This document shows positions 1 through 64,000 of a DNA stretch of 64,000 nucleotides, in pieces. Under the pieces are notes generated by a model. The model had not been told where the DNA came from, did no database searches, and was given only the letters and a program-made list of their open reading frames with translations. Source of the DNA: Agromyces soli. Lineage in GTDB: Bacteria > Actinomycetota > Actinomycetes > Actinomycetales > Microbacteriaceae. The stretch lies in the NCBI RefSeq assembly GCF_022811605.1, contig NZ_CP094533.1, forward strand, positions 1,302,001 to 1,366,000. The letters run 5' to 3'. A program made the translations under genes and the position numbers. How positions within the stretch are numbered: the stretch's first letter is position 1; each line of letters starts with the position of its first letter.

Positions 1-689
1 CGAGCGCCGAAGCGCTGCAGAAACTGGCCGGTCGGCACCAGGCGGGGTACCGCTCGGTCGGCACGATGGCGTACGACATCCTGCGCGACGCGATCCTCGA
101 CGGCACGCTCGCCCCCGGCCAGAAGCTGCGGCAGGAGACCCTCGCCGAGACGATCGGGGTGTCGCGGCTGCCCGTGCGCTCGGCGCTCATCCAGCTCGAG
201 GCCGACGGGCTCGTCGAGTTCCACGCCCGTCGCGGCGCCGTCGTGAAGGCCCTGTCGGCGGAGCAGGCGCGCGAGGTCTACGACATCCGGGTGCTGCTCG
301 AGATCGACGCGCTGCGGCACTCGATGGACGAGATGACGCCCGAGCGGATCGTGCGGCTGCGCGAGCTCGGCCGCACGGCCGACGCGGAGGAGGAGGGCGC
401 CGACTTCGTCGACGCCCGCACCCAGTTCTACGCGGAGCTCTACGGCGCGGCCGCGCGCCCGGTGCACTGGGAGATGATCGAGCAGCTGCGGCTGAAGGTC
501 GGCCGTTACGTGCTCGGCTGGCGGCTCGTCGGCGGCGGCGATCACGGGCATTCGCACGAGGAGCTCGTCGCGGCCGTCGAGGCGGGCGATGCGGATGCCG
601 CGGCCGAGGTGCTGCGCTCGCACCTCACCGGCGTCCGGGACGCCGTGCTCGCCATGCTCTCCGCCGAGGGCGGTGCCGCCGCGCGCTGA
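1..689 (+). CDS. GntR-family (FCD/FadR-type) transcriptional regulator, 5' end outside window
   Basis: The reading frame is open to the left edge, so the gene is 5'-partial. An in-frame ATG at 66 exists, but about 21 codons before it are open and read as the usual N-terminal lead of a GntR winged helix. The winged helix-turn-helix covers the first half of the visible protein (motif ETLAETIGVSRLPVRSAL, then DGLVEFHARRGAVV), followed by an all-helical FCD-type ligand domain with His residues. Such proteins bind a palindrome as dimers and are released by a metabolite acid or similar ligand. It stands at the head of the catabolic island. Palindromes at 775, 7387, 15430 and 15627 look like GntR operators, so it is the natural candidate for their regulator; this is inference. 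Confidence 0.85.
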   Translation, partial: SAEALQKLAGRHQAGYRSVGTMAYDILRDAILDGTLAPGQKLRQETLAETIGVSRLPVRSALIQLEADGLVEFHARRGAVVKALSAEQAREVYDIRVLLEIDALRHSMDEMTPERIVRLRELGRTADAEEEGADFVDARTQFYAELYGAAARPVHWEMIEQLRLKVGRYVLGWRLVGGGDHGHSHEELVAAVEAGDADAAAEVLRSHLTGVRDAVLAMLSAEGGAAAR

Positions 690-774
690 AGTGCCGCCCG
701 GTGGGCGGCGGCGCGCCCGGCACGCGCCTGCGCCGCCGCGCGCGCTGACTCGGCCTGGGGGACCCACTTGCTTT

Positions 775-789
775 TGGATCCAGTATCCG
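775..789. promoter_or_regulatory. Candidate GntR operator, site 1
   Basis: TGGATCCAGTATCCG matches TGGATAC-N-GTATCCA at 12 of 15 positions. It lies about 90 bp upstream of the LLM-cofC-fgd operon, in the 183-bp gap after the GntR gene. Confidence 0.55.
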
Positions 790-877
790 AAAGACTGTTC
801 CCGCGGGAGGTGGACCCGCCTCGCGAGTTCGCTCGCGTGACGCCGGTACGACGACGCGTCAGGATGGAGGGGTGTCA

Positions 878-1870
878 GTGCACATCGGTTACGCCGCCAT
901 GCTCGAGCAGTTCCCTCCGTCCGACGCGGTCGCCTTCGCCGCTGCGGCGGAACGTCACGGCTTCAGCGGCACCATGGCCACCGATCCGTTCCAGCCGTGG
1001 TTGCCGCGTCTCGGCCAGGCCTCGCACGTGTGGAGCGTGCTGGGTGCGGTCGGCGCGGCAACCCGGGGCGACCTCGGGCCCGGCGTCACCACGCCCACGT
1101 TCCGCATGCACCCCGCGGTCGTCGCCCAGGCGAGCGCCACGCTCGCCTCGATGTACCCGGGCCGGCACTGGCTCGGCATCGGCTCCGGCGAGGCGATCAA
1201 CGAGCACGTCGTCGGCGCGTACTGGCCCGAGCCGCCCGACCGCATCGCCCGCATGTTCGAGGCCGTCGAGCTCATCAAGAAGCTCTTCGCCGGCTCGATC
1301 GCCGGGCGCGACGTGCGCCACGCCGGCCCCAGCTTCAAGATGGAGTCCACCCGGTTGTGGACCATGCCGAAGACGGCCCCCGAGATCTACATCGCGACCG
1401 CCGGCCCCGTCACCGCGCGGCGGGCCGGCCGGGTCGCCGACGGCCTGATCACGCAGAGCGGGCCGTCGGAGCGCCTCGAGGTGCTGCTCGCGCGCTTCGC
1501 CGACGGCGCCCGCGACGGCGGTCGCGACGCCGCCACGATGCCCCGCGTGCTGCAACTGCACCTCTCCTGGGCCGAGACCGACGAGGAGGCGATGCGCAAC
1601 GCGCTCGCCGAGTGGCCCATCGCCGGCATGCGCTTCGGCCGCGGCGACATCCGCTCGCCGTTCGAGCTCGAGCAGCTCGCCCGCACCGTGCGGCCGGAGG
1701 ACTTCGCGGGCCGCATGGTCGTCTCGGCCGACCCCGATCAGCACCGCGCCGAGATCCAGCGCCACCTCGACCTCGGCTTCGACCGCATCTACCTGCACAA
1801 CGTCGGCCGCAACCAGCTCGAGTGGCTCGAGGTCTTCGGCCGCGAGGTCCTGCCGGGGCTGCGGCCATGA
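878..1870 (+). CDS. LLM-class (F420-dependent) oxidoreductase, G6PDH-like family
   Basis: Luciferase-like monooxygenase TIM barrel of about 330 residues, closely related in layout to F420-dependent glucose-6-phosphate dehydrogenase (TIGR03557-like). The FGD active-site motif S-D-H-F-Q-P-W reads T-D-P-F-Q-P-W here: the catalytic His is Pro while Asp and Trp stay, and the GSGEAxNE motif is kept. It is therefore probably an F420-dependent alcohol/hydride-transfer enzyme or flavin enzyme rather than a sugar-phosphate dehydrogenase. An AGGATGGAGG stretch (861-870) fits GTG 878 (7-nt spacing) better than GTG 872 (1 nt). Its stop overlaps the cofC ATG by ATGA, so the two are translationally coupled. 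Substrate unknown. Confidence 0.85.
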   Translation: MHIGYAAMLEQFPPSDAVAFAAAAERHGFSGTMATDPFQPWLPRLGQASHVWSVLGAVGAATRGDLGPGVTTPTFRMHPAVVAQASATLASMYPGRHWLGIGSGEAINEHVVGAYWPEPPDRIARMFEAVELIKKLFAGSIAGRDVRHAGPSFKMESTRLWTMPKTAPEIYIATAGPVTARRAGRVADGLITQSGPSERLEVLLARFADGARDGGRDAATMPRVLQLHLSWAETDEEAMRNALAEWPIAGMRFGRGDIRSPFELEQLARTVRPEDFAGRMVVSADPDQHRAEIQRHLDLGFDRIYLHNVGRNQLEWLEVFGREVLPGLRP

Positions 1871-2598
1871 GCGGCGGCGACTGGGTGGTCGTCATCCCGG
1901 TGAAGCTCTTCGCCGCGGCGAAGTCGCGGCTGCGCCCGCAGCTCGGCGACGAGCAGCGCGCGGCGCTCGCCCGCGCCTTCGCGCTCGACACGGTGGATGC
2001 CGTGCGCAGCGCCGAGCGCGTCGCGGAGGTCGTCGTGGTCACCGCCGAGCCCGAACTCGGCGCGGAGCTCGCCGCGCTCCCCGACGTCGAGCTCGTGCCC
2101 GAGGCGGGCGAGCCCGGCCTCACCGCGGCGATCGAGCTCGGCATCGCGCACGTCCGGCACGGCGGCGGGCGGCATCTCGCGGTGCTGCTCGGCGACCTGC
2201 CGGCGCTCCGCTCCGCCGCGCTCGACGGGGCGCTCGAGGCCGCGTGCGGCCACCGGCTCGCCTTCGTCGCCGACCTCGAGGGCACCGGCACGACGCTCGT
2301 CACCGCGCTCGCCGGCACGGGCCTCGAGCCCGGCTTCGGGCCCGACTCCGCCGCCGCCCACCGGGCCGCCGGCTTCGCCGACCTCGCCGCCATCGGCAGC
2401 ATCGACCCCGGCCTCCGCCGCGACGTCGACACCGTCGAAGCGCTGGAGGCCGCGCTCGGCCTCGGCGTCGGCCCGCGCACGGCCGAGGTCGTCGCCGCCT
2501 TCGCCGACGAGGCGCTGCCGCACGCGCCGGCCGAGGCATCCGATCCGGCCGCCGCATCCGGTTCGGAAGCCCAGGCGGCCCCCGCACGTTCTCAGTGA
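1867..2598 (+). CDS. cofC: Phospholactate/PEP guanylyltransferase CofC (FbiD)
   Basis: 243-residue nucleotidyltransferase of F420 biosynthesis. It activates 2-phospho-L-lactate (or phosphoenolpyruvate in actinobacteria) with GTP, and CofD/FbiA then transfers the product to the deazaflavin Fo. The N-terminal VVVIPVKLFAAAKSRL and internal LLGDLPAL segments are typical of the family. The C-terminal tail after about residue 215 is Ala/Pro-rich and not expected to fold with the domain. The ATG overlaps the stop of the preceding LLM gene and fgd follows 30 bp later, giving an operon of cofactor user, maker and reducer. Confidence 0.9.
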   Translation: MSGGDWVVVIPVKLFAAAKSRLRPQLGDEQRAALARAFALDTVDAVRSAERVAEVVVVTAEPELGAELAALPDVELVPEAGEPGLTAAIELGIAHVRHGGGRHLAVLLGDLPALRSAALDGALEAACGHRLAFVADLEGTGTTLVTALAGTGLEPGFGPDSAAAHRAAGFADLAAIGSIDPGLRRDVDTVEALEAALGLGVGPRTAEVVAAFADEALPHAPAEASDPAAASGSEAQAAPARSQ

Positions 2599-2628
2599 TC
2601 AGCAGTTCCCAGCAGAAGGAGACCAATC

Positions 2629-3657
2629 GTGACCCTCACCCTCGGGTACAAGGCCAGCGCCGAGCAGTTCGACCCGCGCGAGCTCGTCGAGATCGCCGTC
2701 GCCGCCGAAGGCCACGGCATGGAGTCGGTGTTCGCGAGCGACCACTTCCAGCCGTGGCGGCACACGGGCGGCCACGCGCCGTTCTCGCTCGCCTGGATGG
2801 CCGCCGTCGGCGAGCGCACCAGCTCGGTGAAGATCGGCACGAGCGTGATGACGCCGACGTTCCGCTACAACCCGGCGGTCCTCGCGCAGGCCTTCGCCTC
2901 ACTCGGCCTGCTCTACCCCGACCGCATCATCGCCGGCTTCGGCTCCGGCGAGGCGCTGAACGAGATCGCCACCGGGTTCCGCGGCGCGGGCGAGCAGGAC
3001 TGGCCCGAGTTCCGGGAGCGCTACGCCCGGCTCCGCGAGTCCGTGCGCCTCATGCGCGCGCTCTGGAACGAGGAGGGGCAGGTCAACTTCGAGGGCGAGT
3101 ACTACTCGACCCACGACGCCTCGATCTACGACCGCCCCGAGACCGCCGTGCCGATCTACATCGCCGCGGGCGGCCCGCAGGTCGCGAAGTACGCCGGCCG
3201 CGCCGGCGACGGCTTCATCTGCACCTCGGGCAAGGGCGCCGAGCTCTACGCCGACCAGCTCATGCCCGCCGTGAAGGAGGGCCTCGCCGCCCGCGACGAC
3301 GGCCGTACCTTCGACGAGTACGACCGGATGATCGAGATCAAGCTCTCCTACGAGGAGACCGAGGAGGCCGCCCTCGAGAACACCCGGTTCTGGTCGCCGC
3401 TCTCGCTCTCGAAGGAGCAGAAGCACGACATCACCGACCCGGTCGAGATGGAGCGGGCCGCCGACGCGCTGCCGATCGAGCAGATCGCGAAGCGCTGGAT
3501 CGTCGGCACCGACCCCGACGCCGTCGTCGAGCAGATCGGCCAGTACATCGACTGGGGCTTCAACCACCTCGTGTTCCACGCGCCGGGGCACGACCAGCGC
3601 CGCTTCCTCGAGCTCTTCGAGCGCGACCTGGCGCCGCGGCTCCGCGCCCGCGGCTGA
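2629..3657 (+). CDS. fgd: F420-dependent glucose-6-phosphate dehydrogenase
   Basis: 342-residue LLM-family TIM barrel that oxidises glucose 6-phosphate to 6-phosphogluconolactone and reduces F420 to F420H2, the main source of reduced F420 in actinobacteria. The opening GYKASAEQF, the active-site S-D-H-F-Q-P-W (Asp38, His39, Trp43) and the GSGEALNE Glu108 correspond with a one-residue offset to Asp39/His40/Trp44/Glu109 of the Mycobacterium tuberculosis enzyme. The long identical-looking stretches [21 protein letters not shown] and [19 protein letters not shown] support orthology. Start GTG 2629 has AAGGAG at 2616-2621. It closes the LLM-cofC-fgd operon and should supply F420H2 to the LLM enzymes around it. 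Confidence 0.95.
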
Positions 3658-3676
3658 GGCCGCCTCACGCGAACTC

Positions 3677-3710
3677 CGGGCCCGGCGCGTGGGTGAGCGC
3701 GCCGGGCCCG
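3677..3710 (+). terminator. Strong hairpin after fgd
   Basis: A 13-bp perfect stem (CGGGCCCGGCGCG at 3677-3689, complement at 3698-3710) with an 8-nt loop, 20 bp after the fgd stop. There is no T-run, as is common in high-GC actinobacteria. It separates fgd from the convergent gene. Confidence 0.6.
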
Positions 3711-3751
3711 GCCCCCGCGGCGCGCGGAGGCTCGGTTCCGACTCCTGCCGC

Positions 3752-4225
3752 TCAGTGCAGGCCGGGGCGGTTCACGCTCGGCGGGATCGCGCAGTAATCG
3801 TAGAAGTACCGGCTCGGTGCGCCCTCGTCGGAGAGGTCGACGATGACGTTCGCGCCGGTGTGCGGCAGTTCGTCGCCCGCGAGTGTCCAGGCGGAGAAGT
3901 GCCAGATGCCGCGTACCGCGTCGTCGAGGAGGCCCTGGCCGTCGACCACGAGCACGGCATCGGGCCCGGGCGGCGTCGCGGTGCCGACCGGCTCGCCCGC
4001 GCGGAACGGCTCGACCGTGCCGCTGCGGAGCTCCGCCTCGGTCACGGCGCCGAGCGAGCGGCGCACGACGTCGTCGCCGGATGCCGCGGCGATCGCCTGC
4101 GCCAGGGCGTCCGCGAAGCGGGCGGCACGCCCGGCCTCCGCCCCGTCCACCGCGACGAGGCGTCGCCCGCGATTCGCATTGTGCAGGAACTCGGCGGCGA
4201 TGCCGTCGACGACCGATTCGCTCAC
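3752..4225 (-). CDS. Uridine-kinase-like protein with degenerate P-loop
   Basis: 157-residue protein with the outline of small actinobacterial uridine kinase-like P-loop proteins: an N-terminal RGRRLVAVDGAEAGRAARFAD where a Walker A (GxxGxGKT) is expected, a middle VVDGQGLL strand, and a C-terminal SRYFYDYCAIPPSVNRP end. The Walker A Lys and Ser/Thr are missing (Gly-Arg-Ala-Ala instead), so ATP binding in the normal way is unlikely. The GTG start lies 6 nt after TAGCCT, so the mRNA is probably leaderless. That box overlaps the stop of the ABC ATPase gene. Function not recognised. Confidence 0.6.
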   Translation of the reverse strand: MSESVVDGIAAEFLHNANRGRRLVAVDGAEAGRAARFADALAQAIAAASGDDVVRRSLGAVTEAELRSGTVEPFRAGEPVGTATPPGPDAVLVVDGQGLLDDAVRGIWHFSAWTLAGDELPHTGANVIVDLSDEGAPSRYFYDYCAIPPSVNRPGLH

Positions 4226-4231
4226 GCTTCC

Positions 4232-4237
4232 AGGCTA
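4232..4237 (-). promoter_or_regulatory. -10 box, leaderless start of the 3752-4225 gene
   Basis: TAGCCT on the minus strand, 6 nt before the GTG at 4225. Its TAG is also the stop codon of the upstream ABC ATPase gene. Confidence 0.5.
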
Positions 4238-5071
4238 CGCGCTCGGGGTGCTGCCGGTGCCGGCCGGGACCGCGTCGGGGGTCGCCGCCTCCGCGGCCGC
4301 CCCGCCCGCGACCGCGACGAGCGGCCGACCGGTGATCGGGTGGTCGATGATCTCGGCGCGGACGCCGTAGACCTCGTGCACGAGCCGGGCCGTCAGGACC
4401 TCGCGTGGCGGGCCGGCGGCGATGACGCGCCCCTCGGCCAGCACGAGCACATGGTCGGCGTAGGCCGCCGCCTGGCTGAGATCGTGCAGCGCCGCGACGA
4501 CGGTGAGGCCGCCCCGGGCGAGGCCCGCGAGCAGTTCCAGCGCGACGAGCTGGGCCGAGAGGTCGAGGTGGTTCGTCGGCTCGTCGGCGAGCAGCAGCTC
4601 GGGCTCCTGGGCGAGGGCTCGGGCGAGCGTGATGCGCTGGCGCTCGCCGCCCGAGAGCTGCCCGATCTGGCGTTCGGCGAGGTGCCCGGCGCCGCTCGCG
4701 GCCAGGGCGTGCGCGACGAGGGCGTGGTCGCGCGGTCCGGCGGGGGCGAAGGCGCCGAGGTGCGGCGTGCGGCCGAGCAGCACGGCCGCCGCGACGGTGA
4801 GCTGCGGGTCGAGCTCGGCCTGCTGCTCGGCGAGGGCGACGAGCCGGGCGCGGTCGCGGCGGCGCATCCGGCCGAGTTCCCGGCCGTCGAGGGCGAGCTC
4901 GCCCCCGTCGGTGCGCTCGATCGCGGCGATGAGGTGCAGCAGCGTCGACTTGCCGGCGCCGTTCGGGCCGATGAGCGCGGTGAGTGCGCCGCCCGGCAGT
5001 GTCGCGTCGACGCCGTCGATGATGGTGCGGCCGCCGCGGGCGAAGCGCACCCGCTCGAGATCCAGGGTCAT
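4235..5071 (-). CDS. ABC importer ATP-binding protein, putative F420-0 / FecCD-family system
   Basis: 278-residue ATPase of the iron-siderophore/B12 (FecE/BtuD) class. Walker A GPNGAGKST is at residues 35-43, signature LSGGERQR, Walker B ELLLADEPTNHLD and the H-loop in VVAALHDLSQA. It energises uptake through the permease encoded directly upstream; its ATG overlaps the permease stop (ATGA). The three-gene cassette, in an actinobacterium and beside F420 genes, fits the TIGR03873/03869/03868 set proposed to import F420-0. Siderophore or corrinoid uptake remains possible. The C-terminal 30 residues are Ala/Pro-rich and probably unstructured. Confidence 0.85.
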   Translation of the reverse strand: MTLDLERVRFARGGRTIIDGVDATLPGGALTALIGPNGAGKSTLLHLIAAIERTDGGELALDGRELGRMRRRDRARLVALAEQQAELDPQLTVAAAVLLGRTPHLGAFAPAGPRDHALVAHALAASGAGHLAERQIGQLSGGERQRITLARALAQEPELLLADEPTNHLDLSAQLVALELLAGLARGGLTVVAALHDLSQAAAYADHVLVLAEGRVIAAGPPREVLTARLVHEVYGVRAEIIDHPITGRPLVAVAGGAAAEAATPDAVPAGTGSTPSA

Positions 5072-6189
5072 GCGTTCCTCCTCGAGCGGAGCAGCAGCCA
5101 TGCGAAGACCGGGCCGCCGATGAGGGCCGTCAGGATGCCGACCGGCAGCTCGCGCGGATCGAACAGGGTGCGCGCCCCGGTGTCGGCCCAGACCAGGAAG
5201 ATCGCGCCCGCGATCGCGGAGAGCGGCAGCAGCGCGCGGTGGCCGGGGCCGATGACGAGCCGCACCGCGTGCGGCAGCACGAGCCCGACGAAGCCGATCG
5301 AGCCGCTCACCGCGACGAGCGCGCCGGTGAGCAGCGCGGTGCCGCCGAGCAGCAGCGCCCGGCTGCGGGCGACGTGCACGCCGAGCGCCGCGGCGCCGGA
5401 CTCGCCGACGGCGAAGGCGTCGAGGGTGCGGGCGCTCGCGATGAGCGGCGCACCGACGACGAGCAGCGCGCCGCCCGCGATCGTCACGGAGGTCCAATCG
5501 GTTCCCGACAGCGAGCCGAGCAGCCAGTTGAGGATCTCGCGGTAGCTGTCGTTCGTCGCGCTCCAGAAGATGACGAGGCTCGTGATGGCCCCGAACACGC
5601 TCGTGACGGCGACGCCGGCGAGCACGGTCGTCGTCGGGGCGAGCCGGCCGCCGCGACCGGCCGCGAGGGCGAGGCCGAGCGTCGCGACGAGCGCCAGCAC
5701 GGCGCCGCCGAAGGCCGCGAGCGGCAGCAGCAGTCCCCAGCCGAGCACGAGCACGACGACGGCGCCGACGGAGGCGCCGGAGGAGAGCCCGAGCAGGTAG
5801 GGGTCGGCGAGGGGGTTCCGGGTGATGGCCTGCATCACCGCGCCGCACAGGGCGAGGCCCGCGCCGACGGCGGCGGCGGTCAGCACCCGCGGCATCCGCA
5901 GCTGCCAGACGATGCCGTCGCGCAGCGGCGACAGCGTCGGCTCGCCGAAGCCGAGGTGCGCGGCGAGGCTCGCGAGCACCTCGCCGGGGGAGAGTTCGGC
6001 CGGGCCGAGCGTGACGGCGACGACGAGGGATGCGGCGAGCAGCACGAGCCCGACGAGGCCCGCCGCGAGGGCGCGACCGCCGCCGCGCCGGCCCGAGGCG
6101 CCCGCGTCGCTCGGAGCGGTGCGCGCCGCGTCGACCCCGGCCGGGCCCGTGGCCCGCACCGTCGTCTCCGTCCGCCCGGCCGCGCGCAT
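5068..6189 (-). CDS. ABC importer permease, FecCD family, putative F420-0 transporter
   Basis: 373-residue integral membrane protein of the FecCD/BtuC family with about ten transmembrane helices. Family motifs include RMPRVLTAAAVGAGLALCGAVMQ, NPLADPYLLGLSSGASVGA and a C-terminal GFVGLVLPHAVRLVIGPGHR, which forms the coupling helices that touch the ATPase. About 45 N-terminal residues are Arg/Ala/Gly-rich before the first helix. It overlaps the upstream binding-protein gene by one base (TGATG) and the ATPase gene by four. Confidence 0.88.
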   Translation of the reverse strand: MRAAGRTETTVRATGPAGVDAARTAPSDAGASGRRGGGRALAAGLVGLVLLAASLVVAVTLGPAELSPGEVLASLAAHLGFGEPTLSPLRDGIVWQLRMPRVLTAAAVGAGLALCGAVMQAITRNPLADPYLLGLSSGASVGAVVVLVLGWGLLLPLAAFGGAVLALVATLGLALAAGRGGRLAPTTTVLAGVAVTSVFGAITSLVIFWSATNDSYREILNWLLGSLSGTDWTSVTIAGGALLVVGAPLIASARTLDAFAVGESGAAALGVHVARSRALLLGGTALLTGALVAVSGSIGFVGLVLPHAVRLVIGPGHRALLPLSAIAGAIFLVWADTGARTLFDPRELPVGILTALIGGPVFAWLLLRSRRNA

Positions 6190-7244
6190 CAGCCCTCCAG
6201 CGCCCCGAGCTGCTCGACGAGCGACTCGACGGCGGAGACGTTGCGCACGCCCGCCTCGGTCGCGGGGAAGTCGACGACGAGGAAGCGCTGCTGCGCGACC
6301 GCCGGGAGGGCCGCGGTCACCGGGTTCTGCTGCAGCAGCTCGATCTTCGAGGCGGCGGTGTTCCATGGCGCGTCGACGAGCACGATCACGTCGGGCTCGG
6401 CGTCGACGACGGCCTCCCAGCTCATCGAGGTCCACGTGTCGTGCACCTCGGCGGCGACGTTCTCGAGGCCGGCGGCGTCCATGATCATCTGCGGCGCGCC
6501 GATGCCCGCCCCGACGAAGGGGGTGTCGGTGCCGGAGCTGTACCAGAGCGCGGTCAGCCCGTCGGCGTTCGGCTCGACGGCGTCGAGCGCGGCGCGCTGC
6601 TCGGCGACGAGTTCGGCCGCGGCATCCGGCACGTCGAAGATCGCGCCGAGTTCCTCGAACTCGCGGAAGACCTCGTCGAAGGTCAGCGGGTCGGGCATGT
6701 AGCCGGCGCCCTTGCAGGCGGCCGGGGCGACGTAGCTCGCGACGCCGAGCGCGGCGAGCTGCGAGCGCTCGCCGGCGCCCTCGGCGGAGAGGTTCGACTC
6801 CCAGCCGGCGTAGACGAGGTCGGGTTCGAGCTCGAGGGTGGCCTCCTGCGAGGGCACCTTGTCGGTGACGGCCGGCACGCCGACGAGGGCGTCGGCGTAC
6901 TCGTCGGGCACCGGCCCGTCGCTGAACGCCGTGCCGACGACGCGGTCGCCGAGCCCGAGGGCGAGCATGAGCTCGACGGTGGAGGACTTGATCGTGACGA
7001 CGCGCTCCGGCGCGGCGTCGAAGGTGACCTCGGTGCCGCAGTTGTCGAGCGTGAGCGGGTAGCCGCTCGCGGCGGGGGCGGATGCCTCGGGCCGCTCGGC
7101 CGCAGCGGGCGCGGCGCAGCCGGCGAGCGCGGCGGTCGCGGCGACGGCGAGGCCGAGCGCGGTGGCGACGAGCGCGGGGCCGCGGAGGCGGGCGCTGCGG
7201 GCCGAGCGGCGGGGGCGGATGGGACGGGTGGGACTGGGGGTCAT
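6189..7244 (-). CDS. ABC importer substrate-binding lipoprotein, putative F420-0 transporter
   Basis: 351-residue TroA/FhuD-like binding lipoprotein. A signal sequence ends in lipobox L-A-G-C with Cys43 as the predicted lipidated residue; the mature protein has the two-lobe domain (PERVVTIKSSTVELMLALGLGDRVVG through PDVIVLVDAPWN). ATG 7244 is chosen because AGGAG lies 6 nt upstream; longer in-frame starts would destroy the signal peptide. It is first in the SBP-permease-ATPase operon. Its promoter region contains operator site 2 (7387-7401), shared with the divergent hydrolase operon. Ligand not determinable; F420-0 is suggested by family and by cofC/fgd next door. Confidence 0.85.
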   Translation of the reverse strand: MTPSPTRPIRPRRSARSARLRGPALVATALGLAVAATAALAGCAAPAAAERPEASAPAASGYPLTLDNCGTEVTFDAAPERVVTIKSSTVELMLALGLGDRVVGTAFSDGPVPDEYADALVGVPAVTDKVPSQEATLELEPDLVYAGWESNLSAEGAGERSQLAALGVASYVAPAACKGAGYMPDPLTFDEVFREFEELGAIFDVPDAAAELVAEQRAALDAVEPNADGLTALWYSSGTDTPFVGAGIGAPQMIMDAAGLENVAAEVHDTWTSMSWEAVVDAEPDVIVLVDAPWNTAASKIELLQQNPVTAALPAVAQQRFLVVDFPATEAGVRNVSAVESLVEQLGALEG

Positions 7245-7386
7245 GCGGGACTCCTGGGCAGGGGCGAGCGATGGGGAATCCGACGAGGTCGGCGACTCGC
7301 GGCCCAATCCCGGACCACTGACACCGGGCAATCCCGCCCGGCCGTCGCAGAAGAGCCTAGCTCCGAGAGCGATCTCGGATCAATAC

Positions 7387-7401
7387 TGGATTCTGGATCC
7401 A
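7387..7401. promoter_or_regulatory. Candidate GntR operator, site 2
   Basis: TGGATTCTGGATCCA matches the palindrome TGGATAC-N-GTATCCA with one mismatch per half-site. It sits in the 280-bp divergent promoter region between the F420-0-type importer operon and the hydrolase-amidohydrolase-LLM-ABC operon. Confidence 0.55.
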
Positions 7402-7523
7402 AGATACGACATGATGGGCTCGGCGGGCCCGATCGGAAGCTTCCGATCGACACCGCGGATGCCGATTCATCCGCCGCGTGCCGGGCCCCGCGCAAGGAAG
7501 CGTCGAGATCCGGGAGGACCCGC

Positions 7524-8474
7524 ATGAGAAGCACAGGCGTCGAGTTCTACAGCGAGGGCGATCGCATCGCCGCCATCTGGCGCACGCCCGAGACGCCGGG
7601 CCCGTACCGGGCCATCGTGCAGGGTCCGGGCTGGCTCGGCCTCAAGGACGCGAAGCTCTACGTGCGCTACCACGAGGCGCTCGTCGCGGCCGGCTTCGCC
7701 GTGCTCGTCTTCGACTACCGCGGCTTCGGCGACTCCGAGGGCGACCGGGGCATCCTCTCGCCCGCGCGCCAGCTGCAGGACCTCGTGAACGCCGTCAGCT
7801 ACCTCACCACCCGCGACGACGTCGTCGCCGACGCCATCGGCGTCTTCGGCACCGGCGGCACCGGCGGCGGCAACGCCGTGCTGCTCGCCGACGTCGACCC
7901 CCGCGTCAAGGCGGCCGTGAGCCAGGTGCCCGTCGCCGACGGCACCGACTGGCTGCACCGCATGCGCGAGGAGCACGCCTGGCTCGCCTTCCTCGCGAGC
8001 CTCGAGGAGGACCGCCGGCTCCGCGTCGCCAGCGGCCAGGGCCGGCTCGTGCACCCCCGCGAGGAGATCATGGTGCCGACCCCCGAGCGCCGCGCCACGA
8101 ACATCAAGGCCGACGTGGACGACCGCATCCCCAGCGCCATCCCGCTGTCCTGCGCCGAGGAGATCCTCGCCTACCGCCCCATCGACGCCGCGAACCGCCT
8201 GCGCACCCCGCTCCTCGTGATCGGCGTCGAGGGCGACGCGACCACCCCCACCGACCACGCCGAGGCGCTCTACGCCGCGGCCAAGGGGCCGAAGCAGCTG
8301 ATCATGCAGCGGCACACCACCCACTACGCGGCCTACGACCGCTACTGGGAGCAGACCACCCCGCTCATCGTCGACTGGCTCGACCGCTACGTGCGGCCGA
8401 GCGACGTCGTCGTGCGCACCACCACCTCGCCCGAGCAGGGCGAGGCCATCGAGCTCATGGAGGCACCGAAGTGA
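7524..8474 (+). CDS. Alpha/beta-hydrolase fold protein lacking the usual nucleophile Ser
   Basis: 316-residue hydrolase of the dienelactone-hydrolase/X-Pro-peptidase-like type. The strand-3/oxyanion region VLVFDYRGFGDSEGD is intact, as are a candidate acid in VEGDATTPTDH and a candidate His in TTHYAAYDRYW. The nucleophile elbow, normally G-x-S-x-S/G-G-G, reads G-T-G-G-T-G-G-G (residues 109-116), so the Ser/Cys is absent; Thr110 or Thr113 are the only hydroxyls nearby. It may use another mechanism, act as a lyase/hydratase-like member, or bind only. GGGAGG at 7512-7517 supports ATG 7524. It is first gene of a long operon running to 13809 (GTGA overlap with the next gene). Confidence 0.75.
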   Translation: MRSTGVEFYSEGDRIAAIWRTPETPGPYRAIVQGPGWLGLKDAKLYVRYHEALVAAGFAVLVFDYRGFGDSEGDRGILSPARQLQDLVNAVSYLTTRDDVVADAIGVFGTGGTGGGNAVLLADVDPRVKAAVSQVPVADGTDWLHRMREEHAWLAFLASLEEDRRLRVASGQGRLVHPREEIMVPTPERRATNIKADVDDRIPSAIPLSCAEEILAYRPIDAANRLRTPLLVIGVEGDATTPTDHAEALYAAAKGPKQLIMQRHTTHYAAYDRYWEQTTPLIVDWLDRYVRPSDVVVRTTTSPEQGEAIELMEAPK

Positions 8475-9901
8475 CCATCGACCTCAGAATCGCCGGCGGC
8501 ACCGTCGTCACCCCCGCCGGCCCCGAGCGGGCCGACGTGCTCGTGCACGACGGCCGCATCGCCGGCCTCGTCGGCCCCGACGTCGCGATCGACGCCGCGC
8601 GCACCGTCGACGCCACCGGGCGCCTCGTGCTCCCCGGCATGGTCGACGTGCACGTGCACACCCGAGAGCCCGGCTACGAGCACAAGGACGACATCCTCAC
8701 CACGACCCGCCAGGCCGCGGCCGGCGGCGTCACCACCATCTTCGGCATGCCGAACCTGAAGCCGCCGACCGTCGACGTCGAGACCCTCACCGACGTGTTC
8801 GAGCGCTACGCCTCGAGCTCGATCGTCGACTGGAACCACAACCCGGCGCCGACGAAGTTCGACGAGATCGAGCCGATGGCCGAGATGGGCATCAACGCCT
8901 TCAAGATCTACATGGTCGTCGACACGGGGCGCACCTACCCGCACCCGGCCGGCACCGGCATCCACGACCACGGCCACCTGCTGCAGATCATGGACCGCAT
9001 CGCGAAGACCGGCAAGCGCTTCATCGTGCACCCGCACGACCAGGCGCTCATGGACTACATCGAGGGCGAGGTGCTCGCCCGCGGCGAGAACACGCCGCAG
9101 GGCTACGCCTCCGCGTACGCCGCCCGCGAGGGCGTCATCTGGGACACGGCGATCGACGTCGTGCTGCGGCTCGCCGAGGCATCCGGATGCCCCGTGCACA
9201 TCGCGCACATCCAGACCCGCCGCTCGATCGAGGCGGTGCGCCGCGCGAAGGCCGCCGGCATCGACGTCACCTGCGAGGTGAACCACTGGGCGCCGTTCCT
9301 CTCCACATGGAACGACGTCGAGACCCTCGGCCCGTACGCCCTCTCCTACTGGGTGCCCGACGACAACCGGGCCGCCATCTGGGAGGGCATGCGCGACGGC
9401 ACCATCGACATCGCGAGCTCCGACCACGCGCCGCACACGCGCGAGGAGAAGGAGATCGGCTGGACCGAGATGTGGAGCGCGCACACCGGCACGCCCGGCA
9501 TCCAGTACTACTACGAGCTCATGCTCGACGCCGTGAACCGCGGCGAGCTGACCCTCGAGCGGGCCGTCGACATGGTCGCGACCATCCCCGCCGACAAGTT
9601 CGGCCTCGCCGGCGTCAAGGGCACCATCCAGGTCGGCGCCGACGCCGACCTCGTCATCGCCGACCCGGCCCACGAGTGGACGATCACGAACGACGACGTG
9701 CTCTCGAAGATCGGCTGGACCCCGTACGACGGGCGCACCATCAGCGCCCGCATCGAGCGCACCCTCGTGCGCGGCCAGGACGTGTACGCCGACGGCGAGG
9801 TCGTCGGCGCCCCCGGTCACGGAAAGCTCGCGGCCGCCCCGGCCGCAGCACATGCGGCACGCGCCGCCGAACCCGCGCTCGCCGCGAATGAAGGGAACTG
9901 A
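8471..9901 (+). CDS. Dihydroorotase/allantoinase/dihydropyrimidinase-like cyclic amidohydrolase
   Basis: 476-residue metal-dependent amidohydrolase that should open a cyclic amide/imide ring. Metal ligands are visible: HVHTREP (His-x-His), the Lys in NAFKIYMV expected to be carbamylated, His in FIVHPHDQ, His in VHIAHIQT and Asp in SSDHAPHT. The loops around the active site differ from the true dihydropyrimidinase at 22718, so substrates probably differ. It starts by GTGA overlap within the hydrolase stop and is followed after 3 bp by an LLM enzyme. The last 25 residues are an Ala-rich tail. De novo pyrimidine synthesis (pyrC) is unlikely because neighbours are catabolic and a transporter. Confidence 0.85.
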   Translation: MTIDLRIAGGTVVTPAGPERADVLVHDGRIAGLVGPDVAIDAARTVDATGRLVLPGMVDVHVHTREPGYEHKDDILTTTRQAAAGGVTTIFGMPNLKPPTVDVETLTDVFERYASSSIVDWNHNPAPTKFDEIEPMAEMGINAFKIYMVVDTGRTYPHPAGTGIHDHGHLLQIMDRIAKTGKRFIVHPHDQALMDYIEGEVLARGENTPQGYASAYAAREGVIWDTAIDVVLRLAEASGCPVHIAHIQTRRSIEAVRRAKAAGIDVTCEVNHWAPFLSTWNDVETLGPYALSYWVPDDNRAAIWEGMRDGTIDIASSDHAPHTREEKEIGWTEMWSAHTGTPGIQYYYELMLDAVNRGELTLERAVDMVATIPADKFGLAGVKGTIQVGADADLVIADPAHEWTITNDDVLSKIGWTPYDGRTISARIERTLVRGQDVYADGEVVGAPGHGKLAAAPAAAHAARAAEPALAANEGN

Positions 9902-9904
9902 CAC

Positions 9905-10879
9905 ATGAAATTCGGACTGCTGCTGCCGCACTTCGGCGAAGAGGCGAGCAAGGAGAAGCTGCTCGAGGGCTCGAAGCGCGCCGAGGAGCTCGGCTTCGAC
10001 TCCGTCTGGGTGCGCGACCACCTGGTGTTCGAGCCGCACGGCGAGATGGAGAAGCCGAACCGCACCTTCTACGACGCGCTCACGACGCTCACCGCGATCG
10101 GCGCCGTCACCGAGAAGCTCGAGCTCGGCACGGGCTCGCTCATCCCGTTCCGCCACCCGCTCGTCACCGCCCTCATGGCCGGCACGATGACCCAGCTGCT
10201 CGGGCCGCGCCTCATCCTCGGCTTCGGCGCCGGCACCTTCGACCACGAGTTCGAGGCGATCGGCTGGGGCGACCTCAACCGCGTCGACATGGTGCGCTCG
10301 AACGCCGAGATCCTGAAGCGGGTCTTCACCGAGAACGACGTCACCTACGACGACGGCATCTTCTCCTTCGAGAACGTCACGATCGAGCCGAAGCCCGTCG
10401 GCGGGAGCGTGCCGTTCTGGTACTGCGGCGCGACGCCGCGCTCGGCGCGCCTCGCGGCCGAGTACGCCGACGGCTGGATGCCGGGCCGCATCTCGCTCGC
10501 GTCGATGGCCAAGCGCATCGACGTCATGAAGGAGATGACGGACGCCTCGGGCCGCCCGATGCCGACCGTCGCCGTCATCCCGCCGACCTCGATCGAGGAG
10601 ACCCGCGAGGAGGCGCTCAAGCACGTGAACGTGCCCGGCCTGCTCGCCTGGGCCAACAAGGCCAAGTTCGCCGTGAAGCCGCCGTCGGGTAGCTTCGAGA
10701 CCGTCGAGGACCTGGAAGGCCAGCTCATCGTCGGCAACCCCGATGAAGCGGTCGCCGAGCTCAAGAAGTTCGAGGCGACGGGCGTCGAGCACGTCGTGTT
10801 CGACTTCCGGTTCAAGTTCGACAAGTTCTTCGACCAGATCGAGCTGCTCGGCAGCGAGGTGCTGCCGAAGATGCGCTGA
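9905..10879 (+). CDS. LLM-class flavin/F420-dependent oxidoreductase or monooxygenase
   Basis: 324-residue luciferase-like TIM barrel. The start KFGLLLPHFGEEASKEKLLEGSKRAEELGFDSVWVRDHL and the segment LGTGSLIPFRHP are family typical. Charged insertions near the C terminus (DFRFKFDKFFDQIELLG) may shape the substrate pocket. Members use either FMN with O2 or F420; the class alone does not tell which. It is encoded 3 bp after the cyclic amidohydrolase and just before the ABC importer, so it likely acts on the imported ring compound or its opened product. Confidence 0.85.
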   Translation: MKFGLLLPHFGEEASKEKLLEGSKRAEELGFDSVWVRDHLVFEPHGEMEKPNRTFYDALTTLTAIGAVTEKLELGTGSLIPFRHPLVTALMAGTMTQLLGPRLILGFGAGTFDHEFEAIGWGDLNRVDMVRSNAEILKRVFTENDVTYDDGIFSFENVTIEPKPVGGSVPFWYCGATPRSARLAAEYADGWMPGRISLASMAKRIDVMKEMTDASGRPMPTVAVIPPTSIEETREEALKHVNVPGLLAWANKAKFAVKPPSGSFETVEDLEGQLIVGNPDEAVAELKKFEATGVEHVVFDFRFKFDKFFDQIELLGSEVLPKMR

Positions 10880-10917
10880 CGCGGCAGCTCCGCCGCGCCC
10901 CCGAAATGGAGAATGAG

Positions 10918-11745
10918 ATGACGACGACGTCAATCGAACGGAACGAGGCGGGTGCGCCGCTGATCTCGGTGCGCGACCTGTCGGTGAGCTACGACGTAGC
11001 GCGAACGGGCAAGCGGCTGACGGCCATCGAGGGCGTGGACCTCGACGTGCACGAGGGTGAGTTCATCACCGTGCTCGGGCCGTCGGGGTGCGGCAAGACG
11101 ACGTTCATGAACGTCGTCGCGGGACTGGTGAAGCCGACGACGGGCACGGTGCTCGTCGGCGGCTCGCCGGTCACCGGGCCCGGGCCGGACCGCGCGGTCG
11201 TGTTCCAGGACTACGCGCTGCTGCCGTGGCGCACGGTCTTCGACAATGTGAAGTTCGGCCTCGAGATGCAGAAGGAGCTGAAGGGCGCCGGCTGGCGGGA
11301 GCGCGTGCAGGACGCGATCGAGCTCGTCGGGCTCGCCGGCTTCGAGCAGTCCTACCCGCGGGAGCTCTCCGGCGGCATGCAGCAGCGCGTGGGCCTCGCC
11401 CGCGCGGTCGTGGCGGAGCCGCGCATCCTGCTGATGGACGAGCCGCTCGGCGCCGTCGACGCCCTCACCCGCGAGGTGATGCGCGACGAGATCGAGAAGC
11501 TCATGGCGGCCACCGGCAAGACGGTGCTGTTCATCACGCACTCCATCGAGGAGGCCATCCTGCTCGGCGACCGGATCGTGGTGTTCAAGAGCCACCCCGG
11601 TGCCATCAAGGAGATCATCGAGACCGGGCTCGAGCGCCCGCGCTCCGAGCGCAGCATCCAGCACGATCCGCGCTTCCTCGAGCTGCGCGACCACCTCTGG
11701 GACGCCCTGCAGGGCGAGGCCACGGCGGCGGCGGTCTCGAAATGA
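10918..11745 (+). CDS. ABC importer ATP-binding protein, nitrate/sulfonate/taurine type
   Basis: 275-residue ATPase of the NrtD/SsuB/TauB class: Walker A GPSGCGKTT, Q-loop VVFQDYALLPWRTVFDN, signature LSGGMQQRVGLARA, Walker B RILLMDEPLGAVD, H-loop FITHSIEEA. ATG 10918 has GGAG at 10908-10911 six nt upstream and is preferred over ATG 10906. It energises the two permeases that follow; the first overlaps by ATGA. The substrate-binding protein is encoded separately at 14285-15361 on the other strand. Confidence 0.92.
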   Translation: MTTTSIERNEAGAPLISVRDLSVSYDVARTGKRLTAIEGVDLDVHEGEFITVLGPSGCGKTTFMNVVAGLVKPTTGTVLVGGSPVTGPGPDRAVVFQDYALLPWRTVFDNVKFGLEMQKELKGAGWRERVQDAIELVGLAGFEQSYPRELSGGMQQRVGLARAVVAEPRILLMDEPLGAVDALTREVMRDEIEKLMAATGKTVLFITHSIEEAILLGDRIVVFKSHPGAIKEIIETGLERPRSERSIQHDPRFLELRDHLWDALQGEATAAAVSK

Positions 11746-12575
11746 GCGCCTTCCTCGCCGCCGGGCCGAACCTCGGCCGGGGCGGCATCGGCGCCTGGCT
11801 CGCCGGACTCAGTCCGGCGGGCAAGGCGGGCGTGCTCGCGATCGAGGTCGTGGTCATGCTCGTCGTGTGGCAGCTCGTCGTCGGGGTGTTCGGCTGGATC
11901 AACCCCGTGTTCCTGCCGCCGCCCACCGCCATCGCGCAGGGCTTCGTCGAGCTCGTCTCGGGCGGGATGCTGTGGCCGAACATGCTGATCTCGGCGCAGG
12001 CATGGCTCATCGGCTTCGCGATCGCCGCGGTGATCGCCATCCCGGTCGGCCTGCTGATGGGCAGCTCGCTGCCCATGGACCGGGTCGTCGGGCCGATCGC
12101 GTGGACGATCTACGCGACGCCGACGATCGCGTACCAGCCGCTCGCGAAGGCGTGGTTCGGCTTCGGGATCGGGCCGGTGATCTTCCTGGTCGCCGTCAGT
12201 GCGCTGTTCCCGATCCTGCTGAACGTGGCGGCGGGCATGCGCACCACGAACGCCTCGATCATCCGCGCGGGCAAGGTGTACGGCGCGAGCCGCACGCAGC
12301 TGTACCGCTCGGTGTACCTGCCGTCGACGGTGCCGTTCCTCTTCGCCGGGCTCCGGCAGGCGGTCGTGCTCGCGACGATCGGCATGGTCGTCGCCGAGCT
12401 CGCCGGTTCGGCCTCGGGCATGGGCGCGCTCATCATCAAGGCGGCCAACACGTACCAGACCGACCAGGCGTTCGCCGCGATCGCGATCGTGGTGGCGTGG
12501 AGCGTCGGGATGACCCAGGTGGTGACCCTCGTCGAACGATGGGTCGCCCCGTGGACGAGGAAGGGCCGGCGATGA
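11742..12575 (+). CDS. ABC importer permease 1, SsuC/NrtB type
   Basis: 277-residue membrane permease with about six helices. The FLPPPTAIAQGF motif follows the first helix, and the EAA-like coupling loop is in AGKVYGASRTQLYRSVYLPSTVPFLFAGLRQA. It partners with permease 2 (12572-13411); two different permease subunits make a heterodimer, as in pyrimidine-precursor and aromatic-acid importers. It overlaps both neighbours by 4 bp. Confidence 0.9.
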   Translation: MSAFLAAGPNLGRGGIGAWLAGLSPAGKAGVLAIEVVVMLVVWQLVVGVFGWINPVFLPPPTAIAQGFVELVSGGMLWPNMLISAQAWLIGFAIAAVIAIPVGLLMGSSLPMDRVVGPIAWTIYATPTIAYQPLAKAWFGFGIGPVIFLVAVSALFPILLNVAAGMRTTNASIIRAGKVYGASRTQLYRSVYLPSTVPFLFAGLRQAVVLATIGMVVAELAGSASGMGALIIKAANTYQTDQAFAAIAIVVAWSVGMTQVVTLVERWVAPWTRKGRR

Positions 12576-13411
12576 CCGTCACCAGTGCGACCGGCACGAT
12601 GCGCATCGTGCGCCCCCGGCGGGTGATCCGACGGAGCGAGGCCAAGTGGACCTGGCTGCTCGTCGGCGTCATCGCCGCCATCCTGCTGATCTGGGAGGCC
12701 GCGGTCAGCTGGCTGCAGCTCATCCCGGCGTCGTTCCTGCCGCCGCCCACGGCCATCGCGGTGTCGTTCGGCAAGCTGCTCGTCGACCCGGAGTTCTGGG
12801 GCGCGTTCGGCTACAGCCTCGGCAACGTCGCGATCGGCCTCGTCATCGCCGTCGTGGTCGGCGTCACCGTCGGCCTCGCGGTCGGCTGGTCGCCGGTGCT
12901 GCGCTTCACCGTCGCGCCGTTCCTCTGGCTCCTGTACTCGACGCCGAAGGTGGCGCTCGCGCCGCTGTTCATCCTCGGCCTCGGGCTCGGCAGCGAGTCG
13001 AAGATCGCGTTGGTGTTCCTGCTCGCGGTGTTCCCGATCATCCTGAACACGATGGAGGGCGCCGTCACGGTCAGCACTTCGCTCGTGAACGCGGGGCGGG
13101 TGTACGGCGTCAACGGCGTCGCCCTCGGCTGGAAGATCATCGTCCCGGCGACGCTGCCGTACAGCCTGTCGGGCATCCAGCGCGGTGCCGCGCTGGGGTT
13201 CACCGGCGAGGTGCTCGGCGAGTTCCTCGGCGGCACGGGCGGGCTCGGGCACATGCTCGAGTACGCCGCCTACCAGTTCCAGATGGATGACGCGATCGCC
13301 ATGGTCATCGTGATGGTGATCATCGCGAACCTGACGCTGCTGCTCATCTCCACCCTGCGGCGCCGCCTGGCGCCGTGGTACGACGACCGGAAGATCGCGG
13401 GGGCCTCCTGA
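12572..13411 (+). CDS. ABC importer permease 2, SsuC/NrtB type
   Basis: 279-residue permease homologous to the preceding one, again with the PASFLPPPTAIAVSF element and the EAA-like loop AGRVYGVNGVALGWKIIVPATLPYSLSGI. Six helices are predicted, with a basic N-terminal tail of about 25 residues facing the cytoplasm. The start overlaps the previous stop by ATGA; the stop overlaps the ridA-like start by TGATG. Confidence 0.9.
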   Translation: MTVTSATGTMRIVRPRRVIRRSEAKWTWLLVGVIAAILLIWEAAVSWLQLIPASFLPPPTAIAVSFGKLLVDPEFWGAFGYSLGNVAIGLVIAVVVGVTVGLAVGWSPVLRFTVAPFLWLLYSTPKVALAPLFILGLGLGSESKIALVFLLAVFPIILNTMEGAVTVSTSLVNAGRVYGVNGVALGWKIIVPATLPYSLSGIQRGAALGFTGEVLGEFLGGTGGLGHMLEYAAYQFQMDDAIAMVIVMVIIANLTLLLISTLRRRLAPWYDDRKIAGAS

Positions 13412-13809
13412 TGCACAAGCAGATCGTCATCCCCGAGGGCGTGTACCCGCCCACGGCGGACTTCAGCCAGGCGATCCGGGTCTCCGGCGGCGACCTGGTG
13501 TTCCTCAGCGGGATCATCGGCATGCGGCCGGACGGCACGATGCCCGCCGAGCCCGCGGCGCAGATCGAGCTCGCCTTCGAGAACCTCGTGAAGGTGCTCG
13601 AGGCGGCCGGGGCGACGGCGGCGGATGTCGTGAAGGTGAACGTGTTCGTGCGGGACGACTTCCAGCTCGTGCGCGACGAGCTGCGGGCCATCCGCGCCCG
13701 GTACTTCACGCACGACTTCCCGGTGTCGACGCTGATCCAGGTCGCCGGCTTCGCCGGGCCGGACTACCGCTTCGAGATCGAGGCGATCGCGGCGGTGCCC
13801 TCGGGCTGA
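13411..13809 (+). CDS. RidA/YjgF/RutC-family protein without the conserved Arg
   Basis: 132-residue trimeric-barrel family protein. Family hallmarks GDLVFLSGIIG, Q-x-x-x-A-F-E-N-L and the C-terminal FEIEAIA are present. The catalytic Arg of imine deaminases (PARxxVEV in RidA) is replaced: FPVSTLIQV has Ser106 there. So it probably does not hydrolyse 2-iminoacids; a RutC-like or chaperone/ligand-binding role is more likely. It is last in the hydrolase-amidohydrolase-LLM-ABC operon, which together with the LLM and hydrolase gives a Rut-pathway-like gene set. Confidence 0.85.
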   Translation: MHKQIVIPEGVYPPTADFSQAIRVSGGDLVFLSGIIGMRPDGTMPAEPAAQIELAFENLVKVLEAAGATAADVVKVNVFVRDDFQLVRDELRAIRARYFTHDFPVSTLIQVAGFAGPDYRFEIEAIAAVPSG

Positions 13810-13839
13810 GTCGCGGCGCGCCGCTCGTGGCGAGAGACT

Positions 13840-13876
13840 GCCGGCCCCCGTTTCATGCGCGATGACGGGGGCCGGC
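13840..13876 (+). terminator. Hairpin terminator after the ridA-like gene
   Basis: A 12-bp perfect stem (GCCGGCCCCCGT at 13840-13851 and its complement at 13865-13876) with a 13-nt loop, 30 bp after the stop of the ABC/ridA operon. Confidence 0.6.
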
Positions 13877-13940
13877 TTCGTCGTGCCCGCCCGGTGCACC
13901 CCCGCCCGCGCCCTCCCTCTCACCCGGCTCCCTCTCACCC

Positions 13941-14002
13941 GGCAAGACGGCACGATTTGCGGGTGGCGGCGCCCGCGCACCCGCGAATAGTGCCGTCTTG
14001 CC
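13941..14002. repeat. 62-nt palindromic repeat (PAL62), copy 1
   Basis: Arms GGCAAGACGGCACGATTTGC and the matching right arm ending GTGCCGTCTTGCC pair over about 24 bp (two mismatches) around a GC-rich loop. It is the same length and layout as copies at 14110, 28301 and 48066. It lies in a 476-bp gap without genes. Confidence 0.8.
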
Positions 14003-14109
14003 GGCACGAGGTCGGCCGCGATCGGGGAGGGGATGCCGCGTCCGTCGCGCGCCTGCGCCACTGCGAGGCATCCACCGCCGCCGGACGCGGCCCCTCCCCG
14101 CCTCCGCCA

Positions 14110-14171
14110 GGCAAGACGTCACTATCGGTGGGTGGCGGCGCCCGCGCACCCGCGAATAGTGCCGTCTTGCC
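14110..14171. repeat. 62-nt palindromic repeat (PAL62), copy 2
   Basis: Direct-orientation partner of copy 1, 169 bp apart start to start. Left arm GGCAAGACGTCACTATCGGT, right arm ending GTGCCGTCTTGCC; the loop GGCGGCGCCCGCGC is identical to copy 1. Confidence 0.8.
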
Positions 14172-14227
14172 GGGTAGGGGGCGGGGGATGCCGGGCGGGC
14201 GGGCCGGGGCCCGCCGCCGGACACGAC

Positions 14228-14263
14228 GGAGCCCCCGCCGTCATGCGCTGCGGCGGGGGCTCC
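14228..14263 (-). terminator. Hairpin terminator of the substrate-binding protein gene
   Basis: A perfect 13-bp stem (GGAGCCCCCGCCG at 14228-14240 and complement at 14251-14263) with a 10-nt loop, 21 bp beyond the stop of the minus-strand SBP gene. Confidence 0.6.
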
Positions 14264-14284
14264 GAGGATCGGGATGGAACCCGA

Positions 14285-15361
14285 TCAGGGGTACGGCAGG
14301 GTGGCCGGCGGGTCGTTCTCGACGCCGACGAGCTCCTGGGCCTTCTCGAGGTACGCGAGCTGCCCCGCGTCGAACTCGAGCGGCTCGAGCGACTGCGTCT
14401 CGATCGTGGTGTCCCACGCGTCCTGGTCGAAGTACAGGTTCGAGCAGGCGAGGTGCCCGTCGAGCACCCACACGCTGTCCGAGCCTCGGAGCGCCGAGAC
14501 GTCGAAGTCGTTCGCCTCGTAGATGTCGAGGATCTCGTCGACGTTCTCAGGGAACTCGCCCGGCGCCGGGGCGGTCATGAAGTCCGCCGCCTTCAGCGTC
14601 GCGCGGAGGAACCGCACGAGCGTGTTCGGGTTCTTCTGCGCCCAGTCGGTGCCGGCGACCTGCACGTCGTTCGCCCAGTTGCGCAGCGCCTCGACGATGA
14701 TGTTCGCCCCGTGCTCCTCGAGCGCGGGGCGGTCATCGGTGTAGAAGGGCTGCAGGCTGATGCGGTCGTTGATGAAGAACTCGGTCCAGGACTCCGAGCC
14801 GGGGCCGGGGTACACGACCTCGACGTTCACGGTGTCGAGGTCCCAGCCCTCTTCCTTCAGCACCAGCTTGCGCTGGAACTCGGCCGGGTCGCCGGGGGTG
14901 CCGGCGAGCGTGACCGTCGTGCCGTCGAGGTCCTCGACCGACTCGATGCCCTTCTGCACCGCGAAGTCGAAGTTCTGCCGGCAGTAATGCCCGCCGACGA
15001 GGTCGATCGGGACGCCGCCCCGGATCGCCTCGATGACGGTGCCGGTCGACTCGACGCCGATGTCGGCGCTGCCCGACGCGACGGCCGCGGTGACGTTGTC
15101 GGCGGTGATGACCTCGACGGTGAGGCCCTCCTCCTCGTAGTAGCCGAGGTCCGTGCCGAGCACGTACATCGAGTACATGGTGATGTCGGGGAAGGGGATG
15201 GCGACCGTGATGTCGGTGTCCTCGGCGGGGCCGGGCTCGCCGTCGCCGAGGTCGACCGGGCCGGACGGCGCCGGTGCGGCGGAGCTGCAACCGACGAGCA
15301 GCGCCAGTGCTGCGATGCCGGCTGCAGCCGCCAGGCTGCTGCGGGGGATGGATTTGCGCAT
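14285..15361 (-). CDS. ABC importer substrate-binding lipoprotein, NMT1/THI5/SsuA-like
   Basis: 358-residue binding lipoprotein; the signal peptide ends in L-V-G-C with Cys25 as predicted lipid anchor. The mature domain has the NMT1/THI5-like start ITVAIPFPDITMYSMYVLGTDLGYYEEEGL and the GSADIGVESTGTVIEAIRGG hinge, typical of binders of pyrimidine precursors, sulfonates, nitrate and aromatic acids. It should deliver to the permeases at 11742-13411, although it is transcribed separately and convergently with them. Two Cys (YCRQ and LACSN) could form a disulfide. Start ATG 15361 is preferred because the signal peptide follows at once. Operator site 3 lies about 70 bp upstream. Confidence 0.88.
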   Translation of the reverse strand: MRKSIPRSSLAAAAGIAALALLVGCSSAAPAPSGPVDLGDGEPGPAEDTDITVAIPFPDITMYSMYVLGTDLGYYEEEGLTVEVITADNVTAAVASGSADIGVESTGTVIEAIRGGVPIDLVGGHYCRQNFDFAVQKGIESVEDLDGTTVTLAGTPGDPAEFQRKLVLKEEGWDLDTVNVEVVYPGPGSESWTEFFINDRISLQPFYTDDRPALEEHGANIIVEALRNWANDVQVAGTDWAQKNPNTLVRFLRATLKAADFMTAPAPGEFPENVDEILDIYEANDFDVSALRGSDSVWVLDGHLACSNLYFDQDAWDTTIETQSLEPLEFDAGQLAYLEKAQELVGVENDPPATLPYP

Positions 15362-15429
15362 GACTCTCCATTCTTGGCGGGATAGACCCTCGCGGTCGGA
15401 TCCCGCGGGAACGGCACCGTCCGCGAGTA

Positions 15430-15444
15430 TGGATACGGTATCCA
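15430..15444. promoter_or_regulatory. Candidate GntR operator, site 3 (perfect palindrome)
   Basis: TGGATACGGTATCCA, a perfect 7-1-7 palindrome, upstream of the minus-strand SBP gene. Confidence 0.7.
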
Positions 15445-15626
15445 ATCTGCGTCAGGCTGTCCATGCCTTCTTTCCGGAGGGCGAGTGGTTGCATTCTCGG
15501 GGCGAGTGGTCTCGCGGGCGGCCGGGCGATCGCGCGCAGCCGGATCTCGGTGGGATGCTCGGAGTGGACCGCGGATGCCTCGTGACGCGTCCGGCCACCC
15601 GATCCACTGGACGCGGATTGCAATTT

Positions 15627-15641
15627 TGGATACCGTATCCA
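15627..15641. promoter_or_regulatory. Candidate GntR operator, site 4 (perfect palindrome)
   Basis: TGGATACCGTATCCA, a perfect 7-1-7 palindrome ending 23 bp before the GTG of the zinc alcohol dehydrogenase gene. It is preceded by TTT as in site 1. Its position suggests it blocks the promoter or transcription start. Confidence 0.72.
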
Positions 15642-15664
15642 GAAAGACGACGCGAGGAGGCGGA

Positions 15665-16666
15665 GTGCGGGCAGCGCTGCTCACCGATCACACCCTGGAG
15701 GCGCTCGCCGTCGCCGAGGTGCCGGTTCCGGCCCCGGGCGCGGGCGAGGTGCTCGTGCGCGTCGAGACCGTCGGCGTGAACCAGCTCGACCGCAACGTCA
15801 TCGCCGGCATCGGCCCGGGTGCCGCCGCGAAGCTCCCCCGCGTGCTCGGCATCGACCCGGCCGGCACGATCGTCGCCGTCGGGCCCGGTATGAGCGAGGC
15901 GCGCCTCGGCCGCCCGGTCGTCGTGAAGCCGAACATCCCCTGCGGCGAGTGCCGCAGCTGCGCCGCCGGCCGCGAAGCCGACTGCCCCGCGCAGACCGTG
16001 CTGGGTGTGCACCGCAACGGCGGCGCCGCCGAGTTCGTCACCGTGCCCGAGCGCAACGCGATCGACCGCGGCGAGATCCCCGCGGCCTTCGCCACCGCGG
16101 CCGTGCACACCGTGCCGATCGTGCTGAACGCCTTCGAGGCGATCGGCGTCGGCGAGGGCGACCGGCTCCTCGTCACCGGCGCGGGCGGCATGCTCGGCCA
16201 GATCGCGCTGCAGCTCGGCGTCGCGAGCGGCGCCGAGACGGTCGGGGCATCCCGCGCCGCAGCCCCCGCACCCGAGGGTGCGCGCGTGCTCCGCGCCGGC
16301 TCGCCCGCCGAGCTCCGCGAACGGCTCACCGCCGAGGCGCCCTTCGACGCGGTCGTCGACGTCGGCGGGCACGGGCCGACCTTCGCCGCCGGCATCGCCG
16401 CGCTCGCCTGGGGCGGTCGCGCCGTGACCTGCGCCGCCTCCGTCGACCCGGTGCTCGAGCTCGACCAGCGCAGCTTCTACCTCCGCAGGCTGCGGCTCGT
16501 CGGCGTCGCGAGCGCCGACTTCGCGCAGGTGCGCCGCGCGCTGAAGCTCGTCGCCGAGGGCCGGGTGGTCCCGCCCGTCGCAGCGCGGTTCCCGCTCGAG
16601 CGGATCGCGGATGCCTACCGCGCGCCCCGCACGGCACCCGGCAAGGTGATCGTCGATGTCCCCTGA
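15665..16666 (+). CDS. Zinc-type medium-chain alcohol dehydrogenase
   Basis: 333-residue MDR-family oxidoreductase. The structural-zinc Cys cluster is complete (CGECRSC then C after seven residues), GIDPAGTIVAVG carries the usual core motif, and the nucleotide-binding Gly motif reads VTGAGGMLGQIALQLG. GTG 15665 is chosen because AGGAGG (15655-15660) lies just upstream; longer open reading into the operator region is not real. It probably oxidises an alcohol or reduces an enoyl/aldehyde intermediate of the island pathway with NAD(P). It is the first gene of the rightward unit continuing to the CoA-transferase and dioxygenase genes. Confidence 0.88.
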   Translation: MRAALLTDHTLEALAVAEVPVPAPGAGEVLVRVETVGVNQLDRNVIAGIGPGAAAKLPRVLGIDPAGTIVAVGPGMSEARLGRPVVVKPNIPCGECRSCAAGREADCPAQTVLGVHRNGGAAEFVTVPERNAIDRGEIPAAFATAAVHTVPIVLNAFEAIGVGEGDRLLVTGAGGMLGQIALQLGVASGAETVGASRAAAPAPEGARVLRAGSPAELRERLTAEAPFDAVVDVGGHGPTFAAGIAALAWGGRAVTCAASVDPVLELDQRSFYLRRLRLVGVASADFAQVRRALKLVAEGRVVPPVAARFPLERIADAYRAPRTAPGKVIVDVP

Positions 16667-16768
16667 GCTCGCGCGGTCCCCTGCGTCTCGAGCCGGCGCC
16701 CGCGCTGACGTGCACGCCGTCGCCGCATCCCCCGTCCCCCGTCCAGCAAGAGGAGAGGACCTCCCCGC

Positions 16769-17992
16769 ATGACCCCCACCCCCAGCGGCCCGCTCGCGGG
16801 CGTCCGCGTCATCGAGCTCGGCCAGTACATCTCCGGGCCGTACGCCGCGAAGCTCCTCGCCGACCTCGGCGCCGACGTCGTGAAGGTCGAGTCGCCCGAG
16901 GGCGACCCCATGCGCCGTTGGGAGGGCAGCGGGCAGATGAGCCCGCAATTCGCCGCGTACAACCGGGGCAAGCGCGCCGTCGTGCTCGACCTGAAGAGCG
17001 AAGCCGGCCTCGCCGCGCTCCTCGACCTCGCGCGCGACGCCGACGTGCTGATCGAGAACTTCCGTCCCGGGGTCGCCGCGCGCCTGGGCTTCGGCCCGGA
17101 CGTGCTCGCCCGGGTGAACCCGCGCCTCGTCTCGTGCGCCATCACCGGGTTCGGCCCCGAGGGGCCGTACGCGAAGCGCCCCGCCTACGACACGGTGATC
17201 TCGGCCGTGGGCGGCATGTACAGCCAGGTCGTGCCCGAGGATCTGCTGCGGCCGCTCGGCCCTGCCTTCTCCGACCTGCTCTCGGGCATGTCGGCCGCGC
17301 AGGCTGTGCTCGCGGCGCTGCACGCCCGCGGCGACGCCGGCCCCGGCGAGCACGTCGAGGTCTCCATGGTCGGCTCGCTGATCGACTTCCTGACCGAGGC
17401 GGCGTCGACCTACCTCGAGACCGGGCAGGTCGCCGGGCCCGACTCCCGGCCGCGCCGGGCACAGGCCTACGCGTGCCGCGGCTCCGACGGACTCGACTTC
17501 GTCATCCACATGTCGGTCCCCGAGAAGTTCTGGACCGGGCTGCTCGAGGTGCTCGAGCGCCCCGAGCTCGCCGAGGACCCCCGCTTCGCGACGCGCGAGG
17601 CCCGGGTGCGCAACTACGACGAGCTCGACGCCGAACTGAAGGCGACGACGGCGCGGATGCCCCGGCAGCACTGGCTCGACCGGCTCGTCGCGCACGACAT
17701 CCCGCACGGTCCGCTGAACACGGTGGCGCACCTCTTCGACGACCCGCAGATCGCCGCGATGCAGCTCGTCGAGGAGATCGAGGGTCCGGATGGCTCGTCC
17801 CTCCGCGTGCCCGCGCCGAGCACCCGCTTCCACCGCTCGGGCCGGCCCGCGCTCGCCGCGGCCCCGCGGCTCGGCCAGCACGGCGCCGAACTGCTCGGGG
17901 CACCGCTGCTCGGGGCACCGCTGCCCGGGGGCGCGCACGAGCAGCCCGAGGCATCCGCGACATCCGCCACCCCCGAGAGGAGCCGCGCATGA
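16769..17992 (+). CDS. CaiB/BaiF (class III) CoA-transferase
   Basis: 407-residue class III CoA-transferase, which moves CoA between organic acids. The typical opening LAGVRVIELGQYISGPYAAKLLADLGADVVKVE, the NRGKRAVVLDLKS block and the AITGFGPEGPYAKRPAYDTV region with Asp (probable acyl-anhydride-forming residue) are clear. The C-terminal 45 residues, including GAPLLGAPLPGGAH, are low complexity. It overlaps the next gene by ATGA. In context it would activate a carboxylic acid made from the imported substrate. Confidence 0.9.
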   Translation: MTPTPSGPLAGVRVIELGQYISGPYAAKLLADLGADVVKVESPEGDPMRRWEGSGQMSPQFAAYNRGKRAVVLDLKSEAGLAALLDLARDADVLIENFRPGVAARLGFGPDVLARVNPRLVSCAITGFGPEGPYAKRPAYDTVISAVGGMYSQVVPEDLLRPLGPAFSDLLSGMSAAQAVLAALHARGDAGPGEHVEVSMVGSLIDFLTEAASTYLETGQVAGPDSRPRRAQAYACRGSDGLDFVIHMSVPEKFWTGLLEVLERPELAEDPRFATREARVRNYDELDAELKATTARMPRQHWLDRLVAHDIPHGPLNTVAHLFDDPQIAAMQLVEEIEGPDGSSLRVPAPSTRFHRSGRPALAAAPRLGQHGAELLGAPLLGAPLPGGAHEQPEASATSATPERSRA

Positions 17993-18852
17993 GCCGCATC
18001 GACGAGCTCGTCGCCATCGACGTGCACACCCACCCGCAGACCGAGGAGTTCCTGCAGGCGATGGGCCGCCGCCACCAGCAGATGGCGAAGCACTTCGGCC
18101 GCGAGCGGCCGGTGGTCTCCTTCGCCGAGCAGGCCGACCAGTACCGCGAGCGCAAGATGATGGCCGTCATCGTGAACTCGGACTCCGAGACGACCTCGGG
18201 CATCCCCGGCGCGCCGAACGACCTGCTCGGCAAGGCGCAGACGGACCACCCCGACGCCTTCATCGCCTTCGCCGGCATCGACCCGTGGAAGGGCGAGGCG
18301 GCGATCGCCGAGATCCGCCGCATGCACGCCGAGTACGGCATCAAGGGCGTCGGCGAGCTGAACGCGGCCAGGCAGAAGTTCCTGCCGAACGACCGGCGCT
18401 TCTTCCCGATCTGGGAGACGTGCGCGGAGCTCGGCCTCGTGGTGATGTTCCACTCGGGCTTCCCCGGCGCGGGCGCCGGTACCCCGGGCGGCGGCGGCTA
18501 CCGGCTCGAGAACTCGCGGCCGGTGCCGTACCTCGACGACGTCGCGGCCGAGTTCCCCGAGCTGAAGATCATCAGCGCGCACCCCGCCTGGCCGTGGCAC
18601 CTCGAGAACCTCGCGATGGTGTGGCACAAGTCGAACGTGTACCTCGACCTCTCGGGCTGGGCGCCGAAGTACCTGCCGCCGGAGGTGGTCCGCTACGCGG
18701 ACTCGCTCATCACCGATCGGGTGCTGTTCGGCTCGGACTGGCCCGTGATGACCCCCGACCGCTGGATGACGGAGTTCGCCGAGCTGCCGTTCAAGCCCGA
18801 GTCGCGGCAGAAGATCCTGCTCGACAACGCGCGCGCCCTGTTCGGCATCTGA
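17989..18852 (+). CDS. Amidohydrolase-2 family (ACMSD/LigJ-like) hydrolase, decarboxylase or hydratase
   Basis: 287-residue TIM-barrel metalloenzyme of the amidohydrolase-related family. Metal/catalytic residues appear as DVHTHP (His-x-His), VMFHSG (His), ISAHPAWPW (His) and LFGSDWP (Asp). Family members decarboxylate aromatic or ring-cleaved acids (ACMSD, gamma-resorcylate decarboxylase) or hydrate oxalomesaconate (LigJ). Being between a CoA-transferase and a LigAB-like dioxygenase favours ring-cleavage chemistry. It overlaps the CoA-transferase by ATGA. Confidence 0.85.
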   Translation: MSRIDELVAIDVHTHPQTEEFLQAMGRRHQQMAKHFGRERPVVSFAEQADQYRERKMMAVIVNSDSETTSGIPGAPNDLLGKAQTDHPDAFIAFAGIDPWKGEAAIAEIRRMHAEYGIKGVGELNAARQKFLPNDRRFFPIWETCAELGLVVMFHSGFPGAGAGTPGGGGYRLENSRPVPYLDDVAAEFPELKIISAHPAWPWHLENLAMVWHKSNVYLDLSGWAPKYLPPEVVRYADSLITDRVLFGSDWPVMTPDRWMTEFAELPFKPESRQKILLDNARALFGI

Positions 18853-18898
18853 GCCGCGCCCCGACCCCGCATCCCCTCGCACCTCCGGAAGGACCCAC

Positions 18899-19741
18899 AT
18901 GGCCGAGCTCGTCCTGGCGGCAGCCACGCCGCACAACCCGCTGCTCTGGCGGGCGATGAACGATCCGGTGCCCGACGACCTGCAGCCGATCGCGGCGAAC
19001 TTCGCCCGCATCCGCGAGGCGGTCGCGGCGCACGAGGTCGACGTGCTCGTCGTCATCGGCACCGATCACGTGCGGCAGTTCTTCTACGACAACTCGCCGG
19101 CGTTCGTCGTCGGCAAGGCCGAGTCGTACCACGGCACCTGGGAGAACGAGGTGCGCACCTTCGGCATGGAGTACGTGGAGCTCGCCGGGCACCGGGAGCT
19201 CGCCGACGAGATCACGGGGCGCACGGTGCTGCCCGAGACGATCGACCTCGCCGTGAGCCTGGAGTGGCGACTCGACCACAGCTACGTCATCCCGCTGCAG
19301 TACGTGCGGCCCGAGCTCGACCTGCCGGTCGTGCCGATCCACACGAACGCCTCGATGCCGCCGGTGCCCTCGGTGCGCCGCTTCGTGGCGCTCGGCGAGC
19401 ACCTGCGCGACGCGATCGAGCGCTGGGACTCGGACGCCCGCGTCGCGATCCTCACCTCCGGGCACATGGCCAACGACGTCGGCGGGCCGCGCACCTTCGC
19501 GGGCTCACCGGACCCGGACTTCGACGAGGCGGCCGCCTCGTGGATGCGCGACGGCGACCTCGAGGGGGCCATCCGCGTCTGCAGCGACTTCCAGCGTCTG
19601 CTGGAGGCGGGCTGCATGACGTACCAGTACCTGAACGCGGTGGCGGCGCTCGCGGCGATGGGCGGCCGTCCGGCCGACTTCGCCGAGGTGACGCCCTCGC
19701 GGTTCGCCTCGAGTCCGTTCTTCCTGTGGGGGAGCCGCTGA
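18899..19741 (+). CDS. LigB-type class III extradiol dioxygenase catalytic subunit
   Basis: 280-residue protein of the LigB family, which cleaves dihydroxylated rings with Fe(II) and O2. The N-terminal His12 (ATPHNPLL), the His of IGTDH and the His of TSGHMAND match the first two iron ligands and the acid/base His of protocatechuate 4,5-dioxygenase. The third ligand, a Glu in LigB, is not obvious: the aligned stretch reads CMTYQYLN. It could bind metal differently or act on another substrate. GGAAGGA at 18887-18893 sets the start. The small subunit follows with TGATG overlap. Confidence 0.82.
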   Translation: MAELVLAAATPHNPLLWRAMNDPVPDDLQPIAANFARIREAVAAHEVDVLVVIGTDHVRQFFYDNSPAFVVGKAESYHGTWENEVRTFGMEYVELAGHRELADEITGRTVLPETIDLAVSLEWRLDHSYVIPLQYVRPELDLPVVPIHTNASMPPVPSVRRFVALGEHLRDAIERWDSDARVAILTSGHMANDVGGPRTFAGSPDPDFDEAAASWMRDGDLEGAIRVCSDFQRLLEAGCMTYQYLNAVAALAAMGGRPADFAEVTPSRFASSPFFLWGSR

Positions 19742-20088
19742 TGAGCAAGTACATCGTCGACAAGTTCATCCGCGCGGTGGAGCTCAGCGATGCGGCGGTC
19801 GCGGCGTACGTCGCCGACCCGGGCGGCGTCGTGGACGCCTGGCTCGCCGGGGGCGGCGGGCCGACGGGACCGAGCGACGACCGGCAGCTCACCCCGGCCG
19901 AGCGGGATGCCTTCGCCGCCCGCGACTTCGAGGCGCTCTACGCGCTCGGCGCGCACCCGTATCTGCTGTGGCACTTCACGGAGGCGGTGTACGAGCACGA
20001 GTACACGCCCGACTCCGGCTGGCGCGAACTCGTCGAACGCTACCGCGCGGCCGTGGCGCCGCAGGGGATCGTCGACTACATCCCGTAG
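19741..20088 (+). CDS. LigA-like small subunit of the extradiol dioxygenase
   Basis: 115-residue all-helical protein like the alpha chain of protocatechuate 4,5-dioxygenase. The motif RDFEALYALGAHPYLLWHF is the family signature, and the subunit normally caps the active site of LigB. Start ATG 19741 overlaps the ligB-like stop by one base. It is the last gene of the rightward unit of the island. Confidence 0.85.
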   Translation: MSKYIVDKFIRAVELSDAAVAAYVADPGGVVDAWLAGGGGPTGPSDDRQLTPAERDAFAARDFEALYALGAHPYLLWHFTEAVYEHEYTPDSGWRELVERYRAAVAPQGIVDYIP

Positions 20089-20121
20089 TCGGGAGCGTCC
20101 CCAGCGCGGCAGCGGCCGCCG

Positions 20122-20445
20122 CTACTCCTCGACGCCCGGATCGCCGCCGCGGAGGCCGCCGTCGTCGGAATCGGTCATCGGCTCGCCGCGTTCGGCGGGA
20201 CCGGTGCCCGGCACGGGGCCGTCGCGACCGGTGTCGGCCCGGTCGATCGGCTGGGTGGTGCCCAGCGCGTCGTCATCGTCGTCGTCGACGCGTCGCTCCG
20301 CGTCGGGGACGACGGCGTTCTCCGGCAGCTCCGAGTCGACGTACGAGCCCTCGCCCTCCTCGGGCACGTACTCCTCGCCCGGGATCTGCGACTCCACGTA
20401 GGAGCCGGCGTCCTCTTCGGGCACCCAGTCTTCGTTCCTCGACAT
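20122..20445 (-). CDS. Small acidic hypothetical protein with internal repeat
   Basis: 107 residues, strongly acidic, no membrane segment. Two imperfect copies of W/YVPEE-GSYV-E/D-S-Q/E-I/L-P lie in the first half, then a D-run (VDDDDDDAL) and a Gly/Pro-rich end. GGGGAGG upstream supports ATG 20445; a longer in-frame start would read through the promoter region. Probably disordered. No function recognised. It is convergent with the ligA-like gene. Confidence 0.6.
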   Translation of the reverse strand: MSRNEDWVPEEDAGSYVESQIPGEEYVPEEGEGSYVDSELPENAVVPDAERRVDDDDDDALGTTQPIDRADTGRDGPVPGTGPAERGEPMTDSDDGGLRGGDPGVEE

Positions 20446-20562
20446 CGCGGCCTCCCCTGCTGGCGTTGTGCGGTGGACGAGGCCCACGCTCGCAGGCGCG
20501 GCCGACCGCGGCAACGGGCTTGACACCCGGTGCAGGAACGCCGTACCCGGCACCCGCCTCCC

Positions 20563-20596
20563 GACTTGCCCGACGTTCATGAACGTCGGGCAGGTC
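20563..20596. repeat. 34-nt palindrome (PAL34), copy A
   Basis: Arms GACTTGCCCGACGTTC and GAACGTCGGGCAGGTC around a central AT, one mismatch (T/G wobble). It lies between cofD (ending 20614) and the acidic-protein gene and could serve as cofD terminator. Confidence 0.8.
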
Positions 20597-20613
20597 GGAG
20601 TGGGGTGGCCGGC

Positions 20614-21651
20614 TCAGGAGTGCAGGGCGCTCGCGAGGTCGAGGGCGGCGCCGGCGACGGCGGCCGAGGTATCGGGGTCGCGCATCCAGAGCGGCGCGGC
20701 GTGCGCGCGGAGACCGGATGCCTCGAGCGCGGGCACGGCCGCGGCATCCGCGTCGTCGACGAGCCAGCCGTCGATGAGTCCGCCGCTCGAGCGGGCGCCG
20801 TAGTGCCGGGCGACCGCCGCGGCATCCGTCTCCACGCCGATCGCGGCGAGGCACGCGTCGGCCATGCCGCGCACCACCTTGCCGCCGATGATCGGCGAGA
20901 CGCCGACGACGCGCGCCGCGGTGGCGCGCAGGGCCTCGGCGATGCCGGGGATCGCGGTGATCGTGCCGATCGACACGACCGGATTGGAGGGCGCCAGGAG
21001 CACGACGTCGGCGCCGGCGATCGCTTCGACGACGCCGGGCGCGGGTCGGGCCTCAGTGATATTCCGCTGCCGGAATGCGCTCGCGGGCAGGCTCGCCCGG
21101 TGCCGTGTCCACCACTCCTGGAAGTGCAGCTCGCGGCGGCCGTCGTCGGTCGGCTCGGCGATCTCCACCCAGGTGTCGACTTCGGTATCGGTCGCGGGCA
21201 GCAGGTGCACGCCGAGCGGCCAGCGGCGCTGCAGGCGCTCGCCGATCTCGGAGGGGCTGAGGCCCTCGCGAAGCCAGGAGGTGCGCGCGAGGTGCGTGCC
21301 GAGGTCGAGGTCGCCGAGGGTGAACCACGGCCAGCCCACGCCCCATTCGCGCAGCTCCGCCGCGACGCGCTCGGACTCGCCGGCCCGGCCCCAGCCGCGC
21401 TCGGCGTCGTTCACGCCGGCGAGGGCGTAGAGCAGCGAGTCGAAGTCGGGCATGAGCCGGACGCCCGCGAGCCAGACGTCGTCGCCGGTGTTCACGACGA
21501 CCGACACCTGATCGTCCGGCGTCGGCCGGTCGGGCGGGACGGATGCCCCGGGCAGCGGCTCGGCGCGGGCCGCCCGGCGCCGCAGTTCCTCCCTGAGCCC
21601 GCGCACGAAGCGCGAGCCGCCGACGCCGCCGGCGAGCACGGTGATCCTCAC
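20614..21651 (-). CDS. cofD: 2-phospho-L-lactate (PEP) transferase CofD/FbiA
   Basis: 345-residue CofD-family enzyme that joins the CofC-activated phospholactate or phosphoenolpyruvate unit to Fo, making (dehydro-)F420-0. Conserved elements are LAGGVGGSRFVRGL at the N terminus, NTGDDVWLAGVRLMPDFDSLLYALAG, and APSNPVVSIGTI and GVSPIIGGKVVRGMAD near the C terminus. The GTG start lies 6 nt behind TACGCT, so it is probably leaderless. cofE/fbiB and fbiC are not in the window. Confidence 0.95.
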   Translation of the reverse strand: MRITVLAGGVGGSRFVRGLREELRRRAARAEPLPGASVPPDRPTPDDQVSVVVNTGDDVWLAGVRLMPDFDSLLYALAGVNDAERGWGRAGESERVAAELREWGVGWPWFTLGDLDLGTHLARTSWLREGLSPSEIGERLQRRWPLGVHLLPATDTEVDTWVEIAEPTDDGRRELHFQEWWTRHRASLPASAFRQRNITEARPAPGVVEAIAGADVVLLAPSNPVVSIGTITAIPGIAEALRATAARVVGVSPIIGGKVVRGMADACLAAIGVETDAAAVARHYGARSSGGLIDGWLVDDADAAAVPALEASGLRAHAAPLWMRDPDTSAAVAGAALDLASALHS

Positions 21652-21657
21652 GGCTCC

Positions 21658-21663
21658 AGCGTA
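21658..21663 (-). promoter_or_regulatory. -10 box, leaderless start of cofD
   Basis: TACGCT on the minus strand, 6 nt before GTG 21651. Confidence 0.5.
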
Positions 21664-21822
21664 GGCGGCGCGGCGTGCACGTCCGGCGCGTCCCGAGCAT
21701 CCGCGCCACGTCGACGCGTGCTCATCCGAGCAATCCATTGCCCGGAGCCGCGCCCCGGGAGAGGATGAGCCGAACAGGAACCATGAGCCACGAGTGCACG
21801 ACGACGTGCGGCAGGAGGCAGC

Positions 21823-22671
21823 ATGACCATCGTTCGAGCGGCGATCACGCAGACGAGCTGGACCGGAGACAAAGCGTCCATGCTCGACAAGCACGAGCAG
21901 TTCGCGCGGGAGGCCGCGGGGCAGGGCGCAGAGGTCGTCTGCTTCCAGGAGCTCTTCTACGGCCCCTACTTCGGCATCACGCAGGAGCAGAAGTACTACC
22001 GCTTCGCGGAGCAGGCCGACGGCCCCATCGTGCAGCGCTTCGCCGCGGTCGCGAAGGAGCTCGGCACCGTCATGGTGCTGCCGATCTACGAGGAGGCGGA
22101 GACGGGGGTGTACTACAACACCTCGGTGCTCGTCGACGCCGACGGCACGATCCTCGGCAAGTACCGCAAGCACCATCTGCCGCACCTCGACCGCTTCTGG
22201 GAGAAGTTCTACTTCCGGCCGGGCAACCTCGGCTATCCGGTCTTCGACAGCGCGGTAGGCCGCATCGGCATGTACATCTGCTACGACCGGCACTTCCCGG
22301 AGGGCTGGCGCGAGCTCGGCCTGAACGACGCGCACATGGTGTTCAACCCGAACGCGACGAAGCCCGGGCTCTCGAACCGGCTGTGGGAGGTCGAGGGGCC
22401 GTGCGCCGCCGTCGCGAACGGCTACTTCGTGCTGCAGCCGAACCGCGTCGGGCGCGAGGACAACGAGTACGGCGAGCTCGCCGTCGACTTCTACGGCACG
22501 AGCCAGGTGATCGACCCCCGCGGCAACTTCGTCGGTGAGCGCGGCTCGGGGGAGCACGAGGAGCTCCTCGTGCGCGACCTCGACCTCGACATGGTGCGGC
22601 AGATGCGCGACGACTGGCAGTTCTACCGCGACCGCCGGCCCGACTCGTACACCCGGATCGCGCAGCCGTGA
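21823..22671 (+). CDS. Nitrilase-superfamily amidohydrolase, probable beta-ureidopropionase
   Basis: 282-residue carbon-nitrogen hydrolase. The Glu-Lys-Cys triad is visible: FQELFYGPYF (Glu), GKYRKHHLPH (Lys), MYICYDRHFPE (Cys). Length and the WEKFYFRPGN and NPNATKPGLSNRLWEVE blocks match N-carbamoyl-beta-alanine/N-carbamoyl amino acid amidohydrolases. It would release beta-alanine, CO2 and ammonia from the product of the dihydropyrimidinase encoded next. AGGAGG at 21813-21818 precedes ATG 21823. It heads the pyrimidine-type operon. Confidence 0.88.
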   Translation: MTIVRAAITQTSWTGDKASMLDKHEQFAREAAGQGAEVVCFQELFYGPYFGITQEQKYYRFAEQADGPIVQRFAAVAKELGTVMVLPIYEEAETGVYYNTSVLVDADGTILGKYRKHHLPHLDRFWEKFYFRPGNLGYPVFDSAVGRIGMYICYDRHFPEGWRELGLNDAHMVFNPNATKPGLSNRLWEVEGPCAAVANGYFVLQPNRVGREDNEYGELAVDFYGTSQVIDPRGNFVGERGSGEHEELLVRDLDLDMVRQMRDDWQFYRDRRPDSYTRIAQP

Positions 22672-22687
22672 CCCGACCGATGCAGCA

Positions 22688-22714
22688 GCCCTTCGACCAG
22701 CTCAGGGAGCCAGG
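22688..22714. repeat. CTTCGAC..GCTCAGGGA intergenic repeat, copy 1
   Basis: GCCCTTCGACCAGCTCAGGG begins at 22688. The AGGGAG within the repeat also serves as ribosome-binding region of the dihydropyrimidinase gene (ATG 22718). Confidence 0.6.
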
Positions 22715-22717
22715 ACC

Positions 22718-24181
22718 ATGACCACGACCCTCATCTCGGGCGGCACCGTCGTCGGCGCGACCGGGCGCGGCGCCGCCGACGTGCTCGTCGACGGCGAGCG
22801 CATCGTCGCCGTGCTGGAGCCCGGCAGCGAGCTCCTCGGCGCCGAGCTCGCCCGCTCGGTCGACCGGGTGATCGACGCGAGCGGCAAGTACGTCATCCCC
22901 GGCGGGATCGACGCGCACACGCACATGCAGCTGCCGTTCGGCGGCACCGAGGCGTCGGACACCTTCGAGACCGGCACCCGGGCTGCCGCGCACGGCGGCA
23001 CCACGACCATCATCGACTTCGCCGTGCAGCGGTACGGCGAGCGGGTCGAGGACGGGCTCGCGGCCTGGCACGAGAAGGCGGCCGGCGAGTGCGCCGTCGA
23101 CTACGGCTTCCACCAGATCATCGGCGGCGTCGACGAGGCATCCCTCCAGGCCATGCGAAAGCTGCCCGACGAGGGCATCACGAGCTTCAAGCTCTTCATG
23201 GCCTACCCCGGCGTGTTCTACTCCGACGACGCGCAGGTGCTGCGGGCCATGCAGGTCTCCCGCGAGACCGGCATGCTCACGATGATGCACGCCGAGAACG
23301 GGCCCGCGATCGACGTGCTCGCCGAGCAGCTCGTCGAGCAGCGCAAGACCGACCCCTACTTCCACGGCATCGCCCGCGCCTGGGAGATGGAGGAGGAGGC
23401 GACCCATCGCGCCATCATGCTCGCGAAGCTCACGGGCGCCCCGCTCTACGTCGTGCACGTCTCGGCGAAGCAGGCGGTCGAGCAGCTCGCCTGGGCCCGC
23501 GATCACGGCCAGCACGTGTTCGGCGAGACCTGCCCGCAGTACCTCTACCTCTCGCTGGAGGAGCAGCTCGGCGCCTCCAGCGAGCAGTGGGGGGCCTTCG
23601 AGGGGGCGAAGTGGGTGTGCTCGACACCGCTGCGCAGTCGCGAGGAGCGCCACCAGGACGCGATGTGGCAGGCGCTGCGCACGAACGACCTGCAGATGGT
23701 CTCGACCGACCACTGCCCGTTCTGCATGAAGGACCAGAAGGAGCTCGGCCTCGGCGACTTCCGCAAGATCCCGAACGGGATCGGCTCGGTCGAGCACCGC
23801 ATGGACCTCATGTACCAGGGCGTCGTCACGGGGGAGCTCACCCTCGAGCGCTGGGTCGAGCTCACGAGCACGACGCCGGCGCGGATGTTCGGGCTCGCCG
23901 GGCGCAAGGGCGCGATCCAGCCCGGGGCCGACGCGGACCTCGTCGTCTACGACCCGAACGGGCGCACGACGATCGGCATGCCGGTCGACGCGCAGGGCAA
24001 CCCGACCGGCCGCACGCACCACATGAACATGGACCACTCCGCGTGGGAGGGCTTCGAGGTCGACGGCCACGTCGACGTCGTGCTGTCCCGGGGCAAGGTC
24101 GTCGTCGAGGGCGACGAGTACCTCGGCCGCAAGGGCGACGGCCGCTACCTGAAGCGGGGGCTGTCGAGCTACGTGAGTTGA
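22718..24181 (+). CDS. hydA: Dihydropyrimidinase (D-hydantoinase)
   Basis: 487-residue cyclic amidohydrolase opening dihydrouracil/dihydrothymine or hydantoins to N-carbamoyl amino acids. Metal ligands: GIDAHTHMQLPFGG (His-x-His), the Lys in TSFKLFMAYPG expected to be carbamylated, MMHAEN, YVVHVSAK and STDHCPF. The PNGIGSVEHRMDL stereochemistry-loop segment is as in bacterial dihydropyrimidinases. It follows the nitrilase gene by 46 bp, and a cluster of palindromic repeats follows its stop. Confidence 0.92.
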   Translation: MTTTLISGGTVVGATGRGAADVLVDGERIVAVLEPGSELLGAELARSVDRVIDASGKYVIPGGIDAHTHMQLPFGGTEASDTFETGTRAAAHGGTTTIIDFAVQRYGERVEDGLAAWHEKAAGECAVDYGFHQIIGGVDEASLQAMRKLPDEGITSFKLFMAYPGVFYSDDAQVLRAMQVSRETGMLTMMHAENGPAIDVLAEQLVEQRKTDPYFHGIARAWEMEEEATHRAIMLAKLTGAPLYVVHVSAKQAVEQLAWARDHGQHVFGETCPQYLYLSLEEQLGASSEQWGAFEGAKWVCSTPLRSREERHQDAMWQALRTNDLQMVSTDHCPFCMKDQKELGLGDFRKIPNGIGSVEHRMDLMYQGVVTGELTLERWVELTSTTPARMFGLAGRKGAIQPGADADLVVYDPNGRTTIGMPVDAQGNPTGRTHHMNMDHSAWEGFEVDGHVDVVLSRGKVVVEGDEYLGRKGDGRYLKRGLSSYVS

Positions 24182-24187
24182 GGAGTG

Positions 24188-24285
24188 GTTCGCTGAGCCC
24201 GTCGAAGCGCTGGTGCGCTGAGTTCGTCGAAGCGCCCCTTCGACGGGCTCAGGGAACCAGGGCCCTTCGACGGGCTCAGGGAAGC
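24188..24285. repeat. Cluster of CTTCGAC..GCTCAGGGA repeats, four copies in both orientations
   Basis: Two minus-oriented units (24191-24210, 24217-24236) and two plus-oriented units (about 24236-24258, 24263-24282) are placed head to head, so the transcript can fold into hairpins between hydA and the LLM gene. This fills most of the 127-bp gap. Confidence 0.7.
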
Positions 24286-24308
24286 AACGAAGAACGGAGG
24301 CACCACCC

Positions 24309-25325
24309 ATGGACTTCGGCGTCGTCCTGCAGACGAACCCGCCCGCTTCGCGGACCGTGCACCTCGCGAAGCTCGCCGAGCAGTTCGGCTTCTCGCACGT
24401 GTGGACGTTCGACTCGCACCTGCTCTGGGAGGAGCCGTACGTCATCCACTCCCAGATCCTCGCGGAGACCCGGCGGGTGATCGTCGGGCCGTTCGTCACG
24501 AACCCGGCGACCCGTGACTGGACGGTCACGGCGAGCGTCTTCGCGACGCTCAACGAGATGTACGGCAACCGCACGATCTGCGGCATCGGCCGAGGCGACT
24601 CGGCCGTGCGGGTGACGAACGGCAAACCGACCACGATGGCCGAGCTGCGCGAGTCGATCCACGTCATCCGCGAGCTCGCGAACTCCCGCGCCGTGGAGTT
24701 CAACGGCGCGACGCTGCAGTTCCCCTGGTCGCTCGGCTCCCGGCTCGACGTGTGGGTCGCGGCGTACGGGCCGATGGCGCTGAAGCTCGCCGGAGAGGTG
24801 GGCGACGGCTTCATCCTGCAGCTCGCCGACCTCGACATCGCGGCGTGGATGATCCGCACGGTGCGGAACGCCGCCGAGGCCGCCGGGCGCGACCCCGACG
24901 AGATCGCGTTCTGCGTCGCGGCGCCCATGTACATCGGCGACGACCGCGAGCACATGCGCGAGCAGTGCCGCTGGTTCGGCGGCATGGTCGGCAACCACGT
25001 CGCCGACCTCGTCGCCCGCTACGGCGAGCACGGGCAGGTGCCGGAGGCGCTGACGGAGTACATCCGCGGTCGCGAGGGCTACGACTACAACAGCCACGGC
25101 CGGGCGTCCAACGACCACGTCGACTTCGTGCCCGACGAGATCGTTGAGCGCTTCTGCCTGCTCGGCCCGCCGGAGGAGCACATCGAGAAGCTGCAGCGGC
25201 TCGCTGAGCTCGGCGTGGACCAGTTCGCCGGGTACCTGCAGCACGACAACAAGGAGGAGACCCTGCGCGTCTACGGCGAGCAGGTGATCCCGGCGCTCCG
25301 CGAGCATCTCGTGGCGAAGCGCTGA
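24309..25325 (+). CDS. LLM-class oxidoreductase, TIGR03842-like (CPS_4043 family)
   Basis: 338-residue LLM enzyme. DFGVVLQTNPPAS at the start, VGPFVTNPATRDWTVTASVFATLNEMYGN, GIGRGDSAVRV and EQCRWFGGMVGNHVADLVARYG are what I recognise as features of the TIGR03842 family, which often sits beside dihydropyrimidinase genes. CGGAGG ends 8 nt before ATG 24309. In this operon no dihydropyrimidine dehydrogenase is present, so it may carry out or replace ring reduction; whether it uses F420 or FMN is not visible. Confident family call, speculative role. Confidence 0.88.
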   Translation: MDFGVVLQTNPPASRTVHLAKLAEQFGFSHVWTFDSHLLWEEPYVIHSQILAETRRVIVGPFVTNPATRDWTVTASVFATLNEMYGNRTICGIGRGDSAVRVTNGKPTTMAELRESIHVIRELANSRAVEFNGATLQFPWSLGSRLDVWVAAYGPMALKLAGEVGDGFILQLADLDIAAWMIRTVRNAAEAAGRDPDEIAFCVAAPMYIGDDREHMREQCRWFGGMVGNHVADLVARYGEHGQVPEALTEYIRGREGYDYNSHGRASNDHVDFVPDEIVERFCLLGPPEEHIEKLQRLAELGVDQFAGYLQHDNKEETLRVYGEQVIPALREHLVAKR

Positions 25326-25368
25326 CCCCCGAGCCGAGCACCCAGTCGATCACCGAACGGAGCGAATC

Positions 25369-26703
25369 ATGACCGACCCCGGCCCCGACACCACCGACGT
25401 CACCGACGAGCTCGCGCGCGAGCTCGACCGGGCGCACGTCTTCCACTCCTGGTCGGCGCAGGCGCAGACCTCCTCGCTCGTCATCGCCTCGGGGCGCGGA
25501 TGCCGCGTCTGGGACCACGCCGGCGTCGAGTACCTGGACTTCTCCAGCCAGCTCGTGAACGTCAACATCGGCCACCAGCATCCCGCCGTCGTCTCGGCGA
25601 TCCGCGAGCAGGCCGAGCTCCTCACGACCGTCGCCCCCGCCACGGTGAACCTCGCCCGCGGCGAGGCCGCGAAGCGGATCGTCGCCCGCGCGCCGGAGGG
25701 GTTCCGCCGGGTGTTCTTCACGAACGGCGGCGCCGACGCGAACGAGAACGCCATCCGCCTCGCCCGGCTCACCACGGGGCGCGACAAGATCCTCTCGACG
25801 TACCGCTCGTACCACGGCAACACCGGGGCGGCGATCGTCTCGACCGGCGATTGGCGGCGGGTGCCGAACGAGTTCGCGCGCGGGCACGTGCACTTCTTCG
25901 GGCCGTACCTCTACCGCTCGGAGTTCTGGGCGCGGAGCCCGGAGGAGGAGTGCGAGCGCGCGCTGCAGCACCTGCGCCGAGTGATCGAGTCCGAGGGGCC
26001 GCAGACCATCGCGGCCGTGCTCCTCGAGACGGTGCCCGGCACCGCCGGGGTGCTCGTGCCGCCGCCCGGCTACCTCGCCGGCGTGCGCGAGCTCTGCGAC
26101 CGGCACGGCATCCTGCTGATCCTCGACGAGGTGATGGCGGGCTTCGGCCGCACCGGCCGGTGGTTCGCCTTCGACGGCTACGAGGTGCGGCCCGATCTCA
26201 TCACCTTCGCGAAGGGCGTGAACTCGGGGTACGTGCCGGCCGGCGGGGTGATCATCGACGAGCCGATCGCGGCGGGCTTCGACGAACGGGTGTTCCCCGG
26301 CGGACTGACCTACTCCGGGCATCCGCTCGCGATGGCCTCGATCGTCGCGACGCTCGACGCGATGGCCTCGGAGGGCGTCGTCGAGCACGCGCGCGCGATC
26401 GGCGAGACGGCCATCGGGCCAGGGCTCGCCGAACTCGCCGAACGGCACGAGGCGATCGGCGAGGTGCGCGGCGAGGGCGTGTTCTGGGCGATGGAGCTCG
26501 TCGCCGACCGCGAGACGCGCGAGCCGCTGCCCGCTCCGGCGATGGGCGAGCTCAAGGCGGCGCTGCTCGCGCGCGGGCTGCTGCCGTTCATCCAGGACAA
26601 CCGCATCCACGTCGTGCCGCCCTGCGTCGTCACCGCCGACGAGGTGGGCGAGGCGATGGCGATCTACGACGAGGTGCTGAGCGCGATGGGAGGCGCATCA
26701 TGA
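25369..26703 (+). CDS. Class III omega-aminotransferase (probable beta-alanine transaminase)
   Basis: 444-residue PLP enzyme of the acetyl-ornithine/omega-amino acid aminotransferase class. The LILDEVMAGFGRTGRWFAFD block contains the PLP-pyridine Asp, and FAKGVNSGYVPAGGV the Schiff-base Lys. RVFFTNGGADANENAIRLAR is the phosphate-binding region. It would turn beta-alanine (or 3-aminoisobutyrate) into malonate (methylmalonate) semialdehyde, the substrate of the next enzyme, whose start overlaps this stop (ATGA). Confidence 0.9.
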   Translation: MTDPGPDTTDVTDELARELDRAHVFHSWSAQAQTSSLVIASGRGCRVWDHAGVEYLDFSSQLVNVNIGHQHPAVVSAIREQAELLTTVAPATVNLARGEAAKRIVARAPEGFRRVFFTNGGADANENAIRLARLTTGRDKILSTYRSYHGNTGAAIVSTGDWRRVPNEFARGHVHFFGPYLYRSEFWARSPEEECERALQHLRRVIESEGPQTIAAVLLETVPGTAGVLVPPPGYLAGVRELCDRHGILLILDEVMAGFGRTGRWFAFDGYEVRPDLITFAKGVNSGYVPAGGVIIDEPIAAGFDERVFPGGLTYSGHPLAMASIVATLDAMASEGVVEHARAIGETAIGPGLAELAERHEAIGEVRGEGVFWAMELVADRETREPLPAPAMGELKAALLARGLLPFIQDNRIHVVPPCVVTADEVGEAMAIYDEVLSAMGGAS

Positions 26704-28199
26704 GCGAGCTCGAGTTCGTCGAGCACTGGATCGACGGGGCCGCGACGAGCGGCGCGGGGGAGCGCACGGGGCCCGTCTACGATCCGGCCCGCGGCGTCGT
26801 CGCGCGCCGGGTGCGGTTCGCCGAGGCATCCGACGTGGATGCCGCGGTGGATGCCGCGGCGCGCGCCTTCCCCGCCTGGCGCGAGGTGTCGATCGCGAAA
26901 CGGCAGCAGATCATGTTCCGCTTCCGGGAGCTGCTGGCGGCGCGCAGCGACGAGCTCGCCGCGATCCTCACGAGTGAGCACGGCAAGGTGCTCGGCGACG
27001 CCGCCGGCGAGATCGCCCGCGGCCTCGAGGTCGTCGAACTGGCGTGCGCGATGCCGGCGTACACGAAGGGCGAGTACTCCGAGAACGCCTCGACCGGTAT
27101 CGACGTCTACACCGTGCGGCAGCCGCTCGGCGTGGTCGGCATCATCAGCCCGTTCAACTTCCCCGCGATGGTGCCGCTGTGGTTCTTCCCCATCGCGATC
27201 GCGAGCGGCAACACGGTGGTGCTGAAGCCGAGCGAGAAGGACCCGAGCGCCGCGGTCTGGCTCGCGCGGCTGCTGCAGGAGGCCGGGCTGCCCGACGGCG
27301 TGCTGAACGTCGTGCACGGCGACAAGGTCGCGGTCGACGCGCTGCTCGAGCACCCGGAGGTGCGCTCGATCTCCTTCGTCGGCTCGACCCCGATCGCCCG
27401 GTACATCTACGAGACCGCCTCGCGGAACGGCAAGCGCGTGCAGGCCCTCGGCGGGGCCAAGAACCACATGCTCGTGCTGCCGGACGCCGATCTCGATCTC
27501 GCGGCCGATGCCGCCGTGAACGCCGGCTTCGGCTCGGCGGGCGAGCGCTGCATGGCGATCTCCGCGCTCGTCGCGGTCGAGTCGATCGCCGACGAGCTCG
27601 TCGCGAAGATCGCCGAGCGGATGGCCCGGCTGCGCACCGGCGACGGCACCCGCGGCTGCGACATGGGGCCGCTGATCACGCGGGAGCACCGGGACAAGGT
27701 GGCCGGGTACCTCGACGTGGCTGTGGCGGACGGGGCATCCCTCGTCGTCGACGGTCGCGACCCGGACGTCGACGGCGACGCGGACGGTTTCTGGCTGGGG
27801 CCGACGCTCGTGGACCGGGTGCCGAGCGGTTCGGCCGTGTACCGCGACGAGATCTTCGGGCCGGTGCTGTCGGTCGTGCGGGTCGCGGGGTACGAGGAGG
27901 GGCTCGCGCTCATCAACGGTTCGCCCTACGGCAACGGCACCGCGATCTTCACGAACGACGGCGGTGCGGCGAGGCGCTTCCAGCGGGAGGTGACGGTCGG
28001 GATGGTCGGCATCAACGTGCCGATCCCGGTGCCCGTCGCGTACCACTCCTTCGGCGGCTGGAAGGACTCGTTCTTCGGCGACACGAAGGCGTACGGGCCG
28101 CAGGGCTTCGCGTTCTTCCAGCAGGAGAAGGCGATCACCTCGCGCTGGCTCGACCCGAGTCACGGCGGCGTGGACCTGGGCTTCCCGCGGCACGACTGA
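26700..28199 (+). CDS. mmsA: CoA-acylating (methyl)malonate-semialdehyde dehydrogenase
   Basis: 499-residue aldehyde dehydrogenase of the MmsA type. Catalytic Cys lies in SAGERCMAIS. The general-base Glu of ordinary ALDHs is replaced in QALGGAKNHMLVLPDA, as in the CoA-acylating subfamily. N-terminal FVEHWIDG and SPFNFPAMVPLWFFPIAIA are family typical. It converts malonate or methylmalonate semialdehyde to acetyl- or propionyl-CoA with NAD, ending the reductive pyrimidine route. It is last of the 21823-28199 operon. Confidence 0.92.
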   Translation: MSELEFVEHWIDGAATSGAGERTGPVYDPARGVVARRVRFAEASDVDAAVDAAARAFPAWREVSIAKRQQIMFRFRELLAARSDELAAILTSEHGKVLGDAAGEIARGLEVVELACAMPAYTKGEYSENASTGIDVYTVRQPLGVVGIISPFNFPAMVPLWFFPIAIASGNTVVLKPSEKDPSAAVWLARLLQEAGLPDGVLNVVHGDKVAVDALLEHPEVRSISFVGSTPIARYIYETASRNGKRVQALGGAKNHMLVLPDADLDLAADAAVNAGFGSAGERCMAISALVAVESIADELVAKIAERMARLRTGDGTRGCDMGPLITREHRDKVAGYLDVAVADGASLVVDGRDPDVDGDADGFWLGPTLVDRVPSGSAVYRDEIFGPVLSVVRVAGYEEGLALINGSPYGNGTAIFTNDGGAARRFQREVTVGMVGINVPIPVPVAYHSFGGWKDSFFGDTKAYGPQGFAFFQQEKAITSRWLDPSHGGVDLGFPRHD

Positions 28200-28210
28200 G
28201 CGGGCTCCGC

Positions 28211-28300
28211 CCGTCCCGGTGCCCCGCCCGTCCCCGTCCCGGTCCCCGTCCCGGTCCCCGTCCCTGTCCCGGTCCCCGTCCCGGTCCCCGTCCCCGTCCC
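28211..28300. repeat. GTCCCGGTCCCC simple tandem repeat
   Basis: About 90 bp made of alternating GTCCC/CGGTCCC/CGTCCC units directly abutting PAL62 copy 3. Low complexity; no gene. Confidence 0.75.
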
Positions 28301-28362
28301 GGCAAGACGTCAGTATTTGTGGGTCGCAGGGCGGGCGCACCCGCAAATAGTGACGTCTTGCC
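28301..28362. repeat. 62-nt palindromic repeat (PAL62), copy 3
   Basis: Left arm GGCAAGACGTCAGTATTTGT, right arm ending GTGACGTCTTGCC; the loop differs from copies 1-2. The gap 28200-28464 holds only this and GC-rich low-complexity sequence. Confidence 0.8.
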
Positions 28363-28464
28363 AGGTGGCGGGCCGGGGGCGTGGCGGGCCGGGGGCAGGG
28401 TGGGCCGGGGGGACGGGGCGAGGCGGGCCGGGGTCGGGGCGCGAGGGCAGGGGGCCGGGGAGAA

Positions 28465-29430
28465 TCAGGCGCGGCCGGCGGCGCTCGCCGCGGTGAAGGC
28501 GCGGGCGAGCCCGGCGATCACCTCGCCCAACTCGGGCGGCTCGACGACCGCGAACGGCAGCCCGAGCCGGCCGAGGTAGACCGCGAGATCGTGCAGCGTG
28601 TTCGAGCCGGTCTCGACGAGGCAGTGCCGCTCGTCGATCGGCGTGACGAGCCCTGCCGGCGGTTCGAGGCGCTGCAGCAGTTCGGCCTGCGCGACGTCGA
28701 AGCGGATGCGGGCGCGAACCGGCCAGCTCGCGGAACCGATCCCCCGCAGCACGTGCGCCGCCGCTCCGCCCTCCGGCGGCTCGCGGGGGATGAAACGCCG
28801 CGCCGTGGGCGGGCCCGGCTCGACCCGGTCGGCGCGGAAGCTGCGCCAGTCGTCGCGGTCGAGATCCCAGGCCAGCAGGTACCAGCGGCGGCCGGTGAAG
28901 ACGAGCCCGTGCGGCTCGACGAGACGTTCGGACGCGGTGCCGTCGGCGGACTCGTAGGCGAAGCGGAGCCGTTCGTGGTCGCGAGCCGCCGCGGCGATCG
29001 TCTCGAGCACGGTCGCGTCGACGGTCGGACCTCCGCCCGCGGCGGAGACGGTCGCGTCGCGGAGCGCGTCGACCCGGTGTCGGAGGCGCGGCGGCAGCGT
29101 CTGCTCCAGCTTGGCGAGTGCCCGGAGGGAGGCCTCCTCGATGCCGGTGACGGAGCCCGCGGCCGCGGCACGGAGGCCGACGGCGACGGCGACCGCCTCC
29201 TCGTCGTCGAGGAGCAGCGGGGGCAGGGCGCTGCCGGCCGCGAGCCGGTAGCCGCCGGCGACGCCGGGCGAGGAGTCGACGCGGTAGCCGAGGATTCGGA
29301 GCCGTTCGATGTCGTTGCGGATCGTGCGGGTGGTCACGTCGAGGCGGTCGGCCAGCTCGGCGCCCGCCCACTCGCGGCGGCTCTGCAGGAGGGCGAGCAG
29401 GCGGAGCATCCGCACCGAGCTTTCAAGCAT
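28465..29430 (-). CDS. HTH/WYL-domain transcriptional regulator
   Basis: 321-residue regulator: N-terminal winged helix (RMLRLLALLQSRREWAGAELADRLDVTTRTIRNDIERLRILGY), then a WYL-type domain (RLRFAYESADG, HGLVFTGRRWYLLAWDLDR) and a WCX-like C-terminal part. Such proteins respond to small ligands or nucleic acid and often repress a divergent gene. Start ATG 29430 follows CAGACT by 6 nt, suggesting leaderless expression. A palindrome at 29449-29473 lies between it and the divergent VOC gene. Confidence 0.88.
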   Translation of the reverse strand: MLESSVRMLRLLALLQSRREWAGAELADRLDVTTRTIRNDIERLRILGYRVDSSPGVAGGYRLAAGSALPPLLLDDEEAVAVAVGLRAAAAGSVTGIEEASLRALAKLEQTLPPRLRHRVDALRDATVSAAGGGPTVDATVLETIAAAARDHERLRFAYESADGTASERLVEPHGLVFTGRRWYLLAWDLDRDDWRSFRADRVEPGPPTARRFIPREPPEGGAAAHVLRGIGSASWPVRARIRFDVAQAELLQRLEPPAGLVTPIDERHCLVETGSNTLHDLAVYLGRLGLPFAVVEPPELGEVIAGLARAFTAASAAGRA

Positions 29431-29436
29431 TTCTGC

Positions 29437-29442
29437 AGTCTG
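29437..29442 (-). promoter_or_regulatory. -10 box, leaderless start of the WYL regulator
   Basis: CAGACT on the minus strand, 6 nt before ATG 29430. Confidence 0.45.
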
Positions 29443-29448
29443 CCAGCA

Positions 29449-29473
29449 ATTGCGGAACCGCACCTTCCGCAAT
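29449..29473. promoter_or_regulatory. Candidate WYL-regulator operator
   Basis: ATTGCGGAA-N7-TTCCGCAAT, a perfect 9-bp inverted repeat in the 61-bp divergent promoter region. It covers the expected -35 zone of both genes. Confidence 0.65.
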
Positions 29474-29479
29474 GTCTCC

Positions 29480-29485
29480 TAGCGT
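29480..29485 (+). promoter_or_regulatory. -10 box, leaderless start of the VOC gene
   Basis: TAGCGT, 6 nt before ATG 29492; no ribosome-binding site is seen. Confidence 0.5.
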
Positions 29486-29491
29486 GCTGCT

Positions 29492-29977
29492 ATGAGCATC
29501 GACGAGCAGTCCGAAACCGTCCGAGCGACCACCACCGCGCCCCTGCGCGGGCTCAGCACCGTGAACCTCTACGCAGACGACGTGGCCGCCGCCCAGCGCT
29601 GGTACACCGAGTTCCTCGGCGTCGAGCCGTACTTCTTCAACCCGCCGCAGCCGGCGCCCCCGATGTACGTCGAGTTCCGCCTGGGCGATCTCCAGCACGA
29701 GCTCGGCATCGTCGATCGCCGCTTCGCGCCCGGGGCGGCGGACGGACCCGGGGCGAGCGCGGGCGACGACGCGGCCCAGCCGATCACGTACTGGCACGTG
29801 GACGACGTCGAGGCGGTACTCGCCAGGCTGCTCGAGCTCGGCGCATCGCCCCATCAGCCGGTCATCGAGCGGGGGCCGGGGTTCGTGACGGCGTCGGTCG
29901 TCGACCCGTTCGGGAACGTGCTCGGCATCATGTTCAACCGGCACTTCCTCGACATGGTCGGCGGGAGCGCCGCGTGA
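29492..29977 (+). CDS. VOC (glyoxalase/bleomycin-resistance) family protein
   Basis: 161-residue vicinal-oxygen-chelate protein with beta-alpha-beta-beta-beta modules: LSTVNLYADDVAAAQRWYTEFLGVEPYF first, TASVVDPFGNVLGIMFN last. The usual metal His/Glu positions are only partly filled, so binding rather than catalysis is possible. Target of the divergent WYL regulator by position. It overlaps the next gene by GTGA. Confidence 0.82.
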   Translation: MSIDEQSETVRATTTAPLRGLSTVNLYADDVAAAQRWYTEFLGVEPYFFNPPQPAPPMYVEFRLGDLQHELGIVDRRFAPGAADGPGASAGDDAAQPITYWHVDDVEAVLARLLELGASPHQPVIERGPGFVTASVVDPFGNVLGIMFNRHFLDMVGGSAA

Positions 29978-30570
29978 CCGTCGGAGCGCCGGCCGCCGCG
30001 TCCGCGGCCCGACCCGAACTGCTGCACTTCGCGGGCCCGGCCGACTGGGAGGCCTGGCTCGAGCGGAACGACGGCGCGGGCGAGGCCTGGTTGCGCATCG
30101 CGAAGCGGGGCCGGGCGGGCCTGTCGATCTCGGACGCGCTCGACGTCGCACTCTGCTTCGGCTGGATCGACAGCATCCGCCGCGGCAACGACGACGCCTC
30201 GTTCGCGCAGCGCTACTCGCCCCGGCGGGCCCGGAGTCCGTGGTCGGCGATCAACGTCGAGCGGGCCGAGGCGCTCGAGGCCGCGGGGCGCATGCGCCAG
30301 GGCGGGCTCGCGCAGCTCGCCGCGGCGCGGGCCGACGGCCGGTGGGATGCCGCGTACGTCCGTCAGCGCGACGCGACGGTGCCCGACGACCTCGCGGCCG
30401 CGCTCGCCGCCGAGCCGCTCGCCGCACGACGCTTCGCCGGCCTCGGCAAGACGGAGCGGTACGCGCGCGTGCTGCCGCTGCTGAAGGCGCGCACCGCGGA
30501 GGGGCGGGCGGCGCGGATCACGAAGCTACTCGCCGAGCTCGGCGACACGCACGGCGGATCGGCGGGCTGA
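29974..30570 (+). CDS. YdeI/OmpD-associated family protein
   Basis: 198-residue protein of the YdeI (bacteriocin-protection, DUF1801-like/OmpD-associated) family. The core is AWLRIAKRGRAGLSISDALDVALCFGWIDSIRRGNDDASFAQRYSPRRARSPWSAINVERAEAL. Biochemical role is not established. It shares a transcript with the VOC gene (GTGA overlap). Confidence 0.82.
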   Translation: MTVGAPAAASAARPELLHFAGPADWEAWLERNDGAGEAWLRIAKRGRAGLSISDALDVALCFGWIDSIRRGNDDASFAQRYSPRRARSPWSAINVERAEALEAAGRMRQGGLAQLAAARADGRWDAAYVRQRDATVPDDLAAALAAEPLAARRFAGLGKTERYARVLPLLKARTAEGRAARITKLLAELGDTHGGSAG

Positions 30571-30697
30571 GCGGGCCGGCCTGTCGGTCGAGCGGGCGGG
30601 CCGGCGGCCCGGCGGGCTGAGCGCGCTGCGCGGGCGGGCCTGTGGGGCGGGCGGGCGGGCGGGCGGGCCGGCGGGCTGAGCGGGCTGCGCGCGCGGG
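30571..30697. repeat. GC-only low-complexity gap with GGGC run
   Basis: 127 bp between convergent genes, made of GCGGGC/GCCGGC units, with a (GGGC)n run near 30645-30670. Nothing else seen. Confidence 0.6.
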
Positions 30698-32190
30698 TCA
30701 GGCCGCAGGCAGGTTCAGCGCGCCGGGTGCCGTCGAGGCATCCCTCGTCTCGGGAGCGGCGACCCGCTGGTCGGCGCGCAGCTCGAAGCGGGCCCGCCCG
30801 CCGAGCCGCGGACGCTGCTCGGGATCGAGGTGCGGCGGGGGCACGAACCAGACCTCGCGACGATCGGCCCTGATGCGCCAGCCCTCGCGATGCACCTGGT
30901 GGTGGCAGTGGCTGCAGAGCAGCACCCCGTTCTCGAGATCGCTTCGCCCTCGGTGCCGATGCCACCAATCGATGTGGTGCGCATCGACGTAGGCGATGTT
31001 GCGCCCGCAGGACGCGCATCCGCCGTCGCGCTCGCCGAGGGCGAGCCGCTGAGCTCGGGAGAACAACCGGCGGGAGCGGCCCAGGTCGAGTGGCAGCGGG
31101 TCGCCGCCGAGCACCGCGGGAACGAACTCGGCGTCGACCGCGAGGCGTCGTGCCGCGGCCGCGGAGACCGGTCGGTCGAGGCCGTCGATGGTGGCCTCGC
31201 CGAGACCGCTCAGCAGTGCGTCGAGCTCGATCCGCACGACGACCGTCGCCTTCGCGCGGGTCGCCGCGGCCTCGCAGCCGATGACGTGGCGGGCGAGTTC
31301 GCCCAGCGCATCGGCCTGGAGCTGCGGGATGGTGCGCCGGTCGTCGAGCACCGGGCCGTCGTGCTGGGACCTCGGCGAGGAGGCACCGGCGCCCGCCGCA
31401 TCGGGCTCCGTCGTCTCGCATCGCCGATGCAGGGTCTCGGTGACGATCGCCTCGATCGCGGCCTTCACCGGTGCCGCCGTGACCGGGTCGAGCCTCGCGG
31501 TGATGCGGACCATGCCCGATGCCTCTTCGACGATCGAGAGGGACCGCTGCTGATGCATCGCTTCGTCGCGCGGCTCGACGCCATCGGGATCGAGCCGCGC
31601 CTCGGCGTGCCGCACCGCGCGCAGCACGAGCCCGCGCGGCGCGGCCTTCGCGAAGCGCACGAGTTCGACCTCGTAGGCCTCGGCGCGGCGCAGGCTGGTG
31701 CGCGGGGCGATGCGCTCGAGCATGGTGCAGATGGCATCGGCCGCGTCGAGCGAGAGGGCGCCGCTTGCCAGGGCATCGGCCACCGCGGGATGCCGCGCCG
31801 GGCGGCAGTCGCCCGTGAGGGTCTGCCGAGCGCGCGTCGCCGTGCCGACGCGGAGCAGCTTCGCGGCCCCGGCGGCCGCATCGCCCGTCGACGCGGCGAG
31901 GAGCGCGGCCGCGTTGCGGTGGCCGTGCCGCTTGGCGAGCCCCTCGGCGCCGAACCCCGCATCGGACGCACCGCGACCTCGGCCGCGAGACCGGCGAGCG
32001 CCACCTCGCTCGCCCGTCGCAGGCGGGCGGCCTCCTGCAGCACGCGCAGGAGGCCCGCATCGCTCATCGCCGCGGGATCGATGGCGCCGGCGCCCAGTCC
32101 CGACCCCGCACCGAATGCCGGGCCCGCTTCGCCCCACGCCGCGCGAAGCGACGCCAGGTCTGCTTCGAGTGCGTCGAGCGGATTCGTCAT
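30698..32190 (-). pseudogene. DUF222 / HNH-endonuclease-domain protein, frameshifted
   Basis: A DUF222 protein with C-terminal HNH nuclease domain (CASCGRNIAYVDAHHIDWWH, later CSHCHHQVH with zinc-type Cys pairs). The correct N terminus (MTNPLDALEADLASL through LAGLAAEVAVR) is in a different frame from the remainder (SDAGFGAEGLAKRHGHRNA onwards). The switch falls near 31966-31972, where one missing base explains it. So either the gene is broken or the assembly has a one-base error. The N-terminal start ATG 32190 has CAGGCT 6 nt upstream. These proteins are multicopy in actinobacteria, with unknown role. Confidence 0.8.
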
Positions 32191-32196
32191 GCTTCC

Positions 32197-32202
32197 AGCC
32201 TG
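32197..32202 (-). promoter_or_regulatory. -10-like box before the DUF222-HNH gene
   Basis: CAGGCT on the minus strand, 6 nt before ATG 32190. Confidence 0.4.
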
Positions 32203-32311
32203 CCACCGATCGCCCGTCAGTGGTGCTGGAAGTGGCGCTTCATCAGGCAAAACGTTGCCGTAAGTGGCGCTATTGCGACGGGGCGCACTGGGCGCCGGAT
32301 CAAGCGCCGGA

Positions 32312-33010
32312 TCAGGCGCCGAAGTTGGGCGAGGGCGCAATGATGAACAGGATCCTGTCCTCGGCGACCTCGCCGTGAACGGCGACGGCGAAGTTCTGCT
32401 CGAACCCGTCGGGCGTCGTCTCGATCGGAACGATCCCGATGCGCACCGTCCGGTAGGCGATCCCATCGTTCGGGTTCGTGTAGTCGCTGATCTCGCCCTC
32501 GACGTTCGCGATCGACCCCCCGACGGTGCTTCCGTCGAACGCCCGCAAGGCGAGGCCGTTCGCGTCGGTGCTCGTGATGCGCACCCAGTGCTCGGAAATG
32601 GTGGGCGGCGAGGCAGGCATCGCGGTGTCGACGAGCCGCAGCCCGCCCCAGTCGTGGTACGTCGCCCGCGGCGCGTCGTTGTGCCCCTCGAACTCGGTGT
32701 CGACCGGTTCGCCGAGGTAGCCGGTGAGCCCTGCGACGACCTCTGCCGTCGGCTGGAAGTAGTCGTAGCTCGCGAGCACGCCGCCGTCGGCGTCGACCAC
32801 CTGGAAGTGCTCGGCGGAGACCACGACGGCCGCCGCCGCCGGCTCCGGGCTCGGCGTCGCGCTCGGCGTCGCGCTCGGCGTCGGCTTCGAGGACGGGCTG
32901 CTCGTCGGCGGCTGCGTCGGTGTCGGGGTGGCGGCGCAGGCGGCGAAGACGGAGAGCACGAGGGCGGCGAGCGCGGTGCGCGCGGTGCGCGCGAGGAGTC
33001 GGCGGGTCAC
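32312..33010 (-). CDS. Hypothetical secreted lipoprotein
   Basis: 232 residues from GTG 33010. A signal peptide ends in V-F-A-A-C (Cys25, predicted lipid anchor), followed by a Pro/Ser/Thr-rich linker (about 26-55, TPTQPPTSSPSSKPTPSATP) and a globular domain beginning AAVVVSAEHFQVVDADG. The frame stays open upstream, but the signal peptide fixes the start. No known family recognised. Confidence 0.65.
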   Translation of the reverse strand: MTRRLLARTARTALAALVLSVFAACAATPTPTQPPTSSPSSKPTPSATPSATPSPEPAAAAVVVSAEHFQVVDADGGVLASYDYFQPTAEVVAGLTGYLGEPVDTEFEGHNDAPRATYHDWGGLRLVDTAMPASPPTISEHWVRITSTDANGLALRAFDGSTVGGSIANVEGEISDYTNPNDGIAYRTVRIGIVPIETTPDGFEQNFAVAVHGEVAEDRILFIIAPSPNFGA

Positions 33011-33153
33011 GGGATGAGTCGAGCACACCGGGTGCGACCGTCGCAAGAGGGCGGACACCGAACTCCGGATCGCCCGGACCACCGCGCCGCCGGGCCGCCG
33101 AGCCGCCGAACCGCCGGGCCGCCGAGCGGCCAGGTGGCGGAACGCCCGCGCGG

Positions 33154-34077
33154 CTACGCCCCGGCCCCTGCTCCGCCCGCCCCCAACTCCGCCGCCTTCG
33201 CGACGAGCACATCGAGCACCGTGCGCACCGCCAGCCGCTCGGCGACGTCGGGGCGGACCAGCGCCACGATCTGCCGGGCCGACGGCACCCCGCGCAGCGG
33301 CTTCAGCACGAGCTCGGGCGGGAGGGTGCCCGAGGTGTAGCGCGGCACGAACGCGACCCCGAATCCCGCCTGGATGAACGCCTCCACGATGCGCATGTCG
33401 CTGAAGCGCTGGGCGATCTCGACGCGGCGGCCGCCCTGCTGCTCGATGGCGTGCAGGATGCGCTCGAACGGGAACCCGGGCGGCACGCCGAGCCAGGTCT
33501 CCTCGACGAGGTCGCTCGCGGTGAGGTGCGAGCGGCCCGCGAGGCGGTGCGTCGCGGGCAGCCCGATGTCGAGCGGCTCGGTGAGCAGCGGCACGACGCG
33601 GAGGCCCCGCCCGCCCCACGGCAGCACCCCGGGCATGGTGTGGGCGAGCACGATGTCGTAGTCGGCGGTGAGCTCGGCGAACTCGGCGAGCTCGGGGTCG
33701 AAGTCGGTCGCCCGCACGACGAGCCCGGGCACCTGCTGGAGCTCGGTCAGCACGGCGGGCAGCATCGTCGCCCCGATGGTCGGGAACGTCAGCAGGGTGA
33801 CCTCGCCGCTCGGGTCGTTGCGGAACTCGTCCCAGACGGCGTCCGCCCGGGCCAGCGCGATCGCGACATCCGCCGCGCTCCGCGCCAGCGCGTGCCCCGC
33901 GCTCGTGAGCACGATGCCGCGGCCGCTGCGTTCGGTGAGCGGGGCGCCGGCCTCGCGCTCGAGCACCTTCAACTGCTGCGAGACGGCCGAGGGCGTGCGT
34001 CCGGTCGCCTCGGCGACGGCGGTCACGCTGCCCCGTTCGGCGAGTTCTCTGAGCAGGTCGAGGCGACGGACATCCAT
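33154..34077 (-). CDS. LysR-family transcriptional regulator
   Basis: 307 residues: N-terminal winged helix (RLDLLRELAERGSVTAVAEATGRTPSAVSQQLKVLEREAG) and a LysR-type substrate-binding domain ending ALVRPDVAERLAVRTVLDVL. TAGCAT 6 nt before ATG 34077 suggests a leaderless message. The palindrome at 34076-34092 overlaps the start codon and -10 box, a probable self-repression site. The divergent gene encodes a 40-residue membrane protein and then a PepE-Dcu-ThrE-like set, which may be its targets. Confidence 0.9.
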   Translation of the reverse strand: MDVRRLDLLRELAERGSVTAVAEATGRTPSAVSQQLKVLEREAGAPLTERSGRGIVLTSAGHALARSAADVAIALARADAVWDEFRNDPSGEVTLLTFPTIGATMLPAVLTELQQVPGLVVRATDFDPELAEFAELTADYDIVLAHTMPGVLPWGGRGLRVVPLLTEPLDIGLPATHRLAGRSHLTASDLVEETWLGVPPGFPFERILHAIEQQGGRRVEIAQRFSDMRIVEAFIQAGFGVAFVPRYTSGTLPPELVLKPLRGVPSARQIVALVRPDVAERLAVRTVLDVLVAKAAELGAGGAGAGA

Positions 34078-34092
34078 GTAGCGATGCTACAT
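34076..34092. promoter_or_regulatory. Palindrome over the LysR start: likely autoregulatory operator
   Basis: ATGTAGC-GAT-GCTACAT: 7-bp arms with 3-bp centre, covering the start codon and the -10 TAGCAT (34084-34089, minus strand) of the LysR gene. Confidence 0.55.
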
Positions 34093-34213
34093 CGTCAGTG
34101 AAGGTGTATCAGATTGTGCTGAACGGTTTTCCGCGCTTCAATTGAAGTGTCGAACACGTGCAACGGCGCCTCCGTCGCTCGACGATCCACTGGTCTTCGT
34201 GAAAGGAACCACC

Positions 34214-34336
34214 GTGTTCGCCATCCTGCTCATCCTCGGCGGCGTCTCGCTCGCCGGCCTCGTCGGCTCCGTCGTCGTCGCCTCGCGCGACGGCTACCGT
34301 CGCCTGCCGAAGGAGACCTTCGCGCGCACTGTGTAG
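34214..34336 (+). CDS. Small single-span membrane protein (40 aa)
   Basis: GTG 34214 with AAAGGA just upstream gives a 40-residue peptide: one hydrophobic helix (FAILLILGGVSLAGLVGSVVV) and a basic cytoplasmic tail (SRDGYRRLPKETFART). A longer in-frame ATG at 34142 has no ribosome-binding site and would add an unlikely polar leader. It lies divergent to the LysR gene. Function unknown. Confidence 0.6.
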   Translation: MFAILLILGGVSLAGLVGSVVVASRDGYRRLPKETFARTV

Positions 34337-34495
34337 CGCGAAGCGGGGCATCGCCCCGGAGTCGAGGGCCGCTGCGCGGGGGAGGGACACCCCGCGGGGC
34401 GGCTCTCCTCGTTCCACCCGGGCAAAATGCTCGACTCGGAGCCGTCCCCAGCGCTAGCGTGTGCCGCAACGGGTACACCGAGGTCTGGGGGGACG

Positions 34496-35251
34496 ATGGC
34501 GCACGTGGTGGCCACGGGAGCGGGCAAGGCGATGATGGAGCGCCGCACCGATCCGACGCACGAGTACATCCTGCAGCTCACCGGCAAGGAGCGCGCTCGG
34601 GTGCTCTTCGTCGGCACCGCGACCGGTGACGAGCAGGCGTACACGCTGAGCTTCTACAAGACCTACGACTCCGACCGGTGCGCGCCGCACCATCTGACGC
34701 TCTTCCACCGCGACCTCGACGACCTCGCGGGCTTCGTGAAGGGCTTCGACGTGATCCACGTCGGCGGCGGCAACACCGCGAACATGCTCGACGTCTGGCG
34801 GCGCCAGGGGCTCGACGAGATCATGCGCGAGATGTGGGACGACCCCGCGTCGAACACGGTGTTCACGGGCGGCTCCGCCGGCGGCATCTGCTGGTTCGAG
34901 GGCGGCACGACCGACAGCTACGGCCCGACCCTCCAGGTGCTGCCCGAGGGGCTCGGCTTCCTGCACGGCAGCTTCTGCCCGCACTACGACGCGGAGGACC
35001 AGCGCCAGCCGCTGTTCCACGACGCCTTGCTGCAGGGCGAGCTCGCGACCGGCTACGCCGTCGGCAACCTGCAGTCGCTGCACTTCGAGCGCGCGGGCGG
35101 CGGCACGCCGGAGTTCGTCACCGCGATCAGCCCCGTCGACCCCCCGCTCGCGCTCCGCGTCGAGGCCGTCGACGGCGAGATCGTCGAGACGCCGCTGCCG
35201 GTGCGGGTGCTCGAGAGCACCGGGCCGATCGTGAAGGGGCCGAGCGCATGA
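34496..35251 (+). CDS. Peptidase S51 family (PepE/cyanophycinase-like)
   Basis: 251-residue protein of the S51 class-I-glutamine-amidotransferase-like fold. The nucleophile Ser sits in FTGGSAGGICWF, with a likely His in FLHGSFCPHYD. Relatives cut after Asp (alpha-aspartyl dipeptidase PepE) or cyanophycin (beta-Asp-Arg). TAGCGT at 34454-34459 and a G-rich ribosome site fit ATG 34496. It overlaps a C4-dicarboxylate-type transporter by ATGA, which suits release and handling of aspartate. Confidence 0.85.
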   Translation: MAHVVATGAGKAMMERRTDPTHEYILQLTGKERARVLFVGTATGDEQAYTLSFYKTYDSDRCAPHHLTLFHRDLDDLAGFVKGFDVIHVGGGNTANMLDVWRRQGLDEIMREMWDDPASNTVFTGGSAGGICWFEGGTTDSYGPTLQVLPEGLGFLHGSFCPHYDAEDQRQPLFHDALLQGELATGYAVGNLQSLHFERAGGGTPEFVTAISPVDPPLALRVEAVDGEIVETPLPVRVLESTGPIVKGPSA

Positions 35252-36603
35252 ACGACAACGTCTGGATCCTGCTCGCCGAGCTCCTGGTCGTCGTCCTGGC
35301 GATCTTCATGGGCACGCGCACGAGCGGCATCGGCCTCGGCGTCTGGGGCCTCGTCGGCGTCGCGGTGCTCATCTTCGTGTTCGGCGAGGCGCCGGGCAAC
35401 GCCCCGGTCGACGCGGTGTTCATCGTCATCACGGTGATCACGGCGGCCTCGGTGATGCAGGCGGCGGGCGGCATCGACTGGATGGTCTCCGTCGCGGCGA
35501 AGGCGATCCGGAAGCGACCGCGCTCGGTCGTCTTCCTCGCCCCCGCCATGTCGTTCCTCTTCACCGTCGGCGCCGGCACGGGCAATATCTTCTACCCGCT
35601 GCTGCCGGTCATCTACGACGTCTCCTACCAGCAGAAGATCCGTCCCGAGCGGGCGCTCTCGGTCTCCGCCGTCGCCTCGCAGGTCGGCATCCTCTGCTCC
35701 CCGGTGTCGGCGGCCACCGCCTCGATGGTGGTGCTGCTCGCCCCGCAGGGCTTCGACCTCGGCAAGCTGCTGCTCATCATGTGGCCCGCCTCGATCGTCG
35801 GCCTCTTCCTCGCCGCACTCGTCATGCTGAAGCACGGCAAGGAGCTCGAGGACGACCCCGAGTTCCAGAAGCGCCTCGCCGCCCACCAGGTCGACGCCCC
35901 GCAGGAGGACGCCCACGACCAGAAGCTGCCGAAGACGGCGGTGCTCTCGGCATCCCTCTTCCTCGCCGGCGTCGCAGTGATCGTCTTCTGCGGCCTCTTC
36001 TCGAACCTGCTGCCGGTGATCGGCACGAACGACGCGGGCGACCCGATCCACCTCTCGGTGACCACCGTCATCGAGGTGACGATGGGCGTCATCGCGGCCC
36101 TCATCTTCGTCTTCTGCAAGGTGAAGGCGGCCGACGTGCCGAAGCAGTCCACCTTCCCCGCCGGCATCGTCGGCGCCATCGCCCTGTTCGGCATCGCGTG
36201 GCTCGCGAACACCTTCGTCGCCGCCAACACGCAGCTCATCGTCGACGGGCTCGGCTCGATGGTCTCGGGCTCCTCGGCCTTCGTCGGCGCGCTGCTGTTC
36301 GCGCTGGCGCTGTTCGTCGTCGCGATGCTGACGACGAGCCAGTCGAGCGCCACCAACGCGATCGTGCCGATCGGCCTCACCATCGGCCTGCCGGCGCACC
36401 TCATCGCCGGGCTCTGGCCGAGCGCGATGGGCATGTACACGCTGCCCGCCAACGGCAGCCAGGTCGCGACGGTCGCCTTCGACCGCACGGGCACCACGAA
36501 GATGGGCAAGTTCGTCCTCGACCACTCCTTCCAGCTGCCGAACCTCGTCTACGTGTTCAGCGCGATCATCGTGGGCGTGGCGATCTCCTTCCTCCTGGGC
36601 TGA
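35248..36603 (+). CDS. Dcu-type anaerobic C4-dicarboxylate transporter family protein
   Basis: 451-residue membrane protein of about twelve hydrophobic segments, resembling DcuA/DcuB: N-terminal LLAELLVVVLAIFMGTRTSGIGLGVWG, then AMSFLFTVGAGTGNIFYPLLPVIYDVSYQQKIRPERALSVSAVASQVGI and the C-terminal PANGSQVATVAFDRTGTTKMGKFVLDHSF. The family exchanges aspartate, fumarate, malate and succinate. It is coupled with the upstream PepE-like gene (ATGA) and the downstream ThrE-like gene (TGATG). Confidence 0.88.
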   Translation: MNDNVWILLAELLVVVLAIFMGTRTSGIGLGVWGLVGVAVLIFVFGEAPGNAPVDAVFIVITVITAASVMQAAGGIDWMVSVAAKAIRKRPRSVVFLAPAMSFLFTVGAGTGNIFYPLLPVIYDVSYQQKIRPERALSVSAVASQVGILCSPVSAATASMVVLLAPQGFDLGKLLLIMWPASIVGLFLAALVMLKHGKELEDDPEFQKRLAAHQVDAPQEDAHDQKLPKTAVLSASLFLAGVAVIVFCGLFSNLLPVIGTNDAGDPIHLSVTTVIEVTMGVIAALIFVFCKVKAADVPKQSTFPAGIVGAIALFGIAWLANTFVAANTQLIVDGLGSMVSGSSAFVGALLFALALFVVAMLTTSQSSATNAIVPIGLTIGLPAHLIAGLWPSAMGMYTLPANGSQVATVAFDRTGTTKMGKFVLDHSFQLPNLVYVFSAIIVGVAISFLLG

Positions 36604-38015
36604 TGGCCGGCGAGCGGGCGGCGGGCGAGCGGGCGACGGCCGACCGCGCCGCGGCCGACCGGGCCGCGCAGCGGATGAACGACCCGCTGCTCGGCCGCTT
36701 CCTGCTCGGGCTCGCGGAGGGGATGAACGCGGCCGCCGAGTCGGTCGACCAGATCCGCTCGGACATGACGCGGGTGGCCCGCGCCTACGGCCGCGACGAC
36801 ATCGACTTCGTCGTGCTGCCCACGGTGATCCTCGTCGAGACGGGCAGCGGCGAGGCCGGGCGGGTCGCCATCCGCTCGGTGAACGCGAGCTTCCGCTTCG
36901 ACCAGATCGCCGCGCTCTACCGCCTCCTCGGCGAGGCGAAGGAGGCCGCCGTCGACCCTGCCGACGGCATCGACCGGCTGAACGAGATCGGCCGGATGCG
37001 GCCGAAGCGCGGATGGTTCGTGCGCACCTTCGGGCACGCCGTGCTCACCGCCGGGCTCGCGCTCCTGCTCACCCCGACGTGGGAGGGTGCGCTCGTGGCC
37101 TTCGTGCTCGGCGCGCTGATCGGCGTGGCGAAGCTCGTGCCCTCACCCACCCTCCAGCTCGTCTTCCCGGTGTTCGCGGCGTTCGTCTGCGGGGTCGCCG
37201 TGTTCCTGCTGGCGCCGCACTTCCCGCTCGGCGATCCGCTGCGCCTGCTCATCGCCCCGCTCGCGACCTTCCTGCCCGGCGGGGTGCTCACGACCGCCGT
37301 CATGGAGCTCGCGGCCGGCCAGATGATCGCGGGCGCGTCGCGGCTCGTGATGGGGATGGTGCAGCTGGGCCTGCTCGCGTTCGGGATCCTGGCCGCCGGC
37401 ACCGTCGTCGGCGTCGCGAACTCGAGCTACGCGCCGCTCGAGTCGACGGACTCGCTGGCCTGGTGGGTCAGCTGGCTCGCGCTGCTGCTCTTCGCGATCG
37501 GCAACTACCTGCACTTCTCCGCGCCGGGCTCGACCTTCGCCTGGGTGCTGCTCGCGCTCGTCGTCGCGTACCTCGGCCAGCTGGTCGGCACCGCGCTGCT
37601 CGGGGCGACCGTCTCGGGCTTCATCGGGGCGCTCGCGATGACCCCGGTGGTGCTGTGGATCGCCTCGCTGCCGAAGGGCGCCCCCGCGCAGCTCACCTTC
37701 CTGCCGGCGTACTGGCTGCTCGTGCCCGGGGCGGCCGGTCTCGTCGCGCTCACCGAGGCGGTGGGCGCGAGCGAGGGCTTCGACGACTTCGCCCTCGCGC
37801 TCGTCTCGATCATGTCCATCGCGCTCGGCGTGCTGATCGGCACGGCCCTGTACCGGGCGGTGCACCATGGGGCGGAGGAGCTCGCCGCCTTCCACATCGA
37901 GAAGCCGATCGCGGCCGTCGCCGGCGGAGCGGGCAGCGTCTGGAGCCGGCTCCGCGCCGGGCTCGGCGCCGGGTTCCGTTCCCGCTTCGGCTCCGGGCTC
38001 CGCCGACGAGGCTGA
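36603..38015 (+). CDS. ThrE-family threonine/serine exporter
   Basis: 470-residue protein: a cytoplasmic N-terminal domain (DPLLGRFLLGLAEGMNAAAESVDQIRSDMTRVARAYG, about residues 27-150) followed by ten hydrophobic helices, the fused ThrE layout. The first 25 residues are low complexity, so an alternative start is the ATG at 36675 (MNDPLLGR). It ends with a basic Gly/Arg-rich tail. The operon with a peptidase and a dicarboxylate/aspartate carrier suggests amino acid overflow after peptide use. Confidence 0.85.
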   Translation: MAGERAAGERATADRAAADRAAQRMNDPLLGRFLLGLAEGMNAAAESVDQIRSDMTRVARAYGRDDIDFVVLPTVILVETGSGEAGRVAIRSVNASFRFDQIAALYRLLGEAKEAAVDPADGIDRLNEIGRMRPKRGWFVRTFGHAVLTAGLALLLTPTWEGALVAFVLGALIGVAKLVPSPTLQLVFPVFAAFVCGVAVFLLAPHFPLGDPLRLLIAPLATFLPGGVLTTAVMELAAGQMIAGASRLVMGMVQLGLLAFGILAAGTVVGVANSSYAPLESTDSLAWWVSWLALLLFAIGNYLHFSAPGSTFAWVLLALVVAYLGQLVGTALLGATVSGFIGALAMTPVVLWIASLPKGAPAQLTFLPAYWLLVPGAAGLVALTEAVGASEGFDDFALALVSIMSIALGVLIGTALYRAVHHGAEELAAFHIEKPIAAVAGGAGSVWSRLRAGLGAGFRSRFGSGLRRRG

Positions 38016-38038
38016 GGGTCTTCCCGGCAGCCGGGCCG

Positions 38039-38044
38039 TAGAGT
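38039..38044 (+). promoter_or_regulatory. -10 box, leaderless start of pyrE
   Basis: TAGAGT, 6 nt before GTG 38051. Confidence 0.5.
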
Positions 38045-38050
38045 ATTCGC

Positions 38051-38611
38051 GTGACTCAGCACGACTCGGACGCCCGCCGCCAGCTCATCGACCACATCTC
38101 GCGTGAGGCGGTCTTCCACGGCGACTTCACCCTGACCAGCGGCAAGAAGGCGAGCTACTACGTCGACCTCCGCAAGGTCAGCCTGGACCACCGGGTCGCT
38201 CCGCTCATCGGCCAGGTCATGCTCGACCTCATCGCGGACGTGCCCGAGGTGGCCGCCGTGGGCGGCATGACGATGGGCGCCGACCCGATCGCGAGCGCCA
38301 TCCTGCACCAGGGCGCCGCCCGCGGGCTCGCCTACGACGCGTTCGTCGTGCGCAAGGAGCCGAAGGACCACGGCCGCGGCCGCCAGATCGAGGGGCCGGA
38401 GCTCGAGGGTAAGCGCGTCATCGTGCTCGAGGACACCTCGACCACCGGCGGTTCGCCGCTGAAGGCCGTCGAGGCGCTGCGCAAGGTCGGCGCCGAGGTC
38501 GTCGCCGTCGCCGTCGTCGTCGACCGCAACACCGGTGCGCGCGAGGTGATCGAGGCCGAGGGCGTGCCGTACCGCTACGCCATCGGGCTCGATGATCTGG
38601 GGCTGGCCTGA
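38051..38611 (+). CDS. pyrE: Orotate phosphoribosyltransferase
   Basis: 186-residue type I phosphoribosyltransferase converting orotate and PRPP to OMP in pyrimidine synthesis. The PRPP motif is RVIVLEDTSTTGGSPL. The N-terminal FTLTSGKKASYYVDLRKVSLDHR and the VRKEPKDHGRGRQIEG loop contain the catalytic Lys. It begins with a leaderless-type GTG, and its stop overlaps the next gene by TGATG. Confidence 0.95.
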   Translation: MTQHDSDARRQLIDHISREAVFHGDFTLTSGKKASYYVDLRKVSLDHRVAPLIGQVMLDLIADVPEVAAVGGMTMGADPIASAILHQGAARGLAYDAFVVRKEPKDHGRGRQIEGPELEGKRVIVLEDTSTTGGSPLKAVEALRKVGAEVVAVAVVVDRNTGAREVIEAEGVPYRYAIGLDDLGLA

Positions 38612-41100
38612 TGGTCCAGCGAGGCGGCGAGCCCGGGGGCGAGGAGTTCGGCGACGCGGATTGGCTGATGGGCCAGCTCGGCGACACGGACGCTTCGGAT
38701 GCTTCGGATGCCGCTGGCGAGTCGCGCCCGCAGGGCCGCCGGGCGGCGGCCTCCGCCCCGTCCGAGCCCGCAGCCGAGCCGGAGCCCGCCGCGCCGGCGG
38801 CACCGGCCGCGTCGGCAGCACCGCCCGCGTCGCCCGCTGAGCCGGTCGGCTCGGATGCCTCGGCTCCGCGAACGCCCTGGTGGACCAGCCGTTCCCGGGG
38901 CCGCCGTGCGGCGGAGCCGGAGCCCGGCGAGACCTCGTCGGCGTCGGACTCCGCGTCCGAGGCACCGCTCCGCGGCGACGCCGAGCCCGGGCCTGCGGAG
39001 CCGAGCGGACGCCGCCGGGCCAGCCCGAGCAGCGAGGAGTCGCTCGACTGGTTCTCGCTCGCGGCGCAGACGCCCCAGCCCCCGCCTCCGGGCGAGGGCG
39101 ATGCCGTGTCGGACCCGGCGGATGCCGCGGCGCACGCCGCGCCGATGACCACGCCTGCCGCGCCGATCAGCGACGAGCCGCGCAGCGAGCGCGGCGACAC
39201 CGGGGTGCTCGACGAGCCCCTGCGTCGACGTCGCGACCGCGGACCGGCCCTGCCGCCGGCGGACCCCATCCTCACCTCCGTGGAGCCGCCCGTCTCCCCG
39301 CAGCGCACGCCGCAGCCGCCCGCCGAGCCGTGGGCGCCGGCCGAGCCGATCGTGCCGACGGAGTCGCAGACCCCGGTGGTGCCGGGACCGGCGACGCCGA
39401 CGGCGCCGTTCGCCCTCACCTGGGGCGACCCCGCCGGCCCCGTCGTCCCGGGCGAATCCGCGCCGAGCGAGCCGGAGCCGGGCGAGCCCTCGGCGCAGGA
39501 ACCGGCACCCGACGAGCACCCGACCGGGGCGTTCGGCGAGCCGCTGGTCCCGCCGCCGGTGTCCGCCGCGTCCGCGTCCGCCTCGGCCGCCGCGACCACC
39601 GATTTCGACGCCGCACTCTGGTCCGCGCTGCAGGAGGGCGACACGGGCGAGGCGCCCACGGTGACGCCGAGCGAGCCCGCCGCGCCCCCCGCGCCTGCTT
39701 CGAGCGACCCCGGGTCGCCCCTGGGCGGGCGGGCGCCGTTCCCGGCGTTCGCCTCCGCTGAGGCTGCCCCGACCGAGCCCGCCGCCGACGCCCCCGTCGA
39801 CGACCTGCTCGCCGGCATCGCGCTGGGCGGCGCCGCCGCTGCGGCCGTGAACGCGGCCCAGGCTGCGAACCCGGCCGAGCCGGAGGTCCAGCCCGAGGCC
39901 GAGCCGTACCAGGAGCCGCACGCCGAACCGCACCCGGAGCCGCACGCCGAGCCGCACGCCGAGCCGCACGCCGAGGCCGCGATCGAGCCGCCGGCGCACG
40001 ACGCCGGCACCGGCCGCGACGACGAGTTCGACGAGCAGCTCGACGACGATGAGCTGGCCGACGGGCTCCACGCGCCCGAGCCGGGCTTCGTGTGGGGCAT
40101 CGTTCCCGACCCTGAGGCTGCCGACCCCCGCGCCGAGGACGGCCCGCTCGGCACCGTCGCTCTCGCGGCCGTCGCCGCCGGCGGCGAGGACGTGCCGGGT
40201 GACGAGCCGGTGGTCGACCCCGACACCGACCCCTCGATCCCTGAGGACGACGCCGCGGCGCCGCCCGCCGACGACGCGTTCGAGGTCGACGCCGACGTGC
40301 CCGACCCGCTCGATCCGTTCGGCTTCGGCACTGAGGCATCCGCGAGCCCCGCCTCGCGCATCGAGGACCCCGAGCCCGTCGCCGCGACGGCGTTGCTCCC
40401 GGCCGCCGGGTCGGCGAGCGCAGCGGCCGGTGCGGGCGCTGCGCGCCGCGAGCCCGAAGGGGCATCCCGCGGCGGGTCCGGTGCGGGCCGCGGTGGATCC
40501 GGCGCCGCCGGCGGCGACGCCGCGCGGCGACGTCGCCTGCTGCTCTGGATCGCGGGCGGCCTCGTGGCCGTGCTCGTGCTCGCGGGCCTGTTCTTCCTCG
40601 GCACGAAGCTGCCGTTCGGCGGTCAGCCCGCGGCATCCGCGCCCGCGACGAGCGACTCGGCCGCCCCGAGCGACACGCCGGCGCCCGCGCCGACCGCGGC
40701 GCAGCCCGCCGGCGTGCACGCGTGGAACACGCTCTTCGGCGGCGAGTGCATCGACCCGTTCACCGACGCCTGGGCCGAGGACTACACGGTCGTCGACTGC
40801 GCGGCGCCGCACGCGGCGCAGCTCGTGCTCCGCGGCACGCTGCCCGGCGAAGCGGGCGCGGCGTTCCCGGGCGACGCCGAGCTCGCGGCGCAGCTGGGCA
40901 CGACGTGCCAGGCCGACGGCGTGCTCGACCAGAACGCGATCTCGGGCCTCACCGACCTGCAGCTCGTGTTCTCCTACCCGCTCGCCGAGCAGTGGGACGC
41001 CGGTGAGCGCACCTTCTACTGCTTCGCGAACCGGTCGAGCGGCGAACCGCTCACGGCGAGCATCGCGGGCGCGACCCCCTCGCAGGTCGCCGCCGGCTGA
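38611..41100 (+). CDS. Large Pro/Ala/Glu-rich membrane protein with septum-formation-type C-terminal domain
   Basis: 829 residues. Positions 1-630 are acidic, Pro/Ala/Glu-rich and low complexity, with a short tandem repeat EPHAEPHPEPHAEPHAEPHA near 430-450. One transmembrane helix (RRLLLWIAGGLVAVLVLAGLFFLG, about 637-660) is followed by a Pro/Thr linker and a C-terminal extracytoplasmic domain with four Cys (GGECIDPF, VVDCAAPH, TTCQADG, FYCFANR), as in actinobacterial septum-formation-family proteins. The N-terminal part is predicted cytoplasmic and disordered. The pyrE-coupled position is notable. Function not proven. Confidence 0.75.
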   Translation: MVQRGGEPGGEEFGDADWLMGQLGDTDASDASDAAGESRPQGRRAAASAPSEPAAEPEPAAPAAPAASAAPPASPAEPVGSDASAPRTPWWTSRSRGRRAAEPEPGETSSASDSASEAPLRGDAEPGPAEPSGRRRASPSSEESLDWFSLAAQTPQPPPPGEGDAVSDPADAAAHAAPMTTPAAPISDEPRSERGDTGVLDEPLRRRRDRGPALPPADPILTSVEPPVSPQRTPQPPAEPWAPAEPIVPTESQTPVVPGPATPTAPFALTWGDPAGPVVPGESAPSEPEPGEPSAQEPAPDEHPTGAFGEPLVPPPVSAASASASAAATTDFDAALWSALQEGDTGEAPTVTPSEPAAPPAPASSDPGSPLGGRAPFPAFASAEAAPTEPAADAPVDDLLAGIALGGAAAAAVNAAQAANPAEPEVQPEAEPYQEPHAEPHPEPHAEPHAEPHAEAAIEPPAHDAGTGRDDEFDEQLDDDELADGLHAPEPGFVWGIVPDPEAADPRAEDGPLGTVALAAVAAGGEDVPGDEPVVDPDTDPSIPEDDAAAPPADDAFEVDADVPDPLDPFGFGTEASASPASRIEDPEPVAATALLPAAGSASAAAGAGAARREPEGASRGGSGAGRGGSGAAGGDAARRRRLLLWIAGGLVAVLVLAGLFFLGTKLPFGGQPAASAPATSDSAAPSDTPAPAPTAAQPAGVHAWNTLFGGECIDPFTDAWAEDYTVVDCAAPHAAQLVLRGTLPGEAGAAFPGDAELAAQLGTTCQADGVLDQNAISGLTDLQLVFSYPLAEQWDAGERTFYCFANRSSGEPLTASIAGATPSQVAAG

Positions 41101-41109
41101 GCCAGAACC

Positions 41110-41143
41110 GAGTTGCCCGACTTTCATGAAAGTCGGGCAACTC
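41110..41143. repeat. 34-nt palindrome (PAL34), copy B; bidirectional terminator position
   Basis: Arms GAGTTGCCCGACTTTC and GAAAGTCGGGCAACTC pair perfectly over 16 bp around AT. It lies between convergent stops (41100 and 41183), so it can end both transcripts. Confidence 0.82.
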
Positions 41144-41182
41144 GGGATCTCGGGTGGGGCAGCGCGCGAGCGCGCGCCGGGC

Positions 41183-41977
41183 CTAGAGCTCGGTCTCGGC
41201 GGCCTCGCCGACGAGCTCGAAGACGCCCTTCAGCACCTCGTCGGGGCGGAACGGGTACTTCTCGATCTCGGCCTGGTCGCTGATGCCCGTGAGCACCAGC
41301 ACGGTGTGCAGGCCCGCCTCGATGCCCGCCACGATGTCGGTGTCCATGCGGTCGCCGATCATCGCCGTGTTCTCGGAGTGCGCGCCGATCTTGTTCAGCG
41401 CCGAGCGGAACATCATCGGGTTCGGCTTGCCGACGACGTACGGGTCCTTGCCGGTGGCCTTCGTGATGAGCGCGGCGATCGCGCCGGTCGCGGGCAGCGG
41501 TCCCTCGGCGCTCGGCCCGGTCGCGTCGGGGTTCGTGACGATGAAGCGCGCACCGCGGTCGATCAGCCGGATCGCCTTCGTGATCGCCTCGAAGGAGTAG
41601 TTGCGGGTCTCGCCCACGACGACGAAGTCGGGGTCGGTCTCGGTCATGATGTAGCCGGCGTCGTGCAGCGCGGTCAGGATGCCCGCCTCGCCCACGACGA
41701 ACGCCGAGCCGCCCGGCACCTGCTGCTTCAGGAAGTCGGCGGTCGCGAGCGCCGAGGTCCAGATGCGCTCCTCCGGAACGTTCAGGCCGGAAGCGCGGAG
41801 CCTGGCCGAGAGGTCGCGGGCCGTGAAGATCGAGTTGTTCGTGAGCACCAGGTAGGGGGTGCCCTGGTCCTCCCACTGCTGCAGCAGCTCGGCGGCGCCG
41901 GGCAGGGCGTGGTTCTCGTGCACGAGCACGCCGTCCATGTCGGTCAGCCAGCACTCGACTTCATCGCGTCGTCCCAT
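41183..41977 (-). CDS. HAD-IIA hydrolase (NagD-like phosphatase)
   Basis: 264 residues with the HAD motifs: LTDMDGVLV (nucleophile Asp13 and Asp15), VLTNNS, Lys in VVGKPNPMMF and Asp pair in MIGDRMDTDI. The C2-type cap lies between. Such enzymes dephosphorylate nucleotides and sugar phosphates. ATG 41977 has TACGCT 6 nt upstream, a leaderless arrangement. Confidence 0.92.
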   Translation of the reverse strand: MGRRDEVECWLTDMDGVLVHENHALPGAAELLQQWEDQGTPYLVLTNNSIFTARDLSARLRASGLNVPEERIWTSALATADFLKQQVPGGSAFVVGEAGILTALHDAGYIMTETDPDFVVVGETRNYSFEAITKAIRLIDRGARFIVTNPDATGPSAEGPLPATGAIAALITKATGKDPYVVGKPNPMMFRSALNKIGAHSENTAMIGDRMDTDIVAGIEAGLHTVLVLTGISDQAEIEKYPFRPDEVLKGVFELVGEAAETEL

Positions 41978-41983
41978 GCGTCC

Positions 41984-41989
41984 AGCGTA
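41984..41989 (-). promoter_or_regulatory. -10 box, leaderless start of the HAD gene
   Basis: TACGCT on the minus strand, 6 nt before ATG 41977. Confidence 0.5.
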
Positions 41990-42077
41990 GGGCTCCGATG
42001 TTGCGAACGGATGACGACGGCGGGACGCCCCGGCCGACCGCGAGCGGCGAGCCGAGGCATCCGCTGGTCTGCGCGAC

Positions 42078-43421
42078 TCAGCCGAGCGCCGCGATCAGCT
42101 CCTCGACGAGCTGCACCTCGCTCGGTTCGTCGTCGGCTTCGGGGGTGAAGCCCATCCGCACGACGACGAGGCCCTCCGACGGCACGACGATGACCTTCTG
42201 CCCGTCGTGGCCCGAGGCGTAGTAGGTGTCGGCGGGCAGCCCGGGCCAGCGCGGCGAGCCGTCGGTGAGGGTGTTCACCCGCCAGCCCATGCCGTAGCCG
42301 GGGTCGTCGGTCTGCTCGACGGGCAGCACTTCGAGGCTCTTCGCCATCCAGTCGGCGGGGAGCAGCTGCTCGCCGTTCCACTCGCCGTTCTGCAGGGCGA
42401 ACTGGCCGAGCACGGCCCAGTCCCGCGGAGTCATCCACAGGTACGAGGAGCAGACCGGGGTGCCCGCGGCATCCGGCTCGAAGACCGCCGAAGACAACCC
42501 GAGCGGAGCGAGCAGGGTCTGCCTGGGCAGGTCGGCGCCGAGCCCGGTGCGTTCGGCGAGCACCGAGCAGAGCAGCGTCGTCGAGCCGCTCGAGTACTCC
42601 TGCACGGTGCCCGGGGCGTGCTCGAGCGGCAGCCCGGCGACGTAGCCGCCCATGTCGGCCTCGCCGTACAGCATCTGCGTGATCGGCGTGCCGAGGTCGT
42701 AGGTCTCGTCCCACTCGAGGCCGCTCGTCATGCGCAGCAGCTGCTCGATCGTGATGCTCGCGCGCTCGTCCGTCCACTCGGGGCGGAGGTCGGCGTCGTC
42801 CAGGGCGACGACGCCCTGCTGCACGAGGACCCCGGTGATGAGGTCGGTCGCGCTCTTCGACATCGACCAGCCGAGCTGGGGCGTCGCGGCGTCGAAGCCG
42901 TCGGCGTAGCGTTCGCCGACCAGTTCGCCGTCCTTCAGGACGACGACGGCGCGAGTGCCGAGCGCCGCCGCCTGCTCCGGGGGCGCCCCGTCGGCGAAGG
43001 CGGCGGCGATGGCCGCGTCGACCGCGGCGTCGGCGGTCGGAGCCGGGGCGCCGGCGAGCGGGTTGCCGGCGTCGTCGATCGCCGTCGCGGTGCCGAGGTC
43101 GGGCCGCTCGCCCGCGAGGGTGCAGCCGAAGCCCTCCGTGTACCAGGCGCGCTGCTTCGCGAGGATGCCGAGGAGGGACCCGGTGGTCTCGCCGGGCTCG
43201 TCGGCGCCGAAGCGCAGGTACGGCACGAGCGGGTTCGGCGGCAGGTCGTGCTCGGGGTCGTCGCGCCCGGCGAGCTCGGTGACGGCGCACGCGTTGTGCG
43301 CGGCGTAGCCGGTGCCGGTGAGCAGCATGGGGCGTTGCCACCAGTACCCGGCGACGCCCGCGGCGACGACGACGGCCACCACGACGGCGAGGGCGATGAG
43401 CGTTCGACGGAGAATGCGCAC
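42078..43421 (-). CDS. Membrane-anchored class C beta-lactamase-like serine hydrolase
   Basis: 447 residues from GTG 43421. An N-terminal hydrophobic segment (IALAVVVAVVVAAGVAGYWW) anchors or exports it. The serine-hydrolase motifs are WSMSKSATD (SxxK), EYSSGS (Tyr-x-Ser) and a HDGQ in place of K-T-G. Three Cys in the first third may form a disulfide. Substrates could be cell-wall peptides or esters; antibiotic resistance cannot be inferred. Confidence 0.85.
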   Translation of the reverse strand: MRILRRTLIALAVVVAVVVAAGVAGYWWQRPMLLTGTGYAAHNACAVTELAGRDDPEHDLPPNPLVPYLRFGADEPGETTGSLLGILAKQRAWYTEGFGCTLAGERPDLGTATAIDDAGNPLAGAPAPTADAAVDAAIAAAFADGAPPEQAAALGTRAVVVLKDGELVGERYADGFDAATPQLGWSMSKSATDLITGVLVQQGVVALDDADLRPEWTDERASITIEQLLRMTSGLEWDETYDLGTPITQMLYGEADMGGYVAGLPLEHAPGTVQEYSSGSTTLLCSVLAERTGLGADLPRQTLLAPLGLSSAVFEPDAAGTPVCSSYLWMTPRDWAVLGQFALQNGEWNGEQLLPADWMAKSLEVLPVEQTDDPGYGMGWRVNTLTDGSPRWPGLPADTYYASGHDGQKVIVVPSEGLVVVRMGFTPEADDEPSEVQLVEELIAALG

Positions 43422-43434
43422 CGCCGGATGCTAT

Positions 43435-43492
43435 CAGGCGCGCGGCGTGCGCTCAGGCGCGCGGCGTGCGCTCAGGCGCTGGGTGGTGTGCT
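43435..43492. repeat. 19-bp tandem repeat, about three copies
   Basis: CAGGCGCGCGGCGTGCGCT occurs twice exactly (43435-43453, 43454-43472), then one diverged copy. It fills the gap between the mntR-like stop and the hydrolase start. Confidence 0.8.
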
Positions 43493-44163
43493 CAGGCGGT
43501 GAGCCAGATCTCGGCGGCCGCGGTGCCCGGGAGCTCCAGCGCCGGCGCCGGGGCATCCGAGGTTCCCGCCGAGAGCCGCACGCGCTCGCCGTCGCCGAGG
43601 CTCACGACGACCTCGACGCCGGGCGCGAGGCCGGCGGTTTCGAGCTCGCGGAGCACGGCCGGGTCGCGGTCGCTGATCCGGAGGATGCGGCCGCGGTGCC
43701 CCTGCGGCGCCTCGTCGAGGCGGAGGAAGGGTTCGGCCGGGATCGTGCCGTCGGCGGCGGGGATCGCGTCGCCGTGCGGGTCGCGGCTCGGCCGCCCGAG
43801 CCGCTCGTCGATCACGTCGAGGAGCCGGTCGGAGACGGCGTGCTCGAGCACCTCGGCCTCGTCGTGCACCTCGTCCCAGCCGTAGCCCATCTCCTGCACG
43901 AGCCAGGTCTCGATGAGCCGGTGCCGGCGGACGACGGCGAGGGCGCGCTCGCGTCCGGTATCGGTGAGGCGGAGGGGGCCGTACGGCACATGGGCGATGA
44001 GGCCGGCGGCGGCCATCTTCTTCACCATCTCGGTGACGCTCGACGGGGCGACGCCGAGCTTGCCCGCGAGCACGGACGGCGTGATGGGGTCGGGCTGCCA
44101 CTCGGTGTGCGCGTACACCGTCTTGAGGTAGTCCTCGATCGCGGGATTCTTGCTGGCCGGCAT
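43492..44163 (-). CDS. mntR: DtxR/MntR-family metal-dependent regulator
   Basis: 223 residues: N-terminal winged helix (AIEDYLKTVYAHTEWQPDPITPSVLAGKLGVAPSSVTEMVKKM), a dimer/metal-binding domain (HRLIETWLVQEMGYGWDEVHDEAEVLEHAVSDRL with Met/Glu/His ligands) and a C-terminal SH3/FeoA-like domain. The H-x-x-E-x-x-E pattern fits Mn or Fe sensing. mntH is encoded at 45774-47126 with two operator-like boxes, so manganese control is favoured over iron. TAGTCT lies 7 nt before ATG 44163. Confidence 0.85.
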   Translation of the reverse strand: MPASKNPAIEDYLKTVYAHTEWQPDPITPSVLAGKLGVAPSSVTEMVKKMAAAGLIAHVPYGPLRLTDTGRERALAVVRRHRLIETWLVQEMGYGWDEVHDEAEVLEHAVSDRLLDVIDERLGRPSRDPHGDAIPAADGTIPAEPFLRLDEAPQGHRGRILRISDRDPAVLRELETAGLAPGVEVVVSLGDGERVRLSAGTSDAPAPALELPGTAAAEIWLTA

Positions 44164-44170
44164 CAGCCCC

Positions 44171-44176
44171 AGACTA
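44171..44176 (-). promoter_or_regulatory. -10 box, leaderless start of mntR
   Basis: TAGTCT on the minus strand, 7 nt before ATG 44163. Confidence 0.45.
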
Positions 44177-44333
44177 TCGGGCCCTCTGCGGGCGACGTGC
44201 TCGGGCGGCGGCCCGCCGTCGCCTCGATCGCGCCACTCGGCCTCGTTGCGCCAGGAGGGGTGGCGCGTCGGAGCGGAAGTGGCGCAGACGGTCGGGCGGA
44301 GGGAGCGGATGCCACCGCCACCGCCTCGACCGG

Positions 44334-45650
44334 TTACACGCGGGCCAGCGCTTCGATGTCTTCGAGGAAGGCCTCGGCGGTCTCGGCCGACACCGTCGTG
44401 CGGGTGGTGCCGATCGCCTCGAGGTAGTCCTCGGTGCTCGGTCCGGCAGGCCGCACCGCGGCATCCGCCCGCCCCGCGGCATCCGCCTCCGTCGCGCCGC
44501 TCCGCACTGCCGCCTCGAACGCGCGCTGCGAGGCGCTGCGCGCGGCGAACTCGATGTCCGCCGGCGAGAACCCGGCCGTCCGCTCGACGAGGAGCGCCAG
44601 GTCGACCTCGCGCGCGACCTGCTCCGGCACGTAGCGCTGCCAGATCGCGAGGCGCGCGGCGTCGTCGGGCAGACCGATCGGGATGACGTAGTCGAACCGT
44701 CCGTGCCGGAGGAACGCGCTGTCGAGCGCGCGGATGAAGTTCGTCGCGCAGACGAGGAGACGCCCGGGCTGCTCGCGGAACGCGGGGATGATCTTCAACA
44801 GCTCGTTCGTCACGCCCTGCAGCGGCGACGGCGGCTCGCCCGAGCGCTGCGCGGCGATCTCCTCGACCTCGTCGATGAAGACCACGGCGTGCTCGAGCTC
44901 GGCGATCTTCGTGAACGTCTCGCGCAACGCGCCCGCGAGTCCGCGCGGGTCGGCCGCCAGGCGCGAGGGGAACACCTCGACGAACGACCACTCCAGCCGC
45001 GAGGCGATGGCCTTCGCGAAGGTCGTCTTGCCCGTGCCCGGCGGACCGAACAGCACCACCGCGCGCGGCGGCACCACCCCGTAGCGTTCGGCGAGGTCCG
45101 GTTCGGCGAGCGGCAGCACGAGCCGCTGCTCGAGGATCTCCTTCTCCCGCCGCATCCCGGCGACCGACTCCCAGAGCGTGCGCGGCAGCAGCCGCCCGCC
45201 GAGCTCGGCGAGCGAGGTCAGCTCCTGCCGCTGCACCGGGATGCGGCGCTCGAAGTAGCGCAGCTGGTGCTTCGGCTCGAAGCCCTGGTGGGCGAAGGCG
45301 TCGACGCGGCTCTCGTGCTCGGGGATGAGCGCCGAGAGCTTCGTCAGCCCGTGCGGGGCCATCCGCTTCTCGAGCGCGGCGAGCATCGCCGAGCCGATCC
45401 CGCGGCCGCGCCAGTCCTCGGCGATGCCGAAGAAGACGATCCAGCCCTGGTCGTGCGCCGCCCGCCCGACGACCGCGCCGACGAGTTCCTCGCCGTGCAC
45501 TGCGACGACGGCGTGGTCCTTCTGGCAGGAGGCGACGACCTCGCTGAGGTCGTAGACGGGCTCGTGCCCCGAGCGCCGCTGGGCCTCCCAGAGGTGCAGG
45601 ATGCCGTCGAGATCGTCGTTGTGGAACTCGCGCACGCGCCAGCCGGTCAT
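44334..45650 (-). CDS. GNAT acetyltransferase - AAA+ ATPase fusion
   Basis: 438 residues. Residues 1-135 form a GNAT domain (acetyl-CoA loop in EDWRGRGIGSAML). Residues 165-375 are an AAA+ module with Walker A FGPPGTGKTT, Walker B AVVFIDEVEEI, sensor-1 Asn in CATNFIRALD and Arg-rich RHGRFDYVIPIGLPD, the FtsH/CDC48-like form. There is no protease zinc motif. A helical tail of 60 residues is Ala-rich. A strong ribosome site (GGAGG) precedes ATG 45650. Role unknown; it may be a remodeller linked to protein acetylation. It lies between mntR and mntH. Confidence 0.85.
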   Translation of the reverse strand: MTGWRVREFHNDDLDGILHLWEAQRRSGHEPVYDLSEVVASCQKDHAVVAVHGEELVGAVVGRAAHDQGWIVFFGIAEDWRGRGIGSAMLAALEKRMAPHGLTKLSALIPEHESRVDAFAHQGFEPKHQLRYFERRIPVQRQELTSLAELGGRLLPRTLWESVAGMRREKEILEQRLVLPLAEPDLAERYGVVPPRAVVLFGPPGTGKTTFAKAIASRLEWSFVEVFPSRLAADPRGLAGALRETFTKIAELEHAVVFIDEVEEIAAQRSGEPPSPLQGVTNELLKIIPAFREQPGRLLVCATNFIRALDSAFLRHGRFDYVIPIGLPDDAARLAIWQRYVPEQVAREVDLALLVERTAGFSPADIEFAARSASQRAFEAAVRSGATEADAAGRADAAVRPAGPSTEDYLEAIGTTRTTVSAETAEAFLEDIEALARV

Positions 45651-45773
45651 GGGGATCCTCCTCCGTGGGTTCCCGCAGCGTAGGCGACGACCGGGGCGCG
45701 CGCGGGCTCTGTGACGGACCGTGCGGGTGAAAGTCTGCCGACTGTTGCCGTGGCCGAAACTTCTGCGCCAGTT

Positions 45774-47126
45774 CTACGCCCCGGTGAACACCAGCCAGAG
45801 CAGCAGCGCGTTGAGCGCGATGAGGGACACGGATGCCGCGACGCCCGCAGCGGTCGTCGCCCAGTGGTTGCGCCAGCGGCCGAGCACGCCGGCCTTCGCC
45901 GTGAGCGACACGAGCGGAACGAGGGCGAAGGGGATGCCGAACGACAGCACGACCTGGCTGATCACGAGCGAGAGCGTCGGGTCCAGCCCGAGCCCGAGGA
46001 TGACGAGCGCCGGAAGCAGCGACACGAGTCGGCGCACGAGGAGCGGCACGCGCACGTGCAGCAGTCCGTGCATGATCTCGGCCCCGGCGTACGCGCCCAC
46101 GGAGGTCGAGGCGAGCCCCGAGGCGAGCAGCCCGATCGCGAAGAGTGTCGCGATGACCGGGCCGAGCGCCGCCCCGAGCGCGGCGTACGCGCCCTCGAGG
46201 CTGTCGGTGCCGTCGACGCCGGCGAGGTTGACCGCGGCGAGCAGCAGGATGCAGAGGTTCACGGTTCCGGCGATCGCCATCGCGACCGTGACGTCGATGC
46301 GCGTGGCGCGCAGCAGCACGCCGGCCGGCAGCTCGGTCGCCTCGCCGGGGGCCGCGGCCCGGCTCGATCCGGGCGTCGCGAAGCGGTCGCGGCTGAGGGC
46401 CGAGTGCGCGTAGATCGCGTGCGGCATGATCGTCGCGCCGAGGATGGAGGCCGCGAGCAGCACCGAGCCGGTGTCCTCGAAGCGGGGCGCGAGGCCGGCG
46501 AGGAGGCCGCCGGGGTCGGGCGGGGCGATCAGCACGCCGACGCTGAAGCCGATCGTGATGATGAGCAGCAGCCCGATGATGACGAACTCGAAGGTGCGCG
46601 GGCCGCGGCGCGACTGGATCATCAGGAGCCCGATCGACACCGCCCCCGTGATCACGCCGCCCCAGATCAGCGGGATGCCGAACAGCAGGTTCAGCGCGAC
46701 CGCGCCGCCGATGATCTCGGCGAGGTCGGTCGCCATCGCGACGAGCTCCGCCTGCAGCCAGTAGGCGCGCCGGCCCCAGCGGCTGCGGATGCGCTCGCCG
46801 AGCACCTCGGGCAGGCTCCGCCCGGTGACGATGCCGAGCTTCGCCGACAGGTACTGGATGAGCCACGCCATCAGGTTGCCGAGCACGACGACCCAGACCA
46901 GCAGGTAGCCGTACTGCGCACCCGCCGTCATGTTGCTCGCGACGTTGCCGGGGTCGAGGTACGCGACGCCGGCGACGAGCGCCGGCCCGATCAGCCAGGC
47001 GGCGCGGGGGACCGAGCCGCGGCGCTCGGGGCGGCGACCGCGCGGCCCGGTGGCGGATGCGTCGGCGGATGCCTCGTCGAGGCGGTCAGCGGTGGGCGCG
47101 AGCGGATCGGCGGGAGATTTCGGCAT
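45774..47126 (-). CDS. mntH: NRAMP-family manganese transporter MntH
   Basis: 450 residues, about eleven helices. Metal-site motifs are AYLDPGNVASNM in helix 1 and ILGATIMPHAIYAHSAL in helix 6. The N-terminal 45 residues are polar and low complexity. It imports Mn(II) (or Fe(II)) with protons. Its start codon lies inside the first of two TTTMGG-N4-CCGAAA boxes, so it is very likely repressed by the MntR-like regulator encoded nearby. Confidence 0.93.
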   Translation of the reverse strand: MPKSPADPLAPTADRLDEASADASATGPRGRRPERRGSVPRAAWLIGPALVAGVAYLDPGNVASNMTAGAQYGYLLVWVVVLGNLMAWLIQYLSAKLGIVTGRSLPEVLGERIRSRWGRRAYWLQAELVAMATDLAEIIGGAVALNLLFGIPLIWGGVITGAVSIGLLMIQSRRGPRTFEFVIIGLLLIITIGFSVGVLIAPPDPGGLLAGLAPRFEDTGSVLLAASILGATIMPHAIYAHSALSRDRFATPGSSRAAAPGEATELPAGVLLRATRIDVTVAMAIAGTVNLCILLLAAVNLAGVDGTDSLEGAYAALGAALGPVIATLFAIGLLASGLASTSVGAYAGAEIMHGLLHVRVPLLVRRLVSLLPALVILGLGLDPTLSLVISQVVLSFGIPFALVPLVSLTAKAGVLGRWRNHWATTAAGVAASVSLIALNALLLWLVFTGA

Positions 47127-47133
47127 ACCGAAA
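47118..47133. promoter_or_regulatory. MntR-type box 1
   Basis: TTTCGGCATACCGAAA, perfect 6-bp arms with 4-bp centre. The CAT at its centre is the mntH start codon (minus strand). Confidence 0.65.
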
Positions 47134-47144
47134 AGTTAGCAGAA

Positions 47145-47160
47145 TTTAGGCGCACCGAAA
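47145..47160. promoter_or_regulatory. MntR-type box 2
   Basis: TTTAGGCGCACCGAAA, the same pattern with one arm mismatch, 27 bp from box 1. It lies in the promoter gap between mntH and the divergent methyltransferase gene. Confidence 0.65.
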
Positions 47161-47186
47161 AGTGGGGTGAGGGTGGTGCGAGTACC

Positions 47187-47993
47187 GTGGCACAGGTGAA
47201 CGACGCCGCGCCCGCAGCCGCAGATGGCGCACCCGCCGACGGCGCAGCGCCCGAAAGCAGCGCGGAGTCCGAAGGCGGCGCAGCGCCCGCCGACGGCGCA
47301 GAGTCCGAAGGCGGCGCAGCGCCCGCAGACGGCGCAGAGTCCGAAGGCGGTGCAGCGCCCGCCGAGGTCCAGCTGCCGAGCGGCGTCGGTCCCTGGCCCG
47401 GCGGACGCGACGCGTGGCCGGGCGAGCCGTACTACGACCCCGAGCTGCTCGAGCACGGCGACCGGCGCAACGTCGTCGACCGCTACCGCTACTGGCGGCT
47501 CGAGGCGATCGTGGCCGATCTCGACGAGCGGCGGCACGGCTTCCACGTCGCGATCGAGAACTGGCAGCACGACCTCAACATCGGCTCGATCGTGCGCACG
47601 GCCAACGCCTTCGCCGCCGACACCGTGCACATCATCGGCCGTCGCCGCTGGAACAAGCGCGGCGCGATGGTCACCGATCGCTACCAGCACCTGGAGTACC
47701 ACGGGGACCTCGCCGGCTTCGCGGCGTGGGCGCACGAGGCATCCCTGCCGATCATCGCCGTCGACAACGTTCCCGGCGCCGTGCCGATCGAGGCCTTCGA
47801 CTGGCCCGAGCGCTGCGTGCTGCTCTTCGGGCAGGAGGGGCCGGGCCTGTCGCCGGAGGCGCAGGCGATCGCCGACGCGGTCGTCGAGATCACCCAGTAC
47901 GGCTCGACCCGCTCGCTGAACGCGGCCGCGGCGGCCGCCATCACGATGCACTCCTGGGTGCTCGCCCACGCGACCCCCGGCGCCCGCGCCTGA
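47187..47993 (+). CDS. SpoU/TrmH-family RNA 2'-O-methyltransferase
   Basis: 268 residues from GTG 47187 (GTG 47196 is an alternative). The N-terminal 60 residues are an imperfect 12-residue tandem repeat of type AESEGGAAPADG, three copies, encoded by a 36-nt DNA repeat. The knotted SPOUT domain follows: NIGSIVRTANAF (motif 1), LLFGQEGPGLS (motif 2) and STRSLNAAAAAAITMHSW (motif 3). It methylates ribose in tRNA or rRNA with SAM. The repeat tail is probably disordered. Confidence 0.85.
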   Translation: MAQVNDAAPAAADGAPADGAAPESSAESEGGAAPADGAESEGGAAPADGAESEGGAAPAEVQLPSGVGPWPGGRDAWPGEPYYDPELLEHGDRRNVVDRYRYWRLEAIVADLDERRHGFHVAIENWQHDLNIGSIVRTANAFAADTVHIIGRRRWNKRGAMVTDRYQHLEYHGDLAGFAAWAHEASLPIIAVDNVPGAVPIEAFDWPERCVLLFGQEGPGLSPEAQAIADAVVEITQYGSTRSLNAAAAAAITMHSWVLAHATPGARA

Positions 47994-48007
47994 GCACCCC
48001 TGCCCGG

Positions 48008-48062
48008 CCCCATCCCACCCATCCCACCCATCCCACCCCCCACCCACCCACCCACCCCCCCC
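48008..48062. repeat. CCCAT/CCCAC tandem repeat
   Basis: Repeated CCCATCCCAC and CCCA units just before PAL62 copy 4. Non-coding low-complexity sequence in the 336-bp gap. Confidence 0.7.
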
Positions 48063-48065
48063 ACC

Positions 48066-48127
48066 GTCAAGACGTCAGTATTCGCGGGTCGCGGCGCCCT
48101 GGCACCCGCAGATAGTGCCGTCTTGAC
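48066..48127. repeat. 62-nt palindromic repeat (PAL62), copy 4
   Basis: Left arm GTCAAGACGTCAGTATTCGC, right arm ending GTGCCGTCTTGAC. The outer base pair changed on both sides (G-C to T-A type), a compensated difference from copies 1-3. Confidence 0.8.
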
Positions 48128-48130
48128 GGG

Positions 48131-48240
48131 AGCAGGGGCGGGACGGGGACGGGACGGGGACGGGGACGGCACAGGGCAGGGGCGGGACGGGGACGGGACG
48201 GGAACGGGGGCGGGACGGGGACGGGACGGGGCGGGGGCGG
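48131..48240. repeat. GGGACGGGGAC tandem repeat
   Basis: About 110 bp of GGGACGG/GGACGGGAC units right after PAL62 copy 4, the complement of the tract beside copy 3. Confidence 0.75.
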
Positions 48241-48316
48241 GCGCGTCGGTATGGGGTGCGCGGGGTGGCGCGAGGCCGGGCGCGCGAGGCATCCCGGCCG
48301 GGCCGCGCCCGCGTGC

Positions 48317-48322
48317 CAGACT
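48317..48322 (+). promoter_or_regulatory. -10 box, leaderless start of corA
   Basis: CAGACT, 6 nt before GTG 48329. Confidence 0.45.
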
Positions 48323-48328
48323 GACGCC

Positions 48329-49363
48329 GTGACCGTCATCGACAACGCCGTGTACGTCGACGGGCGACGCGTGGCGACGCCCGTGAGCCTCGACGACACC
48401 TTCGAGGCGCTGCAGGCCGCGCCCGGCGGCTTCGCCTGGATCGGCCTCTACCGGCCCGACGCGGCCGAGCTCGAGATCGTCGCCCAGGAGTTCGGCCTGC
48501 ACGTGCTCGCCGTCGAGGACGCGCTCACTGGCCATCAGCGGGCGAAGCTGGACCGCTACGGCGACACCCGCTTCGTCGTGCTGCGCCCCGCCCGCTACCT
48601 CGATGCCGAGGAGCGGGTGGAGTTCGGCGAGGTGCACCTCTTCGTCGGCCAGGACTTCGTCGTCGGCGTGCGGCATGCGGAGTCCCCGGATCTCGGCCGC
48701 GTGCGTGCTCGGCTCGAGTCCGACGGGCTGCTCGCCCGCGGCCCGATGGGGGTGCTCTACGCCGTGCTCGACCAGGTCGTCGACGAGTACGCGCCCGTGG
48801 TCGCCGGCCTCGAGAACGACATCGACGAGATCGAGGACGAGCTGTTCTCCGGCGAGGCGGCGGTCGCGAAGCGCATCTACGACCTCTCGGGCGAGGTGAT
48901 GGAGTTCCAGCGAGCCACGAAGCCGCTCGTCGGGGTCATCGAGACGCTCCGCGCCGAGCTCGACGCCGGCGCCGAGACGAACGACGACGACGCCGGTCTC
49001 GAGCTGCGGCGCTCCCTGCGCGACGTGCTCGACCACGTCATCCGCATCACGGAGAAGGCGGACGAGTTCCGGCAGACCCTGCAGAACGCGCTGAGCGTGC
49101 ACGCGACCCTCGTCGCGCAGCGGCAGAACGAGGTCATGCAGTCGCTCACCGAGACGAGCCTCGCGCAGAGCGAGCAGACGAAGAAGATCTCCAGCTGGGC
49201 GGCGATCTTCTTCGCGCCGTCGCTCGTCGCGGGCATCTACGGCATGAACTTCCACAACATGCCCGAGCTCGGCTGGGAGGCGGGCTACCCCTTCGCGATC
49301 GTGCTCATGGTCGCCTCGGCCTCCGTGCTCTACCTGATCTTCAAGTCGCGCCACTGGCTCTAG
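48329..49363 (+). CDS. corA: CorA-family magnesium/cobalt transporter
   Basis: 344 residues: a cytoplasmic alpha/beta and long-helix domain, then two C-terminal helices with the selectivity motif IYGMNFHNMPELGWE. It forms a pentameric Mg(II) channel. GTG 48329 is 6 nt after CAGACT with no ribosome site, hence probably leaderless. Upstream open frame (from 48251) runs through low-complexity DNA and is not counted. Confidence 0.92.
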   Translation: MTVIDNAVYVDGRRVATPVSLDDTFEALQAAPGGFAWIGLYRPDAAELEIVAQEFGLHVLAVEDALTGHQRAKLDRYGDTRFVVLRPARYLDAEERVEFGEVHLFVGQDFVVGVRHAESPDLGRVRARLESDGLLARGPMGVLYAVLDQVVDEYAPVVAGLENDIDEIEDELFSGEAAVAKRIYDLSGEVMEFQRATKPLVGVIETLRAELDAGAETNDDDAGLELRRSLRDVLDHVIRITEKADEFRQTLQNALSVHATLVAQRQNEVMQSLTETSLAQSEQTKKISSWAAIFFAPSLVAGIYGMNFHNMPELGWEAGYPFAIVLMVASASVLYLIFKSRHWL

Positions 49364-49402
49364 CCGAGCGGACGCTCAGCCGCTCAGCCGGCCCGACGCC
49401 GC

Positions 49403-51262
49403 TCAGCCGATGAGGCTCGGCTGCAGGTCGCGCAGAGTGCGGAAGTGCGTCATCCGAGTCACGCCGATCGCGGCCAGCACGAGGCCGCCGGCGAGCCAGA
49501 TGGCGAGCACCCCGGCATCCGCCCAGGCGCGCGACAGATCGCCGCCGTACATGAACTGCCGCATCATGTCGACGACGTAGCCCATCGGCAGCACGTGGTG
49601 CAGCGCCGCGAGCGGCGCGGGCAGCGTCTGCCAGGGGAACGTGCCGCCCGCGGTCACGAGCTGCAGCACCATGAGCACGAGGCCGAGGAACTGCCCGACC
49701 GAGCCGAGCCAGACGTTCAGCGCGAGGATGATCGCCGCATACGTCGCCGAGGCGAACACCATGGTGCCGACGACGCCGAGCGGATGGTGCATCTGGAAGC
49801 CGAGCGTCACCGCGAGCACGACGTAGAGCGCGACCATCTGCACCGCGCCGAGGAGGCCCGGGGTCAGCCAGCCGGCGAGCGTGATCCGGATGGGGGAGTG
49901 CAGCGCCGTCACCGCGCGCCGGGAGATCGGCTTCACGATGAGGAACAGCGCGTAGATGCCGATCCAGCCGGCGAGGGCCGCGAAGAACGGCGCGAGCCCG
50001 GCGCCGTAGTTGCCCGCCTGCGTCACCTGGCTCGTCTCGAGCGTGATCGGATCGGCGATCGTCGCCGCCTGCGCGTCGCGCGTGGCCTGGGAGGAGTCCG
50101 GGATCTCGGCGACGCCGGCCTGCAGCCCGTCGCGGAGGGTGCCGGCTCCGGTCTCGAGCTCGCCGAGCCCGGACTGCAGCGTGCCGAGGCCGTCGCGCAG
50201 CTGCGCCGCGCCGCCCGCCGCCTGCGCCGCGCCGTCGGCGGCGGTGCGGGCGCCCGCGGCGAGCTCCGCCGAGCCGTTCGCCACCTGCCGGCTGCCGTCG
50301 GCCAGCCGGTCCACCTCGCCCACGACCTGCTGCACCCGCTCGTTGCCGTCGACGATCGCGGTGCCGACGACGTCGAGCCGGGCGAGCACCGCGTCGATCG
50401 TGGCCGGGTCGAGTCCCTGGGCGCGCAGCAGCGCTTCGATCTCGGCGCGCGCCTGGGGCACGTCGGCGGCGGCCTGCGCGACGACGGAGCCGACCCGGTC
50501 GGCGGATGCCGCGAGCTCGGCGTTGCCGTCGGCGACCTGTCCGGCGCCGTCGGCGAGGGTCGCCGAGCCGTCCGCGAGCTGCGCGGTGCCGTCGCGCAGT
50601 TGCGCCGTGCCGTCGGCGAGCCGGCCGGCCCCGGCGCCGAGCTGCCCGGCGCCGTCGAGCGCGGTGCCGGCGCCGTCGGTGAGCCGGGCCGCGCCGTCGG
50701 CGGCCTCGCCGAGCTTGCCGCGGATCGTCGAGATCGAGTCGAGCAGCGTGGACGCCGCCTCTTGGCCCACCTTCTCGGCGATCGTCGTGCGGATCTTCTC
50801 GACCGCCTGCTTGCCGATCGTGCCCGCGAGGTAGCTGTTGGCGTCGTTCGTGGCGAGGACGATCTCGGCCTGCCGCGGGGCATCCGTCTGCACCGAGGCG
50901 AGCGCCTCGGAGAAGTCGCGCGGGAAGGTGATGGCGAAGTCGTAGCGCGACTCGTCGAGCCCCTGCTCGGCCTCCTCGGCCGAGACCCGGTGCCAGTCGA
51001 AGGCGCCGTCGGCGACGACCTCCGAGGCGATCTCGTCGCCGACGTTCCGCGCGGGGGCGTCGTCGGTGGCCGGCGTGCCCTCGTCCTCGACGACGAGCGC
51101 GACGGGCACCTCGGCGAATTTCGCGTACGGATCCTGGTTCGCCCAGAGGTACAGGCCGCCGTAGAGCACCGGCACCGCGACGAGCGCGAGCAGCGCCAGC
51201 ACCGACATCTTCGTGGAGGTGAGCCGCCGGAACTCGGCCGCGATCATCTGCGGGATCTTCAC
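49403..51262 (-). CDS. YhgE/Pip-family membrane protein
   Basis: 619 residues. One N-terminal helix (about 20-40), a long extracytoplasmic stretch with octapeptide-like repeats LADGTAQLRDG / LADGSATLADG in coiled form (about 190-370), and five or six C-terminal helices typical of ABC-2-type/YhgE proteins. Relatives include phage-infection protein Pip and ESX/type VII-associated EsaA-like exporters. The GTG start overlaps the stop of the following ABC-like gene, making a pair; that partner lacks a Walker A. Confidence 0.85.
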   Translation of the reverse strand: MKIPQMIAAEFRRLTSTKMSVLALLALVAVPVLYGGLYLWANQDPYAKFAEVPVALVVEDEGTPATDDAPARNVGDEIASEVVADGAFDWHRVSAEEAEQGLDESRYDFAITFPRDFSEALASVQTDAPRQAEIVLATNDANSYLAGTIGKQAVEKIRTTIAEKVGQEAASTLLDSISTIRGKLGEAADGAARLTDGAGTALDGAGQLGAGAGRLADGTAQLRDGTAQLADGSATLADGAGQVADGNAELAASADRVGSVVAQAAADVPQARAEIEALLRAQGLDPATIDAVLARLDVVGTAIVDGNERVQQVVGEVDRLADGSRQVANGSAELAAGARTAADGAAQAAGGAAQLRDGLGTLQSGLGELETGAGTLRDGLQAGVAEIPDSSQATRDAQAATIADPITLETSQVTQAGNYGAGLAPFFAALAGWIGIYALFLIVKPISRRAVTALHSPIRITLAGWLTPGLLGAVQMVALYVVLAVTLGFQMHHPLGVVGTMVFASATYAAIILALNVWLGSVGQFLGLVLMVLQLVTAGGTFPWQTLPAPLAALHHVLPMGYVVDMMRQFMYGGDLSRAWADAGVLAIWLAGGLVLAAIGVTRMTHFRTLRDLQPSLIG

Positions 51263-51921
51263 GCGATGCCTCCCTGCGCGAGCGGCAGCTCGTCGTCCGG
51301 TTCGTCGGGGCCGTGCATCCTCGCGATCATCGCGGCCGCGCCGATCGCCGCCGCCGAGGCGTCGCCCGCGATCACGAGCAGCGCGAAGCCGCGGTCGGCG
51401 AGCCCCTTCGCGAGCTCCCACCACTCCATGGGGTCGCCGCCGTGCCGGTCGGGCGAGACGATCACGAGGCCCTCGACGCCCTCGCGGAGCAGCGCGAGCT
51501 CGGTGAGCAGGCGCAGCCTCGCGTGCGGCGCGACGTTCGCGATCGGCACGCGGGCGAGGTGATCGAGGCCGAGCTGGCTGAGCCAGCGGCCGACCGAGAC
51601 GGGGTTGGACGGGATGCCGGCGAACATGAGCTCCTCGGCGGCGACGCCGCCGAGGGTGATGTCGGGGGCGGGGTCGCTGACCTCCGGCGCGTCGATGAGG
51701 GCGATCCGACGGCGGATGGCCGAGGCATCCGTCTTGCCGTCGATGACGACCTCGCCCGAGTCGGGGCGCATGCGCCCGGCGGCGATGAGCCCGAGCACGG
51801 TGGGCCGCTGTTCGGTCTCGGCTCTCGCGAGGGTCGCGCGACCGGACTCGAATCCGACGGTGGTCGGGGGCAGCGCCTGCCCGTCCCGGCCCTTGGCGAC
51901 TCCGCGGAGCTCGATCCTCAC
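51259..51921 (-). CDS. ABC-ATPase-like protein without Walker A (pseudo-ATPase)
   Basis: 220 residues. The start VRIELRGVAKGRDGQALPPTTVGFESGRATL and the later GLIAAGRMRPDSGEVVIDGK line up with ABC ATPases, yet the stretch between (ARAETEQRPTV) replaces the Walker A GPNGSGKTT. The LSGGQ signature is also not found (APHARLRLLTELALLREG) and Walker B reads GLVIVSPDRHGG. ATP hydrolysis is therefore doubtful. It is co-translated with the YhgE/Pip gene and may regulate or scaffold it. Confidence 0.65.
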   Translation of the reverse strand: MRIELRGVAKGRDGQALPPTTVGFESGRATLARAETEQRPTVLGLIAAGRMRPDSGEVVIDGKTDASAIRRRIALIDAPEVSDPAPDITLGGVAAEELMFAGIPSNPVSVGRWLSQLGLDHLARVPIANVAPHARLRLLTELALLREGVEGLVIVSPDRHGGDPMEWWELAKGLADRGFALLVIAGDASAAAIGAAAMIARMHGPDEPDDELPLAQGGIA

Positions 51922-52102
51922 GCGCCCTCCTCCTCGTCTGCCTCGTGGGCAGACCCCCATTGTCCTCCCCTCGGGCCGGCTTCGCTGCGCGCCCCGAACG
52001 GGGGTGAGGATTCCTCTTGTTGGCGAGGTCGCGCAGTGCTTTGCTGACCCTGACCGCATACCCGCATGACGCGGTCGTCCGAACCCGAGAATGGAGCCCA
52101 TC

Positions 52103-52438
52103 ATGGCCGAGCGCAGCATCCGGCGCGCCGTCGCCGTCCTCGCCGCCGTGCCCTTCGCCGCGGCAGCCCTGCTGGCGACCGCGTCGCCGGCGTTCGCCTC
52201 GAGTCCCGTGGACGGGGACCACAAGGTCCCCTACTGCCACGCGACGCACAGCGCGAAGAACCCCTACGTGTACATCGAGACCGACAAGCTCGCGGTCGTC
52301 AAAGCGCACGCCAAGCACCAGGACGAGGAAGACGTCTACCCGGGCTTCTGGTACGACGACCACGGCACCGCCGTCTGGATGGAGGGCCGGGGCGACCCGC
52401 TCTTCGCCCTGAGCGGCTGCACCCAGGTCCCGCGCTAA
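52103..52438 (+). CDS. Secreted small protein with CHATHS-NPYV motif
   Basis: 111 residues. A signal peptide (RAVAVLAAVPFAAAALLATASPAFA) is followed by a compact domain VPYCHATHSAKNPYVYIE...VKAHAKHQDEEDVYPGFW and one later Cys (SGCTQ), so one disulfide is possible. The Cys-His-Ala-Thr...NPYV module is seen in actinobacterial surface and secreted proteins of unknown role; several His/Asp/Glu may bind metal. GGAG six nt upstream supports ATG 52103 over 52091. Confidence 0.7.
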   Translation: MAERSIRRAVAVLAAVPFAAAALLATASPAFASSPVDGDHKVPYCHATHSAKNPYVYIETDKLAVVKAHAKHQDEEDVYPGFWYDDHGTAVWMEGRGDPLFALSGCTQVPR

Positions 52439-52510
52439 CCAGCAGCGCGATCCGACCGGCGCCCGAACCGCCGCCCCGACCGCCGGCGCCCGAACCGCCG
52501 TGCGAGACGA

Positions 52511-52543
52511 CGCAGCCCGGCACCATCCAGGTGCCGGGCTGCG
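52511..52543. terminator. Bidirectional hairpin terminator
   Basis: A perfect 14-bp stem (CGCAGCCCGGCACC at 52511-52524, complement at 52530-52543) with a 5-nt loop between the convergent secreted-protein gene and argG. Confidence 0.7.
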
Positions 52544-52564
52544 TGGTGCGCGGGATCGCTCCGC

Positions 52565-55883
<3,319 letters not shown>

Positions 55884-55920
55884 CGCCGAGCACCGGCCGC
55901 GCCGCGGCCTCGATGACCTG

Positions 55921-55954
55921 ACGAGGGGCGGATGCCGAAGCATCCGCCCCTCGT
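55921..55954. terminator. Bidirectional hairpin terminator after purA
   Basis: A perfect 15-bp stem (ACGAGGGGCGGATGC at 55921-55935 and complement at 55940-55954) closed by the tetraloop CGAA, between convergent genes. Confidence 0.75.
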
Positions 55955-55968
55955 CGCTGCGCCGATGG

Positions 55969-56187
55969 CTATTCGTTGCCGATGGCGCCGTCGGCCGTGT
56001 TGCGGGCGCCGTCGATCTGCTCGTCGAACTTGCCGCCCGTGACCTTCTTCGCGAAGTCGGCGACCCCGTCGAGCACCGAGTCGCTGATGCCCTCGGCCTG
56101 CTCGCTCTTCAGCGCGTCGGTGATCTTGTCCTTGTTCTCGTTGATGAAGTCGCCGGCCTGCTTGGCCGCGTCGTCCAGTGCACCCAT
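55969..56187 (-). CDS. MT0933/Rv0909-like small protein
   Basis: 72-residue acidic amphipathic protein (AKQAGDFINENKDKITDALKSEQAE, then VADFAKKVTGGKFDEQIDGARNTADGAIGNE). It matches the actinobacterial MT0933-like antitoxin family in outline; CsbD-like stress proteins are similar in style. No toxin gene lies beside it, so an antitoxin role is doubtful here. It stands alone, convergent with purA. Confidence 0.75.
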   Translation of the reverse strand: MGALDDAAKQAGDFINENKDKITDALKSEQAEGISDSVLDGVADFAKKVTGGKFDEQIDGARNTADGAIGNE

Positions 56188-56443
56188 GCTCGGTCCTCTC
56201 GGTACTCGCTCGGAATGGCGGTTTCGCCGTCATCGTCGCACACGCGGAGCCGCACCGGAAGGGGGCATTCCGGTGGACCCGACGCGCGGCGTCATCCGCG
56301 AAAAATGGCCGATCGAACTGGCATTTCCGGCGTGGCCGGGCGCGGCGCGCGCGGCGTGCCCGGCCCGCGCCCGGTCGCGAGGCGGCTCGCGGTGCCGCGC
56401 CGTGCGCCCGCCGGCGTTCGTCGGTGCGTGCCAGACTCGATCC
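56188..56443. other. Intergenic region, no gene seen
   Basis: 256 bp between divergent genes, partly AT-richer than its surroundings (56190-56330). It should hold the promoters for both; only the CAGACT box near 56432 is recognised. Confidence 0.5.
56432..56437 (+). promoter_or_regulatory. -10 box, leaderless start of the GNAT gene
   Basis: CAGACT, 6 nt before GTG 56444; the surrounding GTGCCAGACT is identical to that before corA. Confidence 0.45.
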
Positions 56444-57088
56444 GTGACCGCGATCCTTCCCGCCCCCGCCGAGCTCCGAGGCACCCGCATCCGGCTCTCG
56501 CCGTGGCATCCTGACGACCTCGACGGCCTCTTCGAGGCGCTCGCCCGACCCGAGGTCTTCGCCGGCGGATACGGCGGCGGTCCGGCCGGGCTCCCCGCCG
56601 ACCGGGCCGCGTTCGACCGCTGGGCGACGGGGTACTACGGCAGCACGGCCGGGGCCCCGCAGCGGCCATTCACCGTGCGGCTCATCGGCGGGCCGGACGA
56701 CGGCCGCATCGTCGGCGCGACGAAGCTCGCCGACTTCGACCTGCCGAACGAGTCGACGCACATCGGTTGGACGGGCTACGACCCGCGCGTCTGGGGCACC
56801 GCGGTGAACCCGGAGGCGAAGCTGCTGCTGCTCGGACTCGCGTTCGCGAACGGCTTCGGCCGGGTGAAGATCCAGGCGGATGCCGCGAACGCCCGGTCCC
56901 GCGGCGCGATCGAGAAGCTCGGGGCGAAGCTCGACGGCGTCATGCGTCGCGACAAGCGGCGGGCCGACGGCAGCTGGCGCGATAGCGCGGTGTACTCGGT
57001 CATCGTCGACGAGTGGCCCGAGGTGCGCGCCGGGCTCGAGGCGCGGCTCGCGGCGCTCGGCGACGGGCCGGTGCGGCTCAGGGGCTGA
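56444..57088 (+). CDS. GNAT-family N-acetyltransferase (RimJ/RimL-like)
   Basis: 214 residues. The start LRGTRIRLSPWHPDDLDGLFEALARPEVFAGGYGG, HIGWTGYDPRVWGTAVNPEAKLLLLGLAF and DAANARSRGAIEKLGAKLDGVMRRDKR follow the RimJ/RimL pattern (N-terminal or small-molecule amino acetylation). The usual Q/R-x-x-G-x-G/A loop reads NPEAK, a subgroup form. Substrate unknown. Confidence 0.82.
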   Translation: MTAILPAPAELRGTRIRLSPWHPDDLDGLFEALARPEVFAGGYGGGPAGLPADRAAFDRWATGYYGSTAGAPQRPFTVRLIGGPDDGRIVGATKLADFDLPNESTHIGWTGYDPRVWGTAVNPEAKLLLLGLAFANGFGRVKIQADAANARSRGAIEKLGAKLDGVMRRDKRRADGSWRDSAVYSVIVDEWPEVRAGLEARLAALGDGPVRLRG

Positions 57089-57101
57089 GCGCGGCCCCGG
57101 C

Positions 57102-57842
57102 TCAGCCGAGCAGTTCGAGCGCGCCGTCGACGAGGGCCGCGGCGCCGCCGAGGTAGGCGATCGCGATGACCGCGATGCGGGCGGCGCGGTGGCTGATCCT
57201 CGAGTGCAGCAGCTCGCCGAGCACGAGGCCGACGAGGAGCGCGGCGATCACCCAGGGCCAGGCGCCGGGCTCCAACTCGGGCAGCGTCCAGCCGGTGGTG
57301 GCGAGCTTGCTCGCGAGCGCCGCGGAGCCGATCACGATGAAGTACGCCTGCGCGGTCGCCGCGAAGCCCGTCTGCGACCAGCGGCTCGCGACCGCGTAGA
57401 CGCTGAGCGCGGGCCCGCCGACCCCGGCCGCGGAGTTCATGAACCCCGACGCGGCACCCGTGAGGATCGCCGGCGGAGCCCCGTGCACGACGTGCTCCGT
57501 GCGCGTCACGAGGAGTGTGACGGTGAGCGCCACGATCACGAGCGCGCCGATGCCGAGCTGCAGCCATGGACCGGGGATGGCCGTCGCGGCGAGGGTGCCG
57601 AACAGGGTGCCGACGAGCGCCGGGACGACGAGCCACGCGAAGCGCCGCCACTCCACCTGCTTCCACACGCGAGGGAGGATGAGCAGCGAGGACAGCACGG
57701 CGCAGACGTTGACGATGATGACGCCGTCGAAGGGGCCGAGCAGGATGACCAGCGCCGGCGAGGCGATGAGGGCGAAGCCCATGCCGGTGATGCGCTGTGC
57801 GAACGCACCGACGAGGACGGAGATCGCGACGGGCAGCAGCAC
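57102..57842 (-). CDS. TauE/SafE-family sulfite/organosulfonate exporter-like permease
   Basis: 246 residues, eight hydrophobic helices, with the internally duplicated form of the family (ASPALVILLGPFDGVIIVN and GFMNSAAGVGGPALSVYA). These permeases move sulfite, sulfonates or small anions. GTG 57842 lies 6 nt after TAGGCT. Substrate cannot be told; only 13 bp separates its end from the convergent GNAT gene. Confidence 0.85.
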   Translation of the reverse strand: MLLPVAISVLVGAFAQRITGMGFALIASPALVILLGPFDGVIIVNVCAVLSSLLILPRVWKQVEWRRFAWLVVPALVGTLFGTLAATAIPGPWLQLGIGALVIVALTVTLLVTRTEHVVHGAPPAILTGAASGFMNSAAGVGGPALSVYAVASRWSQTGFAATAQAYFIVIGSAALASKLATTGWTLPELEPGAWPWVIAALLVGLVLGELLHSRISHRAARIAVIAIAYLGGAAALVDGALELLG

Positions 57843-57848
57843 CGATCC

Positions 57849-57854
57849 AGCCTA
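57849..57854 (-). promoter_or_regulatory. -10 box, leaderless start of the TauE/SafE gene
   Basis: TAGGCT on the minus strand, 6 nt before GTG 57842. Confidence 0.5.
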
Positions 57855-57890
57855 GCCGGGGCCGAGTCGAGGGCCGGCGCCCGGCTCCGT

Positions 57891-59378
57891 TCAGCGCAGC
57901 CGTTCCGGCACGTGCAGGCGGGCGAGGAACGCGTCGGCGCTGCGAGGCATCCGCCGCCGGTCGGCGAGCGAGACGAGCACGATGACCGCCACCGCGAGCG
58001 GCACCGTCCACGCCGCCGGCTGCTCGACGAGCGGTCGCAGCCACCCGGGCGCGGCCGCCGTCGCGCCCGCGGCGCTCGCGAGGATCGCCCCGCCCGACAG
58101 CATCGCCCCCGTCACCATGCCGGCGATCGCGCCGCGCGCCGTGAGCCCGCGCCACCAGATGCCGAGCAGCAGCACGGGGCAGAGCGTCGACGCGGTGAAC
58201 GCGAAGACGAGGCCGACGCTGCCGGCGAGCCCGGCCGACTCCGTCACGAGCGCGACGGCGAGCGGCACGAGCGTCGACAGCACGGCCGCGATGCGGAAGC
58301 CGCGCACGCTGCCGCCGAGCAGGTCCTGGCTGACCACGCCCGCGAGCGACACCACCAGCCCCGAGCTCGTCGAGAGGAACGCGGCGAAGGCCCCGCCGAT
58401 GACGAGCGCGGTGAGCAGCTCGCCCCACGGCCCAGGCACGAGCAGCCCCGGCAGGAGCAGCACGAGCGCGTCGGCCTGCCCCCGCTCGGCGAGCTCCGGG
58501 GCGAACGCCCGGCCCAGCAGCCCGAACACCGTCGGGAAGACGTAGAACGCCGAGAGCAGGGCGAGCACGATCACCGTCGTGCGGCGGGCGGCCGCGCCAT
58601 CCGGGTTCGTGTAGAAGCGCACGAGCACGTGCGGCAGGCCGAGCGTGCCGAAGAGCAGCGCCACCATCAGCGACACCGTGCGGTACGCGTCGAGCCCGTG
58701 CGGCCCCGCCTCGACCGGGAACGCCAGCTCGGGGGCCAGCACCGCGCGCGCCTCGAGGCCGGGCACGCCGCCCGCGACGACGATGAGCAGCGCCACGACC
58801 GGCACCGCGAGCGCCGTGAGCTTCAGCCAGAACTGGAAGGCCTGCACGAAGGTGATCGAGCGCATCCCGCCCGCGACGACGACCACCGCGACGATCACGG
58901 CGACCGCGAGCGAGCCGGCCCACGGCGGCAGCCCGGTCGTGATCCGCACGGTCAGCGCGGCGCCCTGCAGTTGCGGCACGATGTAGAACCAGCCGACGAG
59001 GATGACGAGGGTGCTCGTCACCCGGCGCACCCAGCGCGATTCGAGCCGGGCGGCGGTGAAATCCGGGATCGTGTAGGCGCCGCTGCGGCGGAGCGGCGCC
59101 GCGACGAAGAGCAGCAGCATGAGGTAGCCGGCGGTGTAGCCGATCGGGAACCAGAAGCCCGTCGAGCCGCTCAGCAGCACGAGCCCAGCGACGCCGAGGA
59201 ACGAGGCCGCGGACAGGTACTCGCCGCCGATCGCCGAGGCGTTCCACCAGGGGCGCACCGTCCGGCTCGCGACGTAGAAGTCGCCCGTCGTACGGGAGAC
59301 GCGCAGCCCGTAGAAGCCGATCAGCGCCGAGGCCAGCGAGACCACCGCGATCGCCGCGTAGCCGGTGGCCGGGTTCAC
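57891..59378 (-). CDS. Sodium:solute symporter, acetate-permease (ActP) type, copy 1
   Basis: 495 residues, about thirteen helices of the SSS family. FYVASRTVRPWWNASAIGGEYLSAASFLGVAGLVLLSG is the ActP-like start; GTLGLPHVLVRFYTNPD the conserved mid segment. It carries monocarboxylates such as acetate with Na+. It is last of a four-gene minus-strand operon (sensor, LytTR regulator, DUF485, symporter), coupled by GTGA overlaps. Confidence 0.9.
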   Translation of the reverse strand: MNPATGYAAIAVVSLASALIGFYGLRVSRTTGDFYVASRTVRPWWNASAIGGEYLSAASFLGVAGLVLLSGSTGFWFPIGYTAGYLMLLLFVAAPLRRSGAYTIPDFTAARLESRWVRRVTSTLVILVGWFYIVPQLQGAALTVRITTGLPPWAGSLAVAVIVAVVVVAGGMRSITFVQAFQFWLKLTALAVPVVALLIVVAGGVPGLEARAVLAPELAFPVEAGPHGLDAYRTVSLMVALLFGTLGLPHVLVRFYTNPDGAAARRTTVIVLALLSAFYVFPTVFGLLGRAFAPELAERGQADALVLLLPGLLVPGPWGELLTALVIGGAFAAFLSTSSGLVVSLAGVVSQDLLGGSVRGFRIAAVLSTLVPLAVALVTESAGLAGSVGLVFAFTASTLCPVLLLGIWWRGLTARGAIAGMVTGAMLSGGAILASAAGATAAAPGWLRPLVEQPAAWTVPLAVAVIVLVSLADRRRMPRSADAFLARLHVPERLR

Positions 59379-59806
59379 GCGTCGTCCTCGGCGAGCTGGC
59401 GGAACCGCGCTTCGTTGCGCGCGGCCGCTCGCGCGTAGAGCACGCCCACGGTGATCGCGAGCGGGTACAGGCCGAAGGCGAGCAGCAGCCAGGAGACGGG
59501 GACGCCGGCGACGAACTGCGCGTCGAGCCCGGGCACCAGCACGATCGCGGCGACGAACAGTGCGGTCGCGAGGCAGAAGCCGCCCGCGAACACGAGGCCC
59601 AGGCGAAGCTGCGAGCGGATGAGGGAGCGCACGTAGACGCCGCGGATGTCGCTCGTCGGCGCCTCCGGGGCGCGGTCGAGCCGGAGGGCGGCGCGCGGGG
59701 CGGCGGGGCGGGGCGTGCCGGCTGCGGTGACGCGAACGCGGGCGGGGGGCGGCTGGTTCCCTTCCACGGGCGAAGGGGACGAGCCCGGCGGCATCGGCTC
59801 GCTCAC
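59375..59806 (-). CDS. DUF485-family small membrane protein, copy 1
   Basis: 143 residues from GTG 59806 (ATG 59794 is an alternative). About 65 polar Pro/Ala-rich residues, then two helices (LRLGLVFAGGFCLATALFVAAIVLV and VSWLLLAFGLYPLAITVGVLYARAA), the DUF485 arrangement. These proteins usually accompany ActP-type symporters, as here. GTGA overlaps on both sides. Confidence 0.85.
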   Translation of the reverse strand: MSEPMPPGSSPSPVEGNQPPPARVRVTAAGTPRPAAPRAALRLDRAPEAPTSDIRGVYVRSLIRSQLRLGLVFAGGFCLATALFVAAIVLVPGLDAQFVAGVPVSWLLLAFGLYPLAITVGVLYARAAARNEARFRQLAEDDA

Positions 59807-60534
59807 GGGCGGGGCCGCACGCTCGACTGCGCGAGCCGGTCGCGCAGGCCGGGCAGCATGCGGCGGCTCACGGGCAGCTCGACGTCGCCCACGACGACGG
59901 CCGGGTGGTCGGAGCCGAGCCGGATCCGCGAGACGTGCGCGAGCGCGACGAGGTACGAGCGGTGCACCCGCACGAAGCCGGCCTCCGCCCACTGCTTCTC
60001 GAGGTCGGAGATCGGCACGCGCACGAGGTGCGTGCCACCCTCGGTGTGCAGTCGGGCGTAGTCGCCCTGCGCTTGCACGTAGCGCACCTCGTCGCGCCGG
60101 ATCATCCGGGTCGTCCCGCCGAGCGGCACGGCGATCATCTCGCCGGCCGGCGAGGTGTCCGGCGCCGGCGGCCGCAGCGCCTCGACGATGCGGCCCACCG
60201 AGCGCTGCAGCCGCTCGGCGCGCACGGGTTTCAGCAGGTAGTCGACCGCTGCGAGGTCGAAGGCCTCGAGCGCGCCCTCCTCGTCGGCGGTGACGAAGAC
60301 GAGCGCCGGCCGGTGCTCGAAGCGCTGCAGCGCGCGGGCCAGGTCGAAGCCGGAGAGGCCGGGCATGTGGATGTCGAGGAACGCCGCGTCGACCGGCTCG
60401 CGGGTGAGCAGGCGCACCGCCTCGGCGCCCGAGGAGGCCTGGTGGATGACGCCGACGCGCGGATCCTGCCCGAGCAGGTACACCAGCTCGTCGATCGCGG
60501 GCTGCTCATCGTCGGCGACGAGGACGGAGATCAC
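59803..60534 (-). CDS. LytTR-type response regulator
   Basis: 243 residues: a receiver domain (Asp8, Asp9, phosphoacceptor Asp54 in AAFLDIHMPG, Lys in YLLKPV) and a C-terminal LytTR DNA-binding domain (RRDEVRYVQAQGDYARLHT, FVRVHRSYLVAL). It binds paired 9-bp repeats. Candidates lie at 61828-61856. The GTG start overlaps the sensor stop. Confidence 0.93.
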   Translation of the reverse strand: MISVLVADDEQPAIDELVYLLGQDPRVGVIHQASSGAEAVRLLTREPVDAAFLDIHMPGLSGFDLARALQRFEHRPALVFVTADEEGALEAFDLAAVDYLLKPVRAERLQRSVGRIVEALRPPAPDTSPAGEMIAVPLGGTTRMIRRDEVRYVQAQGDYARLHTEGGTHLVRVPISDLEKQWAEAGFVRVHRSYLVALAHVSRIRLGSDHPAVVVGDVELPVSRRMLPGLRDRLAQSSVRPRP

Positions 60535-61811
60535 GGTTCGAGTCTCCCATCCCGCCCGGGTCGCGGTGCCGGGGCTCCGCCACCCCCTCGACTTGCCCGA
60601 CTTCCATGCAAGTCGGGCAAGTCGGTGGGGGCCGGGGCCGCCTTCGGCACCCGCATCCGCACGAGCGTGCCCGCGCCCACCGCCGTCTCGACGACGAGGC
60701 CGTGCTCGTCGCCGTACACCTGCCGGAGCCGGGCGTCGACGTTGCGCAGGCCCACGTGCGCGCCGCCCTGCCCGCCGGTCAGCACCTCGCGGATGAGCTC
60801 CGGGTCGAAGCCGACGCCGTCGTCCTCGACGCTGATCTCGGCGTACGCGCCCGAGTCCTCGGCGGTGATCGTGATCCGGCCGCCGCCTTCCTTCGCCTCG
60901 AGGCCGTGCCGCACCGCGTTCTCCACGAGCGGCTGGATGGACAGGAACGGCACGACCGCGCCGAGCACCTCGGGCGCGATCTGCAGCGTCACCCGCAGCC
61001 GCTCGCCGAAGCGCGCCCGCTCCAGGCGCAGGTAGCTGTCGATCGAGCCGAGCTCGTCGGCGACGGTCGTGAACTCGCCGTGCCGCCGGAACGAGTACCG
61101 CGTGAAGTCCGCGAACTCCAGCACGAGCTCGCGCGCCTGCGCCGGGTCGGTGTTGATGAACGAGGCGATCGCGTTCAGCGAGTTGTAGATGAAGTGCGGG
61201 CTGATCTGCGCCCGCAGCGCCCGCACCTCGGCCTCGGCGAGGGCCGTGCGGGAGGCGTCCAGCTCGCCGAGTTCGACCTGCGCGGCGACCCAGTCGGCGA
61301 CCTCCGCGGTCGCGCGCACGAGCCCGGCCCGCACCGGGGCGGCGAATGCGACGATCGCCCCGACCGGGCGGCGGCCGACGAGGATGGGGGCCGCGACGGC
61401 ATCCGTCTCCCGCGCGCCGTGCCGCGCCCGGCCCGAGCGCGGCACCCGCCGCTGCACCTGTGGCCGGCCCGTGTCGTGCGCGGCGGCGGCGAGCTCCGCG
61501 GCCGTCTCCCGCAAGCCGTCGTCGCCCTCGAGCGCGACGACGCCGCCCGGGTCGACGATCGCGAGGGTGTCGCAGCCGAGCAGCGCCTTCAGGTGCCGGC
61601 CGGCGCGCTTCGCGTCCTCGACGCCGACGCCGCCGCGGAGGTGCGCGGCCGCCCGGGAGGCGAGGTGCAGCGTCTGGTAGGTGGCGCGCTCCGCCTCGGT
61701 GCCGAGCTCCTTCGAGGAGACCACGAGGCGGCGCAGCAGCACGACGAGTCCGACGGCGAGCGCGCCGGCGACGACGCCGGCCGCCGCGGCCACCACCAGG
61801 GACTCGGGCAT
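60531..61811 (-). CDS. LytS/YpdA-like sensor histidine kinase with repeat-derived C-terminal tail
   Basis: 426 residues. One N-terminal helix (about 5-27), a GAF-like region (50-180), phosphoacceptor His206 in ISPHFIYNSLNAIASFI, and an HATPase domain (QPLVENAVRHGLEAKEGGG, EDDGVGFD). The last 30 residues, after KAAPAP, are encoded in part by PAL34 copy C (60590-60623) and look non-homologous. TACGCT lies 7 nt before ATG 61811. A single membrane span and GAF-like domain suggest sensing of a metabolite near the membrane, as in pyruvate/acetate sensors YpdA/BtsS. Confidence 0.9.
   Translation of the reverse strand: MPESLVVAAAAGVVAGALAVGLVVLLRRLVVSSKELGTEAERATYQTLHLASRAAAHLRGGVGVEDAKRAGRHLKALLGCDTLAIVDPGGVVALEGDDGLRETAAELAAAAHDTGRPQVQRRVPRSGRARHGARETDAVAAPILVGRRPVGAIVAFAAPVRAGLVRATAEVADWVAAQVELGELDASRTALAEAEVRALRAQISPHFIYNSLNAIASFINTDPAQARELVLEFADFTRYSFRRHGEFTTVADELGSIDSYLRLERARFGERLRVTLQIAPEVLGAVVPFLSIQPLVENAVRHGLEAKEGGGRITITAEDSGAYAEISVEDDGVGFDPELIREVLTGGQGGAHVGLRNVDARLRQVYGDEHGLVVETAVGAGTLVRMRVPKAAPAPTDLPDLHGSRASRGGGGAPAPRPGRDGRLEP
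60590..60623. repeat. 34-nt palindrome (PAL34), copy C, inside the sensor gene
   Basis: Arms GACTTGCCCGACTTCC and GCAAGTCGGGCAAGTC, one mismatch. It is the only copy inside a gene, adding an in-frame tail to the sensor just before the response-regulator start at 60534. Confidence 0.8.
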
Positions 61812-61818
61812 GCAGGCC

Positions 61819-61824
61819 AGCGTA
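61819..61824 (-). promoter_or_regulatory. -10 box, leaderless start of the sensor gene
   Basis: TACGCT on the minus strand, 7 nt before ATG 61811. Confidence 0.45.
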
Positions 61825-61827
61825 GCG

Positions 61828-61856
61828 ATCGTTCATCGCGACCGGCCGCCGTTCGT
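61828..61856. promoter_or_regulatory. Candidate LytTR operator (two direct repeats)
   Basis: ATCGTTCAT (61828-61836) and GCCGTTCGT (61848-61856), each 8 of 9 to the known LytTR-regulator consensus, 20 bp apart start to start, in the gap between the sensor operon and the divergent DUF485-symporter unit. Confidence 0.5.
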
Positions 61857-61969
61857 CGCACGATCGGGACCGCTCGGCGACGACGAGCGGCGTCGGCCCC
61901 CGGTGGCCCGCGGCCGACGGCAGCATGGTCGCACCGCGGCCCGCAGCCTCTGGCATCGGGGGGCCGCAC

Positions 61970-61985
61970 GGTGCGATGTCGCACC
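61970..61985. promoter_or_regulatory. Palindrome before the second DUF485 gene
   Basis: GGTGCGA-TG-TCGCACC, 7-bp arms, 22 bp before ATG 62007, with a further half-site GTCGCACC near 61928. The binding protein is unknown. Confidence 0.4.
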
Positions 61986-62006
61986 GACGACCTCGAAGGA
62001 GACGCC

Positions 62007-62384
62007 ATGGGCAACGACGCCCTGAGCGCGGAGGAGACGAACCGTTCCATCGTCGACTACCGCGCGGTCCAGCAGTCGGAGCGGTTCCAGCGGTTGAGGA
62101 GGCGCCAGCGCGGGTTCGTGTTCCCCGTGCTGGGCGCCTGCCTCGTCTGGTACCTCGCCTACGTGCTGCTCGCCAGCTACGCGCACGACTTCATGTCCAC
62201 GCCGGTGTTCGGCAGCGTGAACGTCGCGATGCTGCTCGGGCTCGCGCAGGTGGTCACCACCTTCGCGGTGACCACTTGGTACGTGAGCTTCGCCAACCGC
62301 CGGCTCGACCCGATCGCGAGCGAGATCCGCGAGGAGATCGAGGCCGAGATCGCGGATGCCTCCAGCGCGGAGGCGACCCGATGA
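62007..62384 (+). CDS. DUF485-family small membrane protein, copy 2
   Basis: 125 residues. A polar start, two helices (GFVFPVLGACLVWYLAYVLLASYA and VAMLLGLAQVVTTFAVTTWYVSFA) and a charged tail. GAAGGA precedes ATG 62007. It overlaps the ActP-type symporter by ATGA, the common DUF485-actP pairing. Confidence 0.9.
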   Translation: MGNDALSAEETNRSIVDYRAVQQSERFQRLRRRQRGFVFPVLGACLVWYLAYVLLASYAHDFMSTPVFGSVNVAMLLGLAQVVTTFAVTTWYVSFANRRLDPIASEIREEIEAEIADASSAEATR

Positions 62385-64000
62385 GCGCCGCCGCCCTCGG
62401 CCTCCGCCACGCCGCGGAGCCGGCCGCGAGCGCGCCCGGCGAGCCGTGGCTCAACATCGCGATCTTCGGCGCCTTCGTCGCGATCACCATGATCATCGTG
62501 TTCCGCGCCAGCCGGAACAACAAGACCGCCGCCGACTACTACGCCGCCGGCCGCTCCTTCACGGGCGGCCAGAACGGCTCGGCGATCGCGGGCGACTACC
62601 TCTCGGCCGCCTCGTTCCTCGGCATCGTCGGCGCCATCGCGATGACCGGGTACGACGGATTCCTCTACTCCATCGGCTTCCTCGTCGCCTGGCTCGTCGC
62701 GCTCCTCCTCGTGGCCGAGCTGCTGCGCAACACCGGGCGCTTCACCATGGCCGACGTGCTGTCGTTCCGGCTGAAGCAGAAGCCCGTGCGGATCGCCGCC
62801 GCCATCACGACGCTCGTCGTGTGCTTCTTCTACCTGCTCGCGCAGATGGCTGGAGCGGGCGGCCTGGTCTCGCTCCTGCTCGGCATCAGCGACACGCTCG
62901 GCCAGTCGCTCGTGATCACCGTGGTCGGCGCGCTGATGATCCTGTACGTGCTCGTCGGCGGCATGAAGGGCACCACCTGGGTGCAGATCATCAAGGCGGT
63001 GCTGCTCATCGCGGGCGCCGGCGTGATGACGGTGTGGGTGCTCGCGCTCAACGGCTTCGACTTCTCGGCGCTGCTCGACCAGGCCGTCGCCGTCGCCGAG
63101 AACCCCGCGATCCTCGATCCGGGCCTGAAGTACGGCGTCTCGGACCTCTCGAAGGTCGACTTCCTCTCGCTCGGCCTCGCGCTCGTGCTCGGCACCGCGG
63201 CCCTGCCGCACGTGCTGATGCGCTTCTACACGGTGCCGACGGCGAAGGAGGCCCGCAAGTCGGTCGTCTGGGCGATCTGGCTGATCGGCATCTTCTACGT
63301 GTTCACCCTCGTGCTCGGCTACGGGGCCGCGGCGCTCGTCGGGCCATCCGTCATCGCCGCAGCGCCCGGCGGACCGAACTCCGCGGCGCCGCTGCTCGCG
63401 TTCTCGCTCGGCGGCCCGCTGCTGCTCGGCCTCATCTCCGCGATCGCGTTCGCGACGATCCTCGCGGTCGTGGCCGGGCTCACGATCACGGCGGCCGCCT
63501 CCTTCGCGCACGACATCTACGCCTCGGTCGTGAAGAAGGGCAAGCCGGCGGCCGGCGCCGAGGTGAAGGTCGCCCGGCGCACCGTCGTGATCATCGGCAT
63601 CGTGGCGATCATCGGCGGCATCGGGGCGAACGGGCAGAACGTCGCGTTCCTCGTGGCGCTCGCGTTCGCGGTGGCGGCCTCGGCGAACCTGCCGACGATC
63701 GTCTACTCGCTGTACTGGAAGCGCTTCTCCACGAAGGGCGCGCTGTGGAGCATGTACGGCGGGCTCGCCTCCGCCATCCTGCTCATCGCCTTCTCGCCGG
63801 TGGTGTCGGGCTCGGAGACCTCGATGCTGAAGACCGACGCGATCGACTTCGCGTTCTTCCCGCTGTCGAACCCGGGCATCGTCTCGATCCCGCTGGCGTT
63901 CTTCCTCGGCTGGCTCGGCACCGTGCTCGATCGCGGCACGGAGGACCCGGCCAAGCAGTCGGAGATGGAGGTGCGCTCGCTCACCGGCATCGGTGCCGAG
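62381..64000 (+). CDS. actP: Cation:acetate symporter ActP-like, copy 2, 3' end outside window
   Basis: 540 codons are visible and the frame is open at the right edge. SSS-family symporter: N-terminal helix, then TAADYYAAGRSFTGGQNGSAIAGDYLSAASFLGIVGAIAM, the ActP hallmark, and LGTAALPHVLMRFYTVPTAKEARKS. It imports acetate or related short acids with Na+. Its promoter region has LytTR-like sites, so it is a probable target of the divergent LytS/LytTR pair. Confidence 0.92.
   Translation, partial: MSAAALGLRHAAEPAASAPGEPWLNIAIFGAFVAITMIIVFRASRNNKTAADYYAAGRSFTGGQNGSAIAGDYLSAASFLGIVGAIAMTGYDGFLYSIGFLVAWLVALLLVAELLRNTGRFTMADVLSFRLKQKPVRIAAAITTLVVCFFYLLAQMAGAGGLVSLLLGISDTLGQSLVITVVGALMILYVLVGGMKGTTWVQIIKAVLLIAGAGVMTVWVLALNGFDFSALLDQAVAVAENPAILDPGLKYGVSDLSKVDFLSLGLALVLGTAALPHVLMRFYTVPTAKEARKSVVWAIWLIGIFYVFTLVLGYGAAALVGPSVIAAAPGGPNSAAPLLAFSLGGPLLLGLISAIAFATILAVVAGLTITAAASFAHDIYASVVKKGKPAAGAEVKVARRTVVIIGIVAIIGGIGANGQNVAFLVALAFAVAASANLPTIVYSLYWKRFSTKGALWSMYGGLASAILLIAFSPVVSGSETSMLKTDAIDFAFFPLSNPGIVSIPLAFFLGWLGTVLDRGTEDPAKQSEMEVRSLTGIGAE

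Follow-up and report, generated by a model that had tools for sequence, protein, structure and literature searches.

GntR/FCD repressors of the FadR, LldR and VanR type control catabolic regulons, and the npd cluster is regulated by NpdR, a protein of the IclR type. F420 is usually regarded as being made by its own users, and an ABC transporter cassette for F420-0 has reportedly been proposed by Selengut and Haft. According to PMC8498797, the npd cluster (picrate and 2,4-dinitrophenol; Rhodococcus and Nocardioides) encodes F420H2-dependent luciferase-like reductases, and every producer studied so far makes FO with CofG/CofH or FbiC. Literature searches for F420 with GntR, regulon or catabolism returned no pertinent title, and searches for NpdR with F420 returned nothing.

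A locus of Agromyces soli appears to join these themes. The initial annotation read it as one putative GntR regulon linking F420 supply and a catabolic island, and the analysis supports this: a local GntR/FCD regulator very probably couples F420 supply with a catabolic pathway through shared operators. The window (the whole stretch of DNA analysed, 64,000 nt) contains the regulator at the island edge and a palindrome at exactly the four positions first proposed:

1..689, plus strand, GntR/FCD regulator, proposed repressor (Pfam GntR 65.5 bits, FCD 69.4 bits)
775..789, no strand, operator O1, TGGATCCAGTATCCG, between the putative -35 and -10 of the llm1-cofC-fgd operon
7387..7401, no strand, operator O2, TGGATTCTGGATCCA, in the gap separating abh from the divergent importer genes
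15430..15444, no strand, operator O3, TGGATACGGTATCCA, over the putative -10 of the gene for the ABC binding protein (SBP)
15627..15641, no strand, operator O4, TGGATACCGTATCCA, upstream of the adh operon

Both regulator domains exceeded their Pfam cut-offs (27 for the GntR winged helix-turn-helix, 24.3 for FCD), confirming its earlier assignment to this family. Its open frame extends upstream past the edge of the window by about 124 bases (1878-2690 in L225), with the conserved part beginning at 66. O1 and O2 have two mismatches each, and O3 and O4 are perfect; O2 is flanked by two divergent units, the F420-0 importer and the hydrolase-hydantoinase-LLM-ABC operon. With up to three mismatches allowed, these four were the only matches in the window, where the initial annotation had noticed no other copy, and 100 dinucleotide shuffles gave a mean of 0.36 and a maximum of 3 matches (0 of 100 reached four). 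Across the 3.81-Mb genome, TGGATACNGTATCCA with up to two mismatches occurs at five places, four of which are the island promoter gaps, and a reversed-pattern control gave one place. The fifth lies upstream of a gene, at 215.9 kb of the genome, whose product is predicted to be an exported MBL-fold hydrolase. The G029 orthologue of this gene has the site too, and the hydrolase is a predicted further member of the regulon, away from the island. A MarR-like gene, named from its translation by eye, lies beside the fifth site. GC-type look-alikes, TGGATGC-N-GCATCC(A/G), were dismissed, as among the matches listed they occur in Agromyces genomes both with and without the GntR gene.

The genes for F420 supply and import are the following:

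872..1870, plus strand, llm1, luciferase-like oxidoreductase of the F420/Fgd kind (TIGR03557 258.9 bits, cut-off 210)
1867..2598, plus strand, cofC, 2-phospholactate guanylyltransferase (TIGR03552 149.4 bits, cut-off 105)
2629..3657, plus strand, fgd, F420-dependent glucose-6-phosphate dehydrogenase (TIGR03554 602 bits, cut-off 420)
3752..4225, minus strand, conserved protein of 157 aa, no family match
4235..5071, minus strand, F420-0/FO importer ATPase (ABC_tran 110.8 bits)
5068..6189, minus strand, F420-0/FO importer permease, FecCD (289.7 bits)
6189..7244, minus strand, F420-0/FO importer substrate-binding protein (TIGR03868 497 bits, cut-off 392)
7248..7352, minus strand, candidate structured RNA leader with three hairpins (covariation; model match 80 bits, sequence in training set)
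20614..21645, minus strand, cofD (TIGR01819 307 bits, cut-off 257), no operator within two mismatches nearby

The first assignments of cofC, fgd and an F420-0-type importer were thus confirmed by family scores over cut-off. Fgd exceeded the equivalog cut-off of its family and matched the FGD1 structure 3b4y (E 1.2e-165), and the importer has the complete set of a substrate-binding protein over cut-off, a FecCD permease and an ATPase. LLM1 scored 295 bits against TIGR03885, below the cut-off of 399, and its nearest solved relative, PDB 9hav, is named merely 'Luciferase family protein'; as a guess, it is possibly a second F420-reducing dehydrogenase.

CofC (149 bits), CofD (307 bits) and CofE (230.9 bits) are all present over cut-off, while the CofH model, searched for the FO synthase part of a complete F420 biosynthesis, gave no match in the A. 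soli genome. Among 60 Agromyces genomes it gave two FbiC-like matches under cut-off and five more that were fragments of 18-21 bits, so that 58 of the 60 have nothing beyond a CofH fragment. A cofD match was found in 35 of the 37 Agromyces genomes tested, 34 being over cut-off. In the list of sites with up to two mismatches, neither cofD nor cofE of A. soli has an operator nearby. Because the genome has no CofH match, the part of F420 metabolism predicted to be switched is import, CofC and reduction, and not full synthesis. The original claim of co-regulated F420 supply therefore stands for import, CofC and reduction by Fgd, but not for full synthesis, given the missing CofH match and the siteless cofD and cofE.

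What the importer carries is the point on which an alternative survives best. The name of TIGR03868, putative F420-0 transporter, would make F420-0 the cargo, with CofC and CofD as remnants or serving otherwise, and we regard this as a reasonable possibility, somewhat short of an even chance. The marine PHSC20C1 fits it: the importer is present, no cofD match and, within the locus, no cofC match were found, and its FO synthase search gave nothing beyond a 20-bit fragment, a gene content that argues for F420-0 as the predicted cargo there. In Agromyces, however, the widespread cofD, the cofC of the operon and the 58 genomes lacking more than a CofH fragment would make a sensible set if FO were imported, and this gene content argues for FO as the predicted cargo.

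The importer mRNA also carries the candidate leader, which is conserved with or without GntR and has no Rfam match above chance level. In its alignment (A3), 93.2% of cells were paired, compared to 83.5 in shuffles and 15.5-42.7 in slid alignments, and two-sided cells numbered 71 compared to 20.4. These values are those of a covarying structured 5' leader, with the pairs showing two-sided change (9 compared to 7.9) and the pair types (26 compared to 25.5) not above shuffles. A3 was built without L046 (the same stretch as the window), L055, L065, L074, L078 and L161 (missed by the pattern) and also without L077, L082 and L085 (weak or none). The resulting model later matched L055, L065, L074, L077, L078 and L161 with E below 1e-6, and L082 at the expected place with E 0.13; L085 gave no match. 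A further match in L084 (E 0.0025) was dismissed, as it reads by eye like RNase P RNA. Speculatively, these bacteria may be deazaflavin auxotrophs that import FO rather than F420-0 and finish it to F420 through CofC-CofD-CofE, with import gated twice: the catabolic GntR repressor would open it when the pathway needs F420H2, and an FO/F420-sensing RNA leader would close it at full pool. We consider this whole scheme doubtful at present; to our knowledge, its riboswitch would be the first of an F420 family.

The operators lie in or against the putative -35 and -10 elements, which were assigned by visual inspection and could not be made out clearly for adh. Because they overlap or touch these elements, GntR is most likely a repressor that is lifted by an inducer. 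An activator might be suspected from the Agromyces importer, whose site is placed immediately before the putative -35, but the operator occupies the whole space between the putative -35 and -10 both at llm1 and at the second of the Microbacterium importer sites, and it covers the putative -10 of sbp, which makes activation unlikely. Equally unlikely is that GntR controls llm1 solely as a pathway enzyme, with cofC, fgd and the importer co-transcribed or divergent through an accident of insertion. It is true that llm1 immediately precedes abh-hyd-llm3 in Leifsonia Root4 and in a Blastococcus MAG, with no cofC or fgd match in the loci (in Root4, llm1-abh-hyd-llm3 form one run downstream of the operator), and the F420 operon is present without GntR in other Agromyces. 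However, the importer promoter has its own conserved site, which is doubled in Microbacterium. A second complete cofE is found in 12 of 23 genomes with GntR compared to 0 of 37 without (its position behind llm1 was checked against llm1 coordinates in seven and deduced from the gntR spacing in five); two genomes without GntR have extra cofE fragments. The FbiC-like gene of G011 has an operator 69 bases before its matched part, those of G003 and G091 being without a site, and in Amycolatopsis and a Frankiales MAG gntR lies directly upstream of an fgd-like gene.

A regulon in which GntR reads the palindrome predicts that the operator is kept with the regulator across species and absent without it. 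The GntR/FCD gene occurs in 23 of 60 Agromyces genomes, and the hydantoinase-like hyd in the identical 23 (a 55% relative of hyd occurs in one further Agromyces genome). The operator is present upstream of llm1 in 17 of 17 Agromyces loci with GntR compared to 0 of 19 without, and upstream of the importer in 14 of 15 compared to 0 of 16, counting only loci where the importer SBP could be located. On the llm1 tree this distribution needs just three changes, so that 17 versus 19 loci do not amount to 36 independent observations. In L066 and L076, close relatives without GntR, the importer leader is kept, as is the sequence beside the start of llm1, and operator and island are absent. The gene map covers 36 of 37 Agromyces genomes (that of A. 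soli included, G027 left out), and not the other 23 of the 60. The same promoters bear the operator in Microbacterium and PHSC20C1. The initial annotation named two outcomes that would speak against a regulon, scatter of the motif through the genome and its absence from orthologous islands in which the GntR gene is retained. Neither was seen: with up to two mismatches the motif has five places only, and it is kept with GntR in Agromyces, Microbacterium and the marine relative and is missing where GntR is missing in the Agromyces comparison, with three independent changes. The islands of Amycolatopsis, Sinosporangium and Rhizohabitans, which have a 47-53% GntR relative, contain no recognisable site; the recognition region of GntR is conserved in those genomes that have the operator, and in distant genera it changes from RSAL to RTAL. 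Among the matches listed, isolated exact A/T-type sites occur elsewhere in G004, G065 and G069, Agromyces genomes without GntR, and the three of these four sites that were examined have no island gene or MBL gene nearby. The M. maritypicum island also contains a LysR gene.

It is very improbable that another regulator binds the palindrome and the GntR gene merely travels with the island. The GntR-palindrome pairing is drawn from sequence, the fifth site adjoins the MarR-like gene, and the LysR gene offers another candidate. Against this, all 12 island genomes tested outside Agromyces gave a GntR match (once in 11, twice in Amycolatopsis), no second regulator emerged among those window island genes that the Pfam scan covered, and a one-mismatch site lies upstream of gntR itself in 3 of 3 Microbacterium regions. 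Sites with one or two mismatches lie upstream of gntR in 9 of 17 Agromyces loci, and in A. soli the promoter of gntR lacks any within two mismatches. Chance or genome-wide scatter of the motif is ruled out by the shuffles, the five-place genome count and the 25 of 25 exact matches in nine non-Agromyces island genomes that lie inside the island or within about 6 kb of it.

The catabolic genes under the proposed GntR control, with predicted operon limits, are:

7524..8474, plus strand, abh, alpha/beta hydrolase, S15/S33-like (Peptidase_S15 55 bits, cut-off 23)
8471..9901, plus strand, hyd, cyclic amidohydrolase of the hydantoinase/allantoinase/dihydroorotase group
9905..10879, plus strand, llm3, luciferase-like oxidoreductase, core pathway enzyme (TIGR03619 151 bits, below the cut-off of 166.9)
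10906..11745, plus strand, ABC importer ATPase
11742..13411, plus strand, two ABC permeases (11742-12575, assigned by position only; 12572-13411, BPD_transp_1)
13411..13809, plus strand, Rid/RutC-type protein, predicted start (Ribonuc_L-PSP 83 bits; below the RutC cut-off)
14285..15361, minus strand, NMT1/THI5-like substrate-binding protein (PF09084 77.9 bits)
15665..20088, plus strand, second catabolic operon (Pfam scan), comprising the next five genes
from 15665, plus strand, adh, zinc alcohol dehydrogenase
from 16769, plus strand, coaT, CaiB-type CoA-transferase
from 17989, plus strand, amid2, Amidohydro_2
from 18899, plus strand, ligB, LigB
from 19741, plus strand, ligA, LigA-like (22.3 bits, under the cut-off of 25.3)

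In the elbow of abh, GGTGG, Thr replaces the usual Ser, and does so in 60 of 60 rows. Hyd reached no cut-off among the 25 families shown, and a scan of adh, coaT, amid2 and ligB reached no NCBIfam cut-off. LLM3, which has 64-90% identity to 12 other loci, is probably F420-dependent. The pathway substrate is perhaps a cyclic amide or N-heterocycle; structure-database searches with hyd, llm3, ligB and amid2 pointed out no substrate.

We propose that the GntR/FCD repressor would bind TGGATNC-N-GNATCCA operators at five local transcription units and one distant: llm1-cofC-fgd, the F420-0/FO importer, abh-hyd-llm3-ABC-rid, the ABC binding protein, adh-coaT-amid2-ligB-ligA and the distant MBL-fold hydrolase. 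The pathway substrate or an intermediate would act as inducer and release the repressor, allowing uptake of substrate and deazaflavin and completion of the deazaflavin to F420. Fgd, and perhaps LLM1 if it is F420-dependent, would then reduce F420, and the F420H2 would be spent by LLM3, beside ring hydrolysis by the hydantoinase-like enzyme.

In a group lacking a CofH match, the F420 genes bear the predicted switch of one degradation pathway. If this is true, a cofactor apparently not made from scratch is gathered when needed in Agromyces and related soil bacteria. F420/FO trade between soil bacteria, the importer cargo and the relation of cofactor supply to a catabolic burst are now testable, and the small operator set provides a route to the pathway substrate through induction.

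Compared to known systems, the locus shares an LLM enzyme, a Rid protein and a hydrolase with the Rut pyrimidine pathway (RutA/RutC), but the RutA and RutC equivalog cut-offs were not reached, and a hydantoinase-like enzyme and F420 genes are present here. With the F420-0 ABC cassette (TIGR03868) it has the substrate-binding protein over cut-off, FecCD permease and ATPase in common; it differs in having cofC, cofD and cofE without a CofH match, pointing to FO as cargo, and in that the importer bears a predicted GntR operator and a candidate RNA leader. Like the npd cluster, the proposed system has F420H2-using luciferase-like enzymes in a degradation pathway, a likeness by description and not by alignment of the enzymes, but its regulator is of the GntR/FCD and not the IclR type, and F420 uptake and CofC bear the catabolic operator. 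As in other GntR/FCD catabolic regulons, a local FCD regulator is accompanied by palindromic operators at its own pathway promoters and, in Microbacterium, at its own gene; in contrast to them, the predicted operators here also cover genes by which a redox cofactor would be imported, completed and reduced.

The initial annotation placed four copies of the palindrome TGGATAC-N-GTATCCA (the operator) in promoter gaps of the island, with no further copy in the window. Both statements were borne out. Allowing up to three mismatches, the pattern matched at 775-789, 7387-7401, 15430-15444 and 15627-15641 only, against 0.36 matches expected, and none of 100 shuffles reached four. Nor was the motif scattered genome-wide. 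In the A. soli genome (G000; 3,810,275 bases, one contig), five places matched with up to two mismatches, four of them the window sites, compared to one for a reversed control pattern. A looser operator pattern matched 50 places with up to two mismatches, compared to 20 in the control, and at zero or one mismatch returned the same five sites plus one GC-type look-alike. The fifth operator (G000:C1:215871; loci L003 and L229) lies directly 5' of a gene for an MBL-fold hydrolase whose start, as read by eye, is twin-arginine-like. An orthologue in genome G029, 79% identical, likewise has an operator site; both sites fall within mechanical open frames, yet 5' of the aligned starts. The fifth operator also adjoins a MarR-like gene. 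In genome G011, a perfect operator lies 69 bases 5' of the matched part of an FbiC-like gene but within its mechanical frame, so that the true start must be downstream of the operator. No operator site accompanies the FbiC-like gene of G003 or that of Microbacterium 2FI.

By profile match, the island regulator has GntR and FCD domains. Family profiles also identified llm1, cofC and fgd; the last matched Mycobacterium FGD1 (E 1.2e-165), and llm1 resembles structure 9hav, whose only name is luciferase-family protein. The binding protein (SBP) of the importer scored over the cut-off of the F420-0 transporter family. The catabolic operon encodes an alpha/beta hydrolase (abh), a hydantoinase/allantoinase-like enzyme (hyd), a luciferase-like enzyme (llm3), an ABC importer and a Rid protein, and the last operon an alcohol dehydrogenase (adh), a CaiB-type CoA-transferase, an Amidohydro_2 protein, LigB and a LigA-like protein (LigA below its cut-off). 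Further features are as follows.

7248-7352, minus strand: candidate importer mRNA leader with three hairpins, from covariation, between the importer's inferred -10 and start
7524-8474: abh elbow GGTGG, with Thr in place of the Ser of serine hydrolases
20614-21645: cofD, 3' of the last operon
20614-26703: cofD neighbours, namely a CN-hydrolase, a dihydropyrimidinase, a TIGR03842 LLM enzyme and a class III aminotransferase
Outside the window, just upstream of gntR: cofE

All 60 rows carried the elbow Thr; some rows shared a genome.

Within Agromyces, the operator followed the regulator. The GntR gene occurs in 23 of 60 genomes and hyd in 24, the same 23 plus G074, which has a 55% relative; the closest hyd match was that of A. 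mediolanus (99%). We mapped 40 loci and the window, comprising 36 from Agromyces (17 with GntR, 19 without) and five from other families, all lacking GntR. The operator, with at most one mismatch, lies 5' of llm1 in all 17 GntR-containing Agromyces loci, and was found there, even at two mismatches, in none of the 19 lacking GntR (0/24 with the other families). It also lies 5' of the importer in 14 of the 15 GntR-containing loci in which SBP was found; in the exception, L058, the stretch searched from the called importer start fell short of the site 5' of abh. The corresponding count for GntR-lacking Agromyces loci was 0/16, with none in L082 from another family. Most GntR-lacking loci retained llm1-cofC-fgd and the importer. 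As the llm1 tree explains GntR presence or absence by only three changes, the association reflects few events. Two contrasts are sharp, with GntR-lacking L066 beside L058, L062 and L064, and L076 beside L065, L074 and L075. Both L066 and L076 retain the importer leader and the sequence that adjoins the start of llm1, and operator, GntR and island were not found within either locus. Against a clean picture, GntR-lacking genomes G004, G065 and G069 carry isolated exact A/T-type sites elsewhere (at least four among the matches listed), three of which (L100, L104 and L108, in G065, G004 and G069) have no island or MBL gene nearby. A second complete cofE, 3' of llm1, occurs in 12 of the 23 GntR-containing genomes and in no GntR-lacking genome of the 60 searched.

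In islands of other genera, the same promoters carry the operator in Microbacterium and marine PHSC20C1, whereas Amycolatopsis, Sinosporangium and Rhizohabitans have a GntR relative and no such site. Among 44 hyd-bearing loci (13 titled Agromyces), abh was present in all (62-99% identical) and llm3 in all but L191, whose sequence ends within hyd. Leifsonia Root4 has a contiguous llm1-abh-hyd-llm3 run with an operator in front. An exact scan of nine non-Agromyces island genomes gave 25 places, all within or up to about 6 kb from the island, compared to none for the reversed control. GntR matched in all 12 non-Agromyces island genomes tested, in G087 on a different contig from hyd. One-mismatch sites lie 5' of gntR in three Microbacterium regions; in L228 (M. 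maritypicum), a further one lies 5' of an ATP-binding gene (read from sequence) and a binding-protein gene; L226 and L227 have one in the matching region. The variant TGAATACAGTATTCA lies immediately 5' of abh in a Frankiales MAG. The GntR recognition region reads RSALIQLE, compared to RTALMQLE or similar in genera without the standard site, a shift that matches the operator difference. In L178 (17878-19610) and L181 (19859-21390), from a Frankiales MAG and Amycolatopsis rubida, a gntR relative is followed directly by an fgd-like gene.

The position of the operator relative to -35 and -10 elements, assigned by eye from site-aligned promoters, fits GntR acting as a repressor. In llm1 promoters the operator sits between TTGC or TTGACT and an AAT-like hexamer, which are 17-18 bases apart. 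The second Microbacterium importer site is flanked by TTGATT and TAGCAT/TACGAT, and sbp sites overlie TACCGT 17 bases downstream of TGGACA/TAGACA; at the first importer site, 3 bases separate the end of the operator from the inferred -35 downstream. The layout at adh is less clear. Some abh promoters have three half-sites at 7-base repeats (GGATTC-T-GGATCC-A-GAATCC).

The importer leader, retained in GntR-lacking genomes, is a candidate new cis-regulatory RNA. In an alignment of 38 sequences, 93.2% of cells were paired in the three hairpins (shuffles 83.5%, slid 15.5-42.7%), both sides had changed in 71 cells compared to 20.4 in shuffles, and the covariation score was 0.395 compared to 0.212, although kinship of the aligned sequences inflates these counts. 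Pairs with two-sided change (9 vs 7.9) and further pair types (26 vs 25.5) showed no excess over shuffles, the folds of six single sequences had no clear advantage over shuffles (z 0.09 to -2.04), and an Rfam search gave two matches only, both far under gathering scores. Hairpin 2 has a 5' arm (CCGGGA) that in many Agromyces could pair with the ribosome site (UCCCGG); this pairing is not exactly kept in the window or Microbacterium. That the leader senses FO or F420 is a guess.

What does the importer carry? A CofH model found no match in A. soli or in 53 of the 60 Agromyces genomes; two had an FbiC-like match below cut-off and five had 18-21-bit fragments only. The same model scored >500 bits in three other genomes. 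CofC, CofD, CofE and Fgd are nevertheless present in A. soli. Judged by this model, A. soli has an apparent deazaflavin auxotrophy, common to most Agromyces searched. Since CofC and CofD without an FO synthase would require external FO, the importer, although named for F420-0, more likely carries FO here. PHSC20C1 counts against this, as it has the importer but no cofD, no cofC in the locus, and no more than a CofH fragment; the cargo may vary or be broad.

The pathway substrate may be a cyclic amide or N-heterocycle, judging from the presence of LLM3, a Rid protein and a hydantoinase-like enzyme. Molybdopterin-dehydrogenase-type subunits lie near the abh-hyd-llm3 trio in a Frankiales locus. 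In M. maritypicum (L228, 2247-5082), gntR and the F420 operon are separated by genes for kynureninase, Amidohydro_2 and 3-hydroxyanthranilate dioxygenase. Near cofD, the dihydropyrimidinase (516 bits) and TIGR03842 LLM enzyme (588 bits) were both over cut-off, and the cofD-adjoining genes resemble a reductive pyrimidine pathway that includes an F420-type LLM enzyme.
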